Positions 1-64,000 of a DNA stretch of 64,000 nt are shown piece after piece. Origin of the DNA: Blautia sp. (GTDB taxonomy: Bacteria > Bacillota > Clostridia > Lachnospirales > Lachnospiraceae); NCBI GenBank assembly GCA_022769545.1, contig JALEJS010000033.1:1-64000 (forward strand), written 5' to 3'. Each line of letters opens with the position of its first letter. Position 1 is the first letter of the stretch. The notes beneath the pieces are model-generated. The model was not told the origin of the DNA. It saw only the letters and a program-made list of their open reading frames with translations, and ran no database searches. Both the position numbers and the translations under genes were made by a program.

Positions 1-163
1 ACACTTCATCGAGTGGGTCTATGTCCAGACCGAAAACGGTGGGCAGCGCAAGGCTCTGAAACCCGATGACAAACCCAATGTCACCTTCTGCTTGGGAGAT
101 GATAAAGCGGTTGCGGTTTACGCCTATTGCAATCTCCACGGCCTGTGGATGACTACAGTGTAA
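1..163 (+). CDS. desulfoferrodoxin / superoxide reductase, C-terminal part (5' end outside window)
   Basis: An open frame enters the window at base 2 and stops with TAA at 161-163, giving 53 residues. The tail contains YCNLHGLW, the Cys-x-x-His pair that supplies the last ligands of the catalytic Fe(His)4Cys centre in desulfoferrodoxins and neelaredoxins. The family reduces superoxide to peroxide in the cytoplasm of anaerobes. The upstream part, including any N-terminal rubredoxin-like domain, is not visible, so one-iron and two-iron types cannot be told apart. A terminator follows 7 bases after the stop. Confidence 0.85.
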   Translation, partial: HFIEWVYVQTENGGQRKALKPDDKPNVTFCLGDDKAVAVYAYCNLHGLWMTTV

Positions 164-170
164 AAAGTAT

Positions 171-203
171 GCCGTCTGTCGGTTTCCGGCAGGCGGTTTT
201 TTT
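171..203 (+). terminator. rho-independent terminator after the desulfoferrodoxin gene
   Basis: A GC-rich stem of about 11 bp (171-182 with 186-196, two G-U pairs) with a 3-base loop is followed by seven T. It sits directly behind the stop codon. Confidence 0.9.
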
Positions 204-205
204 AC

Positions 206-245
206 TTTATAGGAAAGTTCGACTTTCGTCGAACTTTCCTATAAA
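206..245. repeat. 40-bp perfect palindrome (18-bp arms, TTTC loop)
   Basis: Bases 206-223 and 228-245 are exact reverse complements around a 4-base loop. The arm core reads AGGAAAGTTCGAC. It lies between two convergent terminators and has no T tract of its own. It could be a REP-like element, a protein site or a residue of a mobile element. I see no second copy in the window. Confidence 0.85.
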
Positions 246-247
246 GC

Positions 248-289
248 AAAAAAGACCCTGAAAGTCTGATTTCTCAGACCTTCAAGGTC
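248..289 (-). terminator. terminator for ppdK
   Basis: Read on the minus strand, a 16-bp stem with G-U pairs and a GAAA loop (254-269 with 274-289) is followed by six T. It lies about 92 bases past the ppdK stop. Confidence 0.85.
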
Positions 290-381
290 AATTTTATTTT
301 TGAACAATAATTCTGTTGGTCGGCAATTTTACCTCTTACGAGGATAAATCACCTTACCCTGTGACAAAAATAGATTATTAA

Positions 382-3006
382 TTATTTCTCTGCGATAGCT
401 GCCTGTGCTGCTGCAAGACGAGCAATCGGAACACGGAACGGTGAGCAGGATACATAATCCAGACCGATCTTGTGGCAGAACTCAACAGATGTCGGGTCTC
501 CACCGTGCTCTCCACAGATACCGATATGCAGGTTCGGGTTCACCGGTTTGCCTAACTTGATAGACATTTCCATTAACTTACCAACACCTGTCTGGTCGAG
601 TTTTGCGAACGGATCGTTCTCGAAGATCTTAGCGTCATAGTAAGCGTTCAGGAATTTACCAGCGTCATCACGGGAGAATCCGTATGTCATCTGTGTTAAG
701 TCGTTTGTACCGAAGCAGAAGAAGTCAGCTTCTTTTGCAATTTCGTCAGCTGTAAGGGCAGCTCTCGGAATTTCGATCATGGTACCAACTTCATATTTCA
801 GGTCAGCGCCTGCTGCTGCGATCTCAGCATCTGCTGTCTCAACAACAACTTTCTTAACATATTTCAGCTCTTTTACATCGCCTACCAGCGGAATCATGAT
901 TTCCGGGCATACATTCCAGTCAGCGTGTGCTTTCTTAACATTGATCGCTGCACGGATAACTGCTTTTGTCTGCATCTTGGCAATTTCCGGATAAGTAACT
1001 GCCAGACGGCATCCACGATGACCCATCATCGGGTTAAACTCATGAAGAGAATCGATGATCGTCTTGATCTGCTCAACAGTCTTGCCCTGAGCATCAGCAA
1101 GTTTCTGGATGTCTTCTTCTGTAGTAGGTACAAACTCATGAAGCGGCGGATCCAGGAAACGGATCGTAACAGGATTTCCTTCCAGTGCTTCATACAGTTT
1201 TTCGAAGTCTCCCTGCTGTTCCGGAAGAATCTTCTCAAGAGCAGCTTCTCTTTCTTCTACTGTTTCAGAACAGATCATTTCACGGAATGCATCAATTCTG
1301 TTTCCTTCGAAGAACATATGCTCTGTACGGCAAAGACCGATACCTTCTGCACCAAGCTCACGGGCTTTTTTCGCATCAGCCGGAGTATCTGCATTTGTAC
1401 GAACCTTCAGAGTTCTGTATTTGTCAGCCCATGCCATGATTCTGCCGAATTCACCGGCGATCGTAGCATCTACGGTCGGGATAATGCCATCGTAAATATT
1501 ACCTGTGGAACCATCAAGGGAGATGCAGTCTCCTTCATGATATTCTTTACCGGCAAGTGTAAATTTCTTATTTTCTTCATCCATAGCGATATCGCCGCAG
1601 CCAGATACACAGCAGGTACCCATACCACGAGCAACAACGGCTGCATGAGAAGTCATACCACCACGAACGGTCAGGATACCCTGAGCAGATTTCATACCGG
1701 TGATGTCTTCCGGAGATGTCTCAAGACGAACAAGAACAACTTTTTCGCCTCTTGCAGCCCATTCTACAGCATCATCTGCTGTAAATACGATTTTACCGCA
1801 TGCAGCTCCCGGAGAAGCACCAAGTGCTTTTGCGATCGGAGCAGCTTCTTTCAGAGCCTTAGCATCGAACTGAGGATGAAGAAGTGTATCCAGGTTACGA
1901 GGATCGATCATTGCAACTGCTTCTTCTTCTGTTCTCATGCCTTCATCAACAAGGTCACAGGCGATCTTCAGAGCAGCCTGAGCGGTTCTCTTACCATTAC
2001 GTGTCTGAAGCATATACAGTTTACCATGCTCAACCGTAAACTCCATATCCTGCATATCTCTGTAATGTTTTTCAAGAATGCCGCATACTTCTTTGAACTG
2101 AACGAATGCTTCCGGGAATTTCTCTTCCATCTCGGAAATGTGCATCGGTGTACGAACACCGGCAACAACGTCTTCACCCTGTGCATTTGTCAGGAATTCA
2201 CCAAACAGACCGTTTTCACCTGTAGCCGGGTCACGTGTAAATGCAACACCGGTACCACAGTCATCACCCATGTTACCAAATGCCATCATCTGAACGTTTA
2301 CAGCAGTACCCCAGGAATATGGGATATCGTTGTCACGACGATATACATTTGCACGCGGGTTGTCCCAGGAACGGAATACGGCTTTGATCGCGCCCATCAG
2401 CTGTTCCTTCGGATCAGTCGGGAAATCAGAACCGATTTTTGCTTTGTATTCAGCTTTGAACTGATTTGCAAGTGTTTCAAGATCTTCTGCAGTAAGTTCA
2501 ACGTCCTGCTTCACACCTTTTTCTTCTTTCATCTTGTCGATCAGTTCTTCAAAGTATTTTTTACCAACTTCCATTACTACGTCAGAATACATCTGGATAA
2601 ATCTTCTGTAGCAGTCCCATGCCCAACGTGGGTTTCCGGATTTTTCAGCCAGTGTATGAACTACTTCTTCATTTAAGCCAAGGTTCAGGATGGTATCCAT
2701 CATACCAGGCATAGATGCTCTTGCACCAGAACGTACGGAAACAAGCAGAGGATTTTCTTTGTCACCGAATTTCTTTCCGGTAACTCCTTCCATCTTGGTG
2801 ATTGCTTCCATGATCTGGCCCATGATCTCGTCATTGATCTGTCTTCCGTCCTCATAGTACTGCGTACAAGCTTCCGTCGTAATTGTGAAGCCCTGCGGTA
2901 CCGGGAGACCAAGGCTTGTCATTTCAGCAAGGTTGGCACCTTTACCACCCAGAAGGTTTCTCATATTAGCGTTACCTTCTGTAAACATGTAAACCCATTT
3001 TGCCAT
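382..3006 (-). CDS. ppdK: pyruvate, phosphate dikinase
   Basis: Cytoplasmic enzyme that reversibly converts pyruvate, ATP and Pi into PEP, AMP and PPi. The 874-residue product has the family's usual length. It shows an N-terminal nucleotide-binding domain (about 1-340), the phospho-carrier domain with GGMTSHAAVVARG (His454 carries phosphate, Thr452 is the usual regulatory site), and a C-terminal PEP/pyruvate barrel ending in GICGEHGG, which holds the catalytic Cys. I chose the ATG at 3006 because AGGAGGA lies 9 bases upstream; a start 12 codons earlier lacks a ribosome site. It has its own promoter and terminator. Beside a PPi-type phosphofructokinase it suggests PPi-linked glycolysis. Confidence 0.97.
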   Translation of the reverse strand: MAKWVYMFTEGNANMRNLLGGKGANLAEMTSLGLPVPQGFTITTEACTQYYEDGRQINDEIMGQIMEAITKMEGVTGKKFGDKENPLLVSVRSGARASMPGMMDTILNLGLNEEVVHTLAEKSGNPRWAWDCYRRFIQMYSDVVMEVGKKYFEELIDKMKEEKGVKQDVELTAEDLETLANQFKAEYKAKIGSDFPTDPKEQLMGAIKAVFRSWDNPRANVYRRDNDIPYSWGTAVNVQMMAFGNMGDDCGTGVAFTRDPATGENGLFGEFLTNAQGEDVVAGVRTPMHISEMEEKFPEAFVQFKEVCGILEKHYRDMQDMEFTVEHGKLYMLQTRNGKRTAQAALKIACDLVDEGMRTEEEAVAMIDPRNLDTLLHPQFDAKALKEAAPIAKALGASPGAACGKIVFTADDAVEWAARGEKVVLVRLETSPEDITGMKSAQGILTVRGGMTSHAAVVARGMGTCCVSGCGDIAMDEENKKFTLAGKEYHEGDCISLDGSTGNIYDGIIPTVDATIAGEFGRIMAWADKYRTLKVRTNADTPADAKKARELGAEGIGLCRTEHMFFEGNRIDAFREMICSETVEEREAALEKILPEQQGDFEKLYEALEGNPVTIRFLDPPLHEFVPTTEEDIQKLADAQGKTVEQIKTIIDSLHEFNPMMGHRGCRLAVTYPEIAKMQTKAVIRAAINVKKAHADWNVCPEIMIPLVGDVKELKYVKKVVVETADAEIAAAGADLKYEVGTMIEIPRAALTADEIAKEADFFCFGTNDLTQMTYGFSRDDAGKFLNAYYDAKIFENDPFAKLDQTGVGKLMEMSIKLGKPVNPNLHIGICGEHGGDPTSVEFCHKIGLDYVSCSPFRVPIARLAAAQAAIAEK

Positions 3007-3066
3007 CTTACATTTTCCTCCTAATTTTTGTTCTTTAAACATAAAATGTTTTATACGTACATAATT

Positions 3067-3095
3067 ATTGTATAAATTATCGCATAAATAGTCAA
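3067..3095 (-). promoter_or_regulatory. ppdK promoter
   Basis: Minus strand reads TTGACT, a 17-base spacer, then TACAAT. It lies about 60 bases upstream of the ppdK start in an AT-rich gap. Confidence 0.7.
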
Positions 3096-3147
3096 GGTTA
3101 ATCTGGCAAAATCGAGAAGTTTTTTTCGTGACTTTTTCGACACATAA

Positions 3148-3181
3148 ACAAAAAGAACGAAAGCAGATTTGCCTGCTTTCG
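3148..3181 (-). terminator. terminator for the phosphofructokinase gene
   Basis: On the minus strand CGAAAGCAG and CTGCTTTCG (3173-3181 with 3158-3166) form a stem around a 6-base loop, followed by a T-rich tail. It begins 12 bases after the stop codon. Confidence 0.85.
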
Positions 3182-3192
3182 TCCAGAAATTA

Positions 3193-4449
3193 CTATTTTC
3201 CGCGCTTTTTGCCTCTGGAAAGTACAAGATGTCTCGGAAGACCGTTTACCATGATCGGCTGATAATCTCCCTGGATCAGCGGATTTACATAATCCACAAA
3301 ATCTTTTGTCACATAGGATGCATCTTTGTTCATCCAGTTTCTCGGAACCAGTTTTTCTTCATTTGCAATACGGTGAACATCATAGATTCCGGTGGAAGCC
3401 ATGTAAGGATCATCAGACACACGGTCGATAACAACCATTTTACCGGTATCTCCTTCATCTGCAGCCTTCACAGCGGCACCGCCAACCATAAATGCCTCAT
3501 CAATATCCACACGGGATGCCATGTGAGATGCACATCTCTGAAGTGTGGAAAGCTCCACCGCTCTCGTCTTGCATCCGCACTCTGCAGCCAGGAAGTTTGC
3601 CAGATATGTGGCGGTACCCTGAAGCTGTTTGTGTCCGAACGCATCTACATAATCGCCAACGCTGCCAAGCTCACATACATAACGGCCGTCTGCAAGTTTG
3701 ATTCCTTCCGATACAGCAACCACAACAGAAGACTTCTTAGCCAGAAGCTCTTTTACCTTTGCAAGGAATTTCTCAATATCAAACGGAACCTCCGGAAGGT
3801 AGATCAGATCCGGTCCGTCGCAGTCTTCTGTCTGTGCCAGAGCGGTTGCACCTGTCAGCCAGCCGGCGTTACGTCCCATGATCTCCATGACTGTGATCAT
3901 ATTTTTCTTATACGTAAGACCTTCCGCATCGCGGATGACTTCTTTTGTAGAAGCTGCGATATATTTTGCCGCACTTCCGAAACCAGGTGTATGATCGGTC
4001 AGAGCAAGGTCATTGTCGATGGTCTTCGGACAGCCGATGAATTTCTGTGTCTGACCTGTCAGGATCGCATAATCAGAAAGCTTTTTGATCGTATCCATGG
4101 AATCATTTCCACCGATATAAATAAAGGTATCGATGTCCAGCTTCTCAAGAATCTGGAACAGCTTTTCGTAAATTGCCTTATCTTCATGAATTTCCGGCAG
4201 TTTAAAACGGCAGGAACCAAGGAATGCGGAAGGTGTTCTCTTCAGAAGTTCGATATCCAGTTCGGAATGAATCTGTGTGGAAAGATCAATGTACTCTCCG
4301 TCCAGCAGACCCTGAACGCCATGAAGCATTCCGTACACTTTGTCAAAGCCACGCTCGATGGCGTTTTTGTAAACACCAGCAAGACTGGAGTTAATTACTG
4401 ATGTGGGGCCTCCAGACTGTCCCACAATTATGTTTCTCTTTTTTGCCAT
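3193..4449 (-). CDS. 6-phosphofructokinase, PPi-dependent type
   Basis: Phosphorylates fructose 6-phosphate to the 1,6-bisphosphate. The 418-residue protein has the family's N-terminal QSGGPTSVIN glycine-rich loop. Two positions that set the phosphoryl donor are of the PPi type. GGND (113-116) has Asp116 where ATP enzymes have Gly104, and PKTIDND (141-147) has Lys142 where ATP enzymes have Gly124. I therefore infer a reversible PPi-dependent enzyme, though assay data are lacking. AGGAGG sits 8 bases before the ATG. The next gene on this strand, ppdK, is a PPi-linked enzyme too, but each has its own terminator. Confidence 0.9.
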   Translation of the reverse strand: MAKKRNIIVGQSGGPTSVINSSLAGVYKNAIERGFDKVYGMLHGVQGLLDGEYIDLSTQIHSELDIELLKRTPSAFLGSCRFKLPEIHEDKAIYEKLFQILEKLDIDTFIYIGGNDSMDTIKKLSDYAILTGQTQKFIGCPKTIDNDLALTDHTPGFGSAAKYIAASTKEVIRDAEGLTYKKNMITVMEIMGRNAGWLTGATALAQTEDCDGPDLIYLPEVPFDIEKFLAKVKELLAKKSSVVVAVSEGIKLADGRYVCELGSVGDYVDAFGHKQLQGTATYLANFLAAECGCKTRAVELSTLQRCASHMASRVDIDEAFMVGGAAVKAADEGDTGKMVVIDRVSDDPYMASTGIYDVHRIANEEKLVPRNWMNKDASYVTKDFVDYVNPLIQGDYQPIMVNGLPRHLVLSRGKKRGK

Positions 4450-4758
4450 AATATTTCCTCCTCTTAAACGTACAAAAACATCGTTTCTATTCTATCAATT
4501 GCCCATCTGTTCGTCAACTGAAAAATCCCGGCTTTCTGTGAATCTTTTGCCGGAAATTTACATTCTTATCGTCATTTTTTACAATATATAATACCAGGGG
4601 CAAAAGGTCTGAAACCACATCGTGCTTGCACGATCGTGGATGAATGACCTTGGGACCCGCCAAAACATGAGGAAGAAGTGGGGCAGGGGCCTCACGAATT
4701 CCGAATGTTTTGCAGGATTGTGGGAGCATGAAATGCGAAACAATCCGTGTGGTATCTT
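4450..4758. other. intergenic region with a large imperfect hairpin
   Basis: No convincing gene. Bases 4601-4655 fold into a long imperfect hairpin: AAGGTC pairs with GACCTT, and inside it CCACATCGTGC pairs with GCACGATCGTGG with one bulged base. A TATAAT-like box lies just before it on the plus strand (about 4585-4590), but no clear -35 is visible. The right part leads into the promoter at 4759. The phosphofructokinase promoter must lie at the left edge; I could not place it. Confidence 0.4.
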
Positions 4759-4787
4759 TTGACCCCAACAGCAATATATGATATAAT
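4759..4787 (+). promoter_or_regulatory. promoter of the epimerase-MFS operon
   Basis: TTGACC, 17-base spacer, TATAAT. The expected start near 4794 leaves a leader of about 45 bases before the epimerase ATG. Confidence 0.75.
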
Positions 4788-4839
4788 CAGTTATAGTGTG
4801 TACGCAATAAAAAATATGAATGAATTCGGAGGAAGAATC

Positions 4840-5718
4840 ATGAACCATACATTGGAAAATGACCGGCTTCGCATCACCGTGGATGATCATGGAGCAGAGC
4901 TGTGCAGCATATTTGACAAGGATAACAAACGGGAAATACTCTGGCAGGCAGATCCTGTCTTCTGGAAACGGCACGCCCCGGTTCTGTTTCCCAACGTAGG
5001 CCGTCATTATAAGGACTGCTGGCGCCTGAACGGCGATTGTTATGACTCCAGACAACACGGCTTTGCCAGAGATATGGATTTTTCCTGCACGGCCAAGACA
5101 ACGGATTCTGTCACGCATCTTCTGACATCCACGGACAAAACCAGGGAATCCTACCCCTTTGATTTCACATTTTCAGTTACGCATACTCTGGCCGGTCACG
5201 ATATTCTCATCCGGTGGAATATTCAGAACACAGGCTCTCAGAGAATGTATTTTACCATCGGCGGACATCCTGCATTCAATGTTCCGGTTCTGGAAGGAAC
5301 AGAGCAGACAGATTATTACCTCACCTTTGAGGATCAGACTTCCATTCCGTACCTTCTGCTGGATCCTGTCTGGGGTACCGCACAGACAGGAACGCAGTAC
5401 CGGCTGGACCCCGACTGCGGAAAGCTTCGGATTCACCCCCACATGTTTGACAAAGATGCACTGATTTTCAGCGACGGTGTCATTCAGAAAGCCGGAATTG
5501 CATTTCCGGACGGAACGCCTTATCTGGAGCTGACCTGTAAGGGATTCCCGAATTTCGGCATCTGGTCCGTTCCCGGAGCTCCATTCATCTGTCTGGAGCC
5601 ATGGATGGGACGCTGCGATGACTGTGGCTTTGAGGGAGATGTTTCGGACAAACCCGGCATCAATCAGGTGGATCCCGGAAACACCTTCACAAGCACCTAC
5701 AGCATCCGTATCTTCTAA
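4840..5718 (+). CDS. aldose 1-epimerase family protein (LacX-like)
   Basis: 292-residue cytoplasmic protein of the galactose mutarotase superfamily. Family members interconvert anomers of hexoses or phosphorylated hexoses; the substrate here is not evident. Supporting motifs are the N-terminal ITVDDHGAELCSI strand pair and IGGHPAFNVP near residue 145, where the His is a conserved catalytic-site residue. The C-terminal WSVPGAPFICLEPW block is typical of the LacX-like branch. The ATG at 4840 has GGAGGA 6 bases upstream; an upstream in-frame ATG lacks a site. It is followed after 18 bases by an MFS transporter, so the two may handle the same sugar. Confidence 0.88.
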   Translation: MNHTLENDRLRITVDDHGAELCSIFDKDNKREILWQADPVFWKRHAPVLFPNVGRHYKDCWRLNGDCYDSRQHGFARDMDFSCTAKTTDSVTHLLTSTDKTRESYPFDFTFSVTHTLAGHDILIRWNIQNTGSQRMYFTIGGHPAFNVPVLEGTEQTDYYLTFEDQTSIPYLLLDPVWGTAQTGTQYRLDPDCGKLRIHPHMFDKDALIFSDGVIQKAGIAFPDGTPYLELTCKGFPNFGIWSVPGAPFICLEPWMGRCDDCGFEGDVSDKPGINQVDPGNTFTSTYSIRIF

Positions 5719-5736
5719 ACAGAACAGAGGAATCTT

Positions 5737-6942
5737 ATGAATACGACCAAAACAGAAAAAAATCTAACGATAAGTTATTCTATGATCCAGAGCTTTTTCT
5801 GGATGAATTTTGCCGCGATCATGGGCTTTTCCAGCATTTATCTGCTGGACTGCGGCATTACCAACACGCAGATCGGAATGATCATTGCCGCAGCCGGCAT
5901 CATTTCTGCCATTCTGCAGCCCGTTGTTGCCAGTTATGCAGACCGTCCGTCCTCTGCATCTCTGCGCAGGATCGTCGCAGTGATCTGCCTGATCATTCTT
6001 TCGGTAAACGCCTGTATCCTGCTTTTATACCACCGTTCATCTGTCCTAACCGGATTCCTTTACGGAGGCAGCATCACACTTCTTCAGCTGATGCTCCCGC
6101 TTGTGAACTCTCTTGGAACGGAAAGCATGAATCAGGGCCGTAAGCTGAACTGGGGAATCGCCCGCGGAATGGGATCCCTGGTCTATGCCATCATCGCATA
6201 TCTTCTTGGCATCATTGTGGAAAAAACAACCGCACGTTCCGTTCCTGTTTCCATCGTGATCGGATTTGTACTTATGTTTGCTGCGGTGGTAACCTTTCCT
6301 TTCCGGAAGACAACTGCTGAAACGGCAGCCGCCCCGGAAAAGCCAGACCGTTCCGGTTCCGGCAGTCCTGCTGCCTTTTTCCGGAAATACAGACGCTTCA
6401 GTATGGTGCTGTCCGGCACAACGCTTGTTTACATCAGTCATATTCTTCTGAACAATTTTACGTTTCAGATCGTGCAGTCCAAAGGAGGCGGAAGTCCGGA
6501 AATGGGCTTCTCCATGGCACTGGCAGCATGCATTGAGCTTCCCACATTGTTTCTGTTTTCCTGGATGGTGAAAAAGGTCCGCTGTGACATCTGGTTCCGT
6601 CTCTGCGGCATATTCTTTGCGCTGAAAGCGATCGGTACACTTCTTGCCCCAAACATCCCGTTTTTCTATGGTGTACAGCTTTTACAGATGCTGGGATGGG
6701 CACTGATGACCGTGGCATCTGTTTATTACGTCAATGCTATAATGGAAAAGGAGGATGCCATCAAGGGGCAGGCCTATATGACCATGACCTATACTTTCGG
6801 CAGTGTGCTGGGAGCACTCATCGGAGGCTGGCTGATCGATGCTGCCGGAGTCAATGCCATGCTTATCTTTGCATCTGCCTGTGCCGTGATCGGAGCTGTC
6901 ATTATGCTGCTTCTGTCCGAAAAAACGCCGCAGAACGGATGA
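5737..6942 (+). CDS. MFS transporter (LacY/3-phenylpropionate permease-like)
   Basis: 401-residue membrane protein with about 12 hydrophobic segments in two halves, split by a hydrophilic loop near 190-215 (ETAAAPEKPDRSGSG). The N-terminal FFWMNFAAIMGFSSIYLL and the A-x-YADR loop after the second helix resemble the oligosaccharide:H+ symporter branch. The substrate cannot be read from sequence. Co-transcription with an aldose epimerase-like gene favours a sugar. A bidirectional terminator follows at 6989. Confidence 0.82.
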   Translation: MNTTKTEKNLTISYSMIQSFFWMNFAAIMGFSSIYLLDCGITNTQIGMIIAAAGIISAILQPVVASYADRPSSASLRRIVAVICLIILSVNACILLLYHRSSVLTGFLYGGSITLLQLMLPLVNSLGTESMNQGRKLNWGIARGMGSLVYAIIAYLLGIIVEKTTARSVPVSIVIGFVLMFAAVVTFPFRKTTAETAAAPEKPDRSGSGSPAAFFRKYRRFSMVLSGTTLVYISHILLNNFTFQIVQSKGGGSPEMGFSMALAACIELPTLFLFSWMVKKVRCDIWFRLCGIFFALKAIGTLLAPNIPFFYGVQLLQMLGWALMTVASVYYVNAIMEKEDAIKGQAYMTMTYTFGSVLGALIGGWLIDAAGVNAMLIFASACAVIGAVIMLLLSEKTPQNG

Positions 6943-6988
6943 TTCTGTTCCATGGCACAGAACAAATTGGAGTCCTTTTCCAGAAAAT

Positions 6989-7019
6989 AAAAAACGCGCC
7001 GGAAAGAGGCGCGTTTTTT
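6989..7019. terminator. bidirectional terminator between MFS gene and glyS
   Basis: A-run, ACGCGCC, 7-base loop, GGCGCGT, T-run. It serves both convergent genes. Bases 6959-6973 just before it resemble the core of the 60-bp repeat found at 14602 and 59772 (14 of 15). Confidence 0.9.
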
Positions 7020-7045
7020 GTATGTCACTATGCTTCTGTTTTTTC

Positions 7046-8443
7046 TTAAAATGTAATTCTCTCCGCAAGATATGCTTCCAGATCATCAATTTTAATACGA
7101 ACCTGCTCCATGGTATCACGGTCACGAACTGTCACGCATCCGTCATTCTCCGATTCGAAGTCATATGTCACACAGAACGGCGTGCCGATCTCATCCTGTC
7201 TTCTGTATCTCTTGCCGATGTTTCCGCGATCATCAAACTCACAGTTCCACTTTTTGGAGAGCGTCTCATAAATCTTCAGGGCACCATCATTCAGCTTCTT
7301 GGAAAGCGGAAGAACTCCCACCTTCACCGGTGCCAGTACCGGATGAAAATGAAGAACGGTTCTCATATCCGGTTTCTCCTCGGTTCCGATGTTTTCCTCA
7401 TCATAAGCACTGCACAGGAACGCAAGAACCATACGATCTGCTCCCAGAGACGGCTCGATGACATAAGGAACATATTTTGTCTTTTTCTCATCGTCGAAAT
7501 AGCTCATATCCTGTCCGGAGGTATTCTGATGCTGTGTCAGGTCATAATCGGTTCTGTCGGCAATGCCCCACAGCTCACCCCATCCGAATGGAAACAGGAA
7601 CTCCACGTCTGTGGTCGCCTTACTGTAAAAGGCCAGTTCTTCCGGATCATGATCACGGTAACGAACTTCTTCTTTTTTCAGTCCCAGACTGGACAGCCAG
7701 TCCAGACAGAACTGCTTCCAGTATGCAAACCATTCCAGGTCTGTATCCGGCTCACAGAAAAATTCCAGTTCCATCTGTTCAAATTCACGTGTGCGGAAGG
7801 TAAAGTTCCCCGGAGTAATCTCATTACGGAAGGATTTTCCGATCTGTCCGATACCGAACGGAAGCTTCTTCCGGGATGTTCTCTGTACATTTTTGAAGTT
7901 TACAAAAATACCCTGTGCTGTTTCCGGTCTCAGATATACCGTATTTTTTGCGTCCTCGGTAACGCCCTGGAACGTTTTGAACATCAGATTAAACTGACGG
8001 ATATCCGTAAAATTATGTTTTCCGCAGGTAGGACACGGAATCGCATGCTCTTTAATAAAATCCATCATCTGCTGCTGGGACCATCCGTCCACAGAGCCCT
8101 CCAGTTCAATTCCTTTTTCAGCACAGTAATCCTCAATCAGCTTGTCCGCACGGAAACGTTCATGGCATTCCTTACAGTCCATCAGAGGATCTGAAAATCC
8201 ACCGAGATGACCGGATGCCACCCATGTCTGCGGGTTCATCAGAATCGCACAGTCCACTCCGACATTGTAGGGTGATTCCTGAATGAATTTCTGCCACCAC
8301 GCCCGTTTTACATTGTTTTTCAGCTCCACGCCCAGATTTCCGTAATCCCAGGTATTTGCAAGTCCGCCGTAAATCTCGGAACCAGGATAAACAAATCCCC
8401 TTGCCTTCGCCAGAGCAACAATTTTTTCCATTGTTTTTTCCAT
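7046..8443 (-). CDS. glyS: glycine--tRNA ligase, homodimeric type
   Basis: Class II synthetase that charges tRNA-Gly in the cytoplasm. The 465-residue chain is the single-subunit alpha2 form, not the separate GlyQ/GlyS form. It begins with the characteristic [19 protein letters not shown] segment, carries class II motif 2 near [21 protein letters not shown], and ends in the anticodon-binding domain around [14 protein letters not shown]. The ATG at 8443 is preceded by GAGGAGA. The longer 498-codon frame would run through the promoter at 8514. No T-box leader is visible. Confidence 0.96.
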
Positions 8444-8513
8444 ATCTGTTCTCCTCTTTTCACTATACTGCCGCTTCAGACATCGCACTGCGCCCAAACC
8501 GCCAATTGGTATT

Positions 8514-8542
8514 ATTATACAGGCATCCATCTGTATTTTCAA
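8514..8542 (-). promoter_or_regulatory. glyS promoter
   Basis: Minus strand TTGAAA, 17-base spacer, TATAAT, between recO and glyS. It indicates that glyS can be transcribed apart from era-recO. Confidence 0.75.
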
Positions 8543-8560
8543 GCCTGTGATGAAATTCCT

Positions 8561-9316
8561 TCAGTCCATCATCTCCAGAATCTGCAGACTTTTAAATTTC
8601 CGATCTGTATTTCTGGCTGTGTAGATCCGCACCAGATGAGAGACCTCCCGGCAAACTGCATCCGACAGCGCAAACGTGTACAGTTTTCCAATGGGTGCAC
8701 TCACTATGTACTGCATGGCATACAGAGCCGATTCTGAAATACGGACAGCGTCCGGTGAACGTTTCAGACAGTCATCGCAGACCAGTCCATGCTCTTCCTG
8801 CGAAAACCAGAATGTGCTGCTCTTCGTCCCCGCGTCTGAACCACAAAGAACACACGCTCCGAGCTGCGGCATCATCCCCTGCTCTGCCATGGTACGAAGT
8901 TCAAAAACACAGCGGATCAGATGATTGTCGATGGACGGGTTCAGAAGCGCCTTCACGGTCACATAGAGAAGGTTCATCATCTCCCTTTCATCCGTGCCTT
9001 CCCGCCCGAAATAGTCAGCCAGTTCCAGAAAATAGTAACCGTAAAACACCTCCGGCTGCCGGGAGGCAAGCTCCACAAAATGATGATATATATTTACATG
9101 GTTCAGATTATAGCTGCTCTTCCCTTCATACAACGTAAATTCTCCGAAAACAAAGGAATCCGCCGCTGCGGTAAAGGGGCTGTTCATCCTTCTGGCCCCT
9201 TTTGCAAATGCCGATATTTTTCCTCTTTCCCTGGTCAGGAGTACGATTCTTTTATCGTACTCCCCCACATCCATGGCAGAAATCACAACCCCCTGCACCG
9301 TAATCAGATCACTCAT
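8561..9316 (-). CDS. recO: DNA repair protein RecO
   Basis: 251-residue recombination mediator that loads RecA with RecF/RecR and anneals single strands. The N-terminal OB fold begins SDLITVQGVVISAMDVGEYDKRIVLLTRERGKISAFAKGAR-like, with the basic residues that contact DNA. Residues about 155-180 hold a zinc module of two Cys pairs (CVLCG and VCDDC). It sits 21 bases behind era in the common era-recO order. Confidence 0.95.
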   Translation of the reverse strand: MSDLITVQGVVISAMDVGEYDKRIVLLTRERGKISAFAKGARRMNSPFTAAADSFVFGEFTLYEGKSSYNLNHVNIYHHFVELASRQPEVFYGYYFLELADYFGREGTDEREMMNLLYVTVKALLNPSIDNHLIRCVFELRTMAEQGMMPQLGACVLCGSDAGTKSSTFWFSQEEHGLVCDDCLKRSPDAVRISESALYAMQYIVSAPIGKLYTFALSDAVCREVSHLVRIYTARNTDRKFKSLQILEMMD

Positions 9317-9337
9317 TTCGCTCGTCCTTCAACCGAA

Positions 9338-10246
9338 TTATATTTCTTTTTTATCGTAACCGAAGTTTTTGATCAGGAAATCGCTGTCTCTCCAGTCCTT
9401 TTTCACTTTTACCCAGAGTTTCAGATTCACTTTTGCCTCCAGCATGCGCTCCAGCTCATACCGTGCATTGCTGCCGATCTTTTTCAGCATGGCACCCTGC
9501 TTGCCGATGATGATGCCCTTGTGGGAATCTCTCTCGCAGATAATGGTTGCCTCGATATCATACAGAAGATTTTTTCCGGGACGTTCCTTCATGGTGTCGA
9601 TTGCCACTGCGATCCCGTGCGGAATTTCCGCATCCAGTGCATGCAAAGCCTTCTCCCGGATGATTTCTGCAGCAATCTGTCTCTGCGGCTGATCCGTCAC
9701 CGTATCCTCATCATAGTACATCGGACCATACGGAAGGTATTTCATGATGCTGGGAATAATTTCCCCGGTATTCTGTCCCCGAAGTGCCGAGCAGGGGATG
9801 ATTTCCGCAAAATCACATACCTTGCGGTAGGTTTCGATTGCAGGGAGGATTTCCTCCTTTGACACCGTATCGGATTTATTGATGATCAGAATGACCGGTA
9901 CACCGATATTCTGCAGCTGCTGTGCAATATGGCGCTCTCCCGCGCCGATGAATGTCGTCGGTTCCACAAGCCATAATATGGCATCCACTTCTTTCAGGGT
10001 ACGCTCCGCAACCTGTACCATATATTCTCCCAGCTTGTTCTTGGCTTTATGAATTCCCGGTGTGTCCAGAAAGACAATCTGTCCTTCCTCACAGGTATAC
10101 ACCGTCTGAATCCGGTTTCTGGTAGTCTGAGGCTTCTTGGATGTAATTGCGATCTTCTGTCCGATCAGATGATTCATCAGTGTTGATTTTCCCACATTGG
10201 GACGTCCGATGATCGCAACAAATCCGGATTTAAATTGTTCGTTCAT
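9338..10246 (-). CDS. era: GTPase Era
   Basis: Essential GTPase that binds the 3' end of 16S rRNA during 30S assembly. The 302-residue protein has G1 GRPNVGKS (14-21), G3 DTPGIHKAKN, G4 NKSD and a C-terminal KH domain with IIIGKQGAMLKKIG. Its length is typical. It lies 21 bases after the M16C peptidase gene and 21 before recO, which implies one transcript. Confidence 0.97.
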   Translation of the reverse strand: MNEQFKSGFVAIIGRPNVGKSTLMNHLIGQKIAITSKKPQTTRNRIQTVYTCEEGQIVFLDTPGIHKAKNKLGEYMVQVAERTLKEVDAILWLVEPTTFIGAGERHIAQQLQNIGVPVILIINKSDTVSKEEILPAIETYRKVCDFAEIIPCSALRGQNTGEIIPSIMKYLPYGPMYYDEDTVTDQPQRQIAAEIIREKALHALDAEIPHGIAVAIDTMKERPGKNLLYDIEATIICERDSHKGIIIGKQGAMLKKIGSNARYELERMLEAKVNLKLWVKVKKDWRDSDFLIKNFGYDKKEI

Positions 10247-10267
10247 AATGTCCTCTCATTCGTAAGC

Positions 10268-13186
10268 TTATCGGATCAGTGGTTTGATTTCTGTCAGAAT
10301 ATCTCCGGCTTTTTTCATGGCAGGCTCACTTCCCACCACACAGATCTGCCTGTCATCAAGAACTGCCTCCACAAGCGGAGCCAGCGCACGCATGTCTTCC
10401 ACCGTCGCTTCAAGAATCTCATTTCTTTCTCTCTGAAGCATTTCTTCTGAGACATGGCAGAAATACGCCGTCTTTGAAACATCTCCTTTTGCGCGGGGCG
10501 TCTTTGGCGTATCCTTGCCGCTGATGGTTCCGATAATATATTTCGTCATTTCATTTTCATCCGCCGTAAAATCACGGATATAATCCGGAACACCGGCAAA
10601 AACATCCAGTGTTCTCTGAAGGTGCGGATCCCGGTAAGACACAAAATAGCTCTCGCCGCTTCGTTTGAATCCACTCATACAGCCATAGGCTCCTCCCTTG
10701 ACCCGAAGGTTGATCCACAGATAATCATAGCTGAGTGCAACCTTCAGAATTTCCAGCGCTCCGGTATAGGAATACCCCTTTTTGCGGAAATTTCCGGTCT
10801 GTGAAACATACTGCACCTGTCCTGCCGTGGTAAAGCCTTCGTTTTTCTTCCGGCACTTGGGCAGCGGGATATCGACAGATTCACTCTGCGCAAACAGCTC
10901 CTCTTTCAGAGAAACACAGAGACTGCGAACAGCCTCCACCGATTCCCGCTCTCCGGTATAGCTGATTTTCAGCTTCTGCGGCTGGAAAACAGTCTCAGTG
11001 AGAGCTTTCAGACGCAGTGAAAGTGCTTCCTTTTCTTCTTCAAAATCCCTGTCCAGCTTCTCCAGATACTGATAATAGCCTATGCCGGACATTTCGTCCT
11101 GGAAAAAATCCATAGGCGATGCGTAGGAAGCGCCCCTGAGCACGGCAGTGGAATGACCCGCGCTGACAAGACCGGCCTGTGCTCTGGACTTACTCTGTGC
11201 AATGATTTCCCGCAGACGTTTGCTGTCATCCAGGCGGGAAGTGAGAAGAACCTCCTTCACCATTTCCATGAGAAATTCCATCTGCGGATAGAGTGCCTTT
11301 CCACGCACAGAGAAAAAAGCCCGGAAGGAATCCTGCTGCTGTACATCCTCAAATACTTCCATACCATACTGTATTCCGCCGGTACGGGTGTTGATCTCGT
11401 TAAAAAGATCTCCATAGTGATGCTTTTCTGTGTCAATGGCACCCAGCACGGACTTCAGAAGTCCAAGATCATGAACCTTGTCCAGCGTCATATCGGTAAT
11501 CTCAAACATCAGGTCAATATATCCGATTCCATTTGTACACACATCGTGATAAAGAAACAGACTTCCCTGCGCATCCAGCTCCTCATTGTACAGTCTGGCT
11601 GCTTCCTTCCCGATGTCTTCCCGTTTCAGCATGGGAATACACCCCAGATTTTCAGGATCTTCCTCCGCCTCCTGATATTCGGTCAGATGGGCGGTGGCTG
11701 CCACCATGCACTGACGCTCTTCGTCCGAAAGAGACTGACGATACTGCTCCAGTTTCTCTGCCAGTTCCTGATCCCTGCGGGCAGCAAGCCCCTGGCTGGG
11801 CGTCAGCATCAGAACGCAGCCGTGCGGATTATCCAGAAGATATTTCCGGATAAGCTCTTCAAAATAGCCTTCATGAAGTGCCTTTTTCAGATATTCAAAC
11901 ACTTCCAGCTGCTTCACCTGGGCAAAGGGCTGACCGTCATACAGCCAGTCACCGAGAATATCAAGTCCATACATCAGTCCTTTCGGATAAGATGCAAAAT
12001 CCGCTTCCCGGTATCGGAATTCAAAATAATTGATACCGGCCTCTACCGCTTTCCGGTCGATTCCTTCATCCGCAATTTTTTTCAGCACTTCACGGATCAC
12101 CGTCACAAACCGCTCCTGTTCTTCCGGATTGGATCCTTTTGCAATGATGGTAAAATACGGCTGCAGAATTCCGTCATCAAAAGAGCCGTAGATATCCTTT
12201 GCCAGCTGTGCATCCAGAAGTGCCTTTTTCAGCGGCGCACCTGGTGCAGAAAGAAGCGCATAATCCAGAATTTCAAATGCCATGCACTGAACATGGTCTC
12301 TGGCATTTCCCACAACCATGTTGTACGAAAGGTATGTGTTGTCTCTCTCAGATTCATTTTCTGCGATGGGATACGGTTTACTCACATAGCGGATTCCATC
12401 AAATGCTTCCTGATTACGGATTTCCGAATCCACATACAGCATATCAAACCGGCTCAGATACTGTTCATCCATGAATGTAAGCTTTTCTTCCATATCCATA
12501 TTTCCATACAGATAAATATAACTGTTGGATGGATGATAATATCTGCGATGAAAATCCAGAAATTCCCCGTAGGTCAGATCCGGAATCTTCTCCGGATCTC
12601 CTCCGGATTCGCATCCGTATGCGGTATCCGGAAACAGCGCATTCATGATTTCCCGTTCCAGGACATCATCCGGAGAGGAAAATGCCCCTTTCATCTCGTT
12701 ATACACCACACCATTGTAAGTCAGCGGTCCCTCCGGATTTTCCAGATGGTAGCTCCACCCTTCCTGACGAAAGATTTCTTCCTTTTTGTAGATATTCGGA
12801 TAAAAAACCGCATCCAGATAAACATGCATCAGATTCTGAAAATCCTGATCGTTGCAGCTTGCCACAGGATAACAGGTCTTATCCGGATAAGTCATTGCAT
12901 TCAGAAACGTATTCAGAGACCCCTTTACCAGTTCCACAAACGGATCTTTCAGAGGAAATTTTTCCGAACCGCACAGTACGCTGTGCTCCAGAATATGTGC
13001 CACTCCCGTGCTGTTCTGGGGCGGTGTGCGAAATGCAATGTTAAATACTTTATTCTCATCCTCATTTTCGATCAGCAAAACCCGCGCGCCCGTTTTTCTG
13101 TGGCGCAGAAGATATCCTACGGAATGGATATCTCCCAGTGGTTCCTGCTGAATCAATTCATATGCTTTTACCTTTTCTATATTCAT
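10268..13186 (-). CDS. M16C metalloprotease, presequence protease (PreP)-like
   Basis: 972-residue zinc protease of the M16C clan. The inverted zinc motif HILEH spans 64-68 (His64, Glu67, His68), followed by SVLCGSEKFPLKDPFVEL, typical of PreP/falcilysin relatives. The length fits four M16-type half domains joined by a linker (M16C-associated region). No signal peptide is visible, so it should be cytoplasmic and degrade peptides, though its natural substrate is unknown. The gene precedes era and recO in one run, with its own promoter at 13285. Confidence 0.93.
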   Translation of the reverse strand: MNIEKVKAYELIQQEPLGDIHSVGYLLRHRKTGARVLLIENEDENKVFNIAFRTPPQNSTGVAHILEHSVLCGSEKFPLKDPFVELVKGSLNTFLNAMTYPDKTCYPVASCNDQDFQNLMHVYLDAVFYPNIYKKEEIFRQEGWSYHLENPEGPLTYNGVVYNEMKGAFSSPDDVLEREIMNALFPDTAYGCESGGDPEKIPDLTYGEFLDFHRRYYHPSNSYIYLYGNMDMEEKLTFMDEQYLSRFDMLYVDSEIRNQEAFDGIRYVSKPYPIAENESERDNTYLSYNMVVGNARDHVQCMAFEILDYALLSAPGAPLKKALLDAQLAKDIYGSFDDGILQPYFTIIAKGSNPEEQERFVTVIREVLKKIADEGIDRKAVEAGINYFEFRYREADFASYPKGLMYGLDILGDWLYDGQPFAQVKQLEVFEYLKKALHEGYFEELIRKYLLDNPHGCVLMLTPSQGLAARRDQELAEKLEQYRQSLSDEERQCMVAATAHLTEYQEAEEDPENLGCIPMLKREDIGKEAARLYNEELDAQGSLFLYHDVCTNGIGYIDLMFEITDMTLDKVHDLGLLKSVLGAIDTEKHHYGDLFNEINTRTGGIQYGMEVFEDVQQQDSFRAFFSVRGKALYPQMEFLMEMVKEVLLTSRLDDSKRLREIIAQSKSRAQAGLVSAGHSTAVLRGASYASPMDFFQDEMSGIGYYQYLEKLDRDFEEEKEALSLRLKALTETVFQPQKLKISYTGERESVEAVRSLCVSLKEELFAQSESVDIPLPKCRKKNEGFTTAGQVQYVSQTGNFRKKGYSYTGALEILKVALSYDYLWINLRVKGGAYGCMSGFKRSGESYFVSYRDPHLQRTLDVFAGVPDYIRDFTADENEMTKYIIGTISGKDTPKTPRAKGDVSKTAYFCHVSEEMLQRERNEILEATVEDMRALAPLVEAVLDDRQICVVGSEPAMKKAGDILTEIKPLIR

Positions 13187-13498
13187 TGTGCTTCCTCCGT
13201 ATTTTTTCCTCTTCTGCCGCGTTCCGCCGCCGGATATGCTGCAGAACGCATGACAGCTTAAGGAGCTGTCTGTTGCCTGATATATTTATATCATATCTGC
13301 TGTTTGTGCGCAATGTCGTGAATTCCCCATATTCTTTCCCACAAACCATTTTTTTCTGTTATAATGATATCAGAACCCGAGAAATAAACGGATATGGATA
13401 TTGCCGTCCAGACATGTATCTGATATCCATTTGTCCCTTGATTCATAATATGTTCCACAGAAACTGATTTTAAACATTCAGCAGCGGAGATAAGTACC
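13187..13498. other. divergent intergenic region between M16C peptidase and diguanylate cyclase
   Basis: No gene seen. It contains the M16C promoter (13285-13313), a short hairpin in that leader (13252-13258 with 13264-13270) and, on the plus strand, TATAAT at 13360-13365 with only a poor -35. If that box is used, the cyclase has a leader of about 125 bases. Confidence 0.5.
13285..13313 (-). promoter_or_regulatory. promoter of the M16C-era-recO run
   Basis: Minus strand TTGCGC, 17-base spacer, TATAAA, about 100 bases upstream of the peptidase start. Confidence 0.6.
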
Positions 13499-14575
13499 AT
13501 GACAGTGCTTTTACAAAATATAAACAATCACAATCCGGATTCAGAAAACGCGCCGTTTTATTATACAAAGGCGCTGAAATCCTCCTGTATCGTCATGTGC
13601 GCATACTTTGTCAGCCAGATCCTGTTTGCCTCCATTATGGGCTACACAAAGGAGGCTATGCTGGTTCTGATCTGGCTGGCCGGGTCAGTTGCCGCAGCAT
13701 TTGCGAACAATTATCTTTCCCAGAGATGGAATCTGCTGTTTTATTCTGCGATCATCGTTTCCTGGGTCATTCATTTTACAATTATGTACGGCTGGAACTG
13801 CGGCGGACACAATTTTATCCTGCCGCTGATGGTCATTGCCTTATTTTATATTCATTTTTCCACAGCCCACAAGATTTTCATCATCGTGCTTCTGTTTGCT
13901 CTGCGAATGTTTCTGTACTGCTACTGTCGGATGCAGGAACCGTTGTATCCTCTGGAAACCGTACCGTATGTCATTTTCCAGATCATCAATACACTGTTTT
14001 TCTTTTTCAATATCGCCTATGCCTGTATGCTGTTCAGCACAAACATTCAGAAAGCAGAAAAAGAACTGCGCATTACCAATCAGGAGCTCCAGAAGCAGGC
14101 GCTCACAGATCCTCTGACCACGCTGTATAACCGGCGTTTTATGATGGATATTCTGGAAAAGCAGATCACCGAACACCCGAAGGATGTATTTGCCATCGCG
14201 CTGGGTGATATCGATCTGTTCAAAAAAGTCAATGATACCCTCGGACACAACTTCGGCGATCAGGTTCTTCGGGATCTCTCCCAGCTGTTTAAAGAAAAAA
14301 TCGGTGACCGTGGGTATGTCTGCCGATGGGGAGGCGAGGAATTCTTCTTCTATTTTCCGAATATGAATATCGACGAGGCCTATGAGATCATTGCGGGAAT
14401 ACACACTGCAGTAGGAAATACGATCATTCACTACCAGGAATACAGCTGCAGCGTCACCATGACGTTCGGCATGGAAGAATACGATTACTCCTCCAGTCTT
14501 GTGGATCTGATCAAAAATGCAGATGACAAGCTTTATTTTGGAAAAAAACAGGGGCGGAACAGGATTGTCTTCTGA
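13499..14575 (+). CDS. membrane diguanylate cyclase (GGDEF domain)
   Basis: Makes c-di-GMP from two GTP. The 358-residue protein has about 6 hydrophobic segments in residues 20-180, then a short coiled linker (KAEKELRITNQELQKQALTDPLT) and a GGDEF domain from about 200. The active-site signature is GGEEF and the DPLTTLYNRRFM entry motif is intact, so activity is likely. The inhibitory I-site is absent: the four residues where RxxD should lie read GDRG. The membrane part has no family I recognise and may sense a ligand. ATG at 13499 has a weak CGGAG site. Confidence 0.9.
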   Translation: MTVLLQNINNHNPDSENAPFYYTKALKSSCIVMCAYFVSQILFASIMGYTKEAMLVLIWLAGSVAAAFANNYLSQRWNLLFYSAIIVSWVIHFTIMYGWNCGGHNFILPLMVIALFYIHFSTAHKIFIIVLLFALRMFLYCYCRMQEPLYPLETVPYVIFQIINTLFFFFNIAYACMLFSTNIQKAEKELRITNQELQKQALTDPLTTLYNRRFMMDILEKQITEHPKDVFAIALGDIDLFKKVNDTLGHNFGDQVLRDLSQLFKEKIGDRGYVCRWGGEEFFFYFPNMNIDEAYEIIAGIHTAVGNTIIHYQEYSCSVTMTFGMEEYDYSSSLVDLIKNADDKLYFGKKQGRNRIVF

Positions 14576-14601
14576 AGACGGTCCTGTTCCCCCCTTTTTT
14601 T
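14551..14601 (+). terminator. terminator overlapping the stop of the diguanylate cyclase gene
   Basis: GGAACAGGA (14556-14564) pairs with TCCTGTTCC (14582-14590), and an inner GTCTT/AAGAC stem extends it. Seven T follow. The 5' arm lies inside the last codons. Confidence 0.85.
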
Positions 14602-14661
14602 GTTTCTTAGGAAATAACTCCAATTTGCTCTATAGATGAAAAACAAGATTTCCTAAGAAAC
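14602..14661. repeat. 60-bp inverted-repeat element, copy 1
   Basis: Perfect 14-bp terminal inverted repeats (GTTTCTTAGGAAAT and its complement) flank a 32-base centre containing CTCCAATTTGCTCT. The reverse complement matches 59772-59834 over almost its full length. It may be a small non-autonomous mobile element or a transcribed hairpin. Confidence 0.8.
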
Positions 14662-14699
14662 AAAAACGCTCCGCAAGGATGCGACCAGATGCATATAGA

Positions 14700-14799
14700 A
14701 TTTTGACTGCCTACGGCAGTCCGCATCTGGCGCGCAAAGCGGAGCAAATCCCTCAAGGACTGCGGGATACAGAAAGCTCGAAGCGGACTTGTCCGCTTT
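14700..14799 (+). repeat. 100-bp dispersed repeat, copy A
   Basis: Aligned to the reverse complement of 43842-43941 it shows 9 differences and no gap in 100 bases. It contains the dyads GACTGCC/GGCAGTC (14705-14721) and AAGCGGACTTGTCCGCTT. In this copy flanking bases extend the fold: GCTCCGC (14668-14674) and CCAGATGC (14685-14692) pair with GCGGAGC (14739-14745) and GCATCTGG (14723-14730). Confidence 0.85.
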
Positions 14800-14804
14800 G
14801 TTCT

Positions 14805-15875
14805 TTAAATCAAAAATTTTTTCTTTAGTTCTTCGATGGATCTCGGTGTCAGATACATCTGTTTTCTCAGGAACTGACTCATGCTTCCATACTGCTCATC
14901 AATAATCTTAAAAACCCTGTTCAGGTACGCTTCCTGTACATGGTACATCGCTCCTACCAGCTCCATGACTCTACCGTCCACGATCGTCTTGGTTTCCAGA
15001 TAACGAATCGCGTATTCTCTGTCCTCCGCGAGAAAACGGTTCGAATTTCTGTAATCCTCACGGATCGTTTTTCTTGGCACCCCCAGCGCGCTCATGAGCA
15101 GAGCCGTTGCAATTCCGGCGCGGTCCTTCCCGGCACTGCAGTGCCACAGCACTGCACCATTTTCATGATGCAGCAGAATGTTAAAAAACTTGGCATACTG
15201 TTTTACACACATCTGGTCTGTCACAAATTTTTCATATTGTTTGATCATAAATTCGGACGGGGTATCGCCCATTGCCGAAATCGCATCCATGATTCCATTG
15301 TTCTCTCTGGATATTCCGGCCAGGGATTCCTCAAAAACCGGAACATGATAATACTCCACACCTTTTAAGATGGTGTCCGGACGCTCCTCCCGCTCCATAT
15401 CCGACCTGAGATCAATTACGGTTCTGACCTTATACTCATCAACCAGAAGCTCTTTGTCCGCATTGGAAAGATGATAGAGATCTCCGCTGCGAAGCAGTCT
15501 CTGCGGAAGAATATATCTTCCGTTTGACGCAGTATAGCCGCCAAGATCCCTGGTGTTGCTCTGACTTTGCAGAGGCACTCTGCCGCCCTGCGGAAATCCG
15601 GTTACCATATCCGGATTCAGAGCACACAGAAGACCGATACAATCATTTACCTCTTTCTCAGACATGCTGAACTCATATTGCTTCTGGCGTCTTGTGAAAA
15701 TGACGAGGAAGTAGGAAACCATCTGCTTGGACAAGTCATTGCCGCTCATCCCCTCCTGTACCATTTCCCGTCTTTTATAAGCCCACACGATATCCTTACA
15801 CGGCATATGATTCCAAATCATATGCCGGATATAAATCAGCTGTCCGTCTTCTATGCGAATCTTTCCAAATTTCAT
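14805..15875 (-). CDS. tyrosine/serine protein phosphatase with N-terminal PH-like extension
   Basis: 356 residues. The phosphatase signature HCSAGKDRAG (245-254, nucleophile Cys246, Arg252) and the NTRDLGGY segment (108-114) place it in the bacterial tyrosine phosphatase family Y_phosphatase3, which includes phosphoinositide-active members such as LipA/MptpB relatives. Residues 1-95 are an extension rich in alternating hydrophobic strands (KIRIEDGQLIYIRHMIW, YFLVIFTRRQKQYEF) and end in a helix, a pattern suggestive of a bacterial PH or GRAM-like fold; this is inference. No signal peptide. It converges with the cyclase gene. Confidence 0.88.
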   Translation of the reverse strand: MKFGKIRIEDGQLIYIRHMIWNHMPCKDIVWAYKRREMVQEGMSGNDLSKQMVSYFLVIFTRRQKQYEFSMSEKEVNDCIGLLCALNPDMVTGFPQGGRVPLQSQSNTRDLGGYTASNGRYILPQRLLRSGDLYHLSNADKELLVDEYKVRTVIDLRSDMEREERPDTILKGVEYYHVPVFEESLAGISRENNGIMDAISAMGDTPSEFMIKQYEKFVTDQMCVKQYAKFFNILLHHENGAVLWHCSAGKDRAGIATALLMSALGVPRKTIREDYRNSNRFLAEDREYAIRYLETKTIVDGRVMELVGAMYHVQEAYLNRVFKIIDEQYGSMSQFLRKQMYLTPRSIEELKKKFLI

Positions 15876-16079
15876 ACGTATCCTCCAGGTCCTTCGGGCC
15901 CTCTCCTGTATTTCCCTTTTTTTCAGTTGTCATACCGTTACCGGCTGCTTTGTATACGGCAGCAGCCAGTGTTTCATTTAGAATATCACAAATTCCTTTA
16001 TTTGACAATTCACGCCGCAGGAATATAATGAATGATAGATGGCAGAAATGCCCAAATTCACAGAAAGGTCCTACAACCA

Positions 16080-17027
16080 ATGATTGAAAATTTATTTTAC
16101 TGTCTGAACGCAACGATTCCTATTTTTCTCACACTGATGCTCGGTGTCCTTTTTCGGAAGGTTCATCTTTTCGACGATGCCTTTGTCAGCCGTCTGAATA
16201 AACTCGTATTTCAGGCAGCCCTGCCGGCACTTCTTTTCCGGGATATCGCCACTTCTGACTTTTACAAAGCCTGGGATACCAAAATGGTTCTCTTCTGCTT
16301 CTTTGTGACACTGGTGAGCATTTTTATCTCCCTGGGATTATCCTTTCTTTTGAAAACCGGCGAAATACAGGGGGAATTTATCCAGGCCTCTTATCGCAGC
16401 AGTGCCGCGATCCTCGGAATCGCGATCATTCAGAATATGTATGGGGAATCCGGTATGGCACCGCTGATGATCATTGCCAGTGTTCCGCTCTACAATATCA
16501 TGGCGGTCCTTGTACTGTCCATATTCCGGCCGGACCGCGGCAGTTTTGACAAGGCAGCCCTAGTCGGTACAATAAAGGGCATTCTTACCAACCCCATTAT
16601 TTTAGGCATCCTTGCCGGCCTTGTCTGGTCGCTTCTTCGTCTGCCTCTTCCCGGCATTCTGTCTTCCACGATTCAGAATCTGGGAAAAACGGCTACTCCG
16701 CTTGGCCTGATGGCCATGGGCGGTGCACTGTCCTTCCGGACGGCTTTCTCCAGGCCGAAAGCAGCCATCGTCTGCTCGGCCATGAAGCTTATGGGGTTCG
16801 AAATTCTCTTTCTGCCGCTGGCGATTCGCGCAGGCTTCACGGACGGAACCCTTGTGGCAATTATCATCATGCTCGGATCTGCCTCCACTGTCAGCTGCTA
16901 TATCATGGCAAGAAATATGGGGCATGACGGATCCTTTACTTCCGGTGTCGTTATGATCACCACTCTGCTCAGCTCCTTCACCCTGTCCTTCTGGCTGTTT
17001 CTCTGCCGATCCCTGGGCGTCATCTGA
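16080..17027 (+). CDS. AEC family transporter (auxin efflux carrier-like)
   Basis: 315-residue inner-membrane protein with about 10 hydrophobic segments in two inverted halves, as in the AEC/BASS fold. The first helix FYCLNATIPIFLTLMLGVLF and the SASTVSCYIMARNMGHD segment near the C terminus are typical. Bacterial members export or import small carboxylates such as malate; the substrate is unknown. I start at the ATG at 16080 with AGAAAGG upstream. The stop lies 3 bases from that of the opposing M20 gene, so its terminator falls inside that gene. Confidence 0.85.
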   Translation: MIENLFYCLNATIPIFLTLMLGVLFRKVHLFDDAFVSRLNKLVFQAALPALLFRDIATSDFYKAWDTKMVLFCFFVTLVSIFISLGLSFLLKTGEIQGEFIQASYRSSAAILGIAIIQNMYGESGMAPLMIIASVPLYNIMAVLVLSIFRPDRGSFDKAALVGTIKGILTNPIILGILAGLVWSLLRLPLPGILSSTIQNLGKTATPLGLMAMGGALSFRTAFSRPKAAIVCSAMKLMGFEILFLPLAIRAGFTDGTLVAIIIMLGSASTVSCYIMARNMGHDGSFTSGVVMITTLLSSFTLSFWLFLCRSLGVI

Positions 17028-17030
17028 AAT

Positions 17031-18176
17031 CTATATGGAACGTATGATCTCATAAAGTGCTTCCACACTGTCCGGAAGCACTTTTTCATCGATCACAAAG
17101 CATGGATGATGAAGGGGATACCTTTTTTCCGGAACCGCTGCCAGAAATACGCAGAACAGTCCCCGCGTATGCTGAAAATACCGATATGCATTGTCCCCGG
17201 ACAAAAACAGTTCCTCCTCACCCTCCAGCAGAAAACGGTCTTTGAAAATCCGTCTTCCCACTTCGGCTGCAATTTTTGTGTACTCCGGATCATTGGCAAA
17301 TGCCAGAATGGGATCCTTTGGAAATACCATGCGGATGTGTGTTCCCGTCTGTTTCTCAATTCTATGAAGCTCTTTCTCCAGTGCATTTTTCATTCCGTAA
17401 AAATCTTCTTCATAGGCAGCACGGATTCCGCCCGTCAATTCCACGTGATCTGCAATAATATTCGGATAATTTCCCCCATGCACCGTACCGATTCCGACAA
17501 TGCAGGGGCCCTTACGAACATAAGTTTCATTCAGATCATGTACCGCCTGACAGACGAGGGAAGCACCGTAAATACTGTCAATTCCCTGCTCTGCCTGACA
17601 CCAGTGACTGGACTTCCCGTCTACCGTAATCTGCATGCCTGAAATCATGGCCGATGCCTGTCCTTCGTGAACAGCCATCCCATAAGTCTGATCCGCTGCA
17701 TAATGAAACATCAGAAAACCGTCCGGAACAGGATCCTCCAATGCCCCCGCCCGGAGCATCCGCAGGGTTCCTTCCCCGATTTCCTCCGCCGGTTCAAACA
17801 GAAAACGTACACACACGGGAAAATGTTCTTTTTCCTCTGAAATGATCTTTGCCAGAATCAGCGCACTGGCCAGAATCGCATCATGTCCGCAGGCATGCAT
17901 ACAGCCATCCCGCAAAGAAGCATACGCCAGACCGGTCTTTTCCTGAATGGGAAGGCCATCCATCTCCGCACGCAATACGACCGTTCTTGTTCTGCTTCTC
18001 AGTTCCGGCAGCTCTGCAATCAGCCCTGTCGGATCCACACCCTTTATTTCATAGCCAAGCGGTTCCAGATAATTTCTGATAAACCTGCTGGTCTCAAATT
18101 CTTCCAGTCCCAGCTCCGGATTACGGTGAAAATGTCTTCTTAAATTTATAAGTTCTGCTTCATATTTCTGAACCAT
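17031..18176 (-). CDS. M20 family amidohydrolase (N-acyl amino acid hydrolase-like)
   Basis: 381-residue cytoplasmic dinuclear-metal hydrolase. The metal ligands appear as HACGHD (near 92-97), the FEPAEEIGEG block with the catalytic Glu pair, and a C-terminal HHPCFVIDE. A lid domain with GKSSHWCQAEQGIDSI lies in the centre. This is the hippurate hydrolase/IAA-amino acid hydrolase branch, which cleaves N-acyl groups from amino acids. It is last in a run with a HAD phosphatase and an M18 aminopeptidase, which suggests peptide or amino acid salvage. Confidence 0.88.
   Translation of the reverse strand: MVQKYEAELINLRRHFHRNPELGLEEFETSRFIRNYLEPLGYEIKGVDPTGLIAELPELRSRTRTVVLRAEMDGLPIQEKTGLAYASLRDGCMHACGHDAILASALILAKIISEEKEHFPVCVRFLFEPAEEIGEGTLRMLRAGALEDPVPDGFLMFHYAADQTYGMAVHEGQASAMISGMQITVDGKSSHWCQAEQGIDSIYGASLVCQAVHDLNETYVRKGPCIVGIGTVHGGNYPNIIADHVELTGGIRAAYEEDFYGMKNALEKELHRIEKQTGTHIRMVFPKDPILAFANDPEYTKIAAEVGRRIFKDRFLLEGEEELFLSGDNAYRYFQHTRGLFCVFLAAVPEKRYPLHHPCFVIDEKVLPDSVEALYEIIRSI
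17054..17086 (+). terminator. AEC gene terminator located inside the 3' end of the M20 gene
   Basis: AAAGTGCTTCC and GGAAGCACTTTTT form a stem with a 9-base loop and T tract on the plus strand. The same bases encode the last residues (around DEKVLPDSVEALYE) of the opposing hydrolase. Confidence 0.8.
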
Positions 18177-18200
18177 TTCTTTTCCTCCGGAATCTTTCCC

Positions 18201-19013
18201 TCAGCCAATCAGCTTCAGATATCTGAGCGCATCACGTATTCCATAATGAAACATGTCTGCTGTCACATAATCCGCCAGCTGGAGAATTTTCTCAGATCCG
18301 TTTCCCATGGCAACTTTATAAGCTGCATATTCGAACATGGACAGATCATTATTGCTGTCTCCAAATACAATCGTGTCCTCCCACGGAATGCCGAAAATCC
18401 GGATCACCGCCGCGATTCCGACCGCTTTGCTGCAGCCCTTCGGAATCAATTCAACGGTCGTTCCCGCAAAAGAATGACTCTCATGCCGGATGATATCATA
18501 ATGGGGACTGAGCAGCTCCAGTGCCCTGTCTGTCCGGCTTCCGTTTTGTATCTTTGCGCTGATTTTATTGATCCGCATACATTCTTCGTTTCCGGTAATC
18601 GGTTTCCAACGCTCCCCCAATGCTTTCGTGATCAGATCTGCATACCAGTCCACCTGCGTGGTGTATTCGTCTTTGTCATAGTACATATAATCGGCACCTT
18701 CCATCACCGGTACCAGGCCGTTTTCGCGAAGCACACGAACGGAATATTCTGCGATTTCCGGCGTCATTTCTTTGTTAAAGAGGCGTTTCCCATCCCGCTC
18801 GATCGTGGCACCGCAGGCACTGATCATTCCTGTAAAAGGTATCTGCTCCAGATAATCCGGCACAAAGGCTCTGCTTCTTCCGGTACAGAGCCATGCCTCA
18901 TGTCCGTTTTGGATCAGTGCCGTAACCGCATCCACCGTACTTCCCGGAACTCCCTTTTCAATATCACATATCGTTCCGTCCGCATCAAAAAACACTGCTT
19001 TTTTCGTTCCCAT
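18201..19013 (-). CDS. Cof-type HAD phosphatase
   Basis: 270 residues. HAD motif I is FFDADGTICD (nucleophile Asp near 10), motif II is WLCTGRS, and motif IV is VFGDSNNDLSMFE near 220. The insertion between motifs II and III is the C2 cap of the Cof/YidA subfamily. These enzymes dephosphorylate sugar phosphates or cofactors; the substrate here is not evident. It lies 24 bases before the M20 gene and 31 after the M18 gene. Confidence 0.9.
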   Translation of the reverse strand: MGTKKAVFFDADGTICDIEKGVPGSTVDAVTALIQNGHEAWLCTGRSRAFVPDYLEQIPFTGMISACGATIERDGKRLFNKEMTPEIAEYSVRVLRENGLVPVMEGADYMYYDKDEYTTQVDWYADLITKALGERWKPITGNEECMRINKISAKIQNGSRTDRALELLSPHYDIIRHESHSFAGTTVELIPKGCSKAVGIAAVIRIFGIPWEDTIVFGDSNNDLSMFEYAAYKVAMGNGSEKILQLADYVTADMFHYGIRDALRYLKLIG

Positions 19014-19044
19014 ATTTCACTCTCCCAATCATACGCATTCTCTG

Positions 19045-20331
19045 TCAGGCAAACAGCACTCTTGCTGCCCGTATCAGGTATTCCGTATCTGCTGCCCCGG
19101 CGGTCTCAAAAGCCGAGTGCATGGACAGCTGCGGCAGTCCGATATCCACTGCTTTTACAGGAGCCTGTGTACTGGATATATTTCCCAGCGTAGAGCCGCC
19201 CGCCATATCCGACCGATTCACAAAGGTCTGATACGGAACCCCGGCTTTTTCACACATCTCCCGGAAAACAGCTGCCGAAACACCATCGGTACAGTATTTC
19301 TGTCCCGCATGATATTTGATGACAATTCCTTTATTCAGCTCCGGCTGATTGACGGGATCACATTTTTCGCTGTAATTCGGATGAACCGCATGTGCATTAT
19401 CCGCAGATACCATAAAACTGTCTGCCATCGCCATCATATACCGTTCTTCATCCATTCCCAGATTCAGAAGGATTCTGCGGAGTGTATCCCGCAAAAAGAC
19501 AGAAGCCGCGCCCTGTCTCGTACCGCTTCCAACCTCCTCATTGTCAAGGACACAGTGCACCGCAATGCTGCCTTTCCGGTCTGCAGACAGAAAGCCCTCC
19601 AAAGAAGCAAAGGCACACTGCAGATCATCCAGTCTGGGTGCAGAGATGAATTCTTCTGCGGCTCCCCAGACGCAGCCCGGCATACGATTATATAAATACA
19701 TGTCCATTCCCAGGATTTCTTTTTCACAGATCCCGGTTTCTCTGGCCAGAAGCTCGCCAAAACCTGTTTTTCCATCTCCGGCAAACAGCGGAAGCATATC
19801 CTTCTGCGCATTATAACGGCATACGTCATTCACTTCCCGGTTCATATGTATGGCAAGTCCGGGGATCACCATCAGATCCTTTTTAATCTGAATATTTTTT
19901 TCAACAATTTGCCCGTCTTTGCGAATCACAATCCTTCCGGCGGCAGACAGCGGCCGGTCCAGCCAGGAGGACATAATCATCCCTCCGTATTTTTCCACAT
20001 TCAGCTTCACATAGCTTCCAGGTCCCTTGATTTCCGGATTTTCCTTAATTTTAAAGCACGGAGAATCACTGTGACTTGCCATAATATGAAATCTGCACAG
20101 ATCACTCTTCTCCAGAATGTTCTCCGGAACAGAAAATGCAATCAGTGCCGAATGATTTCTCGTCACATAATATTTCCCACCCGGCACAATTTTCCACGAA
20201 CGGTTTTCAAAGACTTCCTGAAATCCCGCCGTCGAAAGGCGTTCCTCCATCTGCTCCACCGCCTGAAATGCGGTCGGTGCTTTTTCAATAAAATCCAGTA
20301 ATTTTCTGTTTGTTGTCTGTCCCATTTTCAA
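19045..20331 (-). CDS. M18 family aminopeptidase
   Basis: 428-residue zinc aminopeptidase that prefers acidic N-terminal residues in characterised relatives. Metal-binding motifs are ASHSDSPCFKIKENPE (first His/Asp region), LDNEEVGSGTRQGA (catalytic Glu) and a C-terminal PQLSMHSAFETAG. No signal peptide. The length matches the family. It heads the M18-HAD-M20 run. Confidence 0.92.
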   Translation of the reverse strand: MKMGQTTNRKLLDFIEKAPTAFQAVEQMEERLSTAGFQEVFENRSWKIVPGGKYYVTRNHSALIAFSVPENILEKSDLCRFHIMASHSDSPCFKIKENPEIKGPGSYVKLNVEKYGGMIMSSWLDRPLSAAGRIVIRKDGQIVEKNIQIKKDLMVIPGLAIHMNREVNDVCRYNAQKDMLPLFAGDGKTGFGELLARETGICEKEILGMDMYLYNRMPGCVWGAAEEFISAPRLDDLQCAFASLEGFLSADRKGSIAVHCVLDNEEVGSGTRQGAASVFLRDTLRRILLNLGMDEERYMMAMADSFMVSADNAHAVHPNYSEKCDPVNQPELNKGIVIKYHAGQKYCTDGVSAAVFREMCEKAGVPYQTFVNRSDMAGGSTLGNISSTQAPVKAVDIGLPQLSMHSAFETAGAADTEYLIRAARVLFA

Positions 20332-20336
20332 TCTCC

Positions 20337-20371
20337 AAAAAACCCCAGGGAACCATTGAAACTCCCCGGGG
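20337..20371 (-). terminator. terminator for the cupin gene
   Basis: On the minus strand CCCCGGGGAG and TTCCCTGGGG pair around a 9-base loop and six T follow. It lies 15 bases past the cupin stop and immediately before the M18 start. Confidence 0.85.
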
Positions 20372-20386
20372 CTGTCCTATACATTA

Positions 20387-20719
20387 TTATTTCTGATCTG
20401 TAAGAATCAACGCCATCAGAATCATGTTGCTTGTGCAGGTATTTTTCAGGCCATGGCCTTTCCCGTCCGGCGTAAACGTAATATCGCCCGGTTTCACCTG
20501 ACGGATCTTTCCATTGTCATTATACATTCCCAGACCACTCATAATATAATAAGTCTCACTCTCGTTATGATGTTCATGATATCCGATCTCACATCCGGGT
20601 TCCAGCGTCACCTCCGCGTACAGCCTGCTGCTCTTTCCCAGCTGTTCCTGTTCAAGGATCTCTTTGATAATGACATGACCGGCACCGCCGCACATGTTTT
20701 CCACTCTTCTGATATGCAT
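20387..20719 (-). CDS. small cupin-domain protein
   Basis: 110-residue single-domain cupin. Cupin motif 1 is seen as GCEIGYHEHHNESETYYI (metal-binding His/His/Glu) and motif 2 as PGDITFTPDGKGHGL. Such proteins bind a metal and act as isomerases, dioxygenases or sensors; no specific role can be assigned. Start at 20719 is set by GGGAGGAAATA just upstream. A longer frame (to 20812) would read through a repeat fragment and lacks a ribosome site. Confidence 0.85.
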   Translation of the reverse strand: MHIRRVENMCGGAGHVIIKEILEQEQLGKSSRLYAEVTLEPGCEIGYHEHHNESETYYIMSGLGMYNDNGKIRQVKPGDITFTPDGKGHGLKNTCTSNMILMALILTDQK

Positions 20720-20736
20720 CTTATTTCCTCCCGATG

Positions 20737-20760
20737 AATAAAGCGGACAAATCCGCTTCT
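20737..20760 (-). repeat. fragment (copy C) of the 100-bp dispersed repeat
   Basis: GAATAAAGCGGACAA and the following TCCGCTTC match the corresponding end of copy B (43838-43861) with one difference in the 24-base core. Here the dyad sits in the 5' leader of the cupin gene, a few bases before its ribosome site. Confidence 0.6.
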
Positions 20761-20833
20761 GATTTCCTGTTACTCTCAATTTTCTGTAAAAGAAGAAATC
20801 TGCCGGAATCATTATCCCGACAGACTCATTCTA

Positions 20834-22048
20834 TCACATTTTCTTCATTCTCTCAATAGCTTCCACCGTATTCTCGTAAGTCCCGAAAGCAGTCAGCCGG
20901 AAATATCCCTCTCCGTGTGCACCAAATCCGGAACCCGGTGTTCCTACCACATTCACCTTCTCGAGAAGGTAATCAAAGAATTCCCAGGAAGTCATTCTGT
21001 CCGGTGTTTTCAGCCAGATATAAGGTGCATTCACACCTCCGGACACGGAAAATCCTGCCTCAGACAGACCTTCGTAGATCACCTTTGCATTGCGCATATA
21101 ATATGCCACCTGCTCCTTCAGCTGTGCTTTTCCTGCTTCTGAATACACAGCGGCACCGGCTTTCTGAACGATGTAGGGAGCACCATTGAATTTGGTACCG
21201 TGACGTCTTGCCCACAAGCTGTGCAGCTTTACACCATCCCGTTCCAGAGCTTTCGGAACGACTGTGTATCCAAGACGGACACCGGTAAAACCTGCATTTT
21301 TGGAAAAGCTTTTCAGCTCGATCGCACAGGTCTTTGCACCATCGCATTCATAAATGGAATGCGGAATGTTCTCTTCCGAAATATATGCTTCATATGCCGC
21401 ATCATAAATGATCACAGAACCATTTTGGTTCGCATAATCCACCCATTTCTGAAGCTCATCTTTTGTAATTGCAGACCCGGTGGGGTTGTTTGGGAAGCAC
21501 AGATAAATCAGATCCGGTACTTCAGACGGAAATTCCGGAAGGAATCCATTCTCCTCACGGCAGGGCATATAAATGATTCCGTCAAAATTTTCTCTTCCGG
21601 GATTGTACTCTCCGCTGCGGCCTGCCATGACATTGGTATCCACATACACCGGATAAACCGGATCACATACTGCTACTTTATTGTCGATTCCGAAAATCTC
21701 CTGAATGTTTCCGGAATCACTTTTTGCGCCGTCCGACACAAAGATTTCATCTTCCGAAATATCACAGCCTCTGGCCTGATAATCGTTTCTGGAAATAGCA
21801 CTTCTGAGAAATTCATATCCCAGATCCGGCGCATAACCATGGAATGTCTCTGCATGCGCCATCTCTTCCACGCCTTCATGAAGGGATTCGATGATCGCCG
21901 GAGCCAGTGGCTGCGTCACATCCCCGATTCCAAGACGAATGATTTTTTTGTCCGGATTTTCCGACTGATAAGCATTTACCTTTTTCCCGATTGTGGAAAA
22001 AAGATAGCTTCCCGGAAGCTTTAAATAATTTCTGTTTACTGTTACCAT
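20834..22048 (-). CDS. dapL: LL-diaminopimelate aminotransferase
   Basis: Converts tetrahydrodipicolinate and glutamate directly to LL-diaminopimelate, the short lysine/peptidoglycan route. The 404-residue product has the fold-type I signature SFSKNAGFTGVRLGY with PLP Lys250, CFPNNPTGS (185-192) and the N-terminal NYLKLPGSYLFSTIGKK found in DapL. A GAGGAGA site favours the ATG at 22048 over one 6 codons upstream. It lies 46 bases after gatB and may be co-transcribed. Asd at 59890 supplies the same pathway upstream. Confidence 0.94.
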   Translation of the reverse strand: MVTVNRNYLKLPGSYLFSTIGKKVNAYQSENPDKKIIRLGIGDVTQPLAPAIIESLHEGVEEMAHAETFHGYAPDLGYEFLRSAISRNDYQARGCDISEDEIFVSDGAKSDSGNIQEIFGIDNKVAVCDPVYPVYVDTNVMAGRSGEYNPGRENFDGIIYMPCREENGFLPEFPSEVPDLIYLCFPNNPTGSAITKDELQKWVDYANQNGSVIIYDAAYEAYISEENIPHSIYECDGAKTCAIELKSFSKNAGFTGVRLGYTVVPKALERDGVKLHSLWARRHGTKFNGAPYIVQKAGAAVYSEAGKAQLKEQVAYYMRNAKVIYEGLSEAGFSVSGGVNAPYIWLKTPDRMTSWEFFDYLLEKVNVVGTPGSGFGAHGEGYFRLTAFGTYENTVEAIERMKKM

Positions 22049-22094
22049 TTCTGATCTCCTCATCATTTTATCATTGTATCTATACTCTCACAGA

Positions 22095-23534
22095 TCATCT
22101 GCGATTTTCCACTTCTCTTAGCAGAACCTCACGTACTGTATCCGGATTTGCTTTTCCCTTCATCTGCCGCATGATCTGACCGACAAAGAATCCCATAACT
22201 TTATCCTTGCCGCCCAGAAGCTCTGCAAGCGGCCCAGGATTCTCATCCAGAATACGACCGACAGTACTTTCCAGAAGTCCGGTATCCTCCACGATCTTAA
22301 GACCATGCTCCTGTACATAAGCCACAGGATCTGTATCCTCCAGAAAGATCTTCTCAAATACCAGCTTCGCATTTTTGCCGCTGACTTCCTTTTTCTCCAC
22401 CATGTCGATCAGAGCCGCCAGATGCTGTGGCGTAAACCGGATCTGTTCCGGCTCCATTCCCTGATCCTTCATGAGACGAAGGACCTCTGTCATAAACCAG
22501 TTTGCCACCTTTTTCGGATAAACAGAGCATGCTGCCGTCTGCTCAAAGAGCTCTGCCAGATGCCTGGATTCGGTCAGAATTCCCGCATCATATGGAGGCA
22601 GTCCGAATTCCTCCTGGTAGCGCAGCTGCTTTTCCTCCCGGAATTCCGGAAGAGATGAGCGAATCTGGCTGATCCATTCATCACTGATATGAATCGGCGG
22701 CAGATCCGGATCCGGAAAGTATCGGTAATCCTTTGCATCTTCCTTGGATCGCATCGCATGGGAAGATTCTTTATTGTCATCCCACCTTCTGGTCTCCTGA
22801 ACCACGACTTTTCCTTCCTCCAGAAGCTCAATCTGCCGTTCCCGCTCCCCTTCGATCGCTCTGGCTATTGCTTTAAAGGAGTTCAGGTTTTTCATCTCCG
22901 TACGTGTTCCGAACAGATCACTGCCCACTTCTCTTACTGACAGATTCACATCCGCACGCATGGATCCTTCCTGAAGCTTACAGTCCGAAACACCAAGATA
23001 CTGCATAATGCAGCGAAGCTTTTCCAGATATGCGATCACTTCTTCCGCGCTGCGCATATCCGGTTCTGATACGATTTCAATCAGCGGGACCCCGCTCCGG
23101 TTATAATCCACCAGAGAGCAGTCCTCCCACTCATCGTGGATCAGCTTTCCGGCGTCTTCCTCCATATGCATCTCATGTATCCGCACGGTCTTTTTCCCTG
23201 CGGAGGTCTCGATTTCCACAGATCCGTCATGACAGATTGGAAGATACAGCTGAGAAATCTGATAATTCTGAGGATTATCCGGATAAAAATAGTTTTTCCG
23301 GTCAAATTTGCAATACTGGTTGATCCTGCAGCTTGTGGCAAGTCCCGCTTTTAAGGCGAACTCCACGACTTTCTTGTTTAATACCGGAAGAGATCCCGGC
23401 ATACCGGTACAAACCGGACAGGTATGCGTGTTCGGGGCACCTCCGAATTCTGTTGAGCATCCGCAGAAAATTTTTGTTCTGGTCGCCAGCTCCACATGTA
23501 CTTCCAGGCCGATTACTGTCTCATACTGCTTCAT
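22095..23534 (-). CDS. gatB: Asp-tRNA(Asn)/Glu-tRNA(Gln) amidotransferase subunit B
   Basis: 479 residues. This is the tRNA-binding kinase subunit that phosphorylates the misacylated Glu or Asp before amidation. The N-terminal GLEVHVELAT and the PVCTGMPGSLPVLN cradle motifs, RSGVPLIEIVSEPD and a C-terminal YqeY-like tail are present. Its ATG overlaps the gatA stop by 4 bases, so the two are translationally coupled. Confidence 0.97.
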   Translation of the reverse strand: MKQYETVIGLEVHVELATRTKIFCGCSTEFGGAPNTHTCPVCTGMPGSLPVLNKKVVEFALKAGLATSCRINQYCKFDRKNYFYPDNPQNYQISQLYLPICHDGSVEIETSAGKKTVRIHEMHMEEDAGKLIHDEWEDCSLVDYNRSGVPLIEIVSEPDMRSAEEVIAYLEKLRCIMQYLGVSDCKLQEGSMRADVNLSVREVGSDLFGTRTEMKNLNSFKAIARAIEGERERQIELLEEGKVVVQETRRWDDNKESSHAMRSKEDAKDYRYFPDPDLPPIHISDEWISQIRSSLPEFREEKQLRYQEEFGLPPYDAGILTESRHLAELFEQTAACSVYPKKVANWFMTEVLRLMKDQGMEPEQIRFTPQHLAALIDMVEKKEVSGKNAKLVFEKIFLEDTDPVAYVQEHGLKIVEDTGLLESTVGRILDENPGPLAELLGGKDKVMGFFVGQIMRQMKGKANPDTVREVLLREVENRR

Positions 23535-25000
23535 GCTCTTCCTCCTTCCCCGGGCTCTCCGAAAGCTCCTCTTCCTTTTTCAAATGCATACGCAGCATTC
23601 AGAATCTTCTGTTCCATAAAACAATCGCCGATCATCTGGATTCCGACAGGAAGTCCCTGGTGATCCTTTCCACAGGGTACACAGATTCCCGGAAGTCCGC
23701 AGAGATTGACTGCTACGGTATAAATATCACTCAGATACATGGCCATGGGATCTTTCAGACTCTCCCCCACCTTCGGTGCGGTAGTGGGAGATGCCGGTGC
23801 CAGAATTACATCATACTTTTCGAACGCCGCATCGAATTCTTTTTTAATCAGTGCCTTTGTACGAAGCGCCTTCAGATAATAAGCGTCGTAATATCCGGAG
23901 CTCAGAACAAAGGAGCCGAGCATGATTCTTCTTTTCACTTCTTCTCCGAACCCTTCTGTACGCGTACGCTTATACATATCATGCAGTCCGTCGTATTCCT
24001 TTGCACGGAATCCATATTTTACACCGTCGAAACGTTCCAGGTTTGAGCTGGCTTCCGCACTGGCGATGATATAATACGCCGGAATCATATAATCCGTTGT
24101 CTTCATGGAAAAAAATTCCACGATCGCACCTTTTTCGGTCAGCACCTTCACAGCTTCCATGAACGTTTCTTTTACTTCCGGATCAAGCCCTTCCGCCAGA
24201 TACTCTTTCGGAATTCCAAATTTCATTCCCAGCACATGATCCGAAAGGGACTCCCGGAACGCATATTTTTCTCTTCCGATGGAAGTGGCATCTTTCTCAT
24301 CCTGTCCGGCAATCACATCCAGAAGTGCCGCACAGTCTTCTACATTCTTGCCGACAGGACCGATCTGGTCCAGAGAGGACGCATACGCCACAAGTCCATA
24401 ACGGGAAACCGTCCCGTAAGTCGGTTTCAGTCCGGTCACACCACAGTAGGAGCTGGGCTGACGGATGGATCCGCCTGTGTCGGAGCCGAGTGCCAGAAAC
24501 GCCTCATCCGCGGCAACCGCTGCACAGGATCCCCCGGAAGAACCTCCTGGAACATGCTCCGGATTCCATGGGTTTCTGGTAATTCCATACGCAGAGGTCT
24601 CTGTGGTGCTTCCCATGGCAAATTCGTCCATGTTCGTTTTTCCGATCACGACCATTCCTGCCTCATTGATCCGGTCAATCACTTCCGCATTATACTGAGG
24701 CACAAAATTTTCCAGTATTCTGGAAGCACAGGTCGTCTTTTTTCCTTCAATACATATATTATCCTTGATTGCAATGGGAACCCCGGCCAGAGGTCCGGTA
24801 TACTTTCCGGATGCAATTCCTTTATCTACCTCTTTCGCCCTTGCATATGCATCTTTTTTATAGGTTTCCAGATATGCATGGATCCCTTTATCCTTTTTTT
24901 CAATTTGGTCAAACACAGCTTTCACCGCATCTACAGAGGTGATCTGATGCTGCCGTATTTTTTCTGACAGCTGCAAAGCGGTTAATTTCTCCAGTTCCAT
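23531..25000 (-). CDS. gatA: Asp-tRNA(Asn)/Glu-tRNA(Gln) amidotransferase subunit A
   Basis: 489-residue amidase subunit that releases ammonia from glutamine for the GatB site. The amidase-signature catalytic triad is intact: Lys79 in IAIKDN, Ser154 in PGGSSGGS and Ser178 in GSDTGGSIRQP. It follows gatC by 10 bases. Confidence 0.97.
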   Translation of the reverse strand: MELEKLTALQLSEKIRQHQITSVDAVKAVFDQIEKKDKGIHAYLETYKKDAYARAKEVDKGIASGKYTGPLAGVPIAIKDNICIEGKKTTCASRILENFVPQYNAEVIDRINEAGMVVIGKTNMDEFAMGSTTETSAYGITRNPWNPEHVPGGSSGGSCAAVAADEAFLALGSDTGGSIRQPSSYCGVTGLKPTYGTVSRYGLVAYASSLDQIGPVGKNVEDCAALLDVIAGQDEKDATSIGREKYAFRESLSDHVLGMKFGIPKEYLAEGLDPEVKETFMEAVKVLTEKGAIVEFFSMKTTDYMIPAYYIIASAEASSNLERFDGVKYGFRAKEYDGLHDMYKRTRTEGFGEEVKRRIMLGSFVLSSGYYDAYYLKALRTKALIKKEFDAAFEKYDVILAPASPTTAPKVGESLKDPMAMYLSDIYTVAVNLCGLPGICVPCGKDHQGLPVGIQMIGDCFMEQKILNAAYAFEKGRGAFGEPGEGGRA

Positions 25001-25010
25001 ATACGCTCTC

Positions 25011-25304
25011 CTATCCTATGGTTTTTGGTACCTGATACTGATTTTCTTTGGATTTCGGTGCATTTGCCAGCATACTGACACTGTTGTCCCCATTTGTCAC
25101 CACATCCTCCCGAAATACATTCCGGTCCCCGAAAATATGAGAAAGAGGTTCCACGTTTCTGGTATCAAGCTCATCCAGCTTCTCCACATAATCCAGCATT
25201 TTCTGCATTTCCGCTGCCGCTTTCACTTTTTCTTCCTCGGTAAGAGAAAGCTTTGCAAGGATGCAGACATTTTCCATTGTTGCGTCATCTATGATTCCTG
25301 CCAT
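25011..25304 (-). CDS. gatC: Asp-tRNA(Asn)/Glu-tRNA(Gln) amidotransferase subunit C
   Basis: 97-residue belt subunit that wraps GatA and GatB. It has the usual CILAKLSLTEEEK start, EKLDELDTRNVEPLSH centre and an FREDVV tail. It lies 32 bases after aspS. Confidence 0.94.
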   Translation of the reverse strand: MAGIIDDATMENVCILAKLSLTEEEKVKAAAEMQKMLDYVEKLDELDTRNVEPLSHIFGDRNVFREDVVTNGDNSVSMLANAPKSKENQYQVPKTIG

Positions 25305-25336
25305 ATTTTTCTCCTTTCATTCCTGTACCAGAACCC

Positions 25337-26668
25337 TTACGGCTCCAGACGGTTCATATCCCGCGGAAACAGACACGCCTCCCGCACATTATCTTCGCCC
25401 AGAAGCTGCATGGTCAGTCGTTCCAGACCGATTCCCAGTCCTCCGTGCGGCGGCATACCGTGCTTGAACGTATCCAGATACTGTTCCATTCCTTCCTGTT
25501 CCATCCCCCGTGCCTCCAGCTTTTCAAGAAGACACCGGTAATCATGGATTCTCTGTCCGCCCGTGGTAACCTCCAGGCCGTGGAACAGAAGATCAAAGCT
25601 CAGCGTATAACGACTGTCCTGTGGATCATCCATAGCATAGAACGGACGTTTCTTTGACGGATAATGTGTGACAAAAACAAAATCCGCATCGTATTCTTCC
25701 TTAAAATACTGGCCGATCAGCGCTTCCTCTTCCGGTTCCAGGTCAAAAGGATTCCGGATCTTCCGGTGATACTTTTCCGAAACCAGCTGCTTAGCTTTAT
25801 CAAACCGTACCGACGGAATTCTGGATACGTCCGGCAGTTCTATTTTTAAAATCTCAAGTTCCTTCGCATAATCCTTCTCCAGAAGTCTCATCGCATACTG
25901 CAGAAAACCGGTCTCCATGGCCATGATTTCCTCAAAGCTGTCGATATATCCCATCTCAAAATCCAGACTGGTATACTCGTTCAGATGACGCTTTGTATTA
26001 TGCTTCTCGGCACGAAATACAGGGCCTGTCTCAAACACGCGGTCAAACACCCCGACCATCATCTGTTTGTAAAACTGCGGGCTCTGGGCAAGCACTGCCG
26101 GCTTATGAAAATAACTCAGCCGGAACATATTGGCACCGCCCTCAGCTCCTCTGGCACCGATTTTCGGCGTATGAATTTCGGTAAACCCCTGTCCATGCAG
26201 ATAGTCACGAAATGCCCTCGTCAGTCCCTCCTGAATTTTAAAATGCGCACGCTCCTTAATATTCCGCAGCGACACAGAACGATAATTCAGTTTTGCTTCC
26301 AGAGACGTATTCAGTTTCCATTTGTCAATCGGAAGCGGCAAAGGCTCTGCAGGAGCAGAAAGAATCTCAACCTGACGGATCCTCAGTTCTCTCCCGTGAG
26401 GAGCTCGCTCCTCTTCTCTGAGTATTCCACTCATTCTCACAGTCATTGCCTCTTTCAGCTCATGAACTGTCACATTTCCCGTTCCGCTTTCCAGCACGGT
26501 CTGAAACAGTCCTTCCCTCCGTCGGAGAATTACGAATGCAACATCTCCCATATTACGAATGCTGTGGACCGCGCCCTCTACTAAGGCCTGCCGGTTCAGA
26601 TTCTGATCGTTCACTATATCCTCCCAGCTGCTGACTTCTTTTTTCCATGTTCCATCCATAAATTCCAT
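25337..26668 (-). CDS. aspS: aspartate--tRNA ligase, archaeal type (probably non-discriminating)
   Basis: 443-residue class II synthetase of the short archaeal/eukaryotic type: OB-fold anticodon domain (about 15-115) and catalytic core without the bacterial GAD insertion. Motif 2 reads FRAEKHNTKRHLNEYTSLDFEM and motif 3 GLGIGLERLTMQLL. Such enzymes often aspartylate both tRNA-Asp and tRNA-Asn. The gatCAB genes directly downstream would then amidate Asp-tRNA-Asn, so I infer the indirect Asn-tRNA route. GGAGGATGAGG supports the ATG at 26668 rather than 26683. Confidence 0.9.
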   Translation of the reverse strand: MEFMDGTWKKEVSSWEDIVNDQNLNRQALVEGAVHSIRNMGDVAFVILRRREGLFQTVLESGTGNVTVHELKEAMTVRMSGILREEERAPHGRELRIRQVEILSAPAEPLPLPIDKWKLNTSLEAKLNYRSVSLRNIKERAHFKIQEGLTRAFRDYLHGQGFTEIHTPKIGARGAEGGANMFRLSYFHKPAVLAQSPQFYKQMMVGVFDRVFETGPVFRAEKHNTKRHLNEYTSLDFEMGYIDSFEEIMAMETGFLQYAMRLLEKDYAKELEILKIELPDVSRIPSVRFDKAKQLVSEKYHRKIRNPFDLEPEEEALIGQYFKEEYDADFVFVTHYPSKKRPFYAMDDPQDSRYTLSFDLLFHGLEVTTGGQRIHDYRCLLEKLEARGMEQEGMEQYLDTFKHGMPPHGGLGIGLERLTMQLLGEDNVREACLFPRDMNRLEP

Positions 26669-26692
26669 TTCCTCATCCTCCATTCACATAAA

Positions 26693-26740
26693 ATAAAAAA
26701 TCCCGGGGTACCCCAAAAAGCCTGGGGTTCTCCAGGATTG
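26693..26740 (-). terminator. terminator between the ANTAR gene and aspS
   Basis: On the minus strand ATCCTGG pairs with CCCGGGAT and an inner AACCCC pairs with GGGGT; six T follow. It lies 60 bases past the ANTAR stop and 25 before aspS, so it separates the glnA-ANTAR unit from aspS or attenuates read-through. I see no T-box motif. Confidence 0.8.
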
Positions 26741-26800
26741 GATATCATGACTACGTCTTTGTAATCCCTCTGTGCTATTTAAATGATTATTACTTATTAT

Positions 26801-27355
26801 CTATACCTCATCATTAAGAAGCATCAGAATCATCTGCGCGGTCTCCGCCATATTGGTTCCGGAATCCATACTGTTTTTCTGGATATACCGATAGGCATCT
26901 TCCTCACTCATATGGTTCCGCTCCATCAGAAGGAGCTTGGCGCTGGCAATGGCATTTTCTTCCTCTTTGCTGCGCTTTTTGGGCTTTTTCCGGAGTTTTT
27001 TCAGTCTCCGGTCCAGCTGTGTGACCATCATATCCACCGTATTCACCAGATCGGAAGCCCGAAGCGGCATTTCCACTGTGATGACAGAATTTGGTGCCTC
27101 CTCGATCACACGGCGGGAGCCAAGTAAAAGCAACTCGAAATAATCCGGTTTGTTGTCCAGAATATCCAGATAATACATATCGGAAAGCCGATAACCACAA
27201 ATAAGGATTCCCGCATCCACACCTGACATTCCGGCAAGTGCCGCAGCACCTGTATTGCAAACCGAAGTCACCGAAAAACCGTATCGGCTGAGAATCGAAC
27301 GGATTTTTTTCGCATCTTCAATTTTCGGCAATGCAATCACAATGCTGCAGTTCAT
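26801..27355 (-). CDS. ANTAR-domain RNA-binding antiterminator
   Basis: 184 residues. Residues about 1-115 resemble a response-regulator receiver, but the usual phosphoacceptor Asp position reads ILICGYRL, so phosphorylation is unlikely. Residues 125-184 are an ANTAR domain: SAKLLLMERNHMSEEDAYRYIQK, then NMAETAQMIL. ANTAR proteins bind hexaloop hairpins in nascent RNA and stop terminator folding. The gene follows glnA by about 35 bases, as in clostridial glnA-antiterminator pairs. Target-like hairpins lie ahead of glnA, glnN and purF, and a weaker one ahead of amt. I prefer the ATG at 27355 (GAGTGG 7 bases upstream); a GTG at 27370 is possible. Confidence 0.9.
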   Translation of the reverse strand: MNCSIVIALPKIEDAKKIRSILSRYGFSVTSVCNTGAAALAGMSGVDAGILICGYRLSDMYYLDILDNKPDYFELLLLGSRRVIEEAPNSVITVEMPLRASDLVNTVDMMVTQLDRRLKKLRKKPKKRSKEEENAIASAKLLLMERNHMSEEDAYRYIQKNSMDSGTNMAETAQMILMLLNDEV

Positions 27356-27390
27356 ACTTATGCCACTCACTTTCGGTTACTAAACGATTT

Positions 27391-28713
27391 CTATATACAA
27401 TACAGATACTGCTGAATTTCCCATTCCGTAATCTGTCGATTATATTTACGCCACTGTTTCTTCTTTGCAGCCGCATACTCCTCACAGAATTCGTTTCCGA
27501 GTATTCCCCGGATCCATTCACTTTCCTCAAACAGTGCAATCGCCTCTCCCAGATTTTCCGGAAGATTCTCGATGGAATGTCTCATCTCACTGTCTTCATC
27601 GTCAGAACAGTTCGCAGATTTCACAGGCTGAATTTCATTTTTGATTCCATCCAGTCCTGCGGCAAGACATACAGCAAATACAAGGTAGGGATTCGATGCG
27701 GAATCCGGGCTACGCAGTTCAATTCTCGTATCTGCGCCACGTTCATAGGATACCTTCACAAGAGAATTCTGATTGTATTTGGTCCAGGTCAGTTCGGTCG
27801 GAGCCTCATATCCGGGTACCAGCCGTTTATATGAATTCACCAGCGGATTGGTAATCAGCGCCATCTCCCGGCTGTGCTTCAGAAGACCTCCGATGAAACA
27901 AAATGCCTCCTTGCTCAGTCCGTCTTCTCCGTCAGGATCGTCAAAAATATTCTTTCCATCTTTAAATAAGGCAAAATGAATATGCATACCGGAGCCGTTT
28001 AATTCTTCTCTGGGCTTTGGCATAAATGTAGCATGCAGTCCATGACGTTTGGCGATGGTTCTGACTGTCATTTTCAATGTCATGATTGAATCGGCCATCT
28101 CTGTCATTTCCCCATAATGGAAATCAATCTCATGCTGCGCCGGAGCCGTCTCATGGTGAGAGGATACTACCTCAAAACCGATATTTTCCAGATTGAGCAC
28201 CATATCTCTTCTGGCGTTTTCTCCCAGATCCACCGGACCGATGTCCAGATAACCTGCCTTCTCATGTGTTACTGTGGTGGGAACGCCATTCTCATCTGTG
28301 TGAAACAAAAAGAACTCGCATTCCGGATCAATATAACAGGTGTATCCATCTGCCGCCGCTTCCTGCGCCACTCTTTTCATAATATAACGGGAGCTTCTTT
28401 TCAGCGGCGTCCCATCCGGACGGTAAATATCACAAAGCATTCTTGCGACACGGCTCTGCTGCGGTCTCCAGGGCAGAATAATGAAAGTATTCGGATCCGG
28501 ATACAAATACATATCCGGTTCTTTTTCCACGGCAAGGCCGGCAATAAAAGAACTGTCCACCTTATATTTATTGTCCAGTGCTCTTGGAAGCTCTCTCGCT
28601 GTAATGGCAATATTTTTCAGATTGCCAAACATATCTGTAAACTGCAGCCGGATAAATTCCACATCCTCTTCCTCTGCCATCTGCAGAACTTCTTCCCTGG
28701 TATAATTACCCAT
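27391..28713 (-). CDS. glnA: glutamine synthetase type I
   Basis: 440 residues, the GSI-alpha length. Makes glutamine from glutamate, ammonia and ATP as a dodecamer. Supporting motifs are the DMYLYPD near 79, the ATP-site block KPREELNGSGMHIHFAL and the glutamate-site RIELRSPDSASNPYL. GSI-alpha enzymes are normally not adenylylated. AAGGAGAG lies just before the ATG. It shares a transcript with the ANTAR gene. The leader carries a hexaloop hairpin and an attenuator-like terminator. Confidence 0.96.
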   Translation of the reverse strand: MGNYTREEVLQMAEEEDVEFIRLQFTDMFGNLKNIAITARELPRALDNKYKVDSSFIAGLAVEKEPDMYLYPDPNTFIILPWRPQQSRVARMLCDIYRPDGTPLKRSSRYIMKRVAQEAAADGYTCYIDPECEFFLFHTDENGVPTTVTHEKAGYLDIGPVDLGENARRDMVLNLENIGFEVVSSHHETAPAQHEIDFHYGEMTEMADSIMTLKMTVRTIAKRHGLHATFMPKPREELNGSGMHIHFALFKDGKNIFDDPDGEDGLSKEAFCFIGGLLKHSREMALITNPLVNSYKRLVPGYEAPTELTWTKYNQNSLVKVSYERGADTRIELRSPDSASNPYLVFAVCLAAGLDGIKNEIQPVKSANCSDDEDSEMRHSIENLPENLGEAIALFEESEWIRGILGNEFCEEYAAAKKKQWRKYNRQITEWEIQQYLYCI

Positions 28714-28801
28714 GATAGTCTCTCCTTAATACTATAATTTCATTTTGATGATGTCGGGATCAAAAGATACCATCAATTTCATAAAAATCGGCTCCTGAAA
28801 A

Positions 28802-28851
28802 GAAAAAGGCGCACTTACGCAGGGTTTCCCCACATAAGAACGCCTTTGTTC
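28802..28851 (-). promoter_or_regulatory. glnA leader: ANTAR-type hexaloop hairpin overlapping a terminator
   Basis: On the minus strand GAAC-AAAGGC-GTTC (28851 to 28838) is a perfect 4-bp stem with a hexaloop that has A1 and G4. The loop bases AAAGGCG also form the 5' arm of a terminator: AAAGGCG pairs with CGCCTTT around an 11-bp inner stem capped by AAA, followed by T-rich tail near 28802. The two folds share bases, so binding of an ANTAR protein should favour read-through into glnA. Confidence 0.75.
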
Positions 28852-28859
28852 ATGCAGGT

Positions 28860-28888
28860 ATTATAGCAACCTGCATGAACTTTGTCAA
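28860..28888 (-). promoter_or_regulatory. glnA promoter with flanking dyad
   Basis: Minus strand TTGACA, 17-base spacer, TATAAT: a consensus sigma-A promoter. A 12-bp inverted repeat (GTTCATGCAGGT and ACCTGCATGAAC, 28848-28880) encloses the -10 box, so a DNA-binding repressor site is also possible. Predicted start is near 28853, a few bases before the hexaloop hairpin. Confidence 0.8.
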
Positions 28889-28894
28889 TCATTT

Positions 28895-30379
28895 TTATAA
28901 ATAAGAATAACCCATCAGAGATTCATCTACGGCTTTCGCAGCTTCTCTTCCTTCCCGGATCGCCCAGACAACCAGCGACTGCCCTCTGTGCATATCGCCT
29001 GCTGTAAATACACGCGGAATACTGGTTTCATATTTATCCGGTTCTGTCTGTACATTGGTTCTTCCGTTAATCGCCACCTTAAACGCATCGGTAACGTATT
29101 TCTGACTGCCCAGGAAGCCTGCCGCAATCAGTACCAGATCTGCAGGAACCGTTTCTTCGCTGCCCTCCACCGGAACCATATTCATTCTTCCGGTTTTCTC
29201 GTCCTTCACGCTCTGCAGTTTTACAAGAACCGCCTGCTTCACATTTCCTTTTTTATCTGCAAGGAATTCCTTTACGGTTGTCTGATATACGCGCGGATCA
29301 TGTCCGAATACGGCAATGGCCTCTTCCTGGCCATAATCCGTCTTCAGGACTCTCGGCCACTGCGGCCACGGATTGGATGGTGTCCGTTCCACAGGCGGAC
29401 AGGGCATCATCTCCAGCTGCGTCACGGAAGCGGCCCCAAGACGAATGGAGGTTCCCACACAGTCATTTCCGGTGTCACCTCCGCCGATGACAATGACATG
29501 CTTATCCTTTGCGAGCTCATACGGGACATTTTCAAAATCGGAATCCAGAAGTCTTTTTGTTACCATTCCCAGAAAATCCACTGCAAAATGAATACCATTT
29601 GACTCTCTTCCCGGAACCTTAATGTCACGGGGATTGGAGGCTCCGCAGCACAGAAGCACTCGGTCGAATTTTTCCATCAGTTCCTCAGCCGTGATGTCCA
29701 CACCAATGTTGGTGTTGGTGACAAATTTGACCCCTTCTTCCTCCATCACCTTCAGTCTTCTGTCAATGACCGATTTCTCAAGCTTCATGTTCGGAATTCC
29801 ATATCGAAGAAGTCCCCCGATGCGGTCCTTGCGTTCAAATACCGTAACATCATGACCTCTTCGATTCAGCTGCTGAGCAGCCGCGAGACCGGAGGGTCCG
29901 CTTCCCACAACGGCAATGGTTTTTCCGGTACGAACCTTTGGAATCTGCGGTTTCACCCAGCCTTCTGCATAGGCGGTCTCAATGATGGCACGTTCGTTCT
30001 CCTTCGTGGACACCGGCTCCCCGTCCAGATTGCAGGTACAGGCTGCCTCGCACAGAGCCGGGCAGACACGGCAGGTGAATTCCGGAAAGCTGTGGGTCTT
30101 GGAAAGGCGAAGATATGCCTGTTTCCAGTTTCCTGTATAGACAAGATCATTTGTCTCCGGAACAAGATTATGCAGCGGACACCCGGAAGCCATACCCCCG
30201 AGCATGGCACCGGACTGGCAGAACGGCACTCCGCAGGCCATACAGCGTGCACCCTGAAGTGTCTGCTTCTCTCTGCTTAACGGTGTACGAAATTCATGAA
30301 AATTCTTTATCCGCTCCTTTGGCGGAAGCACTTTTGCAGTTTCTCTTTTATAATCTAAAAATCCTGTTGGTTTTCCCAT
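28895..30379 (-). CDS. gltD: glutamate synthase, small (beta) subunit
   Basis: 494-residue NADPH-dependent FAD/Fe-S subunit that passes electrons to GltB. N-terminal Cys clusters CMACGVPFCQ and CRVCPALCEAACTCN bind 4Fe-4S centres. The FAD fold is VVGSGPSGLAAAQQL and the NADPH fold VIGGGDTGNDC; a C-terminal FTAGDMHRGQSL completes it. It follows gltB by 15 bases. Its stop lies only 6 bases from the glnA promoter. Confidence 0.96.
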   Translation of the reverse strand: MGKPTGFLDYKRETAKVLPPKERIKNFHEFRTPLSREKQTLQGARCMACGVPFCQSGAMLGGMASGCPLHNLVPETNDLVYTGNWKQAYLRLSKTHSFPEFTCRVCPALCEAACTCNLDGEPVSTKENERAIIETAYAEGWVKPQIPKVRTGKTIAVVGSGPSGLAAAQQLNRRGHDVTVFERKDRIGGLLRYGIPNMKLEKSVIDRRLKVMEEEGVKFVTNTNIGVDITAEELMEKFDRVLLCCGASNPRDIKVPGRESNGIHFAVDFLGMVTKRLLDSDFENVPYELAKDKHVIVIGGGDTGNDCVGTSIRLGAASVTQLEMMPCPPVERTPSNPWPQWPRVLKTDYGQEEAIAVFGHDPRVYQTTVKEFLADKKGNVKQAVLVKLQSVKDEKTGRMNMVPVEGSEETVPADLVLIAAGFLGSQKYVTDAFKVAINGRTNVQTEPDKYETSIPRVFTAGDMHRGQSLVVWAIREGREAAKAVDESLMGYSYL

Positions 30380-30394
30380 GATACTGGCTCCTCC

Positions 30395-33300
30395 TTAACG
30401 TTTTGATCCGATGCTTTCATAGAAAGCTTCCATCTGTGCCTGGTCGCTTGTCAGACCTTTTTCTTCCAGCTTCGCACTCAGCGTAATCATCCGTTTGTAT
30501 TCATCCGGAATCAGCTTTTTGAAATGAGGCAGGTAGTAGTTGAAGTCTGCCAGAATCTTGGCACCCAGTTTGGAACCGGTCGCTGCCACATGGGCCTCGA
30601 TCATATCATGAAGTTCCTTCTTATCATATTTGTTTTCCACCTTTTCAATGGAAATCATTGCTTTATTGATGTTGCGGTACAGTACATTCTCTTCATCCAG
30701 AACATATGCAATACCACCGCTCATGCCGGCTGCAAAGTTTTTCCCGGTTTTTCCGAGAACCACGACACGACCGCCGGTCATGTACTCACAGCCATGCTCT
30801 CCCACGCCTTCCACAACAGCACAGGCGCCGGAATTACGAACTGCAAAACGTTCACCGGCCACACCATTGATGTACGCGGTTCCGCTGGTGGCACCATAAA
30901 GAGCCACATTTCCGATGATAATATTATCTTCTGCTTTATACGACGCATTTTCCGGAACCTTTACGATCAGTTTTCCTCCGGAAAGTCCCTTTCCAAAATA
31001 GTCATTGCTGTCACCAGTCAGTTCCAGAGTCAGACCTTTCGGAATGAATGCGCCAAAGCTCTGTCCGCCGGCACCGGTACAGTGAACCACGATGGTATCC
31101 TCCGGAAGACCTTCCTTATGGTTTCGTGTAATTTCAGCCCCGAGAATCGTGCCGACCGTACGGTCTGTATTGGAAACATTTACACTCAGCTCGGTTTTCT
31201 TTCCCTGAAGCAGAGCTTTCTGACATTTTTTCAGAAGAACCTTTTCGTCCAGTGTCTTTTCCAGTTCAAAGTTGAACTGTGCCTTCGGGTCAAACGTTAC
31301 TTTTTTCCCTTCTCCGGCATACGGATTGTTCAGAATGGCGGAGAGATCCACCTTTCCCACATGCGGTTCCTCCACAGTCTGGGACTGAACCAGAAGATCC
31401 GTGCGTCCGACCATCTCATCCACCGAACGAACACCGAGTTTTGACATGTACTCCCGCAGCTCCTGCGCAATAAAGCGCATGAAGTTTTCAACATATTCCG
31501 GTTTTCCGCGGAAACGTTTGCGCAGTTCCGGGCTCTGTGTGGCAACACCTACCGGACAGGTATCCAGATTGCAGACACGCATCATGACACATCCCATGGT
31601 TACAAGCGGTGCCGTTGCAAACCCGAATTCTTCTGCGCCCATCAGTGCTGCAATTGCAACATCACGTCCGCTCATCAGCTTTCCGTCTGTCTCAATACGG
31701 ACACGATTGCGCAAGCCATTCATCAGAAGTGTCTGATGTGTCTCTGCCAGTCCAAGTTCCCACGGAAGTCCGGCATTATGGATGGAGCTTCTCGGAGCAG
31801 CACCGGTACCTCCGTCATAACCGGAAATCAGAATCACCTGTGCACCTGCTTTTGCAACACCGGCAGCAACGGTACCCACACCGGCTTCCGATACCAGTTT
31901 TACGGAAATATCCGCATATTTATTGGAATTTTTCAGGTCATAGATCAGCTGTGCCAGATCCTCGATGGAATAAATATCATGGTGCGGCGGCGGAGATATC
32001 AGGCTGACGCCCGGCGTGGAATGACGTGTCTTCGCAATCCACGGGTACACCTTTTTAGCCGGAAGATGCCCGCCTTCTCCAGGTTTTGCACCCTGTGCCA
32101 TCTTAATCTGAATTTCTCTTGCCGATACAAGATATGAACTGGTCACACCAAATCGTCCGCTCGCAACCTGTTTGATCGCAGAACAACGGTCATTGGCTGT
32201 GCCGGCAGATTCAATTCTCTCATCACTTTCTCCGCCTTCACCGGTATTGGATTTTCCGTGAAGATGGTTCATGGCAATGGCCAGTGTCTCATGGGCCTCC
32301 TGTGAGATGGAACCATAGGACATGGCTCCTGTCTTAAATCGTTTCACGATCTCATCAACGCTTTCCACTTCTTCCATGGGAACCGGTGTCTCGGCATATT
32401 TGAAGTCGAGAATTCCTCTTAAATTTCCATGGTTTTCCGCATCCACCTTTGCGGTATATTCTTTGAACAGCGCATAGCTTCCGGTCCAAGTAGACTGCTG
32501 AAGAAGATGAATGGTTGCAGGGTTGTAGCGATGTGCTTCTCCCTGACTTCTGGATTTATGCGCTCCCATACTGTCCAGCGTAAGGTCTGTTGCCAGCCCC
32601 AGCGGATCAAAGGCTTCGGAATGAAGCTTCTCTACCGTGTTCTCGATGTCTTCCATCGTGATACCGCCCACTCTGCTGACGGTTCCGGTGAAGTATTTAT
32701 CGATCACTTTCTGAGAAATACCGATCGCCTCAAAAATCTGAGATCCCTGATAGGACTGAATGGTAGAAATACCCATTTTGGAAGCAATTTTTACAATTCC
32801 GCTCAGTACGGCATGATTGTAATCATCCACAGCCGCATAATAATCCTTATCCAGCATATGATTATCGATCAGCTCCCGGATGGTCTCCTGCGCGAGATAT
32901 GGATTGATCGCACTCGCGCCATAGCCGAGAAGTGTCGCAAAATGATGTACCTCACGGGGTTCCCCGGATTCCAGAATAATCGCAAGGGAGGTACTCTTTT
33001 TCGTCTTTACGAGATGCTGATGTACTGCCGAAACTGCCAGAAGAGACGGAATCGGCATATGGTTTTCATCCACGCCGCGGTCAGAAAGGACAAGAATATT
33101 TGCTCCCTCACGGAAAGCCTTATCTACTTCCACGAACAGGCGGTCAATGGCTCTTTCCAGCTTGGTACTCTTGTAATAAAGCGTCGAGACAACCGCTGTC
33201 TTAAATCCGGGTCTGTTCAGGTTTTTGATTTTCAGCATATCGGTGTTGGTGAGGATCGGGTTGTTGATCTTCAGTACCTGACAGTTTTCCGGTTTCAGTT

Positions 33301-34942
33301 CCAGCAGATTGCCGTCTTTTCCCACATAAACGCTGGTGGAGGTAACGATCTGCTCACGGATCGCATCGATCGGCGGATTGGTAACCTGCGCAAACAGCTG
33401 TTTAAAGTAATCGAACAGCGGACGGTTTTCCCTGGAAAAAACAGCCAGCGGAGTATCGGTACCCATGGCACCGATGCTCTCGGCACCGTTCATTGCCATA
33501 TTACGGATCGATGTCCGATACTGTTCATAGGTATATCCGAAGGCTTTCTGAAGACGTGAGCGCTCTTCCTCTGTGTATTCGACCATTCTCTGATTCGGAA
33601 TTTTGATGCTTTTCAGTTCCACGAGGTTGCTGTCCAGCCATTCTCCATATGGCTGCTCATGAGCGTAGCCTTCCTTCAGCTCGTTATCATCAATCACCTT
33701 TCCTTTGACCGTATCCACCAGAAGCATTTTTCCGGGATGAAGACGTTCCTTAAGAACAATCCTGTCCTCCGGAATCGGAAGAACACCAACTTCCGAAGAA
33801 AGAATCATATATCCGTCGGACGTAATGTAATATCTGGACGGTCTCAGACCGTTCCGGTCAAGAACCGCACCCATGACATCGCCGTCAGAAAACAGAATGG
33901 ATGCCGGTCCGTCCCACGGTTCCATCATCGTTGCATAATACTGATAAAAATCACGCTTTTCCTGGGAAATGGTATCATTGTTCGCCCATGGCTCCGGAAT
34001 ACAGATCATTGCTGCCAGTGCAAGCTCCATGCCGCTCATGACAAGAAATTCCAGGGTATTGTCCAGCATGGCCGAATCCGAACCTGCCCGGTTTACCACC
34101 GGAAGAACTTTGTGCAGCTCGCCTTTCAGGTACGGAGATTCCATATTTTCCTCCCGTGCCAGCATCTTGTCCGCATTTCCGCGAATGGTATTGATCTCAC
34201 CGTTGTGAACCATGAAACGGTTCGGATGCGCGCGTTCCCAGCTCGGATTGGTATTTGTACTGAATCTGGAATGAACCATGGCAATGGCAGATTCATAATC
34301 CGGACTCTGAAGATCTTCAAAAAATGTCCGAAGCTGTCCCACAAGGAACATGCCCTTGTATACAATTGTACGGCTGCTCATAGATACCACATAGGTATTG
34401 TCATTGCTCTGCTCAAATTCCCGACGCACAATATACAGCTTCCGATCAAAAGGAAGTCCCTTCTCCACGTCCTCCGGCTTCTGAATAAAAGCCTGCATAA
34501 TGCAGGGCATGCATTCTCTCGCCTTATGTCCCAGTACCTGCGGAAATACCGGTACGGTTCTCCAGCCGAGAAGCTCAAGACCTTCTTTTTTCAGGATCAC
34601 CTCGAACATTTTTTTCGCCTGGGCACGTTTGATCTCATGCTGCGGAAAGAAAAACTGGGCAATTCCGTATTCTCTTTCTCCTCCAAGGATAATTCCATCT
34701 TTTTTACAGACTTTTTTGAAAAATTTATGGGAAATCTGCAGAAGGATTCCAACACCGTCACCGGTCTTTCCTTCTGCATCCTTACCTGCACGATGCTCCA
34801 GATTTTCAACGATCCTCAGAGCATTTTCCACCGTTTCATGCGTCTTCTTTCCCTTGATATTGACCACGGCTCCGATTCCGCAGTTGTCATGCTCAAATTC
34901 CGGGCGATACAGTCCACACGGTTCCTTCCTCACTTCACTCAT
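30395..34942 (-). CDS. gltB: glutamate synthase, large (alpha) subunit
   Basis: 1515 residues. Hydrolyses glutamine, channels the ammonia to 2-oxoglutarate and releases two glutamates. An N-terminal class II amidotransferase domain begins at Cys21 (CGIGAV), so a 20-residue propeptide must be removed. A central domain follows, then the FMN/3Fe-4S synthase domain (about 850-1200) with CVMMRVCNLDTCPVG, and the C-terminal GXGXG beta-helix (about 1270-1480). The start is 6 bases after the pyrG stop, and its ribosome site AGGAAAGGATGAGG overlaps the end of pyrG. Confidence 0.97.
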   Translation of the reverse strand: MSEVRKEPCGLYRPEFEHDNCGIGAVVNIKGKKTHETVENALRIVENLEHRAGKDAEGKTGDGVGILLQISHKFFKKVCKKDGIILGGEREYGIAQFFFPQHEIKRAQAKKMFEVILKKEGLELLGWRTVPVFPQVLGHKARECMPCIMQAFIQKPEDVEKGLPFDRKLYIVRREFEQSNDNTYVVSMSSRTIVYKGMFLVGQLRTFFEDLQSPDYESAIAMVHSRFSTNTNPSWERAHPNRFMVHNGEINTIRGNADKMLAREENMESPYLKGELHKVLPVVNRAGSDSAMLDNTLEFLVMSGMELALAAMICIPEPWANNDTISQEKRDFYQYYATMMEPWDGPASILFSDGDVMGAVLDRNGLRPSRYYITSDGYMILSSEVGVLPIPEDRIVLKERLHPGKMLLVDTVKGKVIDDNELKEGYAHEQPYGEWLDSNLVELKSIKIPNQRMVEYTEEERSRLQKAFGYTYEQYRTSIRNMAMNGAESIGAMGTDTPLAVFSRENRPLFDYFKQLFAQVTNPPIDAIREQIVTSTSVYVGKDGNLLELKPENCQVLKINNPILTNTDMLKIKNLNRPGFKTAVVSTLYYKSTKLERAIDRLFVEVDKAFREGANILVLSDRGVDENHMPIPSLLAVSAVHQHLVKTKKSTSLAIILESGEPREVHHFATLLGYGASAINPYLAQETIRELIDNHMLDKDYYAAVDDYNHAVLSGIVKIASKMGISTIQSYQGSQIFEAIGISQKVIDKYFTGTVSRVGGITMEDIENTVEKLHSEAFDPLGLATDLTLDSMGAHKSRSQGEAHRYNPATIHLLQQSTWTGSYALFKEYTAKVDAENHGNLRGILDFKYAETPVPMEEVESVDEIVKRFKTGAMSYGSISQEAHETLAIAMNHLHGKSNTGEGGESDERIESAGTANDRCSAIKQVASGRFGVTSSYLVSAREIQIKMAQGAKPGEGGHLPAKKVYPWIAKTRHSTPGVSLISPPPHHDIYSIEDLAQLIYDLKNSNKYADISVKLVSEAGVGTVAAGVAKAGAQVILISGYDGGTGAAPRSSIHNAGLPWELGLAETHQTLLMNGLRNRVRIETDGKLMSGRDVAIAALMGAEEFGFATAPLVTMGCVMMRVCNLDTCPVGVATQSPELRKRFRGKPEYVENFMRFIAQELREYMSKLGVRSVDEMVGRTDLLVQSQTVEEPHVGKVDLSAILNNPYAGEGKKVTFDPKAQFNFELEKTLDEKVLLKKCQKALLQGKKTELSVNVSNTDRTVGTILGAEITRNHKEGLPEDTIVVHCTGAGGQSFGAFIPKGLTLELTGDSNDYFGKGLSGGKLIVKVPENASYKAEDNIIIGNVALYGATSGTAYINGVAGERFAVRNSGACAVVEGVGEHGCEYMTGGRVVVLGKTGKNFAAGMSGGIAYVLDEENVLYRNINKAMISIEKVENKYDKKELHDMIEAHVAATGSKLGAKILADFNYYLPHFKKLIPDEYKRMITLSAKLEEKGLTSDQAQMEAFYESIGSKR

Positions 34943-34948
34943 TTTTCC

Positions 34949-36559
34949 TCATCCTTTCCTGTTCTTTTCCACTGCCGCCTGAATAAATCCACGGAACAGC
35001 GGATGTGCATGATTGGGTCTTGACTTAAATTCCGGATGTCCCTGCGTTCCCACAAAGAACGGATGATCCGCAATTTCAATCATTTCCACGATATGTTTAT
35101 CCGGTGAAGTTCCTGCAATGCGCATTCCTTTCGCATCCAGCTCTTCACGGTATGCATTATTTACTTCATAGCGATGTCTGTGGCGTTCTTCGATTTCATG
35201 TTTTCCAAACAGGCCTTCTGACACAGAACCCTCACGCAGAACACATGGATAACTGCCCAGTCTCAGAGTTCCGCCCAGATCCTCCACATTTTCCTGATCC
35301 GGCATCAGTGCGATCACCGGATGGGTAGTCTCAGGATCCAGTTCTATGCTGTTTGCGTCCGCATAACCCAGTACATGACGGGCAAATTCCACAATGGCCA
35401 TCTGCATCCCGAGGCAGATACCCAGATACGGGATCTTGTGAACCCTTGCGTAATATGCGGCCAGAATCATTCCTTCTGTTCCGCGGTTTCCGAATCCGCC
35501 CGGAACAAGAATTCCATCCACACTGTGCAGTCTCTGATCCAGATTTTTCTCATCCAGTTCCTCAGAATCCACCCACTCGATTTCCACTTTTGCCCGGCAG
35601 GAAATACCGCCGTGCTTCAGTGCCTCCACCACGCTCAGATACGCGTCATGCAGCTGTGTATATTTGCCGACCATGGCAATTTTTACAACCTTGTCCGGAT
35701 TTCTCAGACGTTCCACCATTTCTTCCCAGTCGGAAAGATCCGGTTTTCTGTTTTCCAGACGAAGGCTCTGCAGTACCACATCCGCCAGCTTCTCTCTTTC
35801 CATTGCAAGAGGCGCTTCATACAGATATTCCACATCCAGATTCTGCAGGACATGTGTGACCGGAACATTACAGAAAAGTGCGATTTTCTCCTTCAGTTCT
35901 TCGGTAAGGGCATGCTCACTTCTGCAAACCAGAAGATCCGGCTGAATTCCCATTCCCTGAAGCTCTTTCACACTGGCCTGCGTCGGCTTTGTCTTCATTT
36001 CTTCGGATGCCCGAAGATAGGGAATCAGTGTCACATGGATCAGAATCGCATTATCTCTTCCCACATCATGCTGGAACTGACGGATGGATTCCAGAAACGG
36101 CTGACTTTCGATATCACCCACCGTCCCTCCGACCTCAATGATCGCAATGCGTTCCTCATCCGGAGATTTCGCACGATAAAAACGCCCTTTTATTTCATTG
36201 GTAATGTGCGGGATCACCTGCACCGTTCCCCCGCCGTAATCTCCGTGACGTTCCTTCTGAAGAACAGACCAGTATATTTTTCCTGTCGTCACATTGGAGT
36301 TCCTGTCAAGACTCTCATCGATGAAACGCTCATAATGTCCCAGATCCAGATCAGTCTCCGTGCCGTCATCTGTCACGAATACTTCTCCATGCTGAATCGG
36401 GTTCATGGTTCCAGGATCAATATTGATATAGGGATCAAATTTCTGCATGGTAACCTGATAACCACGCGCCTTGAGAAGGCGCCCGAGCGATGCTGCGGTA
36501 ATTCCTTTTCCAAGACCGGATACCACACCTCCGGTAACGAATACATATTTTACTGCCAT
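34949..36559 (-). CDS. pyrG: CTP synthase
   Basis: 536 residues; converts UTP to CTP with ATP and glutamine. The synthetase domain starts [19 protein letters not shown] and carries the [21 protein letters not shown] site. The class I glutaminase domain (about 290-536) has GICLGMQMA with the catalytic Cys and [12 protein letters not shown] with His/Glu. The ATG at 36559 has GGAGGAGG upstream. It leads a pyrG-gltB-gltD operon. The leader has a terminator-like hairpin. Confidence 0.97.
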
Positions 36560-36604
36560 TTTTGATTTCCTCCTCCGTCTTCCCGACAGAACCACATCTG
36601 TCAA

Positions 36605-36660
36605 GAAAAAAGAGCCAGAAGCGGATAACAAGCCACTGCCCTGTTATCTGTTTCTGACTC
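36605..36660 (-). promoter_or_regulatory. pyrG leader terminator (attenuator candidate)
   Basis: On the minus strand an 18-base stem with two mismatches and one G-U pair (36643-36660 with 36612-36629), then six T. It lies between the pyrG promoter and start codon, so transcripts must pass it. In B. subtilis a pyrG leader terminator is relieved by G-stuttering at low CTP; here I do not see the initial GGGC start, so the trigger may differ. Confidence 0.65.
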
Positions 36661-36694
36661 CTTTGTCAGTTTTCCTCAATCTGAAATATGGATT

Positions 36695-36723
36695 ACTATA
36701 CCCCATTTCCACAGGTTTGTCAA
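36695..36723 (-). promoter_or_regulatory. pyrG-gltBD promoter
   Basis: Minus strand TTGACA, 17-base spacer, TATAGT. The -35 box overlaps the TGA stop codon of purF. Confidence 0.75.
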
Positions 36724-38120
36724 CATCCAATATCCGGCGAATCTGCCGGAATTTCCATCGGATAGTTTCCGTCAAAGCAGGCCTTGCACAGCGGAAGACC
36801 ACCTGCCATTCCTTCCAGATATTCCTGCTGCATGTATCCAAGAGAATCTGCACCTATCATTTTCCGGATTTCTTCCTCGCTGTGGCTTGCTGCAATCAGC
36901 TGATCATTGGACGGAACATCGGTTCCGAAATAACAGGGATGCAGGAATGGCGGGGAACTGATCCTGACGTGAACTTCTGTGGCTCCCGCTTCTTTCAGCA
37001 TACGGATCAGATTTGCAATCGTCGTTCCCCTCACGATGGAATCATCTACCAGAACGATTCTCTTTCCCTTCACAACCGATCCCAGCACACTGAGCTTCAT
37101 CTGTACACTGGATTCTCTTTGCTTCTGAGTGGGCTTGATAAATGTACGGCCGATATAGCTGTTCTTATAAAATGCAAATCCAAATGGAATACCGGATTCT
37201 TCCGAAAATCCTTTTGCTGCAGGAAGTCCGGATTCCGGAACGCCGGTCACCAGATCTGCGTCTGCCGGATAGGATTTTGCCAGCGATTTTCCTCCGCGGA
37301 TACGTGCATTATAGATATTCACGCCATCCATGACACTGTCCAGTCTGGCAAAATAAATATATTCAAACACACAGTGTGCACATTTTTTTACCTCGGGAAG
37401 CATCTGGGACCGGATTCCTTCTTTCGTGATCGTAATAATTTCTCCCGGAAAAATATCCCGCACAAATTCTGCGCCCACGCTGGTCAGCGCACAGCTTTCT
37501 GACGCCAGTACATAGGCATTGTCCCGCTTTCCAAGGCAGAGCGGCTTCAGACCGTAGGGATCACGTACACCGATCAGCTTTCTCGGGCTCATGACGACAA
37601 GGCCATAAGCCCCTTGAATTTTCAGTGCTGTTTTATAGACTGCCTCTTCCACCGTTTTGGAATGCACACGCTCTCTTGCAATATGAAATGCGATGACTTC
37701 CGAATCTGTAGTCGTATGGAAAATGGCTCCGTTCTGGATCAGTTCCCACTTCAGCTGCTGAGTATTCACCAGGTTGCCATTATGCGCAAGTGCAAGTGTT
37801 CCCTTAATATAGGACAGGACAAGCGGCTGCGCATTCTCTGCTACCGATGCTCCTGTCGTAGAGTAACGGACATGCCCCAGTCCGATATCGCCGGACATTT
37901 TGGAAAGCGTCTCTTCCTTTAATACTTCACTTACCAGTCCAAGGTCCTTGTGAAACTGAACATTTCCTCTTTCTGCAGCTGTGTCTGATACTGCCAGCCC
38001 GCAGGATTCCTGTCCTCTGTGCTGCAGTGCCGTCAGGCCGTAATAAACAGATGAAACCACATCATTTCCATCCAGATCATAAATTCCAAACACGCCACAG
38101 GCTTCTTTGATCTCTGCCAT
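36720..38120 (-). CDS. purF: amidophosphoribosyltransferase
   Basis: 466 residues; first committed step of purine synthesis, PRPP plus glutamine to phosphoribosylamine. The class II glutaminase nucleophile is Cys8 (MAEIKEACGVFG), implying removal of a 7-residue propeptide. The PRPP loop is VLVDDSIVRGTT. Cysteines in AHCVFEY, HPCYFGTD and LCKACF match the B. subtilis-type Fe-S enzyme, which is oxygen-sensitive. It stands apart from other purine genes here and its leader has the same hexaloop hairpin as glnA and glnN. Confidence 0.96.
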   Translation of the reverse strand: MAEIKEACGVFGIYDLDGNDVVSSVYYGLTALQHRGQESCGLAVSDTAAERGNVQFHKDLGLVSEVLKEETLSKMSGDIGLGHVRYSTTGASVAENAQPLVLSYIKGTLALAHNGNLVNTQQLKWELIQNGAIFHTTTDSEVIAFHIARERVHSKTVEEAVYKTALKIQGAYGLVVMSPRKLIGVRDPYGLKPLCLGKRDNAYVLASESCALTSVGAEFVRDIFPGEIITITKEGIRSQMLPEVKKCAHCVFEYIYFARLDSVMDGVNIYNARIRGGKSLAKSYPADADLVTGVPESGLPAAKGFSEESGIPFGFAFYKNSYIGRTFIKPTQKQRESSVQMKLSVLGSVVKGKRIVLVDDSIVRGTTIANLIRMLKEAGATEVHVRISSPPFLHPCYFGTDVPSNDQLIAASHSEEEIRKMIGADSLGYMQQEYLEGMAGGLPLCKACFDGNYPMEIPADSPDIGC

Positions 38121-38171
38121 CGATTTCCTCCATAAATGATTGATTTAAATAATTAAATAAAATGTAGAAAC

Positions 38172-38207
38172 AAAAAAGACACTTCACCCGATGGAAGCGC
38201 CTTTGCT
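38172..38207 (-). promoter_or_regulatory. purF leader: ANTAR-type hexaloop hairpin overlapping a terminator
   Basis: On the minus strand AGC-AAAGGC-GCT (38207 to 38196) forms a short stem closing a hexaloop with A1 and G4. AAAGGCGCTTC also pairs with GAAGTGTCTTT to make an 11-bp terminator stem (two G-U) with six T. The alternative folds are mutually exclusive. Confidence 0.7.
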
Positions 38208-38216
38208 ATACTGAAA

Positions 38217-38244
38217 ATTATAATGAGCATTAAAAATTTGTCAA
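38217..38244 (-). promoter_or_regulatory. purF promoter
   Basis: Minus strand TTGACA, 16-base spacer, TATAAT. It is divergent from the glnN promoter, 28 bases away. Predicted start near 38210 places the hexaloop hairpin at the extreme 5' end of the RNA. Confidence 0.8.
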
Positions 38245-38272
38245 GTTTTTTTCATTTTTTTCAAAAAAGACA

Positions 38273-38300
38273 TTGACAATCTTATTTTTTCGTGTATACT
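38273..38300 (+). promoter_or_regulatory. glnN promoter
   Basis: TTGACA, 16-base spacer, TATACT. Predicted start is near 38307, three bases before the hexaloop hairpin. Confidence 0.8.
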
Positions 38301-38309
38301 ACGTCACAT

Positions 38310-38349
38310 AAGCAAAGGCGCTTTGGAGAAATCTCCAGAGCGCTTTTTC
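38310..38349 (+). promoter_or_regulatory. glnN leader: ANTAR-type hexaloop hairpin overlapping a terminator
   Basis: AAGC-AAAGGC-GCTT (38310-38323) is a perfect 4-bp stem with hexaloop A1/G4. AAGGCGCT then pairs with AGCGCTTT around a TGGAGA/TCTCCA inner stem to make a terminator ending in five T. Only one of the two folds can form at a time. Confidence 0.78.
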
Positions 38350-38387
38350 TGTTTTCTATGGAGTAATCATGAAAGGAGTGTACCTAT

Positions 38388-40487
38388 ATGGCACAGAATA
38401 TTCCAGAACTCTACGGCAGTCTTGTATTTAACAATAAGATCATGCGTGAGAAATTACCGAAAGACATGTATAAAGCCCTCCGAAAGACGATCCAGAACGG
38501 AACACATCTGGAACTGGATGTGGCAAATTCCGTGGCCGTCGCTATGAAAGAATGGGCAATTGAAAACGGGGCAACCCACTATACGCACTGGTTTCAGCCA
38601 ATGACCAATGTAACAGCAGAAAAACATGACAGCTTTATCTCTCCCACCGGTGACGGTGAGGTTATCATGGATTTCTCCGGCAAGGAACTGGTAAAAGGTG
38701 AACCAGATGCATCCAGCTTCCCATCCGGCGGTCTGCGTGCCACCTTTGAAGCAAGAGGATACACTGCATGGGATCCGACTTCACCGGCATTTATCAAAGA
38801 CGGAACACTCTACATCCCCACTGCTTTCTGTTCTTATACAGGAGAAGCGCTGGATAAAAAGACACCGCTGCTTCGTTCGATGGAAACCTTGAATAAAGAA
38901 GCTGTTAAAATGCTTCACCTTCTGGGAGATACGTCGGTAAAAAATGTATCCACAACCGTTGGTCCGGAACAGGAATACTTCCTGGTGGAAAAAGAGTTAT
39001 ACAAACAGAGAAAGGATCTCGTCTTCACCGGACGTACCCTGATCGGTGCTCCGGCACCGAAAGGTCAGGAGATGGAGGATCATTATTTTGGTTCTCTGAA
39101 ACCGCGTATTTCCGCATTTATGCATGACCTTGACGAAGAGCTCTGGAAGCTTGGCATTCCAGCCAAAACAAAACATAACGAAGTCGCTCCTGCACAGCAT
39201 GAGCTTGCTCCGGTATTTGACACAACCAACGTTGCCGTCGACCACAACCAGCTTACAATGGAAGTTATGAAAAAGGTTGCGGAAAAGCACGGACTGGTTT
39301 GTCTTCTCAATGAAAAACCATTTGAAGGAATCAACGGAAGCGGCAAACATAACAACTGGTCCATGACTACGGATGCCGGTGAAAACCTGCTGAATCCCGG
39401 AAAAACACCTGCTGAAAATACACAGTTCCTTGTATTTTTGACAGCAGTCATCCAGGCAGTCGATGATTACGCAGATCTTCTCCGCATTTCTGTTGCAAGT
39501 GCAGGAAATGACCATCGTCTTGGCGCAAATGAAGCACCGCCGGCAATCGTATCCATCTTCCTTGGTGACGAGCTTACGGCAGTACTGGAATCCATCGAGA
39601 AAGACGAGTATTTTGACGCGAAAAAATCAGTGCAGATGGATATCGGTGCAAAGGTACTTCCGCACTTTACCAAAGACAATACCGACCGAAACAGAACTTC
39701 ACCGTTTGCCTTCACCGGAAATAAATTTGAGTTCCGTATGCTTGGCTCCGCTGCATCTGTTGCAAATCCGAACATCGTTCTGAATACGGCAGTTGCAGAA
39801 GTTCTCCGTCAGTTCTCTGCAAAACTGGAAAACGTTGCTCCGGAAGATATGGAAAGCGCGGTTCATGAGCTGATCAAGGAAACCATTTCCGCACACAAAC
39901 GGATCATCTTCAACGGCAACGGCTACACAGACGAATGGATTGAAGAAGCAGAACGACGCGGACTTTACAATCTGAAATCCACGCCGGATGCCCTTCCAAT
40001 GTGGATCGCAGATAAAAATGTGAAGCTCTTTACCGAGCATAAGATTTTCACAGAGGGTGAGCTTCACTCCCGTTATGAGATCTGGCTTGAAAATTACATC
40101 AAGACCATCAACATTGAATCCAATACAATGGTTGAGATGGTACAGAAGGATCTCCTTCCGTCTGTATTCAAATATATGGAAGAAGTTTCTCAGACCGCAA
40201 CCCTGAAGAAATCTGTCGTTTCCGGCATTTCTGTGGAAACAGAGTCCGCTCTTCTGGAAGAACTGACTCAGCTTTCCGGTGAGATGGTCAAAGGACTGGA
40301 TAAGCTGAAAACCGATACCGCAGCTGCACTTGCGGAAGAAGATGCGCAGGATTCTGCCAAAGCATATCAGTCTGTTGTTCTTGCAGATATGCAGGAGCTG
40401 AGAACTTCAGCTGACAAAGCAGAGGCTCTGATTCCGGACAGCTTACTTCCCTATCCGACTTACGGAAAACTGTTATTTTCGATCTAA
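38388..40487 (+). CDS. glnN: glutamine synthetase type III
   Basis: 699 residues, typical of the large GSIII dodecamers of anaerobes and cyanobacteria. Family segments include FPSGGLRATFEARGYTAWDP, NVSTTVGPEQEYFLVE (metal-binding Glu), KHNEVAPAQHELAP, and NGSGKHNNWSM (ATP/ammonia site). It is a second, unrelated-length glutamine synthetase beside glnA. GAAAGGAG lies before the ATG. Transcribed divergently from purF. Confidence 0.96.
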   Translation: MAQNIPELYGSLVFNNKIMREKLPKDMYKALRKTIQNGTHLELDVANSVAVAMKEWAIENGATHYTHWFQPMTNVTAEKHDSFISPTGDGEVIMDFSGKELVKGEPDASSFPSGGLRATFEARGYTAWDPTSPAFIKDGTLYIPTAFCSYTGEALDKKTPLLRSMETLNKEAVKMLHLLGDTSVKNVSTTVGPEQEYFLVEKELYKQRKDLVFTGRTLIGAPAPKGQEMEDHYFGSLKPRISAFMHDLDEELWKLGIPAKTKHNEVAPAQHELAPVFDTTNVAVDHNQLTMEVMKKVAEKHGLVCLLNEKPFEGINGSGKHNNWSMTTDAGENLLNPGKTPAENTQFLVFLTAVIQAVDDYADLLRISVASAGNDHRLGANEAPPAIVSIFLGDELTAVLESIEKDEYFDAKKSVQMDIGAKVLPHFTKDNTDRNRTSPFAFTGNKFEFRMLGSAASVANPNIVLNTAVAEVLRQFSAKLENVAPEDMESAVHELIKETISAHKRIIFNGNGYTDEWIEEAERRGLYNLKSTPDALPMWIADKNVKLFTEHKIFTEGELHSRYEIWLENYIKTINIESNTMVEMVQKDLLPSVFKYMEEVSQTATLKKSVVSGISVETESALLEELTQLSGEMVKGLDKLKTDTAAALAEEDAQDSAKAYQSVVLADMQELRTSADKAEALIPDSLLPYPTYGKLLFSI

Positions 40488-40598
40488 AAGGTAAATTCAG
40501 GGGATATCCTTTATGAACTCTACTTCATAATTCATTATCGATTTCCTCATCCATTAACCACACGATATACGGATATCCTCTGTTTTACATATAAAAGG

Positions 40599-40647
40599 GA
40601 ACGCTGCAAAGCAGATCACTCGTCTGTTTTGCAGCGTTCTCTTTTTC
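40599..40647. terminator. terminator between glnN and the TRIC-type gene
   Basis: GAACGCTGCAAA (40599-40610) pairs with TTTGCAGCGTTC, with an inner CAGA/TCTG stem. A T-rich tail follows on the plus strand and a shorter one on the minus strand, so it may serve both convergent genes. Confidence 0.85.
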
Positions 40648-40649
40648 CA

Positions 40650-41288
40650 TTATGCCGAAGGAAGATTCCACCGGTAGTGTGCAGCCAGAAAGCGGATCAG
40701 CATCACACACACAGAAGATGCCAGCATTGCGGGAAGCAGACCGGCTGCCCGGTATACAAATACACATACAGCTGCCCCCACAATCGAAGCACAGGCATAA
40801 ATATGGCGAAAGAATATATAGGGAGGCACGCTGGCCATCATATCACGCAGAAGACCGCCCCCCACACCTGTGATCGTCCCGAGGAATACCAGGAGAAATG
40901 TATTGTCCAGAAAGCCCTGACGGATTCCCGTATTCACTCCCACTGCCGTAAATATCCCCAGTCCCACAGAGTCCATCAGCAGCATCAGTTTGTCATACGT
41001 CGTCCGGAATTCCGAAGAAAGAATTTCTTTTTTATAATATGCAATCAGAAACACGACAAAAGAGGTCACCGATGCAACCGCTGCATAGACTCCTTTCTGA
41101 AATACACCAGGAGGAATAATTCCAAGGACAATATCACGGATAATCCCGCCTCCTACAGCTGTTACGACCCCAAGCACAGCCACACCAAAGATATCCATCT
41201 TTTTCTCAACACCAACCATTGCTCCGGAAGCAGCAAACGCAATCGTTCCAATTATTTCCATAACAAAAACAACTACCTGATAATCCAT
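40650..41288 (-). CDS. trimeric intracellular cation (TRIC/UPF0126) family membrane protein
   Basis: 212 residues with about 7 hydrophobic helices arranged as two repeats of the UPF0126 unit. The repeated glycine motifs GVVTAVGGGIIRD (near 40-52) and GTITGVGGGLLRDMM (near 130) are diagnostic. Prokaryotic TRIC relatives are K+-permeable homotrimers; glycine transport has also been suggested for some. The exact ion or solute here is unknown. Confidence 0.88.
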   Translation of the reverse strand: MDYQVVVFVMEIIGTIAFAASGAMVGVEKKMDIFGVAVLGVVTAVGGGIIRDIVLGIIPPGVFQKGVYAAVASVTSFVVFLIAYYKKEILSSEFRTTYDKLMLLMDSVGLGIFTAVGVNTGIRQGFLDNTFLLVFLGTITGVGGGLLRDMMASVPPYIFFRHIYACASIVGAAVCVFVYRAAGLLPAMLASSVCVMLIRFLAAHYRWNLPSA

Positions 41289-41318
41289 TGCCAGTCCTCC
41301 TGAAACACTGCATACGAA

Positions 41319-42746
41319 TCAGGCACGATTCACAGCACGTACTGCATAATTGTAAATTCTTTTATAAGTGGTACTGTGATAATGCAGTCCGTCATCAATG
41401 CCTTTATTATTAAATCCAAATCCTTTTTTGATCAGTTCAGAATAGGTATCAATATAGGTATAAGTATTCCCGAGCGTATTTTTCATGGTCTCATTAAAAA
41501 ACCGGATATAGCTTTCCGCTCTGTGCCGGTCTACCATACCATAAGCCTGAATCATTTTCATATTGATTGGATTCAGTGACATAAAAAACAGCCTGCAGTT
41601 GTAGCTCTTCAGCTCCGGTGCAATTTTCTTCATAAACGAAATATAACTGTACAGATTTGCAGGATCGTTTACTCCAAGATTAAACACGACTGCAACCGGT
41701 CTCTGTGCCGTTCCTCCGCCGTTTTTCTTCAGATTACGGATCAGATTTGCATATCCCGTCTCCTGGAACCAGGACAGCATGCCGCCCCGTTTTTCCACAT
41801 AGGACACATTTTTATCAAAGGAACTGCCAAACTGAATGGCAATGGTATTTTTCATGTGGTTGGTTCTGGAATCTCCCACAAAAATGAGCCGTGTATATTT
41901 CTTTGTATTCAGCTTTGCAACCTGATTCTGCGTCAGGTTTACTTCATTCGCCTTTCGGAAGAGAACCGGATAAAGATTCACATTATTTGAAAACACAATC
42001 TCCTCTCCCACCTGATACTGTGGGTTCGTCTGTCTCCCCCTTGCCATACTCCATCCAAGAAATGTATATCCGTAAGGATTGGATATTCCAGGCATGCGGA
42101 CACTGCTTCCGTATTTTACCCGATAGGATCCGTATTTCTTTCCTGCATTATTATAGAAGGTAATGGTAATTCTTTTTTCCCGAACCGCATAAAATGCCGT
42201 ATTCTTCTGAACCGTATAGGTACTGCCCGGCTTATAGATCGGCGGACTGCCACCCTTTTTCGTCGTCCAGCCAACGGTATCGTACCCGTCGATCTTCGGA
42301 ATTTCCGGAAGAACGATTTTCTGATTCCTGACTGCTGTCGTATTCAGAGACGAATAATATGCACTGGAACTGCTTCCGTCCTGATTGTTAAATGTAATTT
42401 TGTACTGAATCTGTCGGTACACGGCATAAAGTGTCATATCTTCTGTCAGCGTCAGATACGAATGAACCTTATAATCTGCATAAGACGCACCTGGCTGACG
42501 TGACCAGCCGAGGACTCTGTATCCATTCACTTCCAAAGCATCCGGAAGAAGCACCCGGGTACCCTTTACGACATTTTGCCCGATGGAATCGTAATAGGAG
42601 CTGCTTTTCCCGTTACAGTGCAAAAACGTAATGCTGACTCTGTTTCCGGAAACTGCCTGAACCTTTTTGACGGATCCTGCACAGCAAAACAGCAGTATAA
42701 ACAGAAGAACAAAACTGATTTTTTTAACTTTATTTTCTGACTTCAA
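41319..42746 (-). CDS. secreted SGNH/GDSL-like hydrolase with InlB-type repeats
   Basis: 475 residues from a TTG start. A signal peptide (ISFVLLFILLFCCAGSVKKVQA) is followed by three InlB/Listeria-Bacteroides repeat modules (about 35-260), each ending near GW-x-G...LYAVY or similar. The C-terminal SGNH hydrolase domain shows FVGDSRT (block I Ser), NLGVNDP (block III) and DGLHYHS (block V Asp/His). Likely an exported esterase/acyl hydrolase acting on cell-wall or host glycans. I start at TTG 42746 because GGAGGA is 6 bases upstream; an ATG at 42764 lacks a site. Paralogue of the next gene. Confidence 0.83.
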   Translation of the reverse strand: MKSENKVKKISFVLLFILLFCCAGSVKKVQAVSGNRVSITFLHCNGKSSSYYDSIGQNVVKGTRVLLPDALEVNGYRVLGWSRQPGASYADYKVHSYLTLTEDMTLYAVYRQIQYKITFNNQDGSSSSAYYSSLNTTAVRNQKIVLPEIPKIDGYDTVGWTTKKGGSPPIYKPGSTYTVQKNTAFYAVREKRITITFYNNAGKKYGSYRVKYGSSVRMPGISNPYGYTFLGWSMARGRQTNPQYQVGEEIVFSNNVNLYPVLFRKANEVNLTQNQVAKLNTKKYTRLIFVGDSRTNHMKNTIAIQFGSSFDKNVSYVEKRGGMLSWFQETGYANLIRNLKKNGGGTAQRPVAVVFNLGVNDPANLYSYISFMKKIAPELKSYNCRLFFMSLNPINMKMIQAYGMVDRHRAESYIRFFNETMKNTLGNTYTYIDTYSELIKKGFGFNNKGIDDGLHYHSTTYKRIYNYAVRAVNRA

Positions 42747-42767
42747 TGAATATCCTCCGATCATGCT

Positions 42768-43733
42768 TTACATCGTATTCACGTCATGAACCGCATAATT
42801 ATAAATTCGTTTGTATGTATTGGCCGTATAGTGCAGGCCGTCATCTGTGCCATTGTTGTCAAATCCGAAACCGATTCTGATCAAGCGGGAATAAGTATCA
42901 ATATATTGATACTCATCTCCAAGCAACACACACATTTTGGAATTAAATGTGCGTACTGCACTTTCTGAACGATGCCGGTCCACCATGCCGTAAGCCTGAA
43001 TCATCTTCAGATTAATCGGATTGAGAGACATGAAGAACAGTCTGCAGTGATGTTTCTGCAGCTGCGGTGCAATTTTTTTCATAAATGAAATATAATTGTA
43101 CAGATTTGCCGGATCATTGATCCCCATATGAAACACAATTGCCACCGGCCGCTCTTCTGTACCGTCTCCAAGCGTTTCCAGATTCCTGAGAAGCTCCGGA
43201 TATCCTACAGCTCTCAGCCATGGAAGCATACCGCCCCTTTTCGCCACAAAAGATATATTTTCAAATACAGAGCTTCCAAACTGATCCTCCATCGTACTTT
43301 TCATCAGATCTGTCCGGGAATCTCCCACGAAAATCAGGCGGGAATAACGTGCCGTATCCAGCGGAACGATCTGATCCCTCGTGAGACTGATTTCACACTG
43401 TACATTAAAAAAAACCGGAAACAGAGATATGTCTTTCTCAAACACAATGGCCTCATCTACCTGATACTCCGGATCAGAAGTCTTTCCCGGCCTGTCAGAC
43501 CATCCCAGCAATGTATATCCCTGCGGTTCTTCCATGCCGGGAATCCGAAAGGCACTGCCCTTTTGAACCAGGCAGGAATAGCATTGGTTTCCGGAAGCAT
43601 CACAGACCGTTACCGAAATCTTTTCCTGATCCATTCCGGCTTCTTTCCCGAAACACTCTGCCGATGGAAAACAAATCAGCACAGCAACAAACAAATACAG
43701 CGAACATATCACAAGTATTTTATCGATTCTCAT
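42768..43733 (-). CDS. secreted SGNH/GDSL-like hydrolase with one InlB-type repeat
   Basis: 321 residues. Signal peptide (ILVICSLYLFVAVLICFPSAEC, the Cys could make it a lipoprotein but no clear lipobox is seen), one repeat module (about 40-110, PQGYTLLGWSDRPG), then an SGNH domain with FVGDSRTD, HMGINDP and DGLHYTA. The catalytic domain is closely similar to the downstream protein, including the MIQAYGMVDRHR stretch, so the pair arose by tandem duplication with loss or gain of repeats. ATG at 43733 has GGAGA upstream. Four bases separate its stop from the first possible start of the next gene. Confidence 0.83.
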   Translation of the reverse strand: MRIDKILVICSLYLFVAVLICFPSAECFGKEAGMDQEKISVTVCDASGNQCYSCLVQKGSAFRIPGMEEPQGYTLLGWSDRPGKTSDPEYQVDEAIVFEKDISLFPVFFNVQCEISLTRDQIVPLDTARYSRLIFVGDSRTDLMKSTMEDQFGSSVFENISFVAKRGGMLPWLRAVGYPELLRNLETLGDGTEERPVAIVFHMGINDPANLYNYISFMKKIAPQLQKHHCRLFFMSLNPINLKMIQAYGMVDRHRSESAVRTFNSKMCVLLGDEYQYIDTYSRLIRIGFGFDNNGTDDGLHYTANTYKRIYNYAVHDVNTM

Positions 43734-43774
43734 GTATTTCTCCAACATTTCTTAATACATACCAATCCAGAGCT

Positions 43775-43803
43775 ATGATAGCACAGATTATTCTGATAGA
43801 CAA
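43775..43803 (-). promoter_or_regulatory. promoter of the SGNH gene pair
   Basis: Minus strand TTGTCT, 17-base spacer, TATCAT. Confidence 0.5.
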
Positions 43804-43841
43804 CAAAAAGAATTTCTTTTTTAAAAAATGGCTGTTAGAAT

Positions 43842-43941
43842 AAAGCGGACAAGTCCGCTTCGAACTCCCTGTATCCCTCAATTCTTGAGGGACTTGCTCC
43901 GCTTTACGCGCCAGATGCGGACTGCCATAGGCAGTCAAAAT
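43842..43941 (-). repeat. 100-bp dispersed repeat, copy B
   Basis: Reverse complement of copy A (14700-14799) with 9 substitutions and no gap. It sits between the SGNH promoter and the amt terminator and ends exactly where the terminator stem begins. Confidence 0.85.
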
Positions 43942-43969
43942 GCCGCAGTACAGGCACCGCGGCATTTTT
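43937..43969 (-). terminator. terminator for the amt-PII gene
   Basis: AAAATGCCGC and GCGGCATTTT pair around a 12-base loop. It lies 50 bases past the stop and abuts repeat copy B. Confidence 0.75.
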
Positions 43970-44018
43970 GTATCAAACACATATTCAGTTGTGGCTTTTG
44001 AACCGGATAACAGATTGC

Positions 44019-45755
44019 TTATTCAACATCCTGAAGGGCATCTGAATTTTCTTCTCCGGTACGGATCTTAACCACACGTTCCACATCATATACGAAAATC
44101 TTTCCGTCTCCGATATGTCCGGTATAAAGAACCTTCTTGGCTGCCTCAATCACGCTGTCAACCGGAATATTGCTTACTACCACTTCCACCTTAATCTTCG
44201 GAAGGAGGGTCGCATCAATTTCAACACCACGATATTTCTCGCCGGCACCCTTCTGAATACCACAGCCCATAACCTGTGTCACCGTCATACCGGTAACACC
44301 GAGATCATTCATAGCTCTGCGGAGCTTATCATACCGGGACAGCTTTGCAACGATAACCACTTTGTAAATGCCGGACAGATTCGGCTGTTTTACAACCGGA
44401 ACAGAAGCATCCTTCATTGCCTGAGAAGCGGTTACATAATTGTCGTTTCCGAGATTTGTATGTTCGTTTTCTTCCATTGTCATAGACACATCCATGATGC
44501 TGAAACCGGAATATGCAGATGCAAGACCATGTTCCATGGAGTCCAGACCGACAATTTCCTCTTCCTCTGTGACACGCAGCCCGAATACTGCTTTGATTAC
44601 ATAGAATACAATAGTCATTGTAACGGTCGTCCATAATCCAACGGCCAGAACACCAAGAATCTGCAGTCCGAGCTGATGGAAACCGCCGCCGTAGAAAAGA
44701 CCTACGATAGAATCATTGCCAGGTGCAGTAGTTGTTGCGAAAAGACCTGTTGCAATGGTACCCCAGATACCGTTCATACAGTGAACTGCCACAGCACCAA
44801 CCGGGTCATCAATATGAAGCTTGTAATCCAGAAGCCATACACCAAATACAACCAGAACACCTGCAACAGCGCCAATGATTATGGAACCAAAAGCATCTGT
44901 CACATCACAGGGTGCCGTAATTGCTACCAGACCTGCAAGAGATGCGTTCAGACACATGGAAACATCCGGTTTTCCATAGCGAACCCATGTGAAAATCATA
45001 CATACAACGGTTGCAACTGCAGGTGCAACGGTCGTCGTCAGGAAAATCGATGCCAGCTGCTCTACCGAAGTGGCTGCAGCGCCGTTGAATCCATACCAGC
45101 CAAGCCAGAGAATGAAGACACCAAGCGCACCAAGTGCAATGTTATGACCGGGAAATGCATTGACTTTTGTAACCTTGCCGTTTTTGTCTTTGTTGAATTT
45201 TCCGATACGCGGTCCAAGAATTGCTGCACCGATCAGTGCGGAAATACCACCTACCATATGGATGGCACAGGAACCGGCAAAATCATGAAATCCCATCTGA
45301 GAAAGCCAGCCGCCGCCCCAGATCCAGTGTGCTTCCACTGGATAGATCACTGCAGAAATCACTGCAGAGTACACACAGTAGGAAAGGAATTTTGTTCTTT
45401 CTGCCATGGCACCGGACACGATCGTTGCTGTCGTCGCACAGAATACCAGGTTGAATACAAAATTGGACCAGTCAAATTCTGCGTACGCAGAAAAGATGTC
45501 AAATCCGGGTTTTCCGATGATACCCATCATATCTTCTCCTAAAAGAAGTCCAAATCCGATCAGGATAAAGGTGCAGGTACCGATACAGAAATCCATCAGG
45601 TTCTTCATGATAATGTTACCGGTGTTTTTTGCTCTGGTAAAACCGGCCTCCACCATGGCAAAACCGGCCTGCATCCAGAAAACCAGCGCGGCTCCGATCA
45701 GGAACCAGACAGCAAACAGATTGCTGTTTATTGCATCCATAATTTCTTGTGTCAT
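44019..45755 (-). CDS. ammonium transporter fused to a PII signalling domain
   Basis: 578 residues. Residues 1-420 form an 11-helix Amt channel: HWIWGGGWL (pore region), HDFAGSCAIHMVGG with the first twin His and VAVHCMNGIWG with the second. Residues about 459-570 are a complete PII (GlnB/GlnK) domain: GMTVTQVMGCGIQKG, LLPKIKVEVVV, GHIGDGKIFV and RVVKIRTGEE retain ATP and 2-oxoglutarate contacts. The T-loop reads AGEKYRGVEI, with Ile where Tyr51 is uridylylated in enteric GlnB, so that control is absent. The sensor is thus tethered to its channel. Start ATG 45755 has AGGAGGAG upstream. Confidence 0.93.
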   Translation of the reverse strand: MTQEIMDAINSNLFAVWFLIGAALVFWMQAGFAMVEAGFTRAKNTGNIIMKNLMDFCIGTCTFILIGFGLLLGEDMMGIIGKPGFDIFSAYAEFDWSNFVFNLVFCATTATIVSGAMAERTKFLSYCVYSAVISAVIYPVEAHWIWGGGWLSQMGFHDFAGSCAIHMVGGISALIGAAILGPRIGKFNKDKNGKVTKVNAFPGHNIALGALGVFILWLGWYGFNGAAATSVEQLASIFLTTTVAPAVATVVCMIFTWVRYGKPDVSMCLNASLAGLVAITAPCDVTDAFGSIIIGAVAGVLVVFGVWLLDYKLHIDDPVGAVAVHCMNGIWGTIATGLFATTTAPGNDSIVGLFYGGGFHQLGLQILGVLAVGLWTTVTMTIVFYVIKAVFGLRVTEEEEIVGLDSMEHGLASAYSGFSIMDVSMTMEENEHTNLGNDNYVTASQAMKDASVPVVKQPNLSGIYKVVIVAKLSRYDKLRRAMNDLGVTGMTVTQVMGCGIQKGAGEKYRGVEIDATLLPKIKVEVVVSNIPVDSVIEAAKKVLYTGHIGDGKIFVYDVERVVKIRTGEENSDALQDVE

Positions 45756-45776
45756 AATAATCTCCTCCTCATTCCT

Positions 45777-45839
45777 AAAAAAATAAGGCGAAACATGGAG
45801 TTTCAGCTGACACAGCTGCAAAACGCCATTGTTTCGCCC
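45777..45839 (-). terminator. second leader terminator, just upstream of amt-PII
   Basis: On the minus strand GGCGAAACAATGG and CCATGTTTCGCC pair with an inner CAGCTG/CAGCTG stem; TTATTTTTTT follows. It ends 22 bases before the start codon and lies between promoter and gene, so it must be bypassed for expression. Confidence 0.8.
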
Positions 45840-45847
45840 GTTAAATA

Positions 45848-45882
45848 CAAAAGGTGCCGGGATATGTTCCTGGCACCTTTGC
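45848..45882 (-). promoter_or_regulatory. amt-PII leader: GC-AAAGGT-GC element overlapping a first terminator
   Basis: On the minus strand AAGCAAAGGTGCC opens the leader as in glnN and purF. The hexaloop AAAGGT has A1 and G4 but the closing stem is only 2 bp. AAAGGTGCC also pairs with GGCACCTTT, with inner GGA/TCC, to form a terminator-like hairpin with a four-T tail. Confidence 0.55.
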
Positions 45883-45895
45883 TTAACATGTGTGT

Positions 45896-45924
45896 AGTTT
45901 ACAACAGCAAAGTAAAAAAGTCAA
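45896..45924 (-). promoter_or_regulatory. amt-PII promoter
   Basis: Minus strand TTGACT, 17-base spacer, TAAACT. Expected start near 45889 gives a leader of about 135 bases. Confidence 0.7.
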
Positions 45925-45990
45925 TCCTATTTTTTTATCTTTGCGTTTTTCTGTTTAATTGTAGAAAATATATAATTATTTTCAAAATAT

Positions 45991-47364
45991 TTATTCATTT
46001 TTTACAAATGATAACGGCCGAATCTCCTTTCGATAGACATAGCGCATGAGCGAGGCGCTGAACAGGAACGAACATATCTCCGATACCGGAAACGCCCACC
46101 ACACGCTTGACAGACCGCCGATTCTGGAAAACAGGAAGCCACAGGGCAGAAGCACCACCAGCTGCCGCAGCGCAGAAACAAACAAGCTTAACATTCCATG
46201 CCCCAACGCCTGATACACGGATCCGGCAGTAATCCCAAAGCCGGCAAGCAGAAAACTGAGACTGATGGTTTTCAGCGCAGGAATCCCGATTTCAAGCATG
46301 ACCTCCGAGGCACTGAACATTCCGAGCAGTGTCTCCGGCAATACATGAAAAAGAATACACCCCAAAATCATGATACCTGTGGCATACATCACACTCAGCT
46401 GTATTGTCTTTACGATCCGCTCCGGTTTTTTCGCACCAAAGTTAAAGGCAATGATCGGAATCAATCCATTGTTCAGACCAAACACCGGCATAAAGATAAA
46501 GCTCTGCAGCTTAAAATATGCTCCGAATACAGCTGCCGCTGTGGATGAAAATCCCATCAGAATCTTATTCATCCCGTAGTTCATGACAGAGCCGATCGCC
46601 ATCATCACAATCGACGGAATTCCCACGCTGTAGATATGTTTCACCAGCTTTATGGTCGGACGGTAACGGAACGGCGCAATATGAAGTTCCTTATTCACCC
46701 TGCAGTTCATTGCAAGTCCAAGTGCCGCGCCGATTATCTGCCCGGTAACCGTAGCCAGTGCAGCTCCGGCTACTTCCAGTCTCGGAAAGCCAAACAGGCC
46801 AAAAATCATAATGGGATCCAGTACAATATTGATGACTGCACCGGCCATCTGTGAGACCATGGAGCAGACGGTCTTACCGGTAGACTGCAGAAGCCGCTCA
46901 AAAATCATCTGAAAAAACAGACCGAAAGAAAAAAGTCCAATGATCCGGATATACTGCAGACTGTATTTCGCGATCATGGGATCCGAAGCATTTGCCGTCT
47001 GTCCACCTACAAACATTCTGCCAAAGATCATGACGATAGCGGCAAACACTACAAAGCTTCCACCGGCCAGCCAGATACCGGTATTCGCCGCACGGTTGGC
47101 ATACTCGTGCCGTTTCTCACCGAGAGCCTTGGATACCACCGCATTGATACCCACACCGGTACCGCTTCCCACGGCAATCATCAGATTCTGCACCGGAAAC
47201 GCCAGCGAGACAGCCGTCAGGGCACTCTCCCCAACCTTTGCAACGAAAATGCTGTCTACAATATTATATAATGCCTGAACCAGCATGGATAACATCATAG
47301 GCACAGACATGGTGATCAGCAGTCTGGCCACCGGCATATACCCCATCTTATTTTCCTGATACAT
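45991..47364 (-). CDS. MATE family efflux transporter
   Basis: 457 residues with 12 hydrophobic segments in two homologous halves. The first helix region LITMSVPMMLSMLVQALYNIVDSIFVAKVGE and FGLNNGLIPIIAFNFGAKKPER are typical of the DinF/NorM-like clostridial branch. Such pumps expel cationic drugs or metabolites using Na+ or H+. The start is uncertain: ATG 47364 is preferred, while a TTG at 47382 has a GGGGAAG site. Confidence 0.9.
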   Translation of the reverse strand: MYQENKMGYMPVARLLITMSVPMMLSMLVQALYNIVDSIFVAKVGESALTAVSLAFPVQNLMIAVGSGTGVGINAVVSKALGEKRHEYANRAANTGIWLAGGSFVVFAAIVMIFGRMFVGGQTANASDPMIAKYSLQYIRIIGLFSFGLFFQMIFERLLQSTGKTVCSMVSQMAGAVINIVLDPIMIFGLFGFPRLEVAGAALATVTGQIIGAALGLAMNCRVNKELHIAPFRYRPTIKLVKHIYSVGIPSIVMMAIGSVMNYGMNKILMGFSSTAAAVFGAYFKLQSFIFMPVFGLNNGLIPIIAFNFGAKKPERIVKTIQLSVMYATGIMILGCILFHVLPETLLGMFSASEVMLEIGIPALKTISLSFLLAGFGITAGSVYQALGHGMLSLFVSALRQLVVLLPCGFLFSRIGGLSSVWWAFPVSEICSFLFSASLMRYVYRKEIRPLSFVKNE

Positions 47365-47419
47365 CCTGCGTTCTTCCAGCAATTTTCTTCCCCATCCTTC
47401 CTAAATCGTTTCTTTTCTC

Positions 47420-47448
47420 ATTGTATAAGAGCCTATTTTATATGTCAA
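47420..47448 (-). promoter_or_regulatory. MATE gene promoter
   Basis: Minus strand TTGACA, 17-base spacer, TACAAT. Confidence 0.75.
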
Positions 47449-47521
47449 CCGACTTCTCTTCTTTTTACACGGTCATGCAGAAAAACCTTTCCGGACATTT
47501 TTCGACAATCCCCGCTTTTCC

Positions 47522-47550
47522 TTGACAGTACAGATGTCTCAATGATAGAC
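47522..47550 (+). promoter_or_regulatory. possible ABC-F gene promoter
   Basis: A consensus TTGACA at 47522-47527 is followed 16 bases later by GATAGA, a poor -10. It is the best candidate in the gap. Confidence 0.4.
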
Positions 47551-47609
47551 TCCAGATACAGAAGAATATGTCTTTTTGTTCTTCTTGATTATAATTGCGA
47601 GGTATACTC

Positions 47610-49160
47610 ATGATTCTCAATGTAAAAAATTTAAGTCACGGTTTCGGAGACCGTGCCATCTTTGAAAATGTTTCCTTTCGCCTTCTGAAAGGCGAACATA
47701 TCGGCCTGATCGGAGCAAACGGCGAGGGGAAATCGACCTTTATGAATATCATCACCGGAAAACTGATGCCGGACGAGGGTACCGTCGAGTGGATGAAGCA
47801 TGTCCGTGTGGGTTATCTGGATCAGCATGCAGTTCTGGAAAAGGGCATGACCATACGGGATGTGCTTCGTTCCGCTTTTGATTTTCTCTTTCAGATGGAG
47901 TCAGACATGAACCGTATGTTTGACCGGATGGCGGAAGCCACCCCGGAAGAAATGGAAACCCTTCTGGAGGAAACCGGAACCATTCAGGAGCTTCTGGAGC
48001 ATCATGATTTTTACATGATCGATGCGAAGGTGGAAGAAGTTGCCCGGGCCCTTGGCCTTATCGAGATCGGGCTGGACCGGGACGTCACAGAGCTGTCCGG
48101 CGGGCAGCGTACCAAGATTCTCATGGCAAAGCTGCTTCTGGAAAAACCGGACATTCTTCTTCTGGATGAGCCAACCAATTATCTGGACGAACAGCACATC
48201 GAATGGCTGAAACGATATCTGAACGATTATGAAAATGCGTTCATCCTGATCTCCCATGACATTCCGTTCCTGAACAGCGTAGTCAATCTGATCTATCACA
48301 TGGAAAACCGGCGTCTGGACCGGTATCCCGGAGATTACGACAAGTTTCAGGAGGTCTATGCCATGAAAAAGTCTCAGCTGGAAGCCGCCTACAATCGCCA
48401 GCAGCAGGAAATCCGGGATCTGAAGGATTTCGTAGCCCGAAATAAGGCGCGTGTTGCCACGAGAAACATGGCTATGGCCCGCCAGAAAAAGCTGGATAAA
48501 ATTGATCTCATTGAACTCGACCGGGAAAGACCCAGGCCTGAATTTCATTTCCAGATGGCCCGGACTTCCGGAAAAGATATTTTCACCACCAGGGATCTTG
48601 TCATCGGATATGAGGAACCCCTCACAAGACCCCTGAACCTGCATATGGAACGCGGCGAGCGCATCGCTCTCACCGGTGCCAACGGAATCGGAAAAACTAC
48701 CCTTCTCAAAAGCATCCTCGGTCTGATCTCCCCCTGTTCCGGCACGGTGGAACTGGGCGACTATCAGGAGGTTGGATATTTTGAACAGGAAACGCCGGAG
48801 GGAAACCGCAGCACCTGTATCGAGGAGCTATGGAAGGAATTTCCGGCTTACACGCAGTATGAGGTACGCGCCGCTCTTGCAAAATGCGGTCTGACCACAA
48901 AACATATTGAAAGTCAGGTCCAGGTCTTAAGCGGAGGCGAACAGGCCAAGATCCGCCTCTGCAAAATCATGAACCGTCCCACCAATATCCTCCTTCTGGA
49001 CGAGCCCACCAATCATCTGGATGCAGACGCAAAAGAAGAGCTGAAGCGGGCACTTCTGGAATACAAGGGCAGCATTCTCCTGATCTGCCACGAGCCGGAG
49101 TTTTATCTGGATGTGGTCACAAAGGTCTGGAACTGCCAGGAATGGTCTCTGAAAATATGA
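47610..49160 (+). CDS. ABC-F family ATPase
   Basis: 516-residue soluble protein with two ABC domains and no membrane segment. Domain 1 has GANGEGKST, LSGGQRTK and LLLDEPTNYLD; domain 2 has GANGIGKTT, LSGGEQAK and LLLDEPTNHLD. A charged linker (about 235-310, QQQEIRDLKDFVARNKARVATRNMA) is the P-site tRNA-interaction motif. ABC-F proteins act on the ribosome, either as translation factors or as antibiotic-protection proteins; the YbiT/YkpA-like sequence favours a housekeeping factor. GAGG precedes ATG 47610. Confidence 0.92.
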   Translation: MILNVKNLSHGFGDRAIFENVSFRLLKGEHIGLIGANGEGKSTFMNIITGKLMPDEGTVEWMKHVRVGYLDQHAVLEKGMTIRDVLRSAFDFLFQMESDMNRMFDRMAEATPEEMETLLEETGTIQELLEHHDFYMIDAKVEEVARALGLIEIGLDRDVTELSGGQRTKILMAKLLLEKPDILLLDEPTNYLDEQHIEWLKRYLNDYENAFILISHDIPFLNSVVNLIYHMENRRLDRYPGDYDKFQEVYAMKKSQLEAAYNRQQQEIRDLKDFVARNKARVATRNMAMARQKKLDKIDLIELDRERPRPEFHFQMARTSGKDIFTTRDLVIGYEEPLTRPLNLHMERGERIALTGANGIGKTTLLKSILGLISPCSGTVELGDYQEVGYFEQETPEGNRSTCIEELWKEFPAYTQYEVRAALAKCGLTTKHIESQVQVLSGGEQAKIRLCKIMNRPTNILLLDEPTNHLDADAKEELKRALLEYKGSILLICHEPEFYLDVVTKVWNCQEWSLKI

Positions 49161-49171
49161 AGCATGTGCAT

Positions 49172-49210
49172 AAAAAGGGCGTCCGGATAATCCGGACGCC
49201 TGCACTTTTT
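49172..49210. terminator. bidirectional terminator
   Basis: GGCGTCCGGA and TCCGGACGCC (49178-49187, 49191-49200) form a perfect stem with a 3-base loop, with T-runs on both strands. It serves the ABC-F gene and the opposing exported protein. Confidence 0.85.
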
Positions 49211-49212
49211 TC

Positions 49213-49833
49213 CTATCTGTATGTTGTATAAATATATGCTCCATAAGAATAAGTCGGCTTTGCACCATAATACTTTGTTCCACCATAATTTTTATATGGT
49301 CTTACAAAGAAATAGTAATTTTTATACTTGGTAAGTGTTCCGGTAATATAGGTATTTCCGGTAGTCACTTTCACACAGCGGAAGGTATTTCCACCATCTG
49401 TGGACATATATACCATATATCCGCTGCTTCCGTATGCACGCGGCCATGTAACTTTCATGCGGCTGCTTCCGTACAGACTGAGAGAGACTTTTGGAGCATT
49501 GCATGTATAAAGCGTTCTGGAGCTGACTTTCTTTCCGCTTGTGTTATAACCGGTAACGGTAGTTCTGTACCACATGTTTCTTGCAAGTGCATAATCCAAT
49601 GTAGTGTACGTGGTCGTTTTTGAATATTTGTTTCCGTTGTAAATATTCTGGAAGGTGTATTTTACCTTTGCCTCACCCTTCGTCGCTTTGCTGATTTTAA
49701 AACGAACCTTTCCATTTGACAAAGCGTAGATACCCTGGAAACTGATCGCTGCAGATGCCTCTACTGCAGTTCCCGCAACAAGCGTAAACACCATCAGAAA
49801 GCATACCAGCATTCTGCTTATTTTTTTCTTCAT
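49213..49833 (-). CDS. small exported protein with fibronectin III-like region
   Basis: 206 residues. A signal peptide (MKKKISRMLVCFLMVFTLVAGTAVEASA) is followed by about 90 residues of unclear fold, rich in Tyr, Thr and Lys. Residues about 110-200 look like a fibronectin type III module (PKVSLSLYGSSRMKVTWPRAYGSSGYMVYMSTDGG...). No sortase motif or membrane anchor is visible. Function unknown; probably secreted or wall-associated. ATG 49833 has AAAGGA upstream. Confidence 0.75.
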   Translation of the reverse strand: MKKKISRMLVCFLMVFTLVAGTAVEASAAISFQGIYALSNGKVRFKISKATKGEAKVKYTFQNIYNGNKYSKTTTYTTLDYALARNMWYRTTVTGYNTSGKKVSSRTLYTCNAPKVSLSLYGSSRMKVTWPRAYGSSGYMVYMSTDGGNTFRCVKVTTGNTYITGTLTKYKNYYFFVRPYKNYGGTKYYGAKPTYSYGAYIYTTYR

Positions 49834-49877
49834 ACTTCTCATTCCTTTCTGTGAATTTTTCGTGAATTCATACATAT

Positions 49878-49906
49878 AGCATATCACTTTTTCCCAGAAA
49901 ATTCAA
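49878..49906 (-). promoter_or_regulatory. promoter of the exported protein gene
   Basis: Minus strand TTGAAT, 17-base spacer, TATGCT. The remaining gap to 50133 holds an inverted repeat (CCCGACGCATTCTTCGTCAGG region, imperfect) and no further gene; the promoter of the next operon must lie near 50060-50090 but is not clear. Confidence 0.55.
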
Positions 49907-50133
49907 TTATTGTTTCAAAAATATCAGCAAATTTAAATAATCCGTAATATATTCCAGTCAGTTTATCTGTTCCTTCTTTTTTCTCTTTGTTCTCCCGACG
50001 CATTCTTCGTCAGGAAACAAAAAAATTACAAATTATGACTGGACGAATTCACTGTTTTGTGAGAGAATGATGCTAGGATGTTAGGTTTATTTCCACAACA
50101 TCACAGTCAATCAAACTTGAAAGGAGTTTTAAA

Positions 50134-50826
50134 ATGATTTATTCACGCGAAGTAGAAGAAATGTGTCCAGTGGCACAGGGCGTGCATCATGGCGCTGCCC
50201 CGATTCCCGAAGAAGCAAAATGGGTACAGGCAAAAGAAGTTAAAGATATTTCCGGTTTTACACACGGTGTTGGCTGGTGTGCTCCTCAGCAGGGTGCATG
50301 TAAGCTTTCCCTGAATGTAAAAGAAGGTATCATCCAGGAAGCACTGGTTGAAACCATCGGCTGCTCCGGTATGACTCATTCTGCTGCTATGGCATCCGAA
50401 ATTCTTCCGGGACTGACTGTTATGGAAGCACTGAACACAGACCTTGTCTGTGACGCGATCAACACAGCTATGAGAGAACTGTTCCTGCAGATCGTTTACG
50501 GACGTTCTCAGTCTGCTTTCTCCGAAGACGGACTTGCAGTAGGCGCCGGACTGGAGGACCTTGGAAAAGGACTTCGCTCTCAGGTTGGTACTATGTACGG
50601 AACACTCAAAAAAGGTCCCCGTTATCTGGAAATGGCTGAAGGTTATGTTACAGGTATCGCTCTTGACGAAGATGATCAGATCATCGGCTATCAGTTCGTA
50701 AGCCTTGGAAAAATGACAGACTTCATCAAAAAAGGTGATGACCCGAATACTGCTTGGGAAAAAGCAAAAGGTCAGTATGGCCGTGTAGCGGATGCTGTTA
50801 AGATCATCGACCCGAGAAAAGAATAA
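50134..50826 (+). CDS. NifU/IscU-like iron-sulfur scaffold domain protein
   Basis: 230 residues. The N-terminal half resembles the IscU/NifU scaffold fold. Conserved-looking cysteines occur in MCPVAQG, GWCAPQQGAC and ETIGCSGMTHSAAMASEIL. The C-terminal part (about 140-230) is not a scaffold domain. This protein is the usual neighbour of the GGGtGRT family in anaerobes, and 15 bases separate the two genes. The role is unknown; Fe-S handling is an inference. AAAGGAG precedes the ATG. Confidence 0.8.
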   Translation: MIYSREVEEMCPVAQGVHHGAAPIPEEAKWVQAKEVKDISGFTHGVGWCAPQQGACKLSLNVKEGIIQEALVETIGCSGMTHSAAMASEILPGLTVMEALNTDLVCDAINTAMRELFLQIVYGRSQSAFSEDGLAVGAGLEDLGKGLRSQVGTMYGTLKKGPRYLEMAEGYVTGIALDEDDQIIGYQFVSLGKMTDFIKKGDDPNTAWEKAKGQYGRVADAVKIIDPRKE

Positions 50827-50841
50827 TAGGAGGACAAATCA

Positions 50842-51852
50842 ATGGCTTTATTTGAATCATACGAGAGACGAATTGACAAAATCAATTCCGTTTTAAACAG
50901 CTATGGAATCGCTTCTATTGAGGAAGCTGAAAAAATCACAAAAGACGCTGGTCTTGACGTATACAATCAGATCAAAGGCATTCAGCCGATCTGCTTTGAA
51001 AATGCATGCTGGGCATACATCGTAGGTGCTGCCATCGCAATCAAAAAAGACTGCCGCAGAGCTGCTGACGCTGCTGCAGCAATCGGTGAAGGTCTTCAGG
51101 CTTTCTGTATCCCGGGTTCTGTTGCCGATACCCGTAAAGTAGGTCTTGGTCATGGAAACCTCGGAAAAATGCTTCTGGAAGAAGAGACCGAATGCTTCGC
51201 ATTCCTTGCAGGACATGAGTCCTTCGCTGCTGCGGAAGGTGCCATCGGTATCGCAGAAAAAGCAAACAAGGTTCGTCAGAAACCACTTCGTGTCATCCTG
51301 AACGGTCTTGGAAAAGATGCTGCACAGATCATCTCCCGGATCAACGGATTTACATTTGTTGAGACAGAATATGATCCTTATACAAACGAAGTAAAAGAAG
51401 TTTACCGCAAATCCTACTCCGAAGGCCTTCGCGCAAAAGTTAACTGCTATGGTGCAAACAGTGTACCGGAAGGCGTTGCTATCATGTGGAAAGAAAACGT
51501 TGACGTTTCTATCACAGGTAACTCCACAAACCCGACACGTTTCCAGCATCCGGTTGCAGGTACATACAAAAAAGAGCGTATCGAAGCAGGCAAGAAATAC
51601 TTCTCCGTTGCTTCCGGCGGTGGTACAGGACGTACCCTTCATCCGGACAACATGGCTGCAGGCCCGGCTTCTTATGGTATGACCGATACTCTCGGACGTA
51701 TGCACTCTGATGCACAGTTCGCAGGTTCTTCTTCTGTACCGGCTCACGTAGAAATGATGGGTCTGATCGGTGCAGGTAACAACCCGATGGTTGGTATGAC
51801 AGTTGCTGTCGCTGTTTCCATCCAGGAGGCTGCTGACGCAGGCAAATTCTAA
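50842..51852 (+). CDS. GGGtGRT family protein
   Basis: 336 residues. The naming motif SVASGGGTGRTLHPDN lies near residue 260, and other conserved segments include NACWAYIVGAAIAIKKD, GSVADTRKVGLGHGNLG and GHESFAAAEGAIGIAEKANK. The fold looks enzyme-like and cytoplasmic, but no activity is established for the family to my knowledge. The last stretch is glycine-rich. AGGAGG precedes the ATG. Codon choice in this pair is strongly biased (many GTT, GGT, CGT), which suggests high expression. Confidence 0.88.
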   Translation: MALFESYERRIDKINSVLNSYGIASIEEAEKITKDAGLDVYNQIKGIQPICFENACWAYIVGAAIAIKKDCRRAADAAAAIGEGLQAFCIPGSVADTRKVGLGHGNLGKMLLEEETECFAFLAGHESFAAAEGAIGIAEKANKVRQKPLRVILNGLGKDAAQIISRINGFTFVETEYDPYTNEVKEVYRKSYSEGLRAKVNCYGANSVPEGVAIMWKENVDVSITGNSTNPTRFQHPVAGTYKKERIEAGKKYFSVASGGGTGRTLHPDNMAAGPASYGMTDTLGRMHSDAQFAGSSSVPAHVEMMGLIGAGNNPMVGMTVAVAVSIQEAADAGKF

Positions 51853-51869
51853 AAAATGGCGTAAAATAT

Positions 51870-51903
51870 TCCGGGAATGGCAAAAGCCATTCCCGGATTT
51901 TTT
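51870..51903 (+). terminator. terminator of the NifU-like/GGGtGRT operon
   Basis: TCCGGGAATGGC, AAAA loop, GCCATTCCCGGA, six T. A very strong 12-bp stem, 17 bases past the stop. Confidence 0.95.
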
Positions 51904-51938
51904 GTTTCTAAAATCATTATCATATCTTTTCATTCATT

Positions 51939-52172
51939 CTACTCATCAAACTCCAGAACAGCAATATTGAACCGGTCTGTCTTTTTCACCTCCAGCACTT
52001 TGCCCTGGGTGGATTTCAAACGTTCTCCGGGCGGAAACGGCTTACTCATTCCGATCGCATCATCGATCATATAGCTGTACATGCTGGCTGTCTGATATTC
52101 CTTAATACCGATCATCTGCCCGATGGTGAGCATGTTTCCATTGTTTTCTATGGAAAATTCCATTGTCCTCAT
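51939..52172 (-). CDS. small conserved-looking protein of unknown function
   Basis: 77 residues, no signal peptide or membrane segment. It reads as a small beta-rich domain (NGNMLTIGQMIGIKEYQTASMYSYMIDD, then GKVLEVKKTDRFNIAVLEFDE). An AGAGGAGG site 8 bases before the ATG supports translation. It lies 39 bases after the TraX-like gene and may share its transcript. Confidence 0.7.
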   Translation of the reverse strand: MRTMEFSIENNGNMLTIGQMIGIKEYQTASMYSYMIDDAIGMSKPFPPGERLKSTQGKVLEVKKTDRFNIAVLEFDE

Positions 52173-52211
52173 AACATTTCCTCCTCTTTTCCGACATGAA
52201 AATGTCTCCGG

Positions 52212-52967
52212 TCACATCAGCCCCATTCTGTTGCAAATCAGGGTCAGAATGATAATATGTACCGGATAAAATGCGTAAAAGAAATACTTTCCCCATTTCC
52301 CCCGGATAAACCCACGTTTTCCATTATACATGTTGATTGACAGAAATGCAAAACATGCCTTCCATTCATAATGCAGCCATGCACTTCCCACCAGTGCCTG
52401 TACCGCCATCTGCTCCCGCAGAGCAAAAAGAAGCAGAATAAAAATGAATCCCTTCCAGCCATAGTCTGCTTTCAGTACAGTAGAAAACCAGAACAGAGAC
52501 AGAAGAAGCAGAATCTGGACCGACTGCCGTTCCCGAAAATACTCTATGACACAAATACCCACATATCCCAGAAATAATGTAAAAAACACATTCTGTTTTT
52601 CGTAAGACCATGTATTTGTGTGCATAAAATTCCACGGAATTTCTGAAATACAGGCAAACAGAAGCAGATTTCTGCCGTATTTCAGCCGGTCATGTGTGTG
52701 CAGGAATCCTTCTGCCAGTAAAAAACAAAATATGGGAAATGCCACTCTCCCGATATCCCGGGACAGCCGGTACATCGACAGCGTTTTTCCAAACAATTCA
52801 AACACCGGTACATTTGCCGGAGGATATCGATACAGAATAATCGCTCCGATATGATCGATCAGCATGGTGATCATCGCAATCATTTTTAGTGCACTTCCGC
52901 TTAAGATCCTGAATTTTTCCGGAAAACACGGCGTGGCCCCCGAATATGTCAACTGCTTTTCTGTCAT
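52212..52967 (-). CDS. TraX family membrane protein
   Basis: 251 residues with about 7-8 hydrophobic segments. LKMIAMITMLIDHIGAI (28-44), IGRVAFPIFCFLLAEGFLHT and ISEIPWNFM are the TraX family signature. TraX acetylates F pilin in plasmid conjugation, but chromosomal homologues like this are common in Firmicutes without pilus genes and probably acylate another exported molecule. No conjugation genes are nearby. Confidence 0.88.
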   Translation of the reverse strand: MTEKQLTYSGATPCFPEKFRILSGSALKMIAMITMLIDHIGAIILYRYPPANVPVFELFGKTLSMYRLSRDIGRVAFPIFCFLLAEGFLHTHDRLKYGRNLLLFACISEIPWNFMHTNTWSYEKQNVFFTLFLGYVGICVIEYFRERQSVQILLLLSLFWFSTVLKADYGWKGFIFILLLFALREQMAVQALVGSAWLHYEWKACFAFLSINMYNGKRGFIRGKWGKYFFYAFYPVHIIILTLICNRMGLM

Positions 52968-53001
52968 ATCATTCTCCTGACTTTTTTTCTGTTTCTTATT
53001 A

Positions 53002-53029
53002 TTTATATCACTTCCGGCAAAAGGTACAA
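53002..53029 (-). promoter_or_regulatory. promoter of the TraX-like gene
   Basis: Minus strand TTGTAC, 16-base spacer, TATAAA, 35 bases before the start codon. Confidence 0.6.
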
Positions 53030-53051
53030 GTTTTTTTCAGTTTGTCTGAAA

Positions 53052-55718
53052 TTACGACTTCAGCCAGTCGATCATCGCCTGTTTGTCCGTAAACAGCTTC
53101 ATATTTTTACCGGATACGCCGGTACACCGGACAGCCAGGTTATTGCCTTTGGCATCTTCAAAATTATATCTGATCATAGCATAATTATTGTGGGTCCAAA
53201 TTCCGTCACTGTTTTTGTACATTGTAAATTTATTAATTTTACTTACATTCGACGGAGTGTATACCAGTTTGGAACGATAACTGAAATATCCCTCAAATCT
53301 GGCAGACGTTATATCATCTCCCACACAGGCAATGGTAAAATACGGAATCTTCTGTCTGTACTGGCTGTCATATCTGTATTCCATGAAGCATGCACATTTT
53401 CGAATCTTTGCACCGGCATTCAGAATCAGGCGCTCTCCCATCTCGTCAATGTATTTGCTGCCATAGGAGCAGAGTGTCGGTTTGAAAATGAAATACTGTG
53501 CATATGACGGATGCTTTCGGATAACCGTCACTTTACAGGTCGCCTTAACGCCGTTACAGGAAGCAGTAATTGTTGTCGTACCGTCATTCAGTGCTGTCAC
53601 CGTTCCGTTGCTGCTTACTTTCGCAACTGATGTTCTGCTGGATGACCAGGTGACGGTTTTGCTTTTTCCTTTTACCGTAGCAATTAATTTTTCAGATGTA
53701 TTGATATACAATGTAAGCTTCGTTTTATTCAACGTAATTGTAGGTTTCAGTACTTTAACGGTACAGGTCGCTTTTACCCCGTTTGCTTTTGCAGTAATGG
53801 TAACGGTACCTACTTTCTTTCCGGTCACCTTTCCGCTGCTGCTGACCGTGGCAACCGCCTTATCCGAAGAGCTCCAGGTCACGGTTTTGCTCTTTCCTTT
53901 CACCGTAGCGGTCAGAGTGGTGGAACAATCCTTATAAATACTCGTAGACTTTTTATTTAGTGTGATGGTAGGGTTCAGAACTTTCACCGTACAGGTTGCT
54001 TTTACTCCGTTAGCAGATGCAGTGATCGTCACCGTTCCCGCTTTTTTTCCAGTCACTTTGCCACTGGTTGTCACCGTTGCAATGGATTTATCCGAAGAAC
54101 TCCAGGTCACAGTCTGACTCTTGCCGGATACCTTTGCAGTCAGTGTATATGTACAGTCTTTATATATACTGACAGAGCTCTTGTTCAGAGTGATATTGGC
54201 AACCGTCACCTTACATTTCATTGTTTTTCCGCCATATGTAACGGTGATCGTGGCAGTTCCCGTTTTTTTCCCGGTCACCTTTCCGGAAGAAGTTACTGTT
54301 GCGACAGACGTATCTGAGGATTTCCAGACAGCCTTCACCGCTGCACCGTTTTCTGTCACGTTCAGTTGATAAGTACTGCCCACCTTGACCGTAATGCTTG
54401 TCTTGTTTAACGTGATATTCGTAATCTTATCCGCAATGTCATCCAAGGCATCGCCAATATCCCCCGGATCTGTAATGACGTAATACTTGTCCTTCGATGC
54501 AAGATCCTTCATCAGGCGTTTTCCGAAAACTAGATCATTGCTTTCTGAATTGTGGAAAAAGCCCAGAGCATAAATAAAATAATTTTTGTTTTTCAGTTCT
54601 ACGTCTGTATTATAGGCAGCATTTGCAAAGGCATATTTGCTACTGTGATCCGAAGAAGTGTAACGTCCGGATGTAACAGAACTGCCGGTGTTTGGAAGAC
54701 CATCCGAACACAGGATGACATTTTTAATGACTTTGGCACCGCTCGGCTGTGCATCAAGAATATTTCCTGCAAGCTGGAATGCCTCGTTCATATTGGTATT
54801 CCCACCGGCAGAAACATTATCGATACTCGCATTCAAAGCAGAAAGGTTATTTGTCATGGAGCAAACGATGCCTGCACTGTCAGAATATGCAACCACTGCA
54901 AGATAATTATTTCCATCTGAACTGAGAACCTTCTTGCAGAACTGCTTTGCAGCTTCCTTTTCCCGTTCCAGCGGTGTTCCCTTCATGCTGTTTGATGCAT
55001 CCAGAATCAGTACATTATACCGAGTCGTCGTGGCAGTTGTCTGACTGACTACAGACACAATACATTCAATACTGGTACCATTGTAAATTGCAGTAATGAC
55101 AGCAGAGCCCTTCGCCACACCGGTGACAACGCCGCTGTTGGAAACCGTTGCTACCGAAGGATCCGAAGTAGCCCATGCCTGTGCACTGACAATCGTTCCG
55201 TTGTCCATCACATACAGAGGATAGGTATCCCCGACGGCAATGGTAACACTGTTATTGCTCAGGACCAGATCTCCGGCATTCAATTGATCGGATACTTCAG
55301 ACAGAATAAATCCATCTTCTTCCATGACCGCTTCTTCGCCCATCTCCGGTTCTTCCGCAAATTCAGAATCGGACAGTTCCCCCTGTGGGTCCTCTTCCAC
55401 TGTTTCTTCGCTCCAGATTTCCCCTTCCGGAACAATGGTCTCTTCCTCAAAAACGATTTCTTCCTGGAATTCTCCGGATTCATCCACAAAATCAGACTCT
55501 GTATCATACTCTGTGTATGAATTTTCTTCTTCCGGCTGCTCCTGCGATTCTTCCTCAGGAACCGGTTCTGCAGTCCTGGCATCTTCCACACTGTCCAGAG
55601 ACAGTTCCTGAACATTCTGGTCTGAAATGTCTTCCGCAAAAACACTGGCTGCCTGAGTCAGTCCGTTCAACGGGAAGGCAAGCAATACTGCAAGTAATAA
55701 AGCTGTAATTTTTTTCAT
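53052..55718 (-). CDS. large secreted protein with VWA domain and BIG2 repeats
   Basis: 888 residues. Signal peptide (KKITALLLAVLLAFPLNGLTQA), then an acidic Glu/Ser-rich stretch (about 35-145), one BIG2 Ig-like module (about 150-225) and a von Willebrand factor A domain (about 235-405) whose MIDAS begins LILDASNSMKG. Four more BIG2 modules follow (about 415-725), each with W-S-S-D/T-S-x-A-T-V-S-G-x-V-T-G-style cores. The last 150 residues match no family I know and contain Cys, Tyr and Lys. No LPxTG or transmembrane anchor is seen. Probably a metal-dependent adhesin or envelope protein. AAGGAGG precedes ATG 55718. Confidence 0.87.
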   Translation of the reverse strand: MKKITALLLAVLLAFPLNGLTQAASVFAEDISDQNVQELSLDSVEDARTAEPVPEEESQEQPEEENSYTEYDTESDFVDESGEFQEEIVFEEETIVPEGEIWSEETVEEDPQGELSDSEFAEEPEMGEEAVMEEDGFILSEVSDQLNAGDLVLSNNSVTIAVGDTYPLYVMDNGTIVSAQAWATSDPSVATVSNSGVVTGVAKGSAVITAIYNGTSIECIVSVVSQTTATTTRYNVLILDASNSMKGTPLEREKEAAKQFCKKVLSSDGNNYLAVVAYSDSAGIVCSMTNNLSALNASIDNVSAGGNTNMNEAFQLAGNILDAQPSGAKVIKNVILCSDGLPNTGSSVTSGRYTSSDHSSKYAFANAAYNTDVELKNKNYFIYALGFFHNSESNDLVFGKRLMKDLASKDKYYVITDPGDIGDALDDIADKITNITLNKTSITVKVGSTYQLNVTENGAAVKAVWKSSDTSVATVTSSGKVTGKKTGTATITVTYGGKTMKCKVTVANITLNKSSVSIYKDCTYTLTAKVSGKSQTVTWSSSDKSIATVTTSGKVTGKKAGTVTITASANGVKATCTVKVLNPTITLNKKSTSIYKDCSTTLTATVKGKSKTVTWSSSDKAVATVSSSGKVTGKKVGTVTITAKANGVKATCTVKVLKPTITLNKTKLTLYINTSEKLIATVKGKSKTVTWSSSRTSVAKVSSNGTVTALNDGTTTITASCNGVKATCKVTVIRKHPSYAQYFIFKPTLCSYGSKYIDEMGERLILNAGAKIRKCACFMEYRYDSQYRQKIPYFTIACVGDDITSARFEGYFSYRSKLVYTPSNVSKINKFTMYKNSDGIWTHNNYAMIRYNFEDAKGNNLAVRCTGVSGKNMKLFTDKQAMIDWLKS
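53520..54430 (-). repeat. tandem array of four BIG2-coding repeats
   Basis: Four units of about 210-230 bases inside the VWA gene encode repeated ITLNK...VTWSSSD...GKVTGKK...TVKV modules. The two central units are most alike in DNA as well as protein, so recent duplication or unit-number change is plausible. Confidence 0.8.
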
Positions 55719-55758
55719 GACGCAACATTCCTCCTTCATAAACAAACTGGATAATTAT

Positions 55759-55787
55759 ATATTAAATGACACAGATTAATTTCGCAA
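55759..55787 (-). promoter_or_regulatory. promoter of the VWA/BIG2 gene
   Basis: Minus strand TTGCGA, 17-base spacer, TAATAT. Confidence 0.6.
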
Positions 55788-55849
55788 GTTAATATTGCAT
55801 CAAATAAAAATATTTGTCGCCAACCTCACATGCATTCGACTTGAAGCAG

Positions 55850-55900
55850 AAAAAGCAGCGGATGTCCCCGGAAGATTCCATCCGGGTGATCCACTGCTTT
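55850..55900 (-). terminator. terminator of the FocA-type gene
   Basis: On the minus strand AAAGCAGTGGAT pairs with ATCCGCTGCTTT and an inner CCCGG/CCGGG stem extends it; five T follow. Confidence 0.8.
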
Positions 55901-55993
55901 CTGTTATTGTTTTATGTATCTCCCAATTACCATATTGAAATCAGACGATTTCAAACAGGCAGTTTCGAATTTCATACATCAAAAATCCTGATC

Positions 55994-56764
55994 TTATTTA
56001 TGTCTTGCAGTCAGGGTATACGGAACCGCAACAAAGAGAATGCCGCCAACCATATTGCCCAGGGTTACAATCACCAGATTGTAGATCATTCCCATCAGAC
56101 TGACATCAAAACCATTCGGATTCATAAGACCGATGGAAAGGAACGTCATATTTGCAATGCTGTGCTCAAATCCACAGGTAACGAAGGTTGTCACACAACA
56201 GAAATTGATCATGATTTTTGCAGTTTCTGTTTTCAGACGGGTTCCGCACCAGATTGCAACGCAGACACAAATATTACAGAGAATTGCTTTTGCAAACAGG
56301 TTTGCAGGAGTTCCTGCCATCTTGGAAGAAGCTGCGTTGGCAAAGAACGTTCCGATATCACCGCTTCCGGGAATACCGGTCATTGTGAAGACTGCAGCGG
56401 AAATCACAGAGCCGACAAGATTTCCCAGCCAGCAGATTACCCAGTACTTGGCAACTTTTCCCCAGCTGACCGCCTTACTCATACCGCCCACACCCAGAAC
56501 AAAATTGTTTCCGGTGAAAAGCTCCGAACCAGCCATTGTCACCATACAAAGACCTACAGAAAAGACGATACCACATGCCAGTTTGGTTGAGTATGCGCCG
56601 CCGCCTGTGAACACTCCTCCCACAACACCCATGAGAATACTTCCGAGAGCAATATACACGCCTGCCATCATTGACATCAGGAACATACCTCTCAGATTGT
56701 GATCCATGAAATCAATTTTCTTTTTGGCTGTTGAACAGACTGCATCAATGTCACTTTCGTACAT
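55994..56764 (-). CDS. formate/nitrite transporter family channel
   Basis: 256 residues with six helices of the FNT fold, a pentameric aquaporin-like channel. SELFTGNNFVLGVGGMSKAVSW (about 80-100) and WLGNLVGS are FNT signatures, as is GFEHSIANM, which holds the central His. Substrates of the family are formate, nitrite or hydrosulfide; formate export suits a fermenter, but no neighbour decides it. ATG 56764 has AAGGAGGAAA upstream; the longer frame adds 33 residues without a site. Confidence 0.92.
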   Translation of the reverse strand: MYESDIDAVCSTAKKKIDFMDHNLRGMFLMSMMAGVYIALGSILMGVVGGVFTGGGAYSTKLACGIVFSVGLCMVTMAGSELFTGNNFVLGVGGMSKAVSWGKVAKYWVICWLGNLVGSVISAAVFTMTGIPGSGDIGTFFANAASSKMAGTPANLFAKAILCNICVCVAIWCGTRLKTETAKIMINFCCVTTFVTCGFEHSIANMTFLSIGLMNPNGFDVSLMGMIYNLVIVTLGNMVGGILFVAVPYTLTARHK

Positions 56765-56938
56765 ATCAATTTCCTCCTTTTTCTGAAACCATTTTTCAAT
56801 GATACAGTGTTTACTGACCACAGTTCCTGCCAAAACCAACCCTAAAGTTTCTGCCGGATCCATACTGTCAGTTTAATTTAAGTCGAAGATTGAACTCCAA
56901 CTGAGATAAATTTACCACAGAATACCTGTAACATCAAC

Positions 56939-57607
56939 CTAATTTTTCGCAACAATCTCATTTGCGTTTTTATAGATGGAATCCGCCGGAACACATCCCC
57001 GAACCGGTGAAAGCGGATAGATATTTGTATTTCTTCCAATTACAGTACCCGGATTCAATACGGAACCACATCCCACTTCCACGCAGTCCCCCAGCATTGC
57101 ACCAAATTTTTTCATGCCGGTCTGAACCGTCTCGTCTTTCTCCTTTACGACCACATTTTTCTTGTCCGATTTCACATTGGAGCAGATGGATCCCGCCCCC
57201 ATGTGTGCCCGATATCCAAGAACAGAATCCCCCACATAATTGTAATGCGGTACCTGAACTTTGTTAAATAATACGCAGTTTTTCAGTTCCGTAGAATTTC
57301 CCACGACTGCTCCTTCCCCCACAATTGCCTTGCCCCGGATAAAGGCACAATGACGCACCTCTGCATCTTTTCCGATGATCAGAGGTCCGTTCAGGCAGGC
57401 TGTGGGAGCAACCTTTGCACTTTTTGCAATCCAGATATCTCCTTCCCGGTATTCGTATTCCTCCGGATTCAGGGTCTGTCCCAGTCTGCAGATAAAATCT
57501 CCGATTTCCGGAAGCACTTCCCAGGGATACGTCTTTCCCAGAAACAGTTCCGCTGCAATGGTCTCCTTCAGATCCAGCAGATTTTCAATGGTAAAATCTT
57601 TTAACAT
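56939..57607 (-). CDS. left-handed beta-helix acyltransferase-like protein
   Basis: 222 residues. After an N-terminal helical part (1-60) come hexapeptide repeats, for example IWIAKSAKVAPTACLNGPLIIGKDAEVRHCAFIRG and CVEVGCGSVLNPGTVIGRNTNIYPLSPVRG. It resembles the C-terminal half of GlmU-type UDP-GlcNAc pyrophosphorylases but lacks the nucleotidyltransferase domain. It may transfer an acetyl group to a sugar nucleotide or be only structural. The ATG abuts the TAG of topB, whose last codons form its AGGAGGA site, so translation is coupled. Confidence 0.8.
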   Translation of the reverse strand: MLKDFTIENLLDLKETIAAELFLGKTYPWEVLPEIGDFICRLGQTLNPEEYEYREGDIWIAKSAKVAPTACLNGPLIIGKDAEVRHCAFIRGKAIVGEGAVVGNSTELKNCVLFNKVQVPHYNYVGDSVLGYRAHMGAGSICSNVKSDKKNVVVKEKDETVQTGMKKFGAMLGDCVEVGCGSVLNPGTVIGRNTNIYPLSPVRGCVPADSIYKNANEIVAKN

Positions 57608-59668
57608 CTATTTTCCTCCTTTTCCGGCCGGTGCCTTTCCTGCCGCGGACCGGGCAGCCGGCTTTTTATAATACTGTGCCGCTGCGTCGAAATACTGCCG
57701 CAGTACCGGCTGGAAATTACTTGCTTCCACCTGTTCCGTGCGAACACGGACAAACCGCTCCAGCTTATCCATATACTCCTGTTCCGTAATGGTTCCCTCT
57801 GCCACATACGTCAGCCCCTTTTCCCAGCTGGCAGTCAGCTCCGGATTCAGAAGCTGTCGGATGGAACAGTTCACCACATCAAAAATCATTTCTCCCAGCA
57901 GCGTTGGTGTAATGATCTGCGTCTTTTTATTCAGAGAAAGATATTTGATATGAAACAGTTTTTTCAGAATCTCTGCCCTGGTGGCACTGGTTCCGATTCC
58001 GCTTCCTTTGATCTGTGCTCTTAATTCTTCATCCTCGATCAGCTGCCCGGCATTCTCCATGGCAAGGATCATGGAACCGGAATTATATCGTTTGGGCGGT
58101 GATGTCTCCCCTTCTTTGATCACAAGGTCCGCAACCGGAAGGACATCCTTTTTCTTCAGCTTCTGCAGCGCATTCAGAAGTGCCTGATCACAGGAAACCT
58201 CTCCAGACTCGTCCCGGGAACCGCCTGCATCTTCCGGCTTTTTATCCGAGAAAGAATTCACTGCAATCTTCAGATACCCTTCCGAAAGGAGTACCCGGAA
58301 AGAAGAAAAGAAAGCTTCCTCCCGGATCTTTGTCACCAGACTGATCTTCTGGTATACTGCCGGCGGATAAAAGATGCATAAGAAACGACGGACAATGGTT
58401 TCATAGACTCTTTGCGAAGTCACCGGCAGCCCCGACAGCGCGCGGATTCCCTGACCGGTGGGAATAATCGCATAATGATCCGTAATCTGCTTATCATTCA
58501 CATATCTTGTCTTCGCAATCCCTTTGTATGTCCCTTCTTCAAGCACCTGCGCCGCCGCATCTGCCACTGGCGGATAGCTGCGCAGTCCGGAAATATTTTT
58601 GTAGATTTCTTTTGCCACCGCTGTCGACAGAACACGTGCATCGGTTCTTGGGTATGTTACCAGTTTTTTCTCATACAGTTCCTGCACGACACGCAGGGTC
58701 TCATCCGGACTGATCTTGAAAAGTCTGGAACAGACATTCTGAAGCTCTGCCAGGTTAAACAGAAGCGGCGGATTTTTGTTTTCTTTTTTTCGTTCCACTT
58801 TTTCCACACAGCAGGTCAGCGGTGTCTCTTCCCTGAGATATGTAATCAGCTCCTGTGCCTTTTCTTTTTTCTTGAAACCGTTTTCCTTATACAGAGCAGG
58901 AGACTGAAAATACCGGCTGCCTTCCACTGCGCGCCATTCTCCCTCAAAGCTTTCCCCCTCCAGCATCACAGAACTGAGGACACGGTAAAAGGGTGTTTTG
59001 ACAAATGCACGGATTTCCCGTTCTCTTCGCACCACCATTCCAAGGACACAGGTCATGACACGTCCCACAGAAATTGCCTGATATTTGGTTCCAAGATAAC
59101 CCGATACGCTGTTTCCATAGCGCAGGCTGAGTACCCTGGAAAAATTGATTCCCATGAGATAATCTTCCTTTGCCCGCAGATATGCAGATGCAGCCAGATT
59201 ATCGTAAGCAGAAATATCCTTTGCCTCCCGAATCCCGCGAAGAATTTCCTCTTCTGTCTGAGAATCAATCCAGACACGCTTCTGCTCTTTTCCCTTTACG
59301 CCTGCCATCTGTGCAACCAGACGGTATATATACTCTCCCTCACGTCCAGAGTCGGTACACACGTAAATCGTATCAATATCCGGACGGTTCAGAAGCCCTT
59401 TTACGATCTGGAACTGTTTGCTCACAGCCGGAATCACCTCATATTTGAATTCCTCAGGCAAAAATGGCAGCGTATCCAGGCTCCATCTTTTGTATTTCAT
59501 ATCATATTTTTCCGGGTAGCTCATAGTAACCAGATGACCCACACACCAGGTTACCACCGCATTCTCCGATTCCAGACAGCCGTCCCGCTTCTGCCCGTTG
59601 ATTTTCAGTGCTTTTGCAAATTCCTGGGCCACTGACGGCTTCTCCGCAATATATAAAGCTTTTGGCAT
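57608..59668 (-). CDS. topB: DNA topoisomerase III (type IA)
   Basis: 686 residues. The N-terminal TOPRIM domain has LYIAEKPSVAQEFAKAL and CTDSGREGEYIYRLVA (acidic triad). The catalytic Tyr is in LVTYPRTDARVLS (about 330). The GSGIGTSATRAEILKKL segment near 570 is typical of TopB. There is no C-terminal zinc module; the tail is short and basic (KKPAARSAAGKAPAGKGGK). Decatenates DNA during replication and repair. Start ATG 59668 is preferred; an ATG 4 codons earlier exists. Confidence 0.93.
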   Translation of the reverse strand: MPKALYIAEKPSVAQEFAKALKINGQKRDGCLESENAVVTWCVGHLVTMSYPEKYDMKYKRWSLDTLPFLPEEFKYEVIPAVSKQFQIVKGLLNRPDIDTIYVCTDSGREGEYIYRLVAQMAGVKGKEQKRVWIDSQTEEEILRGIREAKDISAYDNLAASAYLRAKEDYLMGINFSRVLSLRYGNSVSGYLGTKYQAISVGRVMTCVLGMVVRREREIRAFVKTPFYRVLSSVMLEGESFEGEWRAVEGSRYFQSPALYKENGFKKKEKAQELITYLREETPLTCCVEKVERKKENKNPPLLFNLAELQNVCSRLFKISPDETLRVVQELYEKKLVTYPRTDARVLSTAVAKEIYKNISGLRSYPPVADAAAQVLEEGTYKGIAKTRYVNDKQITDHYAIIPTGQGIRALSGLPVTSQRVYETIVRRFLCIFYPPAVYQKISLVTKIREEAFFSSFRVLLSEGYLKIAVNSFSDKKPEDAGGSRDESGEVSCDQALLNALQKLKKKDVLPVADLVIKEGETSPPKRYNSGSMILAMENAGQLIEDEELRAQIKGSGIGTSATRAEILKKLFHIKYLSLNKKTQIITPTLLGEMIFDVVNCSIRQLLNPELTASWEKGLTYVAEGTITEQEYMDKLERFVRVRTEQVEASNFQPVLRQYFDAAAQYYKKPAARSAAGKAPAGKGGK

Positions 59669-59709
59669 TCTAACTCTCATCTTTCTGTCACTTCATCGTT
59701 ACAGTAGGT

Positions 59710-59738
59710 ATTATATCATCTGTGACTTCTTTTCACAA
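59710..59738 (-). promoter_or_regulatory. topB promoter
   Basis: Minus strand TTGTGA, 17-base spacer, TATAAT. Confidence 0.7.
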
Positions 59739-59771
59739 CCGCTTTCCTGCACGGAGTCTCCCTGGCTGTAT

Positions 59772-59834
59772 GATTCTTAGGAAATCCAGTTTTTCATCTG
59801 CAGAGCAAATTGGAGTAATTACTACCTAAGAAAT
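59772..59834. repeat. 60-bp inverted-repeat element, copy 2
   Basis: Starts with ATTCTTAGGAAAT and ends with CCTAAGAAAT. Its centre CAGAGCAAATTGGAGT matches the reverse complement of copy 1 (14602-14661). The right arm has a few extra bases. It lies between topB and the asd terminator. Confidence 0.8.
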
Positions 59835-59836
59835 GA

Positions 59837-59873
59837 ATAAAGACCGGGAAGCTGTTTACCAGCTCCCCGGTCT
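59837..59873 (-). terminator. asd terminator
   Basis: On the minus strand AGACCGGGGAGCTG pairs with CAGCTTCCCGGTCT around a 5-base loop; a short T-rich tail follows. Confidence 0.8.
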
Positions 59874-59889
59874 CTATGTATGAGTCTGT

Positions 59890-60975
59890 TTATTTTGCCT
59901 GGATATATCCCTTTGCCTTCAGTGTCTCCGCACAGAGCACAGCTCCGCCGGCAGCTCCTCTTACCGTATTGTGGGAAAGTCCTACAAATTTATAATCATA
60001 GACCGTATCCTCACGAAGACGTCCAACCGAAATACCCATTCCGTTTTCATAATTCACATCTTCGGTCACCTGCGGACGATTGTCTTCTTCCAGATACTGG
60101 ATGAAGTGCTTCGGTGCACTTGGAAGCTCTGCTTCCTGCGGGAATCCGCTGAAGTCCCGCAGCGCCTGAATCAGCTGCTCCTTCGTCGGTTTCCTGCGGA
60201 ACTTTACAAATACGGCAGCCGTATGTCCGTTCAGCACCGGCACACGGATGCACTGACAGGTGATTACCGGAGAGGTGGCGGGAACGATCACGCCATCTTT
60301 AATTTCACCCCAGATTCTTAATGGTTCTTTTTCACTCTTTTCTTCTTCTCCGCCGATATACGGAATGATATTGTGCTCCATTTCCGGCCAGTCTTTAAAC
60401 GTTTTTCCTGCTCCGGAAATTGCCTGATACGTTGTCGCAACTACTTCATAAGGCTCAAACTCTTTCCAGGCAGTCAGTACAGGCGCATAGCTCTGAATGG
60501 AACAGTTTGGCTTCACAGCGATAAAGCCGCGTGTCGTACCAAGACGCTTTTTCTGGAATTCGATAACGTCAAAGTGCTGCGGGTTAATTTCCGGCACAAC
60601 CATCGGCACATCCGGAGTCCATCTGTGCGCGCTGTTATTGGATACCACAGGTGTTTCGGTCTTTGCATATGCTTCCTCAATGGCTTTGATCTCATCCTTG
60701 GACATATCAACTGCAGAAAAGACGAAGTCCACCGTAGCGGCAACCTCTTCCACTTCATTGACATTCATGACCACCAGCTTCTTCACTGCCTCCGGCATCG
60801 GTGTATCCATTTTCCAGCGTCCGCCCACAGCTTCTTCATAGGTTTTTCCTGCGCTTCTTGCACTTGCGGCAACCGTCACAACCTCAAACCACGGATGATT
60901 CTCCAAAAGAGAAATGAATCTCTGTCCTACCATTCCGGTAGCTCCCAAAATACCTACTTTCAATTTTCCACTCAT
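59890..60975 (-). CDS. asd: aspartate-semialdehyde dehydrogenase
   Basis: 361 residues. Reduces aspartyl phosphate to aspartate semialdehyde, the branch point to lysine/diaminopimelate, threonine and methionine. The NADP fold is GILGATGMVGQRF, the catalytic Cys is in VKPNCSIQ (about 152) and the active-site His in CIRVPVLNGHTAAV. The sequence is of the archaeal/fungal-like class. AGGAGA precedes ATG 60975; the longer frame lacks a site. DapL at 20834 acts later in the same pathway. Confidence 0.95.
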   Translation of the reverse strand: MSGKLKVGILGATGMVGQRFISLLENHPWFEVVTVAASARSAGKTYEEAVGGRWKMDTPMPEAVKKLVVMNVNEVEEVAATVDFVFSAVDMSKDEIKAIEEAYAKTETPVVSNNSAHRWTPDVPMVVPEINPQHFDVIEFQKKRLGTTRGFIAVKPNCSIQSYAPVLTAWKEFEPYEVVATTYQAISGAGKTFKDWPEMEHNIIPYIGGEEEKSEKEPLRIWGEIKDGVIVPATSPVITCQCIRVPVLNGHTAAVFVKFRRKPTKEQLIQALRDFSGFPQEAELPSAPKHFIQYLEEDNRPQVTEDVNYENGMGISVGRLREDTVYDYKFVGLSHNTVRGAAGGAVLCAETLKAKGYIQAK

Positions 60976-61086
60976 AATCTTTCTCCTCGTTTCGCGTGTT
61001 CGTCTTTCTATGGCGAACACTTGTCTTTTCGATAAATACTATAACATTTTAGACAAAAAATCAATACATTTTTTATGAAAATCCAC

Positions 61087-62466
61087 TTAATTTTCTTCCA
61101 GATACTTCCTATTCTCCGAAATAACGGCTTCCATTGCATCCGGACCAGGCGCTCCCAGTGTCATACGCTTCTCCACACAGGTCTTCATGCTGATGGCTTC
61201 ATAAATATCTTCCCGGAAAACAGGACTGATCGCCTGGTATTCTTCCAGAGACAATTCGTCCAGCGAAATTCCTTTTTCGATACAGGAAAGAACCAGTCTT
61301 CCCACGATTCCATGGGCATCCCGGAACGGTACGCCGTGGTTTACCAGATAATCAGCCGCATCTGTGGCATTGGTAAAGCCATTTTTGGCACTTGCTTCCA
61401 TATTCTCTTTCCGGAACTGCATCGTGGATACCATTCCGGTAAACAGTGCAAGACAGCCCTTCACCGTGTCGATCGCGTCGAAGGTGAGCTCTTTGTCCTC
61501 CTGCATATCTTTATTATATGCCAGCGGAATTCCTTTCATCGTCGTCAGAAGAGACATCAGCGCACCGTATACTCTTCCCGTCTTTCCTCTCACCAGCTCT
61601 GCAATGTCCGGATTCTTCTTCTGCGGCATAATACTGCTGCCGGTGCTGTAGGCATCATCAATTTCCACGAAGCGGTATTCATTGGAATTCCAGAGAATGA
61701 TTTCCTCGCAGAATCGGCTCAGATGCATCATAATCGTGGAAAGTGCCGCAAGAAGCTCAATCACATAATCTCTGTCTGACACCGAATCCATACTGTTCCG
61801 GGTAGGCTCATCAAAATCCAGCAGCTGTGCAGTAAACATCCGATCCAGCGGATAAGTCGTTCCTGCCAGTGCACCCGCCCCCAACGGACAGGTATTCATC
61901 CGCTTCCGGATATCCTTAAGCCGTCCGCGGTCTCTCCGAAACATTTCAAAATAGGCACCCACATGGTGTGCAAGCGTCACCGGCTGCGCTTTCTGCAGAT
62001 GCGTAAACCCAGGCATATAGGTGTGAACATTGTCTTCCATGATCTTCTGCAATTCCTTCAGAAGATTTTTTACTTCCTCGTCAATTGCATCAATCTCATC
62101 CCGCACATACAGCTTCATATCCAGAGCCACCTGGTCATTTCGGCTTCTTCCGGTATGCAGCTTCTTTCCTGCGTCCCCGATTCGGTCTATGAGATTTGCC
62201 TCCACAAAGCTGTGAATATCTTCATATTCCGATGAGATTTCCAGTTTTTTGTCCTGCACATCCTTCAGAATACTGTCAAGACCACCCAGAATTTCTTCTT
62301 TTTCCTGTTCTGTCAGAATCCCCTGACGGGCAAGCATCTGCACATGCGCCTTGCTGCCCCGAATATCCTGCTCATAAAATTTCTGATCAAATGAAATCGA
62401 TGCATTAAAATTATATACCAGCTTATCTGTTTCCTTGGTAAAGCGTCCGCCCCACAACTGTGCCAT
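61087..62466 (-). CDS. argH: argininosuccinate lyase
   Basis: 459 residues; splits argininosuccinate into arginine and fumarate. The fumarase/aspartase signature GSSIMPQKKNPD carries the catalytic Ser, and THLQKAQPVTLAHH holds the general acid His. Length is standard. argG is not adjacent in this window. ATG 62466 follows a modest ribosome site (GAGG). Confidence 0.96.
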   Translation of the reverse strand: MAQLWGGRFTKETDKLVYNFNASISFDQKFYEQDIRGSKAHVQMLARQGILTEQEKEEILGGLDSILKDVQDKKLEISSEYEDIHSFVEANLIDRIGDAGKKLHTGRSRNDQVALDMKLYVRDEIDAIDEEVKNLLKELQKIMEDNVHTYMPGFTHLQKAQPVTLAHHVGAYFEMFRRDRGRLKDIRKRMNTCPLGAGALAGTTYPLDRMFTAQLLDFDEPTRNSMDSVSDRDYVIELLAALSTIMMHLSRFCEEIILWNSNEYRFVEIDDAYSTGSSIMPQKKNPDIAELVRGKTGRVYGALMSLLTTMKGIPLAYNKDMQEDKELTFDAIDTVKGCLALFTGMVSTMQFRKENMEASAKNGFTNATDAADYLVNHGVPFRDAHGIVGRLVLSCIEKGISLDELSLEEYQAISPVFREDIYEAISMKTCVEKRMTLGAPGPDAMEAVISENRKYLEEN

Positions 62467-62499
62467 ATTGATTCCTCGTTTCTTAATTTTATGTGTGTT

Positions 62500-62527
62500 A
62501 GTTTACCATATTTTCTTTAATTTGCAA
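62500..62527 (-). promoter_or_regulatory. argH promoter candidate
   Basis: Minus strand TTGCAA, 16-base spacer, TAAACT. The -35 overlaps the end of queH. No clear ArgR box is visible. Confidence 0.5.
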
Positions 62528-63161
62528 GTTTTTTCCGCTCTCTTAGTGCAGCTTCCCTTCTGGAGAAAACGCAGCCGCAGTAATTCTGCCGGTACAGACC
62601 GTATTCCTTTGAAAGCTCTGTAGAGCGCTTGTAGCCGTTTTTCTTTTTAAAATCGGAGGGAAGATGAGAAATGTGATAGATTTCTCCCAGTTCTTCGCCA
62701 ATCTGATTGAGCATGGATGCATTCTTCAGCGGACTGATGCTGAGTGTCGTCGTAAACCACGAAAAGCCATATTCCTTTGCCAGTCTTGCAGTCTCCTCCA
62801 GGCGAAGACGATAACAGCGGAAGCACCGTTCCTGCCCCTCCGGCAGATCCTCCAGCCCTTTCGCCATCTCAAAAAAAACTTCCGGACGATATTCTCCCTC
62901 CAGAAAAGAAACCGGATGGTCAAATTTCATCTCACGGATCAGCCTGCGCATTTCTTCCACACGCTTTTCGTATTCCTCCCGGGGAGATATGTTCGGATTA
63001 TAATAAAAAACCGTAATTTCAAAATATCTGGACAAATATTCCAGAACATAGCTGCTGCAGGGTGCACAGCAGCTGTGGAGAAACAGACGCGGTACCCTGT
63101 TTTCTTCCTGCAGCTTTTCGATGCATGTTTCCAGTTCTTTCTGATAGTTTCTCTGATTCAA
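62517..63161 (-). CDS. queH: epoxyqueuosine reductase QueH
   Basis: 214 residues. Reduces epoxyqueuosine to queuosine in tRNA, the non-cobalamin alternative to QueG. Cysteine pairs HSCCAPCSSY (N-terminal) and CFRCYRLRLEETA bind the Fe-S cluster and metal. TTTLSISPLKNASMLNQIG is a further family block. It lies 18 bases after the membrane-anchored gene upstream. Confidence 0.92.
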   Translation of the reverse strand: MNQRNYQKELETCIEKLQEENRVPRLFLHSCCAPCSSYVLEYLSRYFEITVFYYNPNISPREEYEKRVEEMRRLIREMKFDHPVSFLEGEYRPEVFFEMAKGLEDLPEGQERCFRCYRLRLEETARLAKEYGFSWFTTTLSISPLKNASMLNQIGEELGEIYHISHLPSDFKKKNGYKRSTELSKEYGLYRQNYCGCVFSRREAALRERKKLAN

Positions 63162-63179
63162 AATACCAACCTCTCATTT

Positions 63180-63881
63180 TTAAGAAATGCAGAACTCTTC
63201 GATCCACCGGATGGCATGCTCCGGGTTTGGCGCATTTGCCACCACGCACACAATGGTCGGTTCGTAAGGAAGCGAAAAGTCCTCCGCCACACTGCTGTTC
63301 TGCAGAACCAGGCGCTCACCCTGCAGGGATTCTCCCAGCTTCTCACAGGTATCCGCATCCAGAAGCTCTTCCAGATTCAGGAAATAGTCCCCGGTATGAA
63401 AACTGCTTTCGTACAGTTCTTCCGGCATCAGCACAACATCGATGGAAGCTGCACCGACCTTTGTGGAAAATGACATCTGGCTGGAATAATTCAGTTTGTT
63501 TTCCTCATCCAGGAACAGACTGCTGTCAATCGTGATTTCCTGGTATTTGCTGTCCCATCCGAGCGTTTCCCGTATTTTGCCCGATACCTCTGTCGTATCC
63601 TCCATCCGGGATTCCACTACCGCAAACGAAAGAACAGTATCAATTTTAGAATTTCGATAGGATACGGAAACAATATAAATCAGAAGCGCGATGACAAGCA
63701 CTGCTGCCATTGCCGGCTTGTAATACATCCAGATATACTGGATCCGTTTTCCCCAGCTCATTTCCCTGAGCTTCTGCTTTTCCATCTGTCGTTTCTGTTC
63801 TTTCGTCAGATCCGACTCGTGAATCACAGGTTCTGTCGGCTGTTCCTGTGTCTCCCCATCCGGTTTCCATTCAATTCTCAT
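63180..63881 (-). CDS. membrane-anchored protein of unknown function
   Basis: 233 residues. A charged cytoplasmic N terminus (about 1-55, EQPTEPVIHESDLTKEQKRQMEKQ) precedes one transmembrane helix (AMAAVLVIALLIYIVSVSY, about 57-75). The outer domain of about 155 residues has no motif I recognise; lines such as SIDVVLMPEELY and DTCEKLGESL resemble the substrate-binding style of small extracellular ligand binders, but this is weak. AGAGGTGAT precedes ATG 63881. It shares a transcript with queH by spacing. Confidence 0.7.
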   Translation of the reverse strand: MRIEWKPDGETQEQPTEPVIHESDLTKEQKRQMEKQKLREMSWGKRIQYIWMYYKPAMAAVLVIALLIYIVSVSYRNSKIDTVLSFAVVESRMEDTTEVSGKIRETLGWDSKYQEITIDSSLFLDEENKLNYSSQMSFSTKVGAASIDVVLMPEELYESSFHTGDYFLNLEELLDADTCEKLGESLQGERLVLQNSSVAEDFSLPYEPTIVCVVANAPNPEHAIRWIEEFCIS

Positions 63882-64000
63882 TCGTACGATCACCTCTTTT
63901 TTATTCTTTTTATCATACCATACCCACCTTTTGATGTCCACAGACAGACAGAAAACTTCACATACTGATCAAAATCTTTTGAAACATCCGTTTCTGCAAA

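Follow-up and report, generated by a model that had tools for sequence, protein, structure and literature searches.

The window, that is, the whole 64,000-nt stretch of Blautia sp. contig JALEJS010000033.1 that was analysed, carries the following genes, assigned by Pfam matches together with the further evidence given in brackets.

26801..27370, minus strand: ANTAR protein gene, NitR-like, 189 aa, probable trans-acting antiterminator (57.9 bits to Pfam ANTAR)
27391..28713, minus strand: glnA, type I glutamine synthetase
28895..30379, minus strand: gltD, glutamate synthase small subunit (oxidoreductase/Fer4 domains)
30395..34942, minus strand: gltB, glutamate synthase large subunit, 6 nt behind pyrG (ORF spacing)
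34949..36559, minus strand: pyrG, CTP synthase (a glutamine amidotransferase), ATG at 36559 (translation)
36720..38120, minus strand: purF, amidophosphoribosyltransferase
38388..40487, plus strand: glnN, type III glutamine synthetase
44019..45755, minus strand: amt-PII fusion, ammonium transporter plus P-II domain, ATG at 45755 (translation)
25337..26683, minus strand: asnS, asparaginyl-tRNA synthetase, candidate member of the regulon (class II D/K/N synthetase)

In the relatives' loci, which were chosen by the ANTAR protein, glnA adjoins the ANTAR gene in 53/53 cases. The gltB and gltD genes are present in the window and, within the fetched flanks, in 26/53 of these loci. The original prediction was that the ANTAR protein switches glnA, glnN, purF and amt-PII through hexaloop hairpins in their leaders. 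The hairpins and terminators found in the leaders are as follows.

28860..28888, minus strand: predicted glnA promoter TTGACA-N17-TATAAT, 12 nt from the -10 box to the loop (sequence)
28838..28851, minus strand: glnA hexaloop hairpin GAAC-AAAGGC-GTTC (sequence; covariance model R1, 51.1 bits)
28802..28847, minus strand: glnA terminator, 5' arm made of the hexaloop and 3' stem (fold)
36654..36669, minus strand: pyrG-gltB-gltD hexaloop hairpin CTGAC-AAAGGA-GTCAG (sequence; orthologous leaders)
36606..36664, minus strand: pyrG terminator, overlapping the hexaloop (fold)
38196..38207, minus strand: purF hexaloop hairpin AGC-AAAGGC-GCT, 3 bp (sequence)
38172..38204, minus strand: purF terminator (fold)
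38310..38323, plus strand: glnN hexaloop hairpin AAGC-AAAGGC-GCTT (sequence; R1, 29.6 bits)
38314..38350, plus strand: glnN terminator (fold)
45873..45882, minus strand: first amt hexaloop GC-AAAGGT-GC, 2 bp (sequence)
45847..45880, minus strand: first amt terminator (fold)
45818..45837, minus strand: second amt hexaloop GCGAAAC-AATGGC-GTTTTGC, 7 bp (sequence)
45778..45839, minus strand: second amt terminator, overlapping the second hexaloop (fold)
26749..26766, minus strand: asnS hexaloop hairpin GATTAC-AAAGAC-GTAGTC (sequence)

The four hairpins predicted for glnA, glnN, purF and amt were exact to the base, but the prediction had overlooked a second, stronger amt hairpin, that of pyrG, a probable one of asnS, and one in the alsT leader elsewhere in the genome. 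The loop carries A1 and G4 in 7/7 window hairpins (AAAGGC three times, AAAGGT, AATGGC, AAAGGA and AAAGAC once each). In the minimum-energy folds of the glnA, glnN, purF and amt leaders, the loop bases are paired into a terminator hairpin followed by U's, so the loop is the 5' arm of the terminator in all four, as had been proposed. The hairpin energies were -1.6 (glnA), -2.0 (glnN), -1.1 (purF) and +0.5 (amt) kcal/mol, against -12.6 to -27.8 for the leader folds, and termination is therefore expected as the default state; the amt hairpin, with its 2 bp, would scarcely be stable in the absence of a protein. For the asnS leader of the window no overlap of hairpin and terminator was found, the terminator coming after the hairpin; the two overlap in two relatives' loci (L047 and L049).

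C-G-closed hairpins with a stem of at least 4 bp and an overlapping terminator numbered 4 in the window, one of them (~12715, minus strand) inside a long same-strand reading frame; dinucleotide shuffles gave a mean of 0.4 and reached this number in 1/200. With stems of at least 2 bp there were 10 in the window against a shuffle mean of 4.0 (reached by 1/200), so that lone 2-bp hairpins carry little meaning. The excess within the window is real but modest, and the main weight lies on the comparative tests. A known riboswitch or Rfam leader was rejected: the sole above-threshold match of an Rfam covariance search of the whole window was Clostridiales-1 at 4589-4757, no leader had a match above the gathering score, and matches at and behind glnN (36500-46100 searched) were sub-threshold. 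We also considered an operator at the inverted repeat TTCATGCAGGT/ACCTGCATGAA, which spans the glnA -10 box, but judged by eye the upstream half is not conserved among the relatives, and the idea was dropped.

We then scanned 1.015 Mb, consisting of 53 related loci plus the window, for AANGGY hexaloops with a stem of at least 4 bp and an overlapping terminator. The true loop gave 85 such hairpins and eight permuted loops gave 7-19; a ninth permutation, AAGGNY, which overlaps the true loop, gave 40. A C-G pair closes 69/85, and 65 of these 69 lie sense-upstream of glnA (37), pyrG (19), glnN (4), asnS (3) or gltB (2). Of the other four, three precede carA, dapF and a pyrG whose start is truncated, and the fourth is a chance match; none of the queried genes lies behind the 16 hairpins that are not C-G closed. 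The hairpins are thus almost confined to nitrogen-gene leaders. Loci without a gene start were dropped before counting (glnA loci L056 and L070, amt loci L167 and L178). A wider search pattern was uninformative.

The motif recurs before the relatives' orthologues, with strict-scan matches, window included, in 37/52 glnA, 19/25 pyrG and 4/6 glnN leaders; the AAAGGA loop of the window's own pyrG lies outside the strict pattern. For amt and purF the recurrence is partial: 8/20 amt leaders match strictly, with more hairpins visible by eye once other closing pairs are allowed, and purF is patchy at 5/25, its own leader included and L148, with only 39 nt of upstream sequence, counted as a miss. A hairpin was found in 4/18 alsT leaders (4/7 at >=60% identity). 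The strict scan fails in 15/52 glnA leaders; by eye, four of these 15 (L060, L066, L076 and L084) have a similar hairpin with the loop GAGGGY or AAGGAC, and since some loops read GAGGGY, A1 is not invariant. Among AANGGY in these leaders that stand 6-26 nt after a promoter, a comparison in which the loop but not the stem was a condition, 43/47 had a stem of at least 4 bp, compared with 178/4567 (3.9%) in the background. The stems have changed and yet kept their pairing across gene families and species (GAAC/GTTC in glnA, TGAC/GTCA in pyrG, AAGC/GCTT in glnN and TTAC/GTAA in asnS, pairing as well as loop being a condition of this last comparison).

The leader RNA departs from the published ANTAR target in having a single hexaloop instead of a pair. 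This hexaloop lies within ~10 bases of the predicted transcription start in roughly two thirds of the leaders. An upstream partner hexaloop (P1-like, stem at least 4 bp) was detected in 5/103 elements against 4.4 expected from mononucleotide shuffles, which is not above chance; a chance match inside gltB (L055 6259) had been removed from the 69 before this count, and the two-hexaloop detector is unvalidated on a true dual target because four eut loci, used as positive control, gave nothing convincing (two chance-like rows in L133 and six loose pairs). Of the elements, 88 have a promoter of at least 9/12: a 12-nt P1 would not fit in 55, and among the 33 where it would, 2 have one of at least 3 bp. 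On the P1 counts and the lack of room we rejected the reading as canonical EutV-type dual targets whose first hexaloop was overlooked through a weak stem, another loop or an upstream start, and we regard it as unlikely. The ANTAR targets described in the available parts of the cited literature are dual, with stems down to 3 bp, and the tandem amt leader does hold two hexaloops, but its stems are separated by 35 nt and a complete terminator lies between, a distance outside the 2-25-nt linker range applied in an actinobacterial survey. EutV reportedly prevents termination only with both hexaloops (PMC8934654), and one loop might therefore not suffice. We found no published single-hexaloop or Lachnospiraceae ANTAR regulon in the open-access literature, and these genes are not named in the accessible portion of a study of transcription starts in a Lachnospiraceae species (PMC5171806).

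The covariance model R1 was built without own-genome sequences, and its top three places in the own genome were glnA, alsT and glnN. Elsewhere in the own genome, C46:98734, before a Bmp/PnrA-type binding protein gene, has a doubtful 4-bp hairpin with a poor U-tract. C45:16149 (R1, E 0.83) was dropped because, by eye, its stem has 2 bp, and C37:94498, with a stem of 4 bp, resembles coding sequence by eye. R1 misses the own pyrG, purF, amt and asnS leaders at E <= 10, so its genome counts are lower bounds, and with this in mind PF03861 was present in 54/58 R1-positive and 102/235 R1-negative genomes among 293 Clostridia (p 4.5e-13, a value too small because the sequences are related). This bears out the anticipated co-occurrence of motif and ANTAR genes; 4 R1-positive genomes had no ANTAR match and 102 ANTAR-positive genomes had no R1 match. 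In the 29 loci examined, out of 67 R1 places listed outside the own genome, the gene behind is glnA or a homologue in 9, glnN in 4 and a GOGAT or class-II amidotransferase in 6; purF, purC, dapF (2), a C26/class-I GATase protein, an ABC ATPase, PucR and a class-III aminotransferase also occur, and two places precede an MCP and a glycosidase.

It is improbable, in our view, that another factor reads the hairpin (small-molecule sensing by the RNA, a different RNA-binding protein or an sRNA), with shared nitrogen physiology as the only tie to ANTAR genes. Such a reader gains from the fact that binding of the hairpin by the ANTAR protein is something we infer, and the element precedes glutamine-metabolism genes, a fitting place for a glutamine sensor. 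We know of no type of metabolite aptamer as small as a 4-bp hexaloop, however, the leaders have no Rfam match above threshold, and ANTAR recognition is published as depending on A1 and G4 of the loop. The co-occurrence with ANTAR genes also argues against it, as does the same hairpin before glnA-ANTAR-gltB in a Clostridium-like genome (L136, L097). Least probable by far are ordinary constitutive attenuators or terminators with a shared A-rich 5' arm and the hexaloop as by-product: the modest window-only excess and the favouring of AAAGG, because the loop bases must pair with the U-tract side, speak for them, but chance and by-product alike were rejected on the permuted loops, the family-specific stems and the unconditioned pairing of an upstream half-stem that lies largely outside the terminator duplex.

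The ANTAR protein consists of a pseudo-receiver, a coiled coil and an ANTAR domain (PF03861, cut-off 27.3 bits). Its gene is the single ANTAR match in the own assembly (2.96 Mb, 91% complete), which extends to the whole assembly the original observation of one ANTAR gene directly behind glnA; no dedicated sensor gene was noticed beside it. A profile search matched the protein to the EutV structure 6wsh (E 3.6e-13), 1qo0, which we take to be AmiR, was also a sequence match, and the AF2 model had a mean pLDDT of 90.9. The EutV contacts K149, E160 and M172 are kept in 29/29 proteins, the Y164 position is Y, H or F (13, 13 and 3), and R142, K143 and K147 are not conserved. The receiver phospho-acceptor Asp (Asp54) and the conserved receiver Lys are both absent in 29/29.

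We put at roughly 0.8 the probability that the window holds a NitR-type nitrogen regulon, with a glnA-linked ANTAR protein, single hexaloop leaders and read-through into the members. In the proposed mechanism, the hexaloop hairpin would form once the nascent leader exits the polymerase, and the ANTAR protein from the gene behind glnA would bind this one hairpin (closing C-G pair, loop AANGGY). The bound hairpin would withhold the loop and 3' stem from the terminator, and transcription would continue into glnA, glnN, amt-PII, pyrG-gltB-gltD, purF, probably asnS and, elsewhere in the genome, the AGCS transporter gene alsT. When active protein is absent, the far more stable terminator would form. 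Control would thus run by antitermination, presumably, as the analogy to NitR of C. saccharobutylicum suggests, with induction when nitrogen is limiting, and the signal may come through protein-protein contact, with glutamine synthetase or PII, rather than phosphorylation. The regulon predicted originally is supported in its overall reading but not in its extent: it goes beyond four units and takes in pyrG-gltBD, purF belongs to it only in some genomes, and asnS is a probable member.

A set of nitrogen genes in this Blautia relative and in many clostridia is probably switched on by one RNA-binding protein through one hairpin per message, a switch probably simpler than the two-hairpin version described for the ANTAR family. 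We give even odds to a second ANTAR switch class across Clostridia, in which a single near-5' hexaloop would suffice for a phosphorylation-independent protein taking its nitrogen signal from glutamine synthetase or PII, and which would coordinate ammonium uptake, GS, GOGAT and glutamine-using purine and pyrimidine enzymes; two-hairpin searches would exclude it by design. Motif searches requiring two hairpins would miss such a single-hexaloop class. The mechanistic question is sharpened, since the EutV structure paper makes the case that both hexaloops have to be contacted by the ANTAR dimer if termination is to be prevented, and the leaders here seem to offer one, near the transcript start. 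To our knowledge, little has been established about how gut clostridia control nitrogen use, in comparison with NtrC or GlnR systems; the RNA element, the protein and the gene list are defined and testable at once.

Our preferred identification of the protein is NitR, the ANTAR antiterminator known from Clostridium and linked there to glnA. In Clostridium saccharobutylicum nitR presumably sits behind glnA, and the original study of NitR is reportedly that of Stutz et al. in 2007. AmiR has a receiver-like domain that works without phosphorylation and controls one amidase operon through AmiC. The present protein resembles AmiR and other altered-receiver ANTAR proteins in carrying its ANTAR domain on such a receiver-like domain, whereas its reach would be a multi-operon nitrogen regulon. 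Two papers present NitR as an ANTAR antiterminator that reportedly induces GS/GOGAT genes when nitrogen is limiting, and their available parts do not describe its RNA target (PMC6316151, PMC4676874). The ANTAR gene behind glnA and the GOGAT genes in the cluster fit a NitR-type system; here one 5' hexaloop would serve as target, and glnN, amt-PII, pyrG, purF, alsT and probably asnS also belong to the set. With EutV/EutW of Enterococcus faecalis the system shares the REC-coiled coil-ANTAR layout and an A1/G4 hexaloop overlapping an intrinsic terminator (PMC3369931, PMC8934654), together with the RNA contacts K149, E160, the Y164-type position and M172, but not R142, K143 and K147. The EutV-type assignment made originally therefore does not strictly hold, since EutV is described as phosphorylation-activated and as using two hexaloops at a constrained distance (PMC3369931, PMC8934654), compared with one hexaloop and a receiver without the phospho-acceptor here. 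The ANTAR nitrogen regulons predicted by Ramesh et al. (2012) in Desulfotomaculum and others likewise cover PII, ammonium transport and glutamate and glutamine synthesis, although a dual-hairpin covariance model served both to find and to define them, in contrast to the single hexaloop here (PMC3369931). Bacillus TnrA, acting via glutamine synthetase, serves the same physiological task and is a precedent for GS as a regulator's sensor; according to the accessible account it is DNA-binding and acts at initiation (PMC6316151), whereas the ANTAR protein would bind RNA and act at termination.

The original prediction held that the leaders of glnA, glnN, purF and amt each carry an ANTAR-type hexaloop hairpin with its loop inside a terminator. 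All four hairpins lie in the window sequence at the coordinates and on the strands claimed, with stems of 4, 4, 3 and 2 bp, respectively, and the minimum-energy fold of each leader is a terminator hairpin that absorbs the loop and is followed by U's. The isolated hexaloop hairpins are weak (-1.6, -2.0, -1.1 and +0.5 kcal/mol, in the same order). As a list of units the prediction was incomplete: its four hairpins stood, but it had overlooked three more:

45818-45837: second hexaloop of the amt leader (GCGAAAC-AATGGC-GTTTTGC), stronger than the first and with its own terminator
36654-36669: hexaloop of the pyrG (CTP synthase) leader (CTGAC-AAAGGA-GTCAG)
26749-26766: hexaloop of the asnS leader (GATTAC-AAAGAC-GTAGTC), without terminator overlap

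Because the second amt hexaloop has its own terminator, the amt leader amounts to two locks in series. Gaps of 6 nt (pyrG to gltB) and 15 nt (gltB to gltD) separate the three genes, so the pyrG leader hairpin probably controls GOGAT. In the gap between the ANTAR gene and asnS (26684-26800, minus strand), a hexaloop hairpin is followed by a separate terminator-like hairpin; the pair overlaps in two related loci (L047 and L049). In the window alone, stems of at least 4 bp were observed 4 times vs. a mean of 0.4 in dinucleotide shuffles (1 of 200 reached 4), and one of the four falls within a long reading frame. This excess is modest, and the sequence of a single window is therefore insufficient to settle whether the hairpins are real.

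From named records, many of them of Blautia and other Lachnospiraceae, we collected 53 loci that encode a relative of the ANTAR protein; glnA adjoins the ANTAR gene in 53/53. These loci and the window were scanned for an AANGGY loop with a stem of at least 4 bp and an overlapping terminator. The scan gave 85 matches, vs. 7-19 for each of eight permuted loops; the ninth permuted loop (AAGGNY), overlapping with the real one, gave 40. The closing pair was C-G in 69 of the 85 matches, and 65 of these 69 lie at most 350 nt sense-upstream of glnA (37), pyrG (19), glnN (4), asnS (3) or gltB (2). The remaining four are a pyrG whose start was cut in the search, a carA leader, a dapF leader and one chance match. 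Leaders covered, window included, numbered 52 for glnA, 25 for pyrG, 6 for glnN, 26 for gltB and 32 for asnS. Where a locus has a gltB start and no pyrG ahead of it, as only L062 and L065 do, gltB carries a hairpin of its own. When the stem was left unconditioned, stems of at least 4 bp were present at 43/47 AANGGY sites located 6-26 nt after a leader promoter vs. 178/4567 in the background. Among the C-G-closed matches, in which loop and pairing are preselected, the stem sequence varies with gene family (GAAC/GTTC, TGAC/GTCA, AAGC/GCTT, TTAC/GTAA, TGGC/GCCG), and a 30-sequence alignment, preselected by the scan in the same way, has double changes at three of the four hairpin pairs. Fifteen of the 52 glnA leaders failed the strict scan; in four of these (L060, L066, L076 and L084) inspection by eye shows a similar hairpin whose loop is GAGGGY or AAGGAC.

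A covariance model of these leaders (R1) was built from 30 leaders taken from relatives, none from the window's own genome. Its best places in that genome were glnA (51.1 bits), alsT (30.1) and glnN (29.6); the pyrG, purF, amt and asnS leaders were not found in this search. Among 293 Clostridia genomes, R1 matched in 58 at E ≤ 0.01 and the ANTAR family PF03861 was present in 156. ANTAR genes occur in 54/58 R1-positive vs. 102/235 R1-negative genomes (p = 4.5e-13, which overstates independence, since the genomes are interrelated), and three of the four R1-positive, ANTAR-negative genomes have ANTAR-positive congeners in the sample. The genus-level count, made by hand from the R1 and PF03861 listings, was 45/46. 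Outside the own genome R1 found 67 places, of which the best 29 (one from each genome) were read. Behind the hairpin, nine of these 29 have glnA or a homologue, four have glnN and six a glutamate synthase/class-II amidotransferase gene (about 850 nt away in L112); one of the six, L123, was assigned by its leader and frame matching L122. Others were purF, purC, dapF (2) and genes for a C26/class-I GATase protein, an ABC ATPase, a PucR regulator and a class-III aminotransferase, with an MCP and a glycosidase in two cases.

A promoter-plus-AAAGG pattern occurred at 33 places in the own genome (control pattern, 24), five of them within the window. Thirty were scanned, and a single place outside the window was convincing by eye (L012; C-G-closed stem, terminator); it precedes a sodium:alanine symporter family gene (Pfam Na_Ala_symp), here called alsT. 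The tighter promoter-plus-CAANGGYG pattern gave 7 places vs. 2 for its control: glnA, purF, glnN, amt, alsT and two others. A pattern independent of promoters had 27 matches vs. 60 for its control, with stems of at least 4 bp in four of the 27 (glnA, the second amt hairpin, alsT and one resembling coding sequence). At C46:98734 of the own genome there is CAAAGGCG with a promoter, a 4-bp stem and a weak U-tract, ahead of the gene for a Bmp/PnrA-type substrate-binding protein; its membership of the regulon is doubtful.

The purF, amt and alsT leaders were surveyed in 31 genomes, own included. Hairpins were present in 5/25 purF leaders, in 8/20 amt leaders by strict criteria (more, by eye, if a U-G closing pair is allowed) and in 4/18 alsT leaders (4/7 at 60% identity or more). 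In L188 and L190 a 7-bp hairpin (TGCTTAC-AAAGAC-GTGGGTG) lies about 200-245 nt before alsT, upstream of a separate terminator-like hairpin. The purF-glnN intergenic region (38121-38387 in the window; L139-L159) holds divergent leaders with near-identical hairpins. In nine purF upstream regions, the divergent glnN leader has the hairpin in eight and purF in four, and the purF hairpin, where present, resembles that of glnN. That glnN keeps its hairpin in relatives where purF often has none suggests that the purF hairpin was gained by copying or repeatedly lost.

Two further RNA elements were noted in the window:

4589-4757, plus strand: Clostridiales-1 RNA (Rfam RF01699, 126.5 bits)
40499-40590, plus strand: conserved element of ~90 nt behind glnN, with a hairpin (CAGGGGATATC...GATATCCTCTG) and a long, nearly invariant loop

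The second had no Rfam match above threshold. It is found in eight related loci (L169-L176, 77-94% identity), and an exact 35-mer of it in 7/202 loci. In L169-L176 it lies between the glnN end (placed by eye) and amt; the window has amt elsewhere, so the element seems to go with glnN. It is possibly a 3'-UTR small RNA, for which the glnA 3'UTR sRNA of Enterobacteriaceae (PMC9731577) offers a comparison.

A profile of 29 relatives of the ANTAR protein matches EutV (6wsh, E = 3.6e-13) and Rv1626 (1s8n) over most of its length, and its C-terminal part matches the nitrate regulator 4akk and AmiR (1qo0). The AlphaFold2 model (mean pLDDT 90.9) has a receiver-like (beta-alpha)5 domain, a long helix and ANTAR helices. 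EutV K149, E160 and M172 are kept in 29/29 and the Y164 position is Y, H or F; R142, K143 and K147 are not conserved. A Pfam search did not recognise a receiver domain, G, S, A or E occupies the EutV Asp54 position in 29/29, and the conserved Lys is missing in 29/29, so judging from sequence the usual phosphorylation is probably not the route by which the signal enters. Glutamine synthetase, encoded beside the ANTAR gene at all loci seen, and the Amt-fused PII domain would be the obvious candidate sensors.

The regulator is of a known kind, since a review passage (PMC6316151) presents NitR of C. saccharobutylicum as an ANTAR protein that can antiterminate and that induces GS/GOGAT genes when nitrogen is limiting; passages of PMC4676874 carry the idea over to C. 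thermocellum. The direction of control here would follow from the NitR precedent only. Membership of glnN, amt-PII, pyrG, purF and alsT here, and of carA and dapF in relatives, appears to be new in the literature searched, and the set joins glutamine consumers (purF, pyrG, carA) and glutamine suppliers.

The portions consulted of PMC3369931 and PMC8164766 define the ANTAR target as a dual hexaloop, and those of PMC8934654 report that the EutV dimer binds the hexaloops singly but has to contact both to prevent termination. Among 65 Lachnospiraceae elements (promoter at least 8/12), the predicted -10 box lies 10-15 nt from the loop in 43, placing the predicted start a few nucleotides ahead of the 5' half-stem, and 21-44 nt from it in 22. 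With promoters of at least 9/12, 55 of 88 elements leave no room for a minimal first hexaloop (P1) of the dual target, and P1 is present in 2 of the remaining 33. Second upstream hexaloops occurred in 5 of 103 elements vs. 4.4 expected from mononucleotide shuffles, by a detector that found nothing convincing at four eut loci used as positive controls. With second hexaloops at the expected level and often no room for P1, the leaders described here differ from the published dual target in a defining feature; a single 5' hexaloop with C-G closure, spread across the class, appears to be new among the publications searched.
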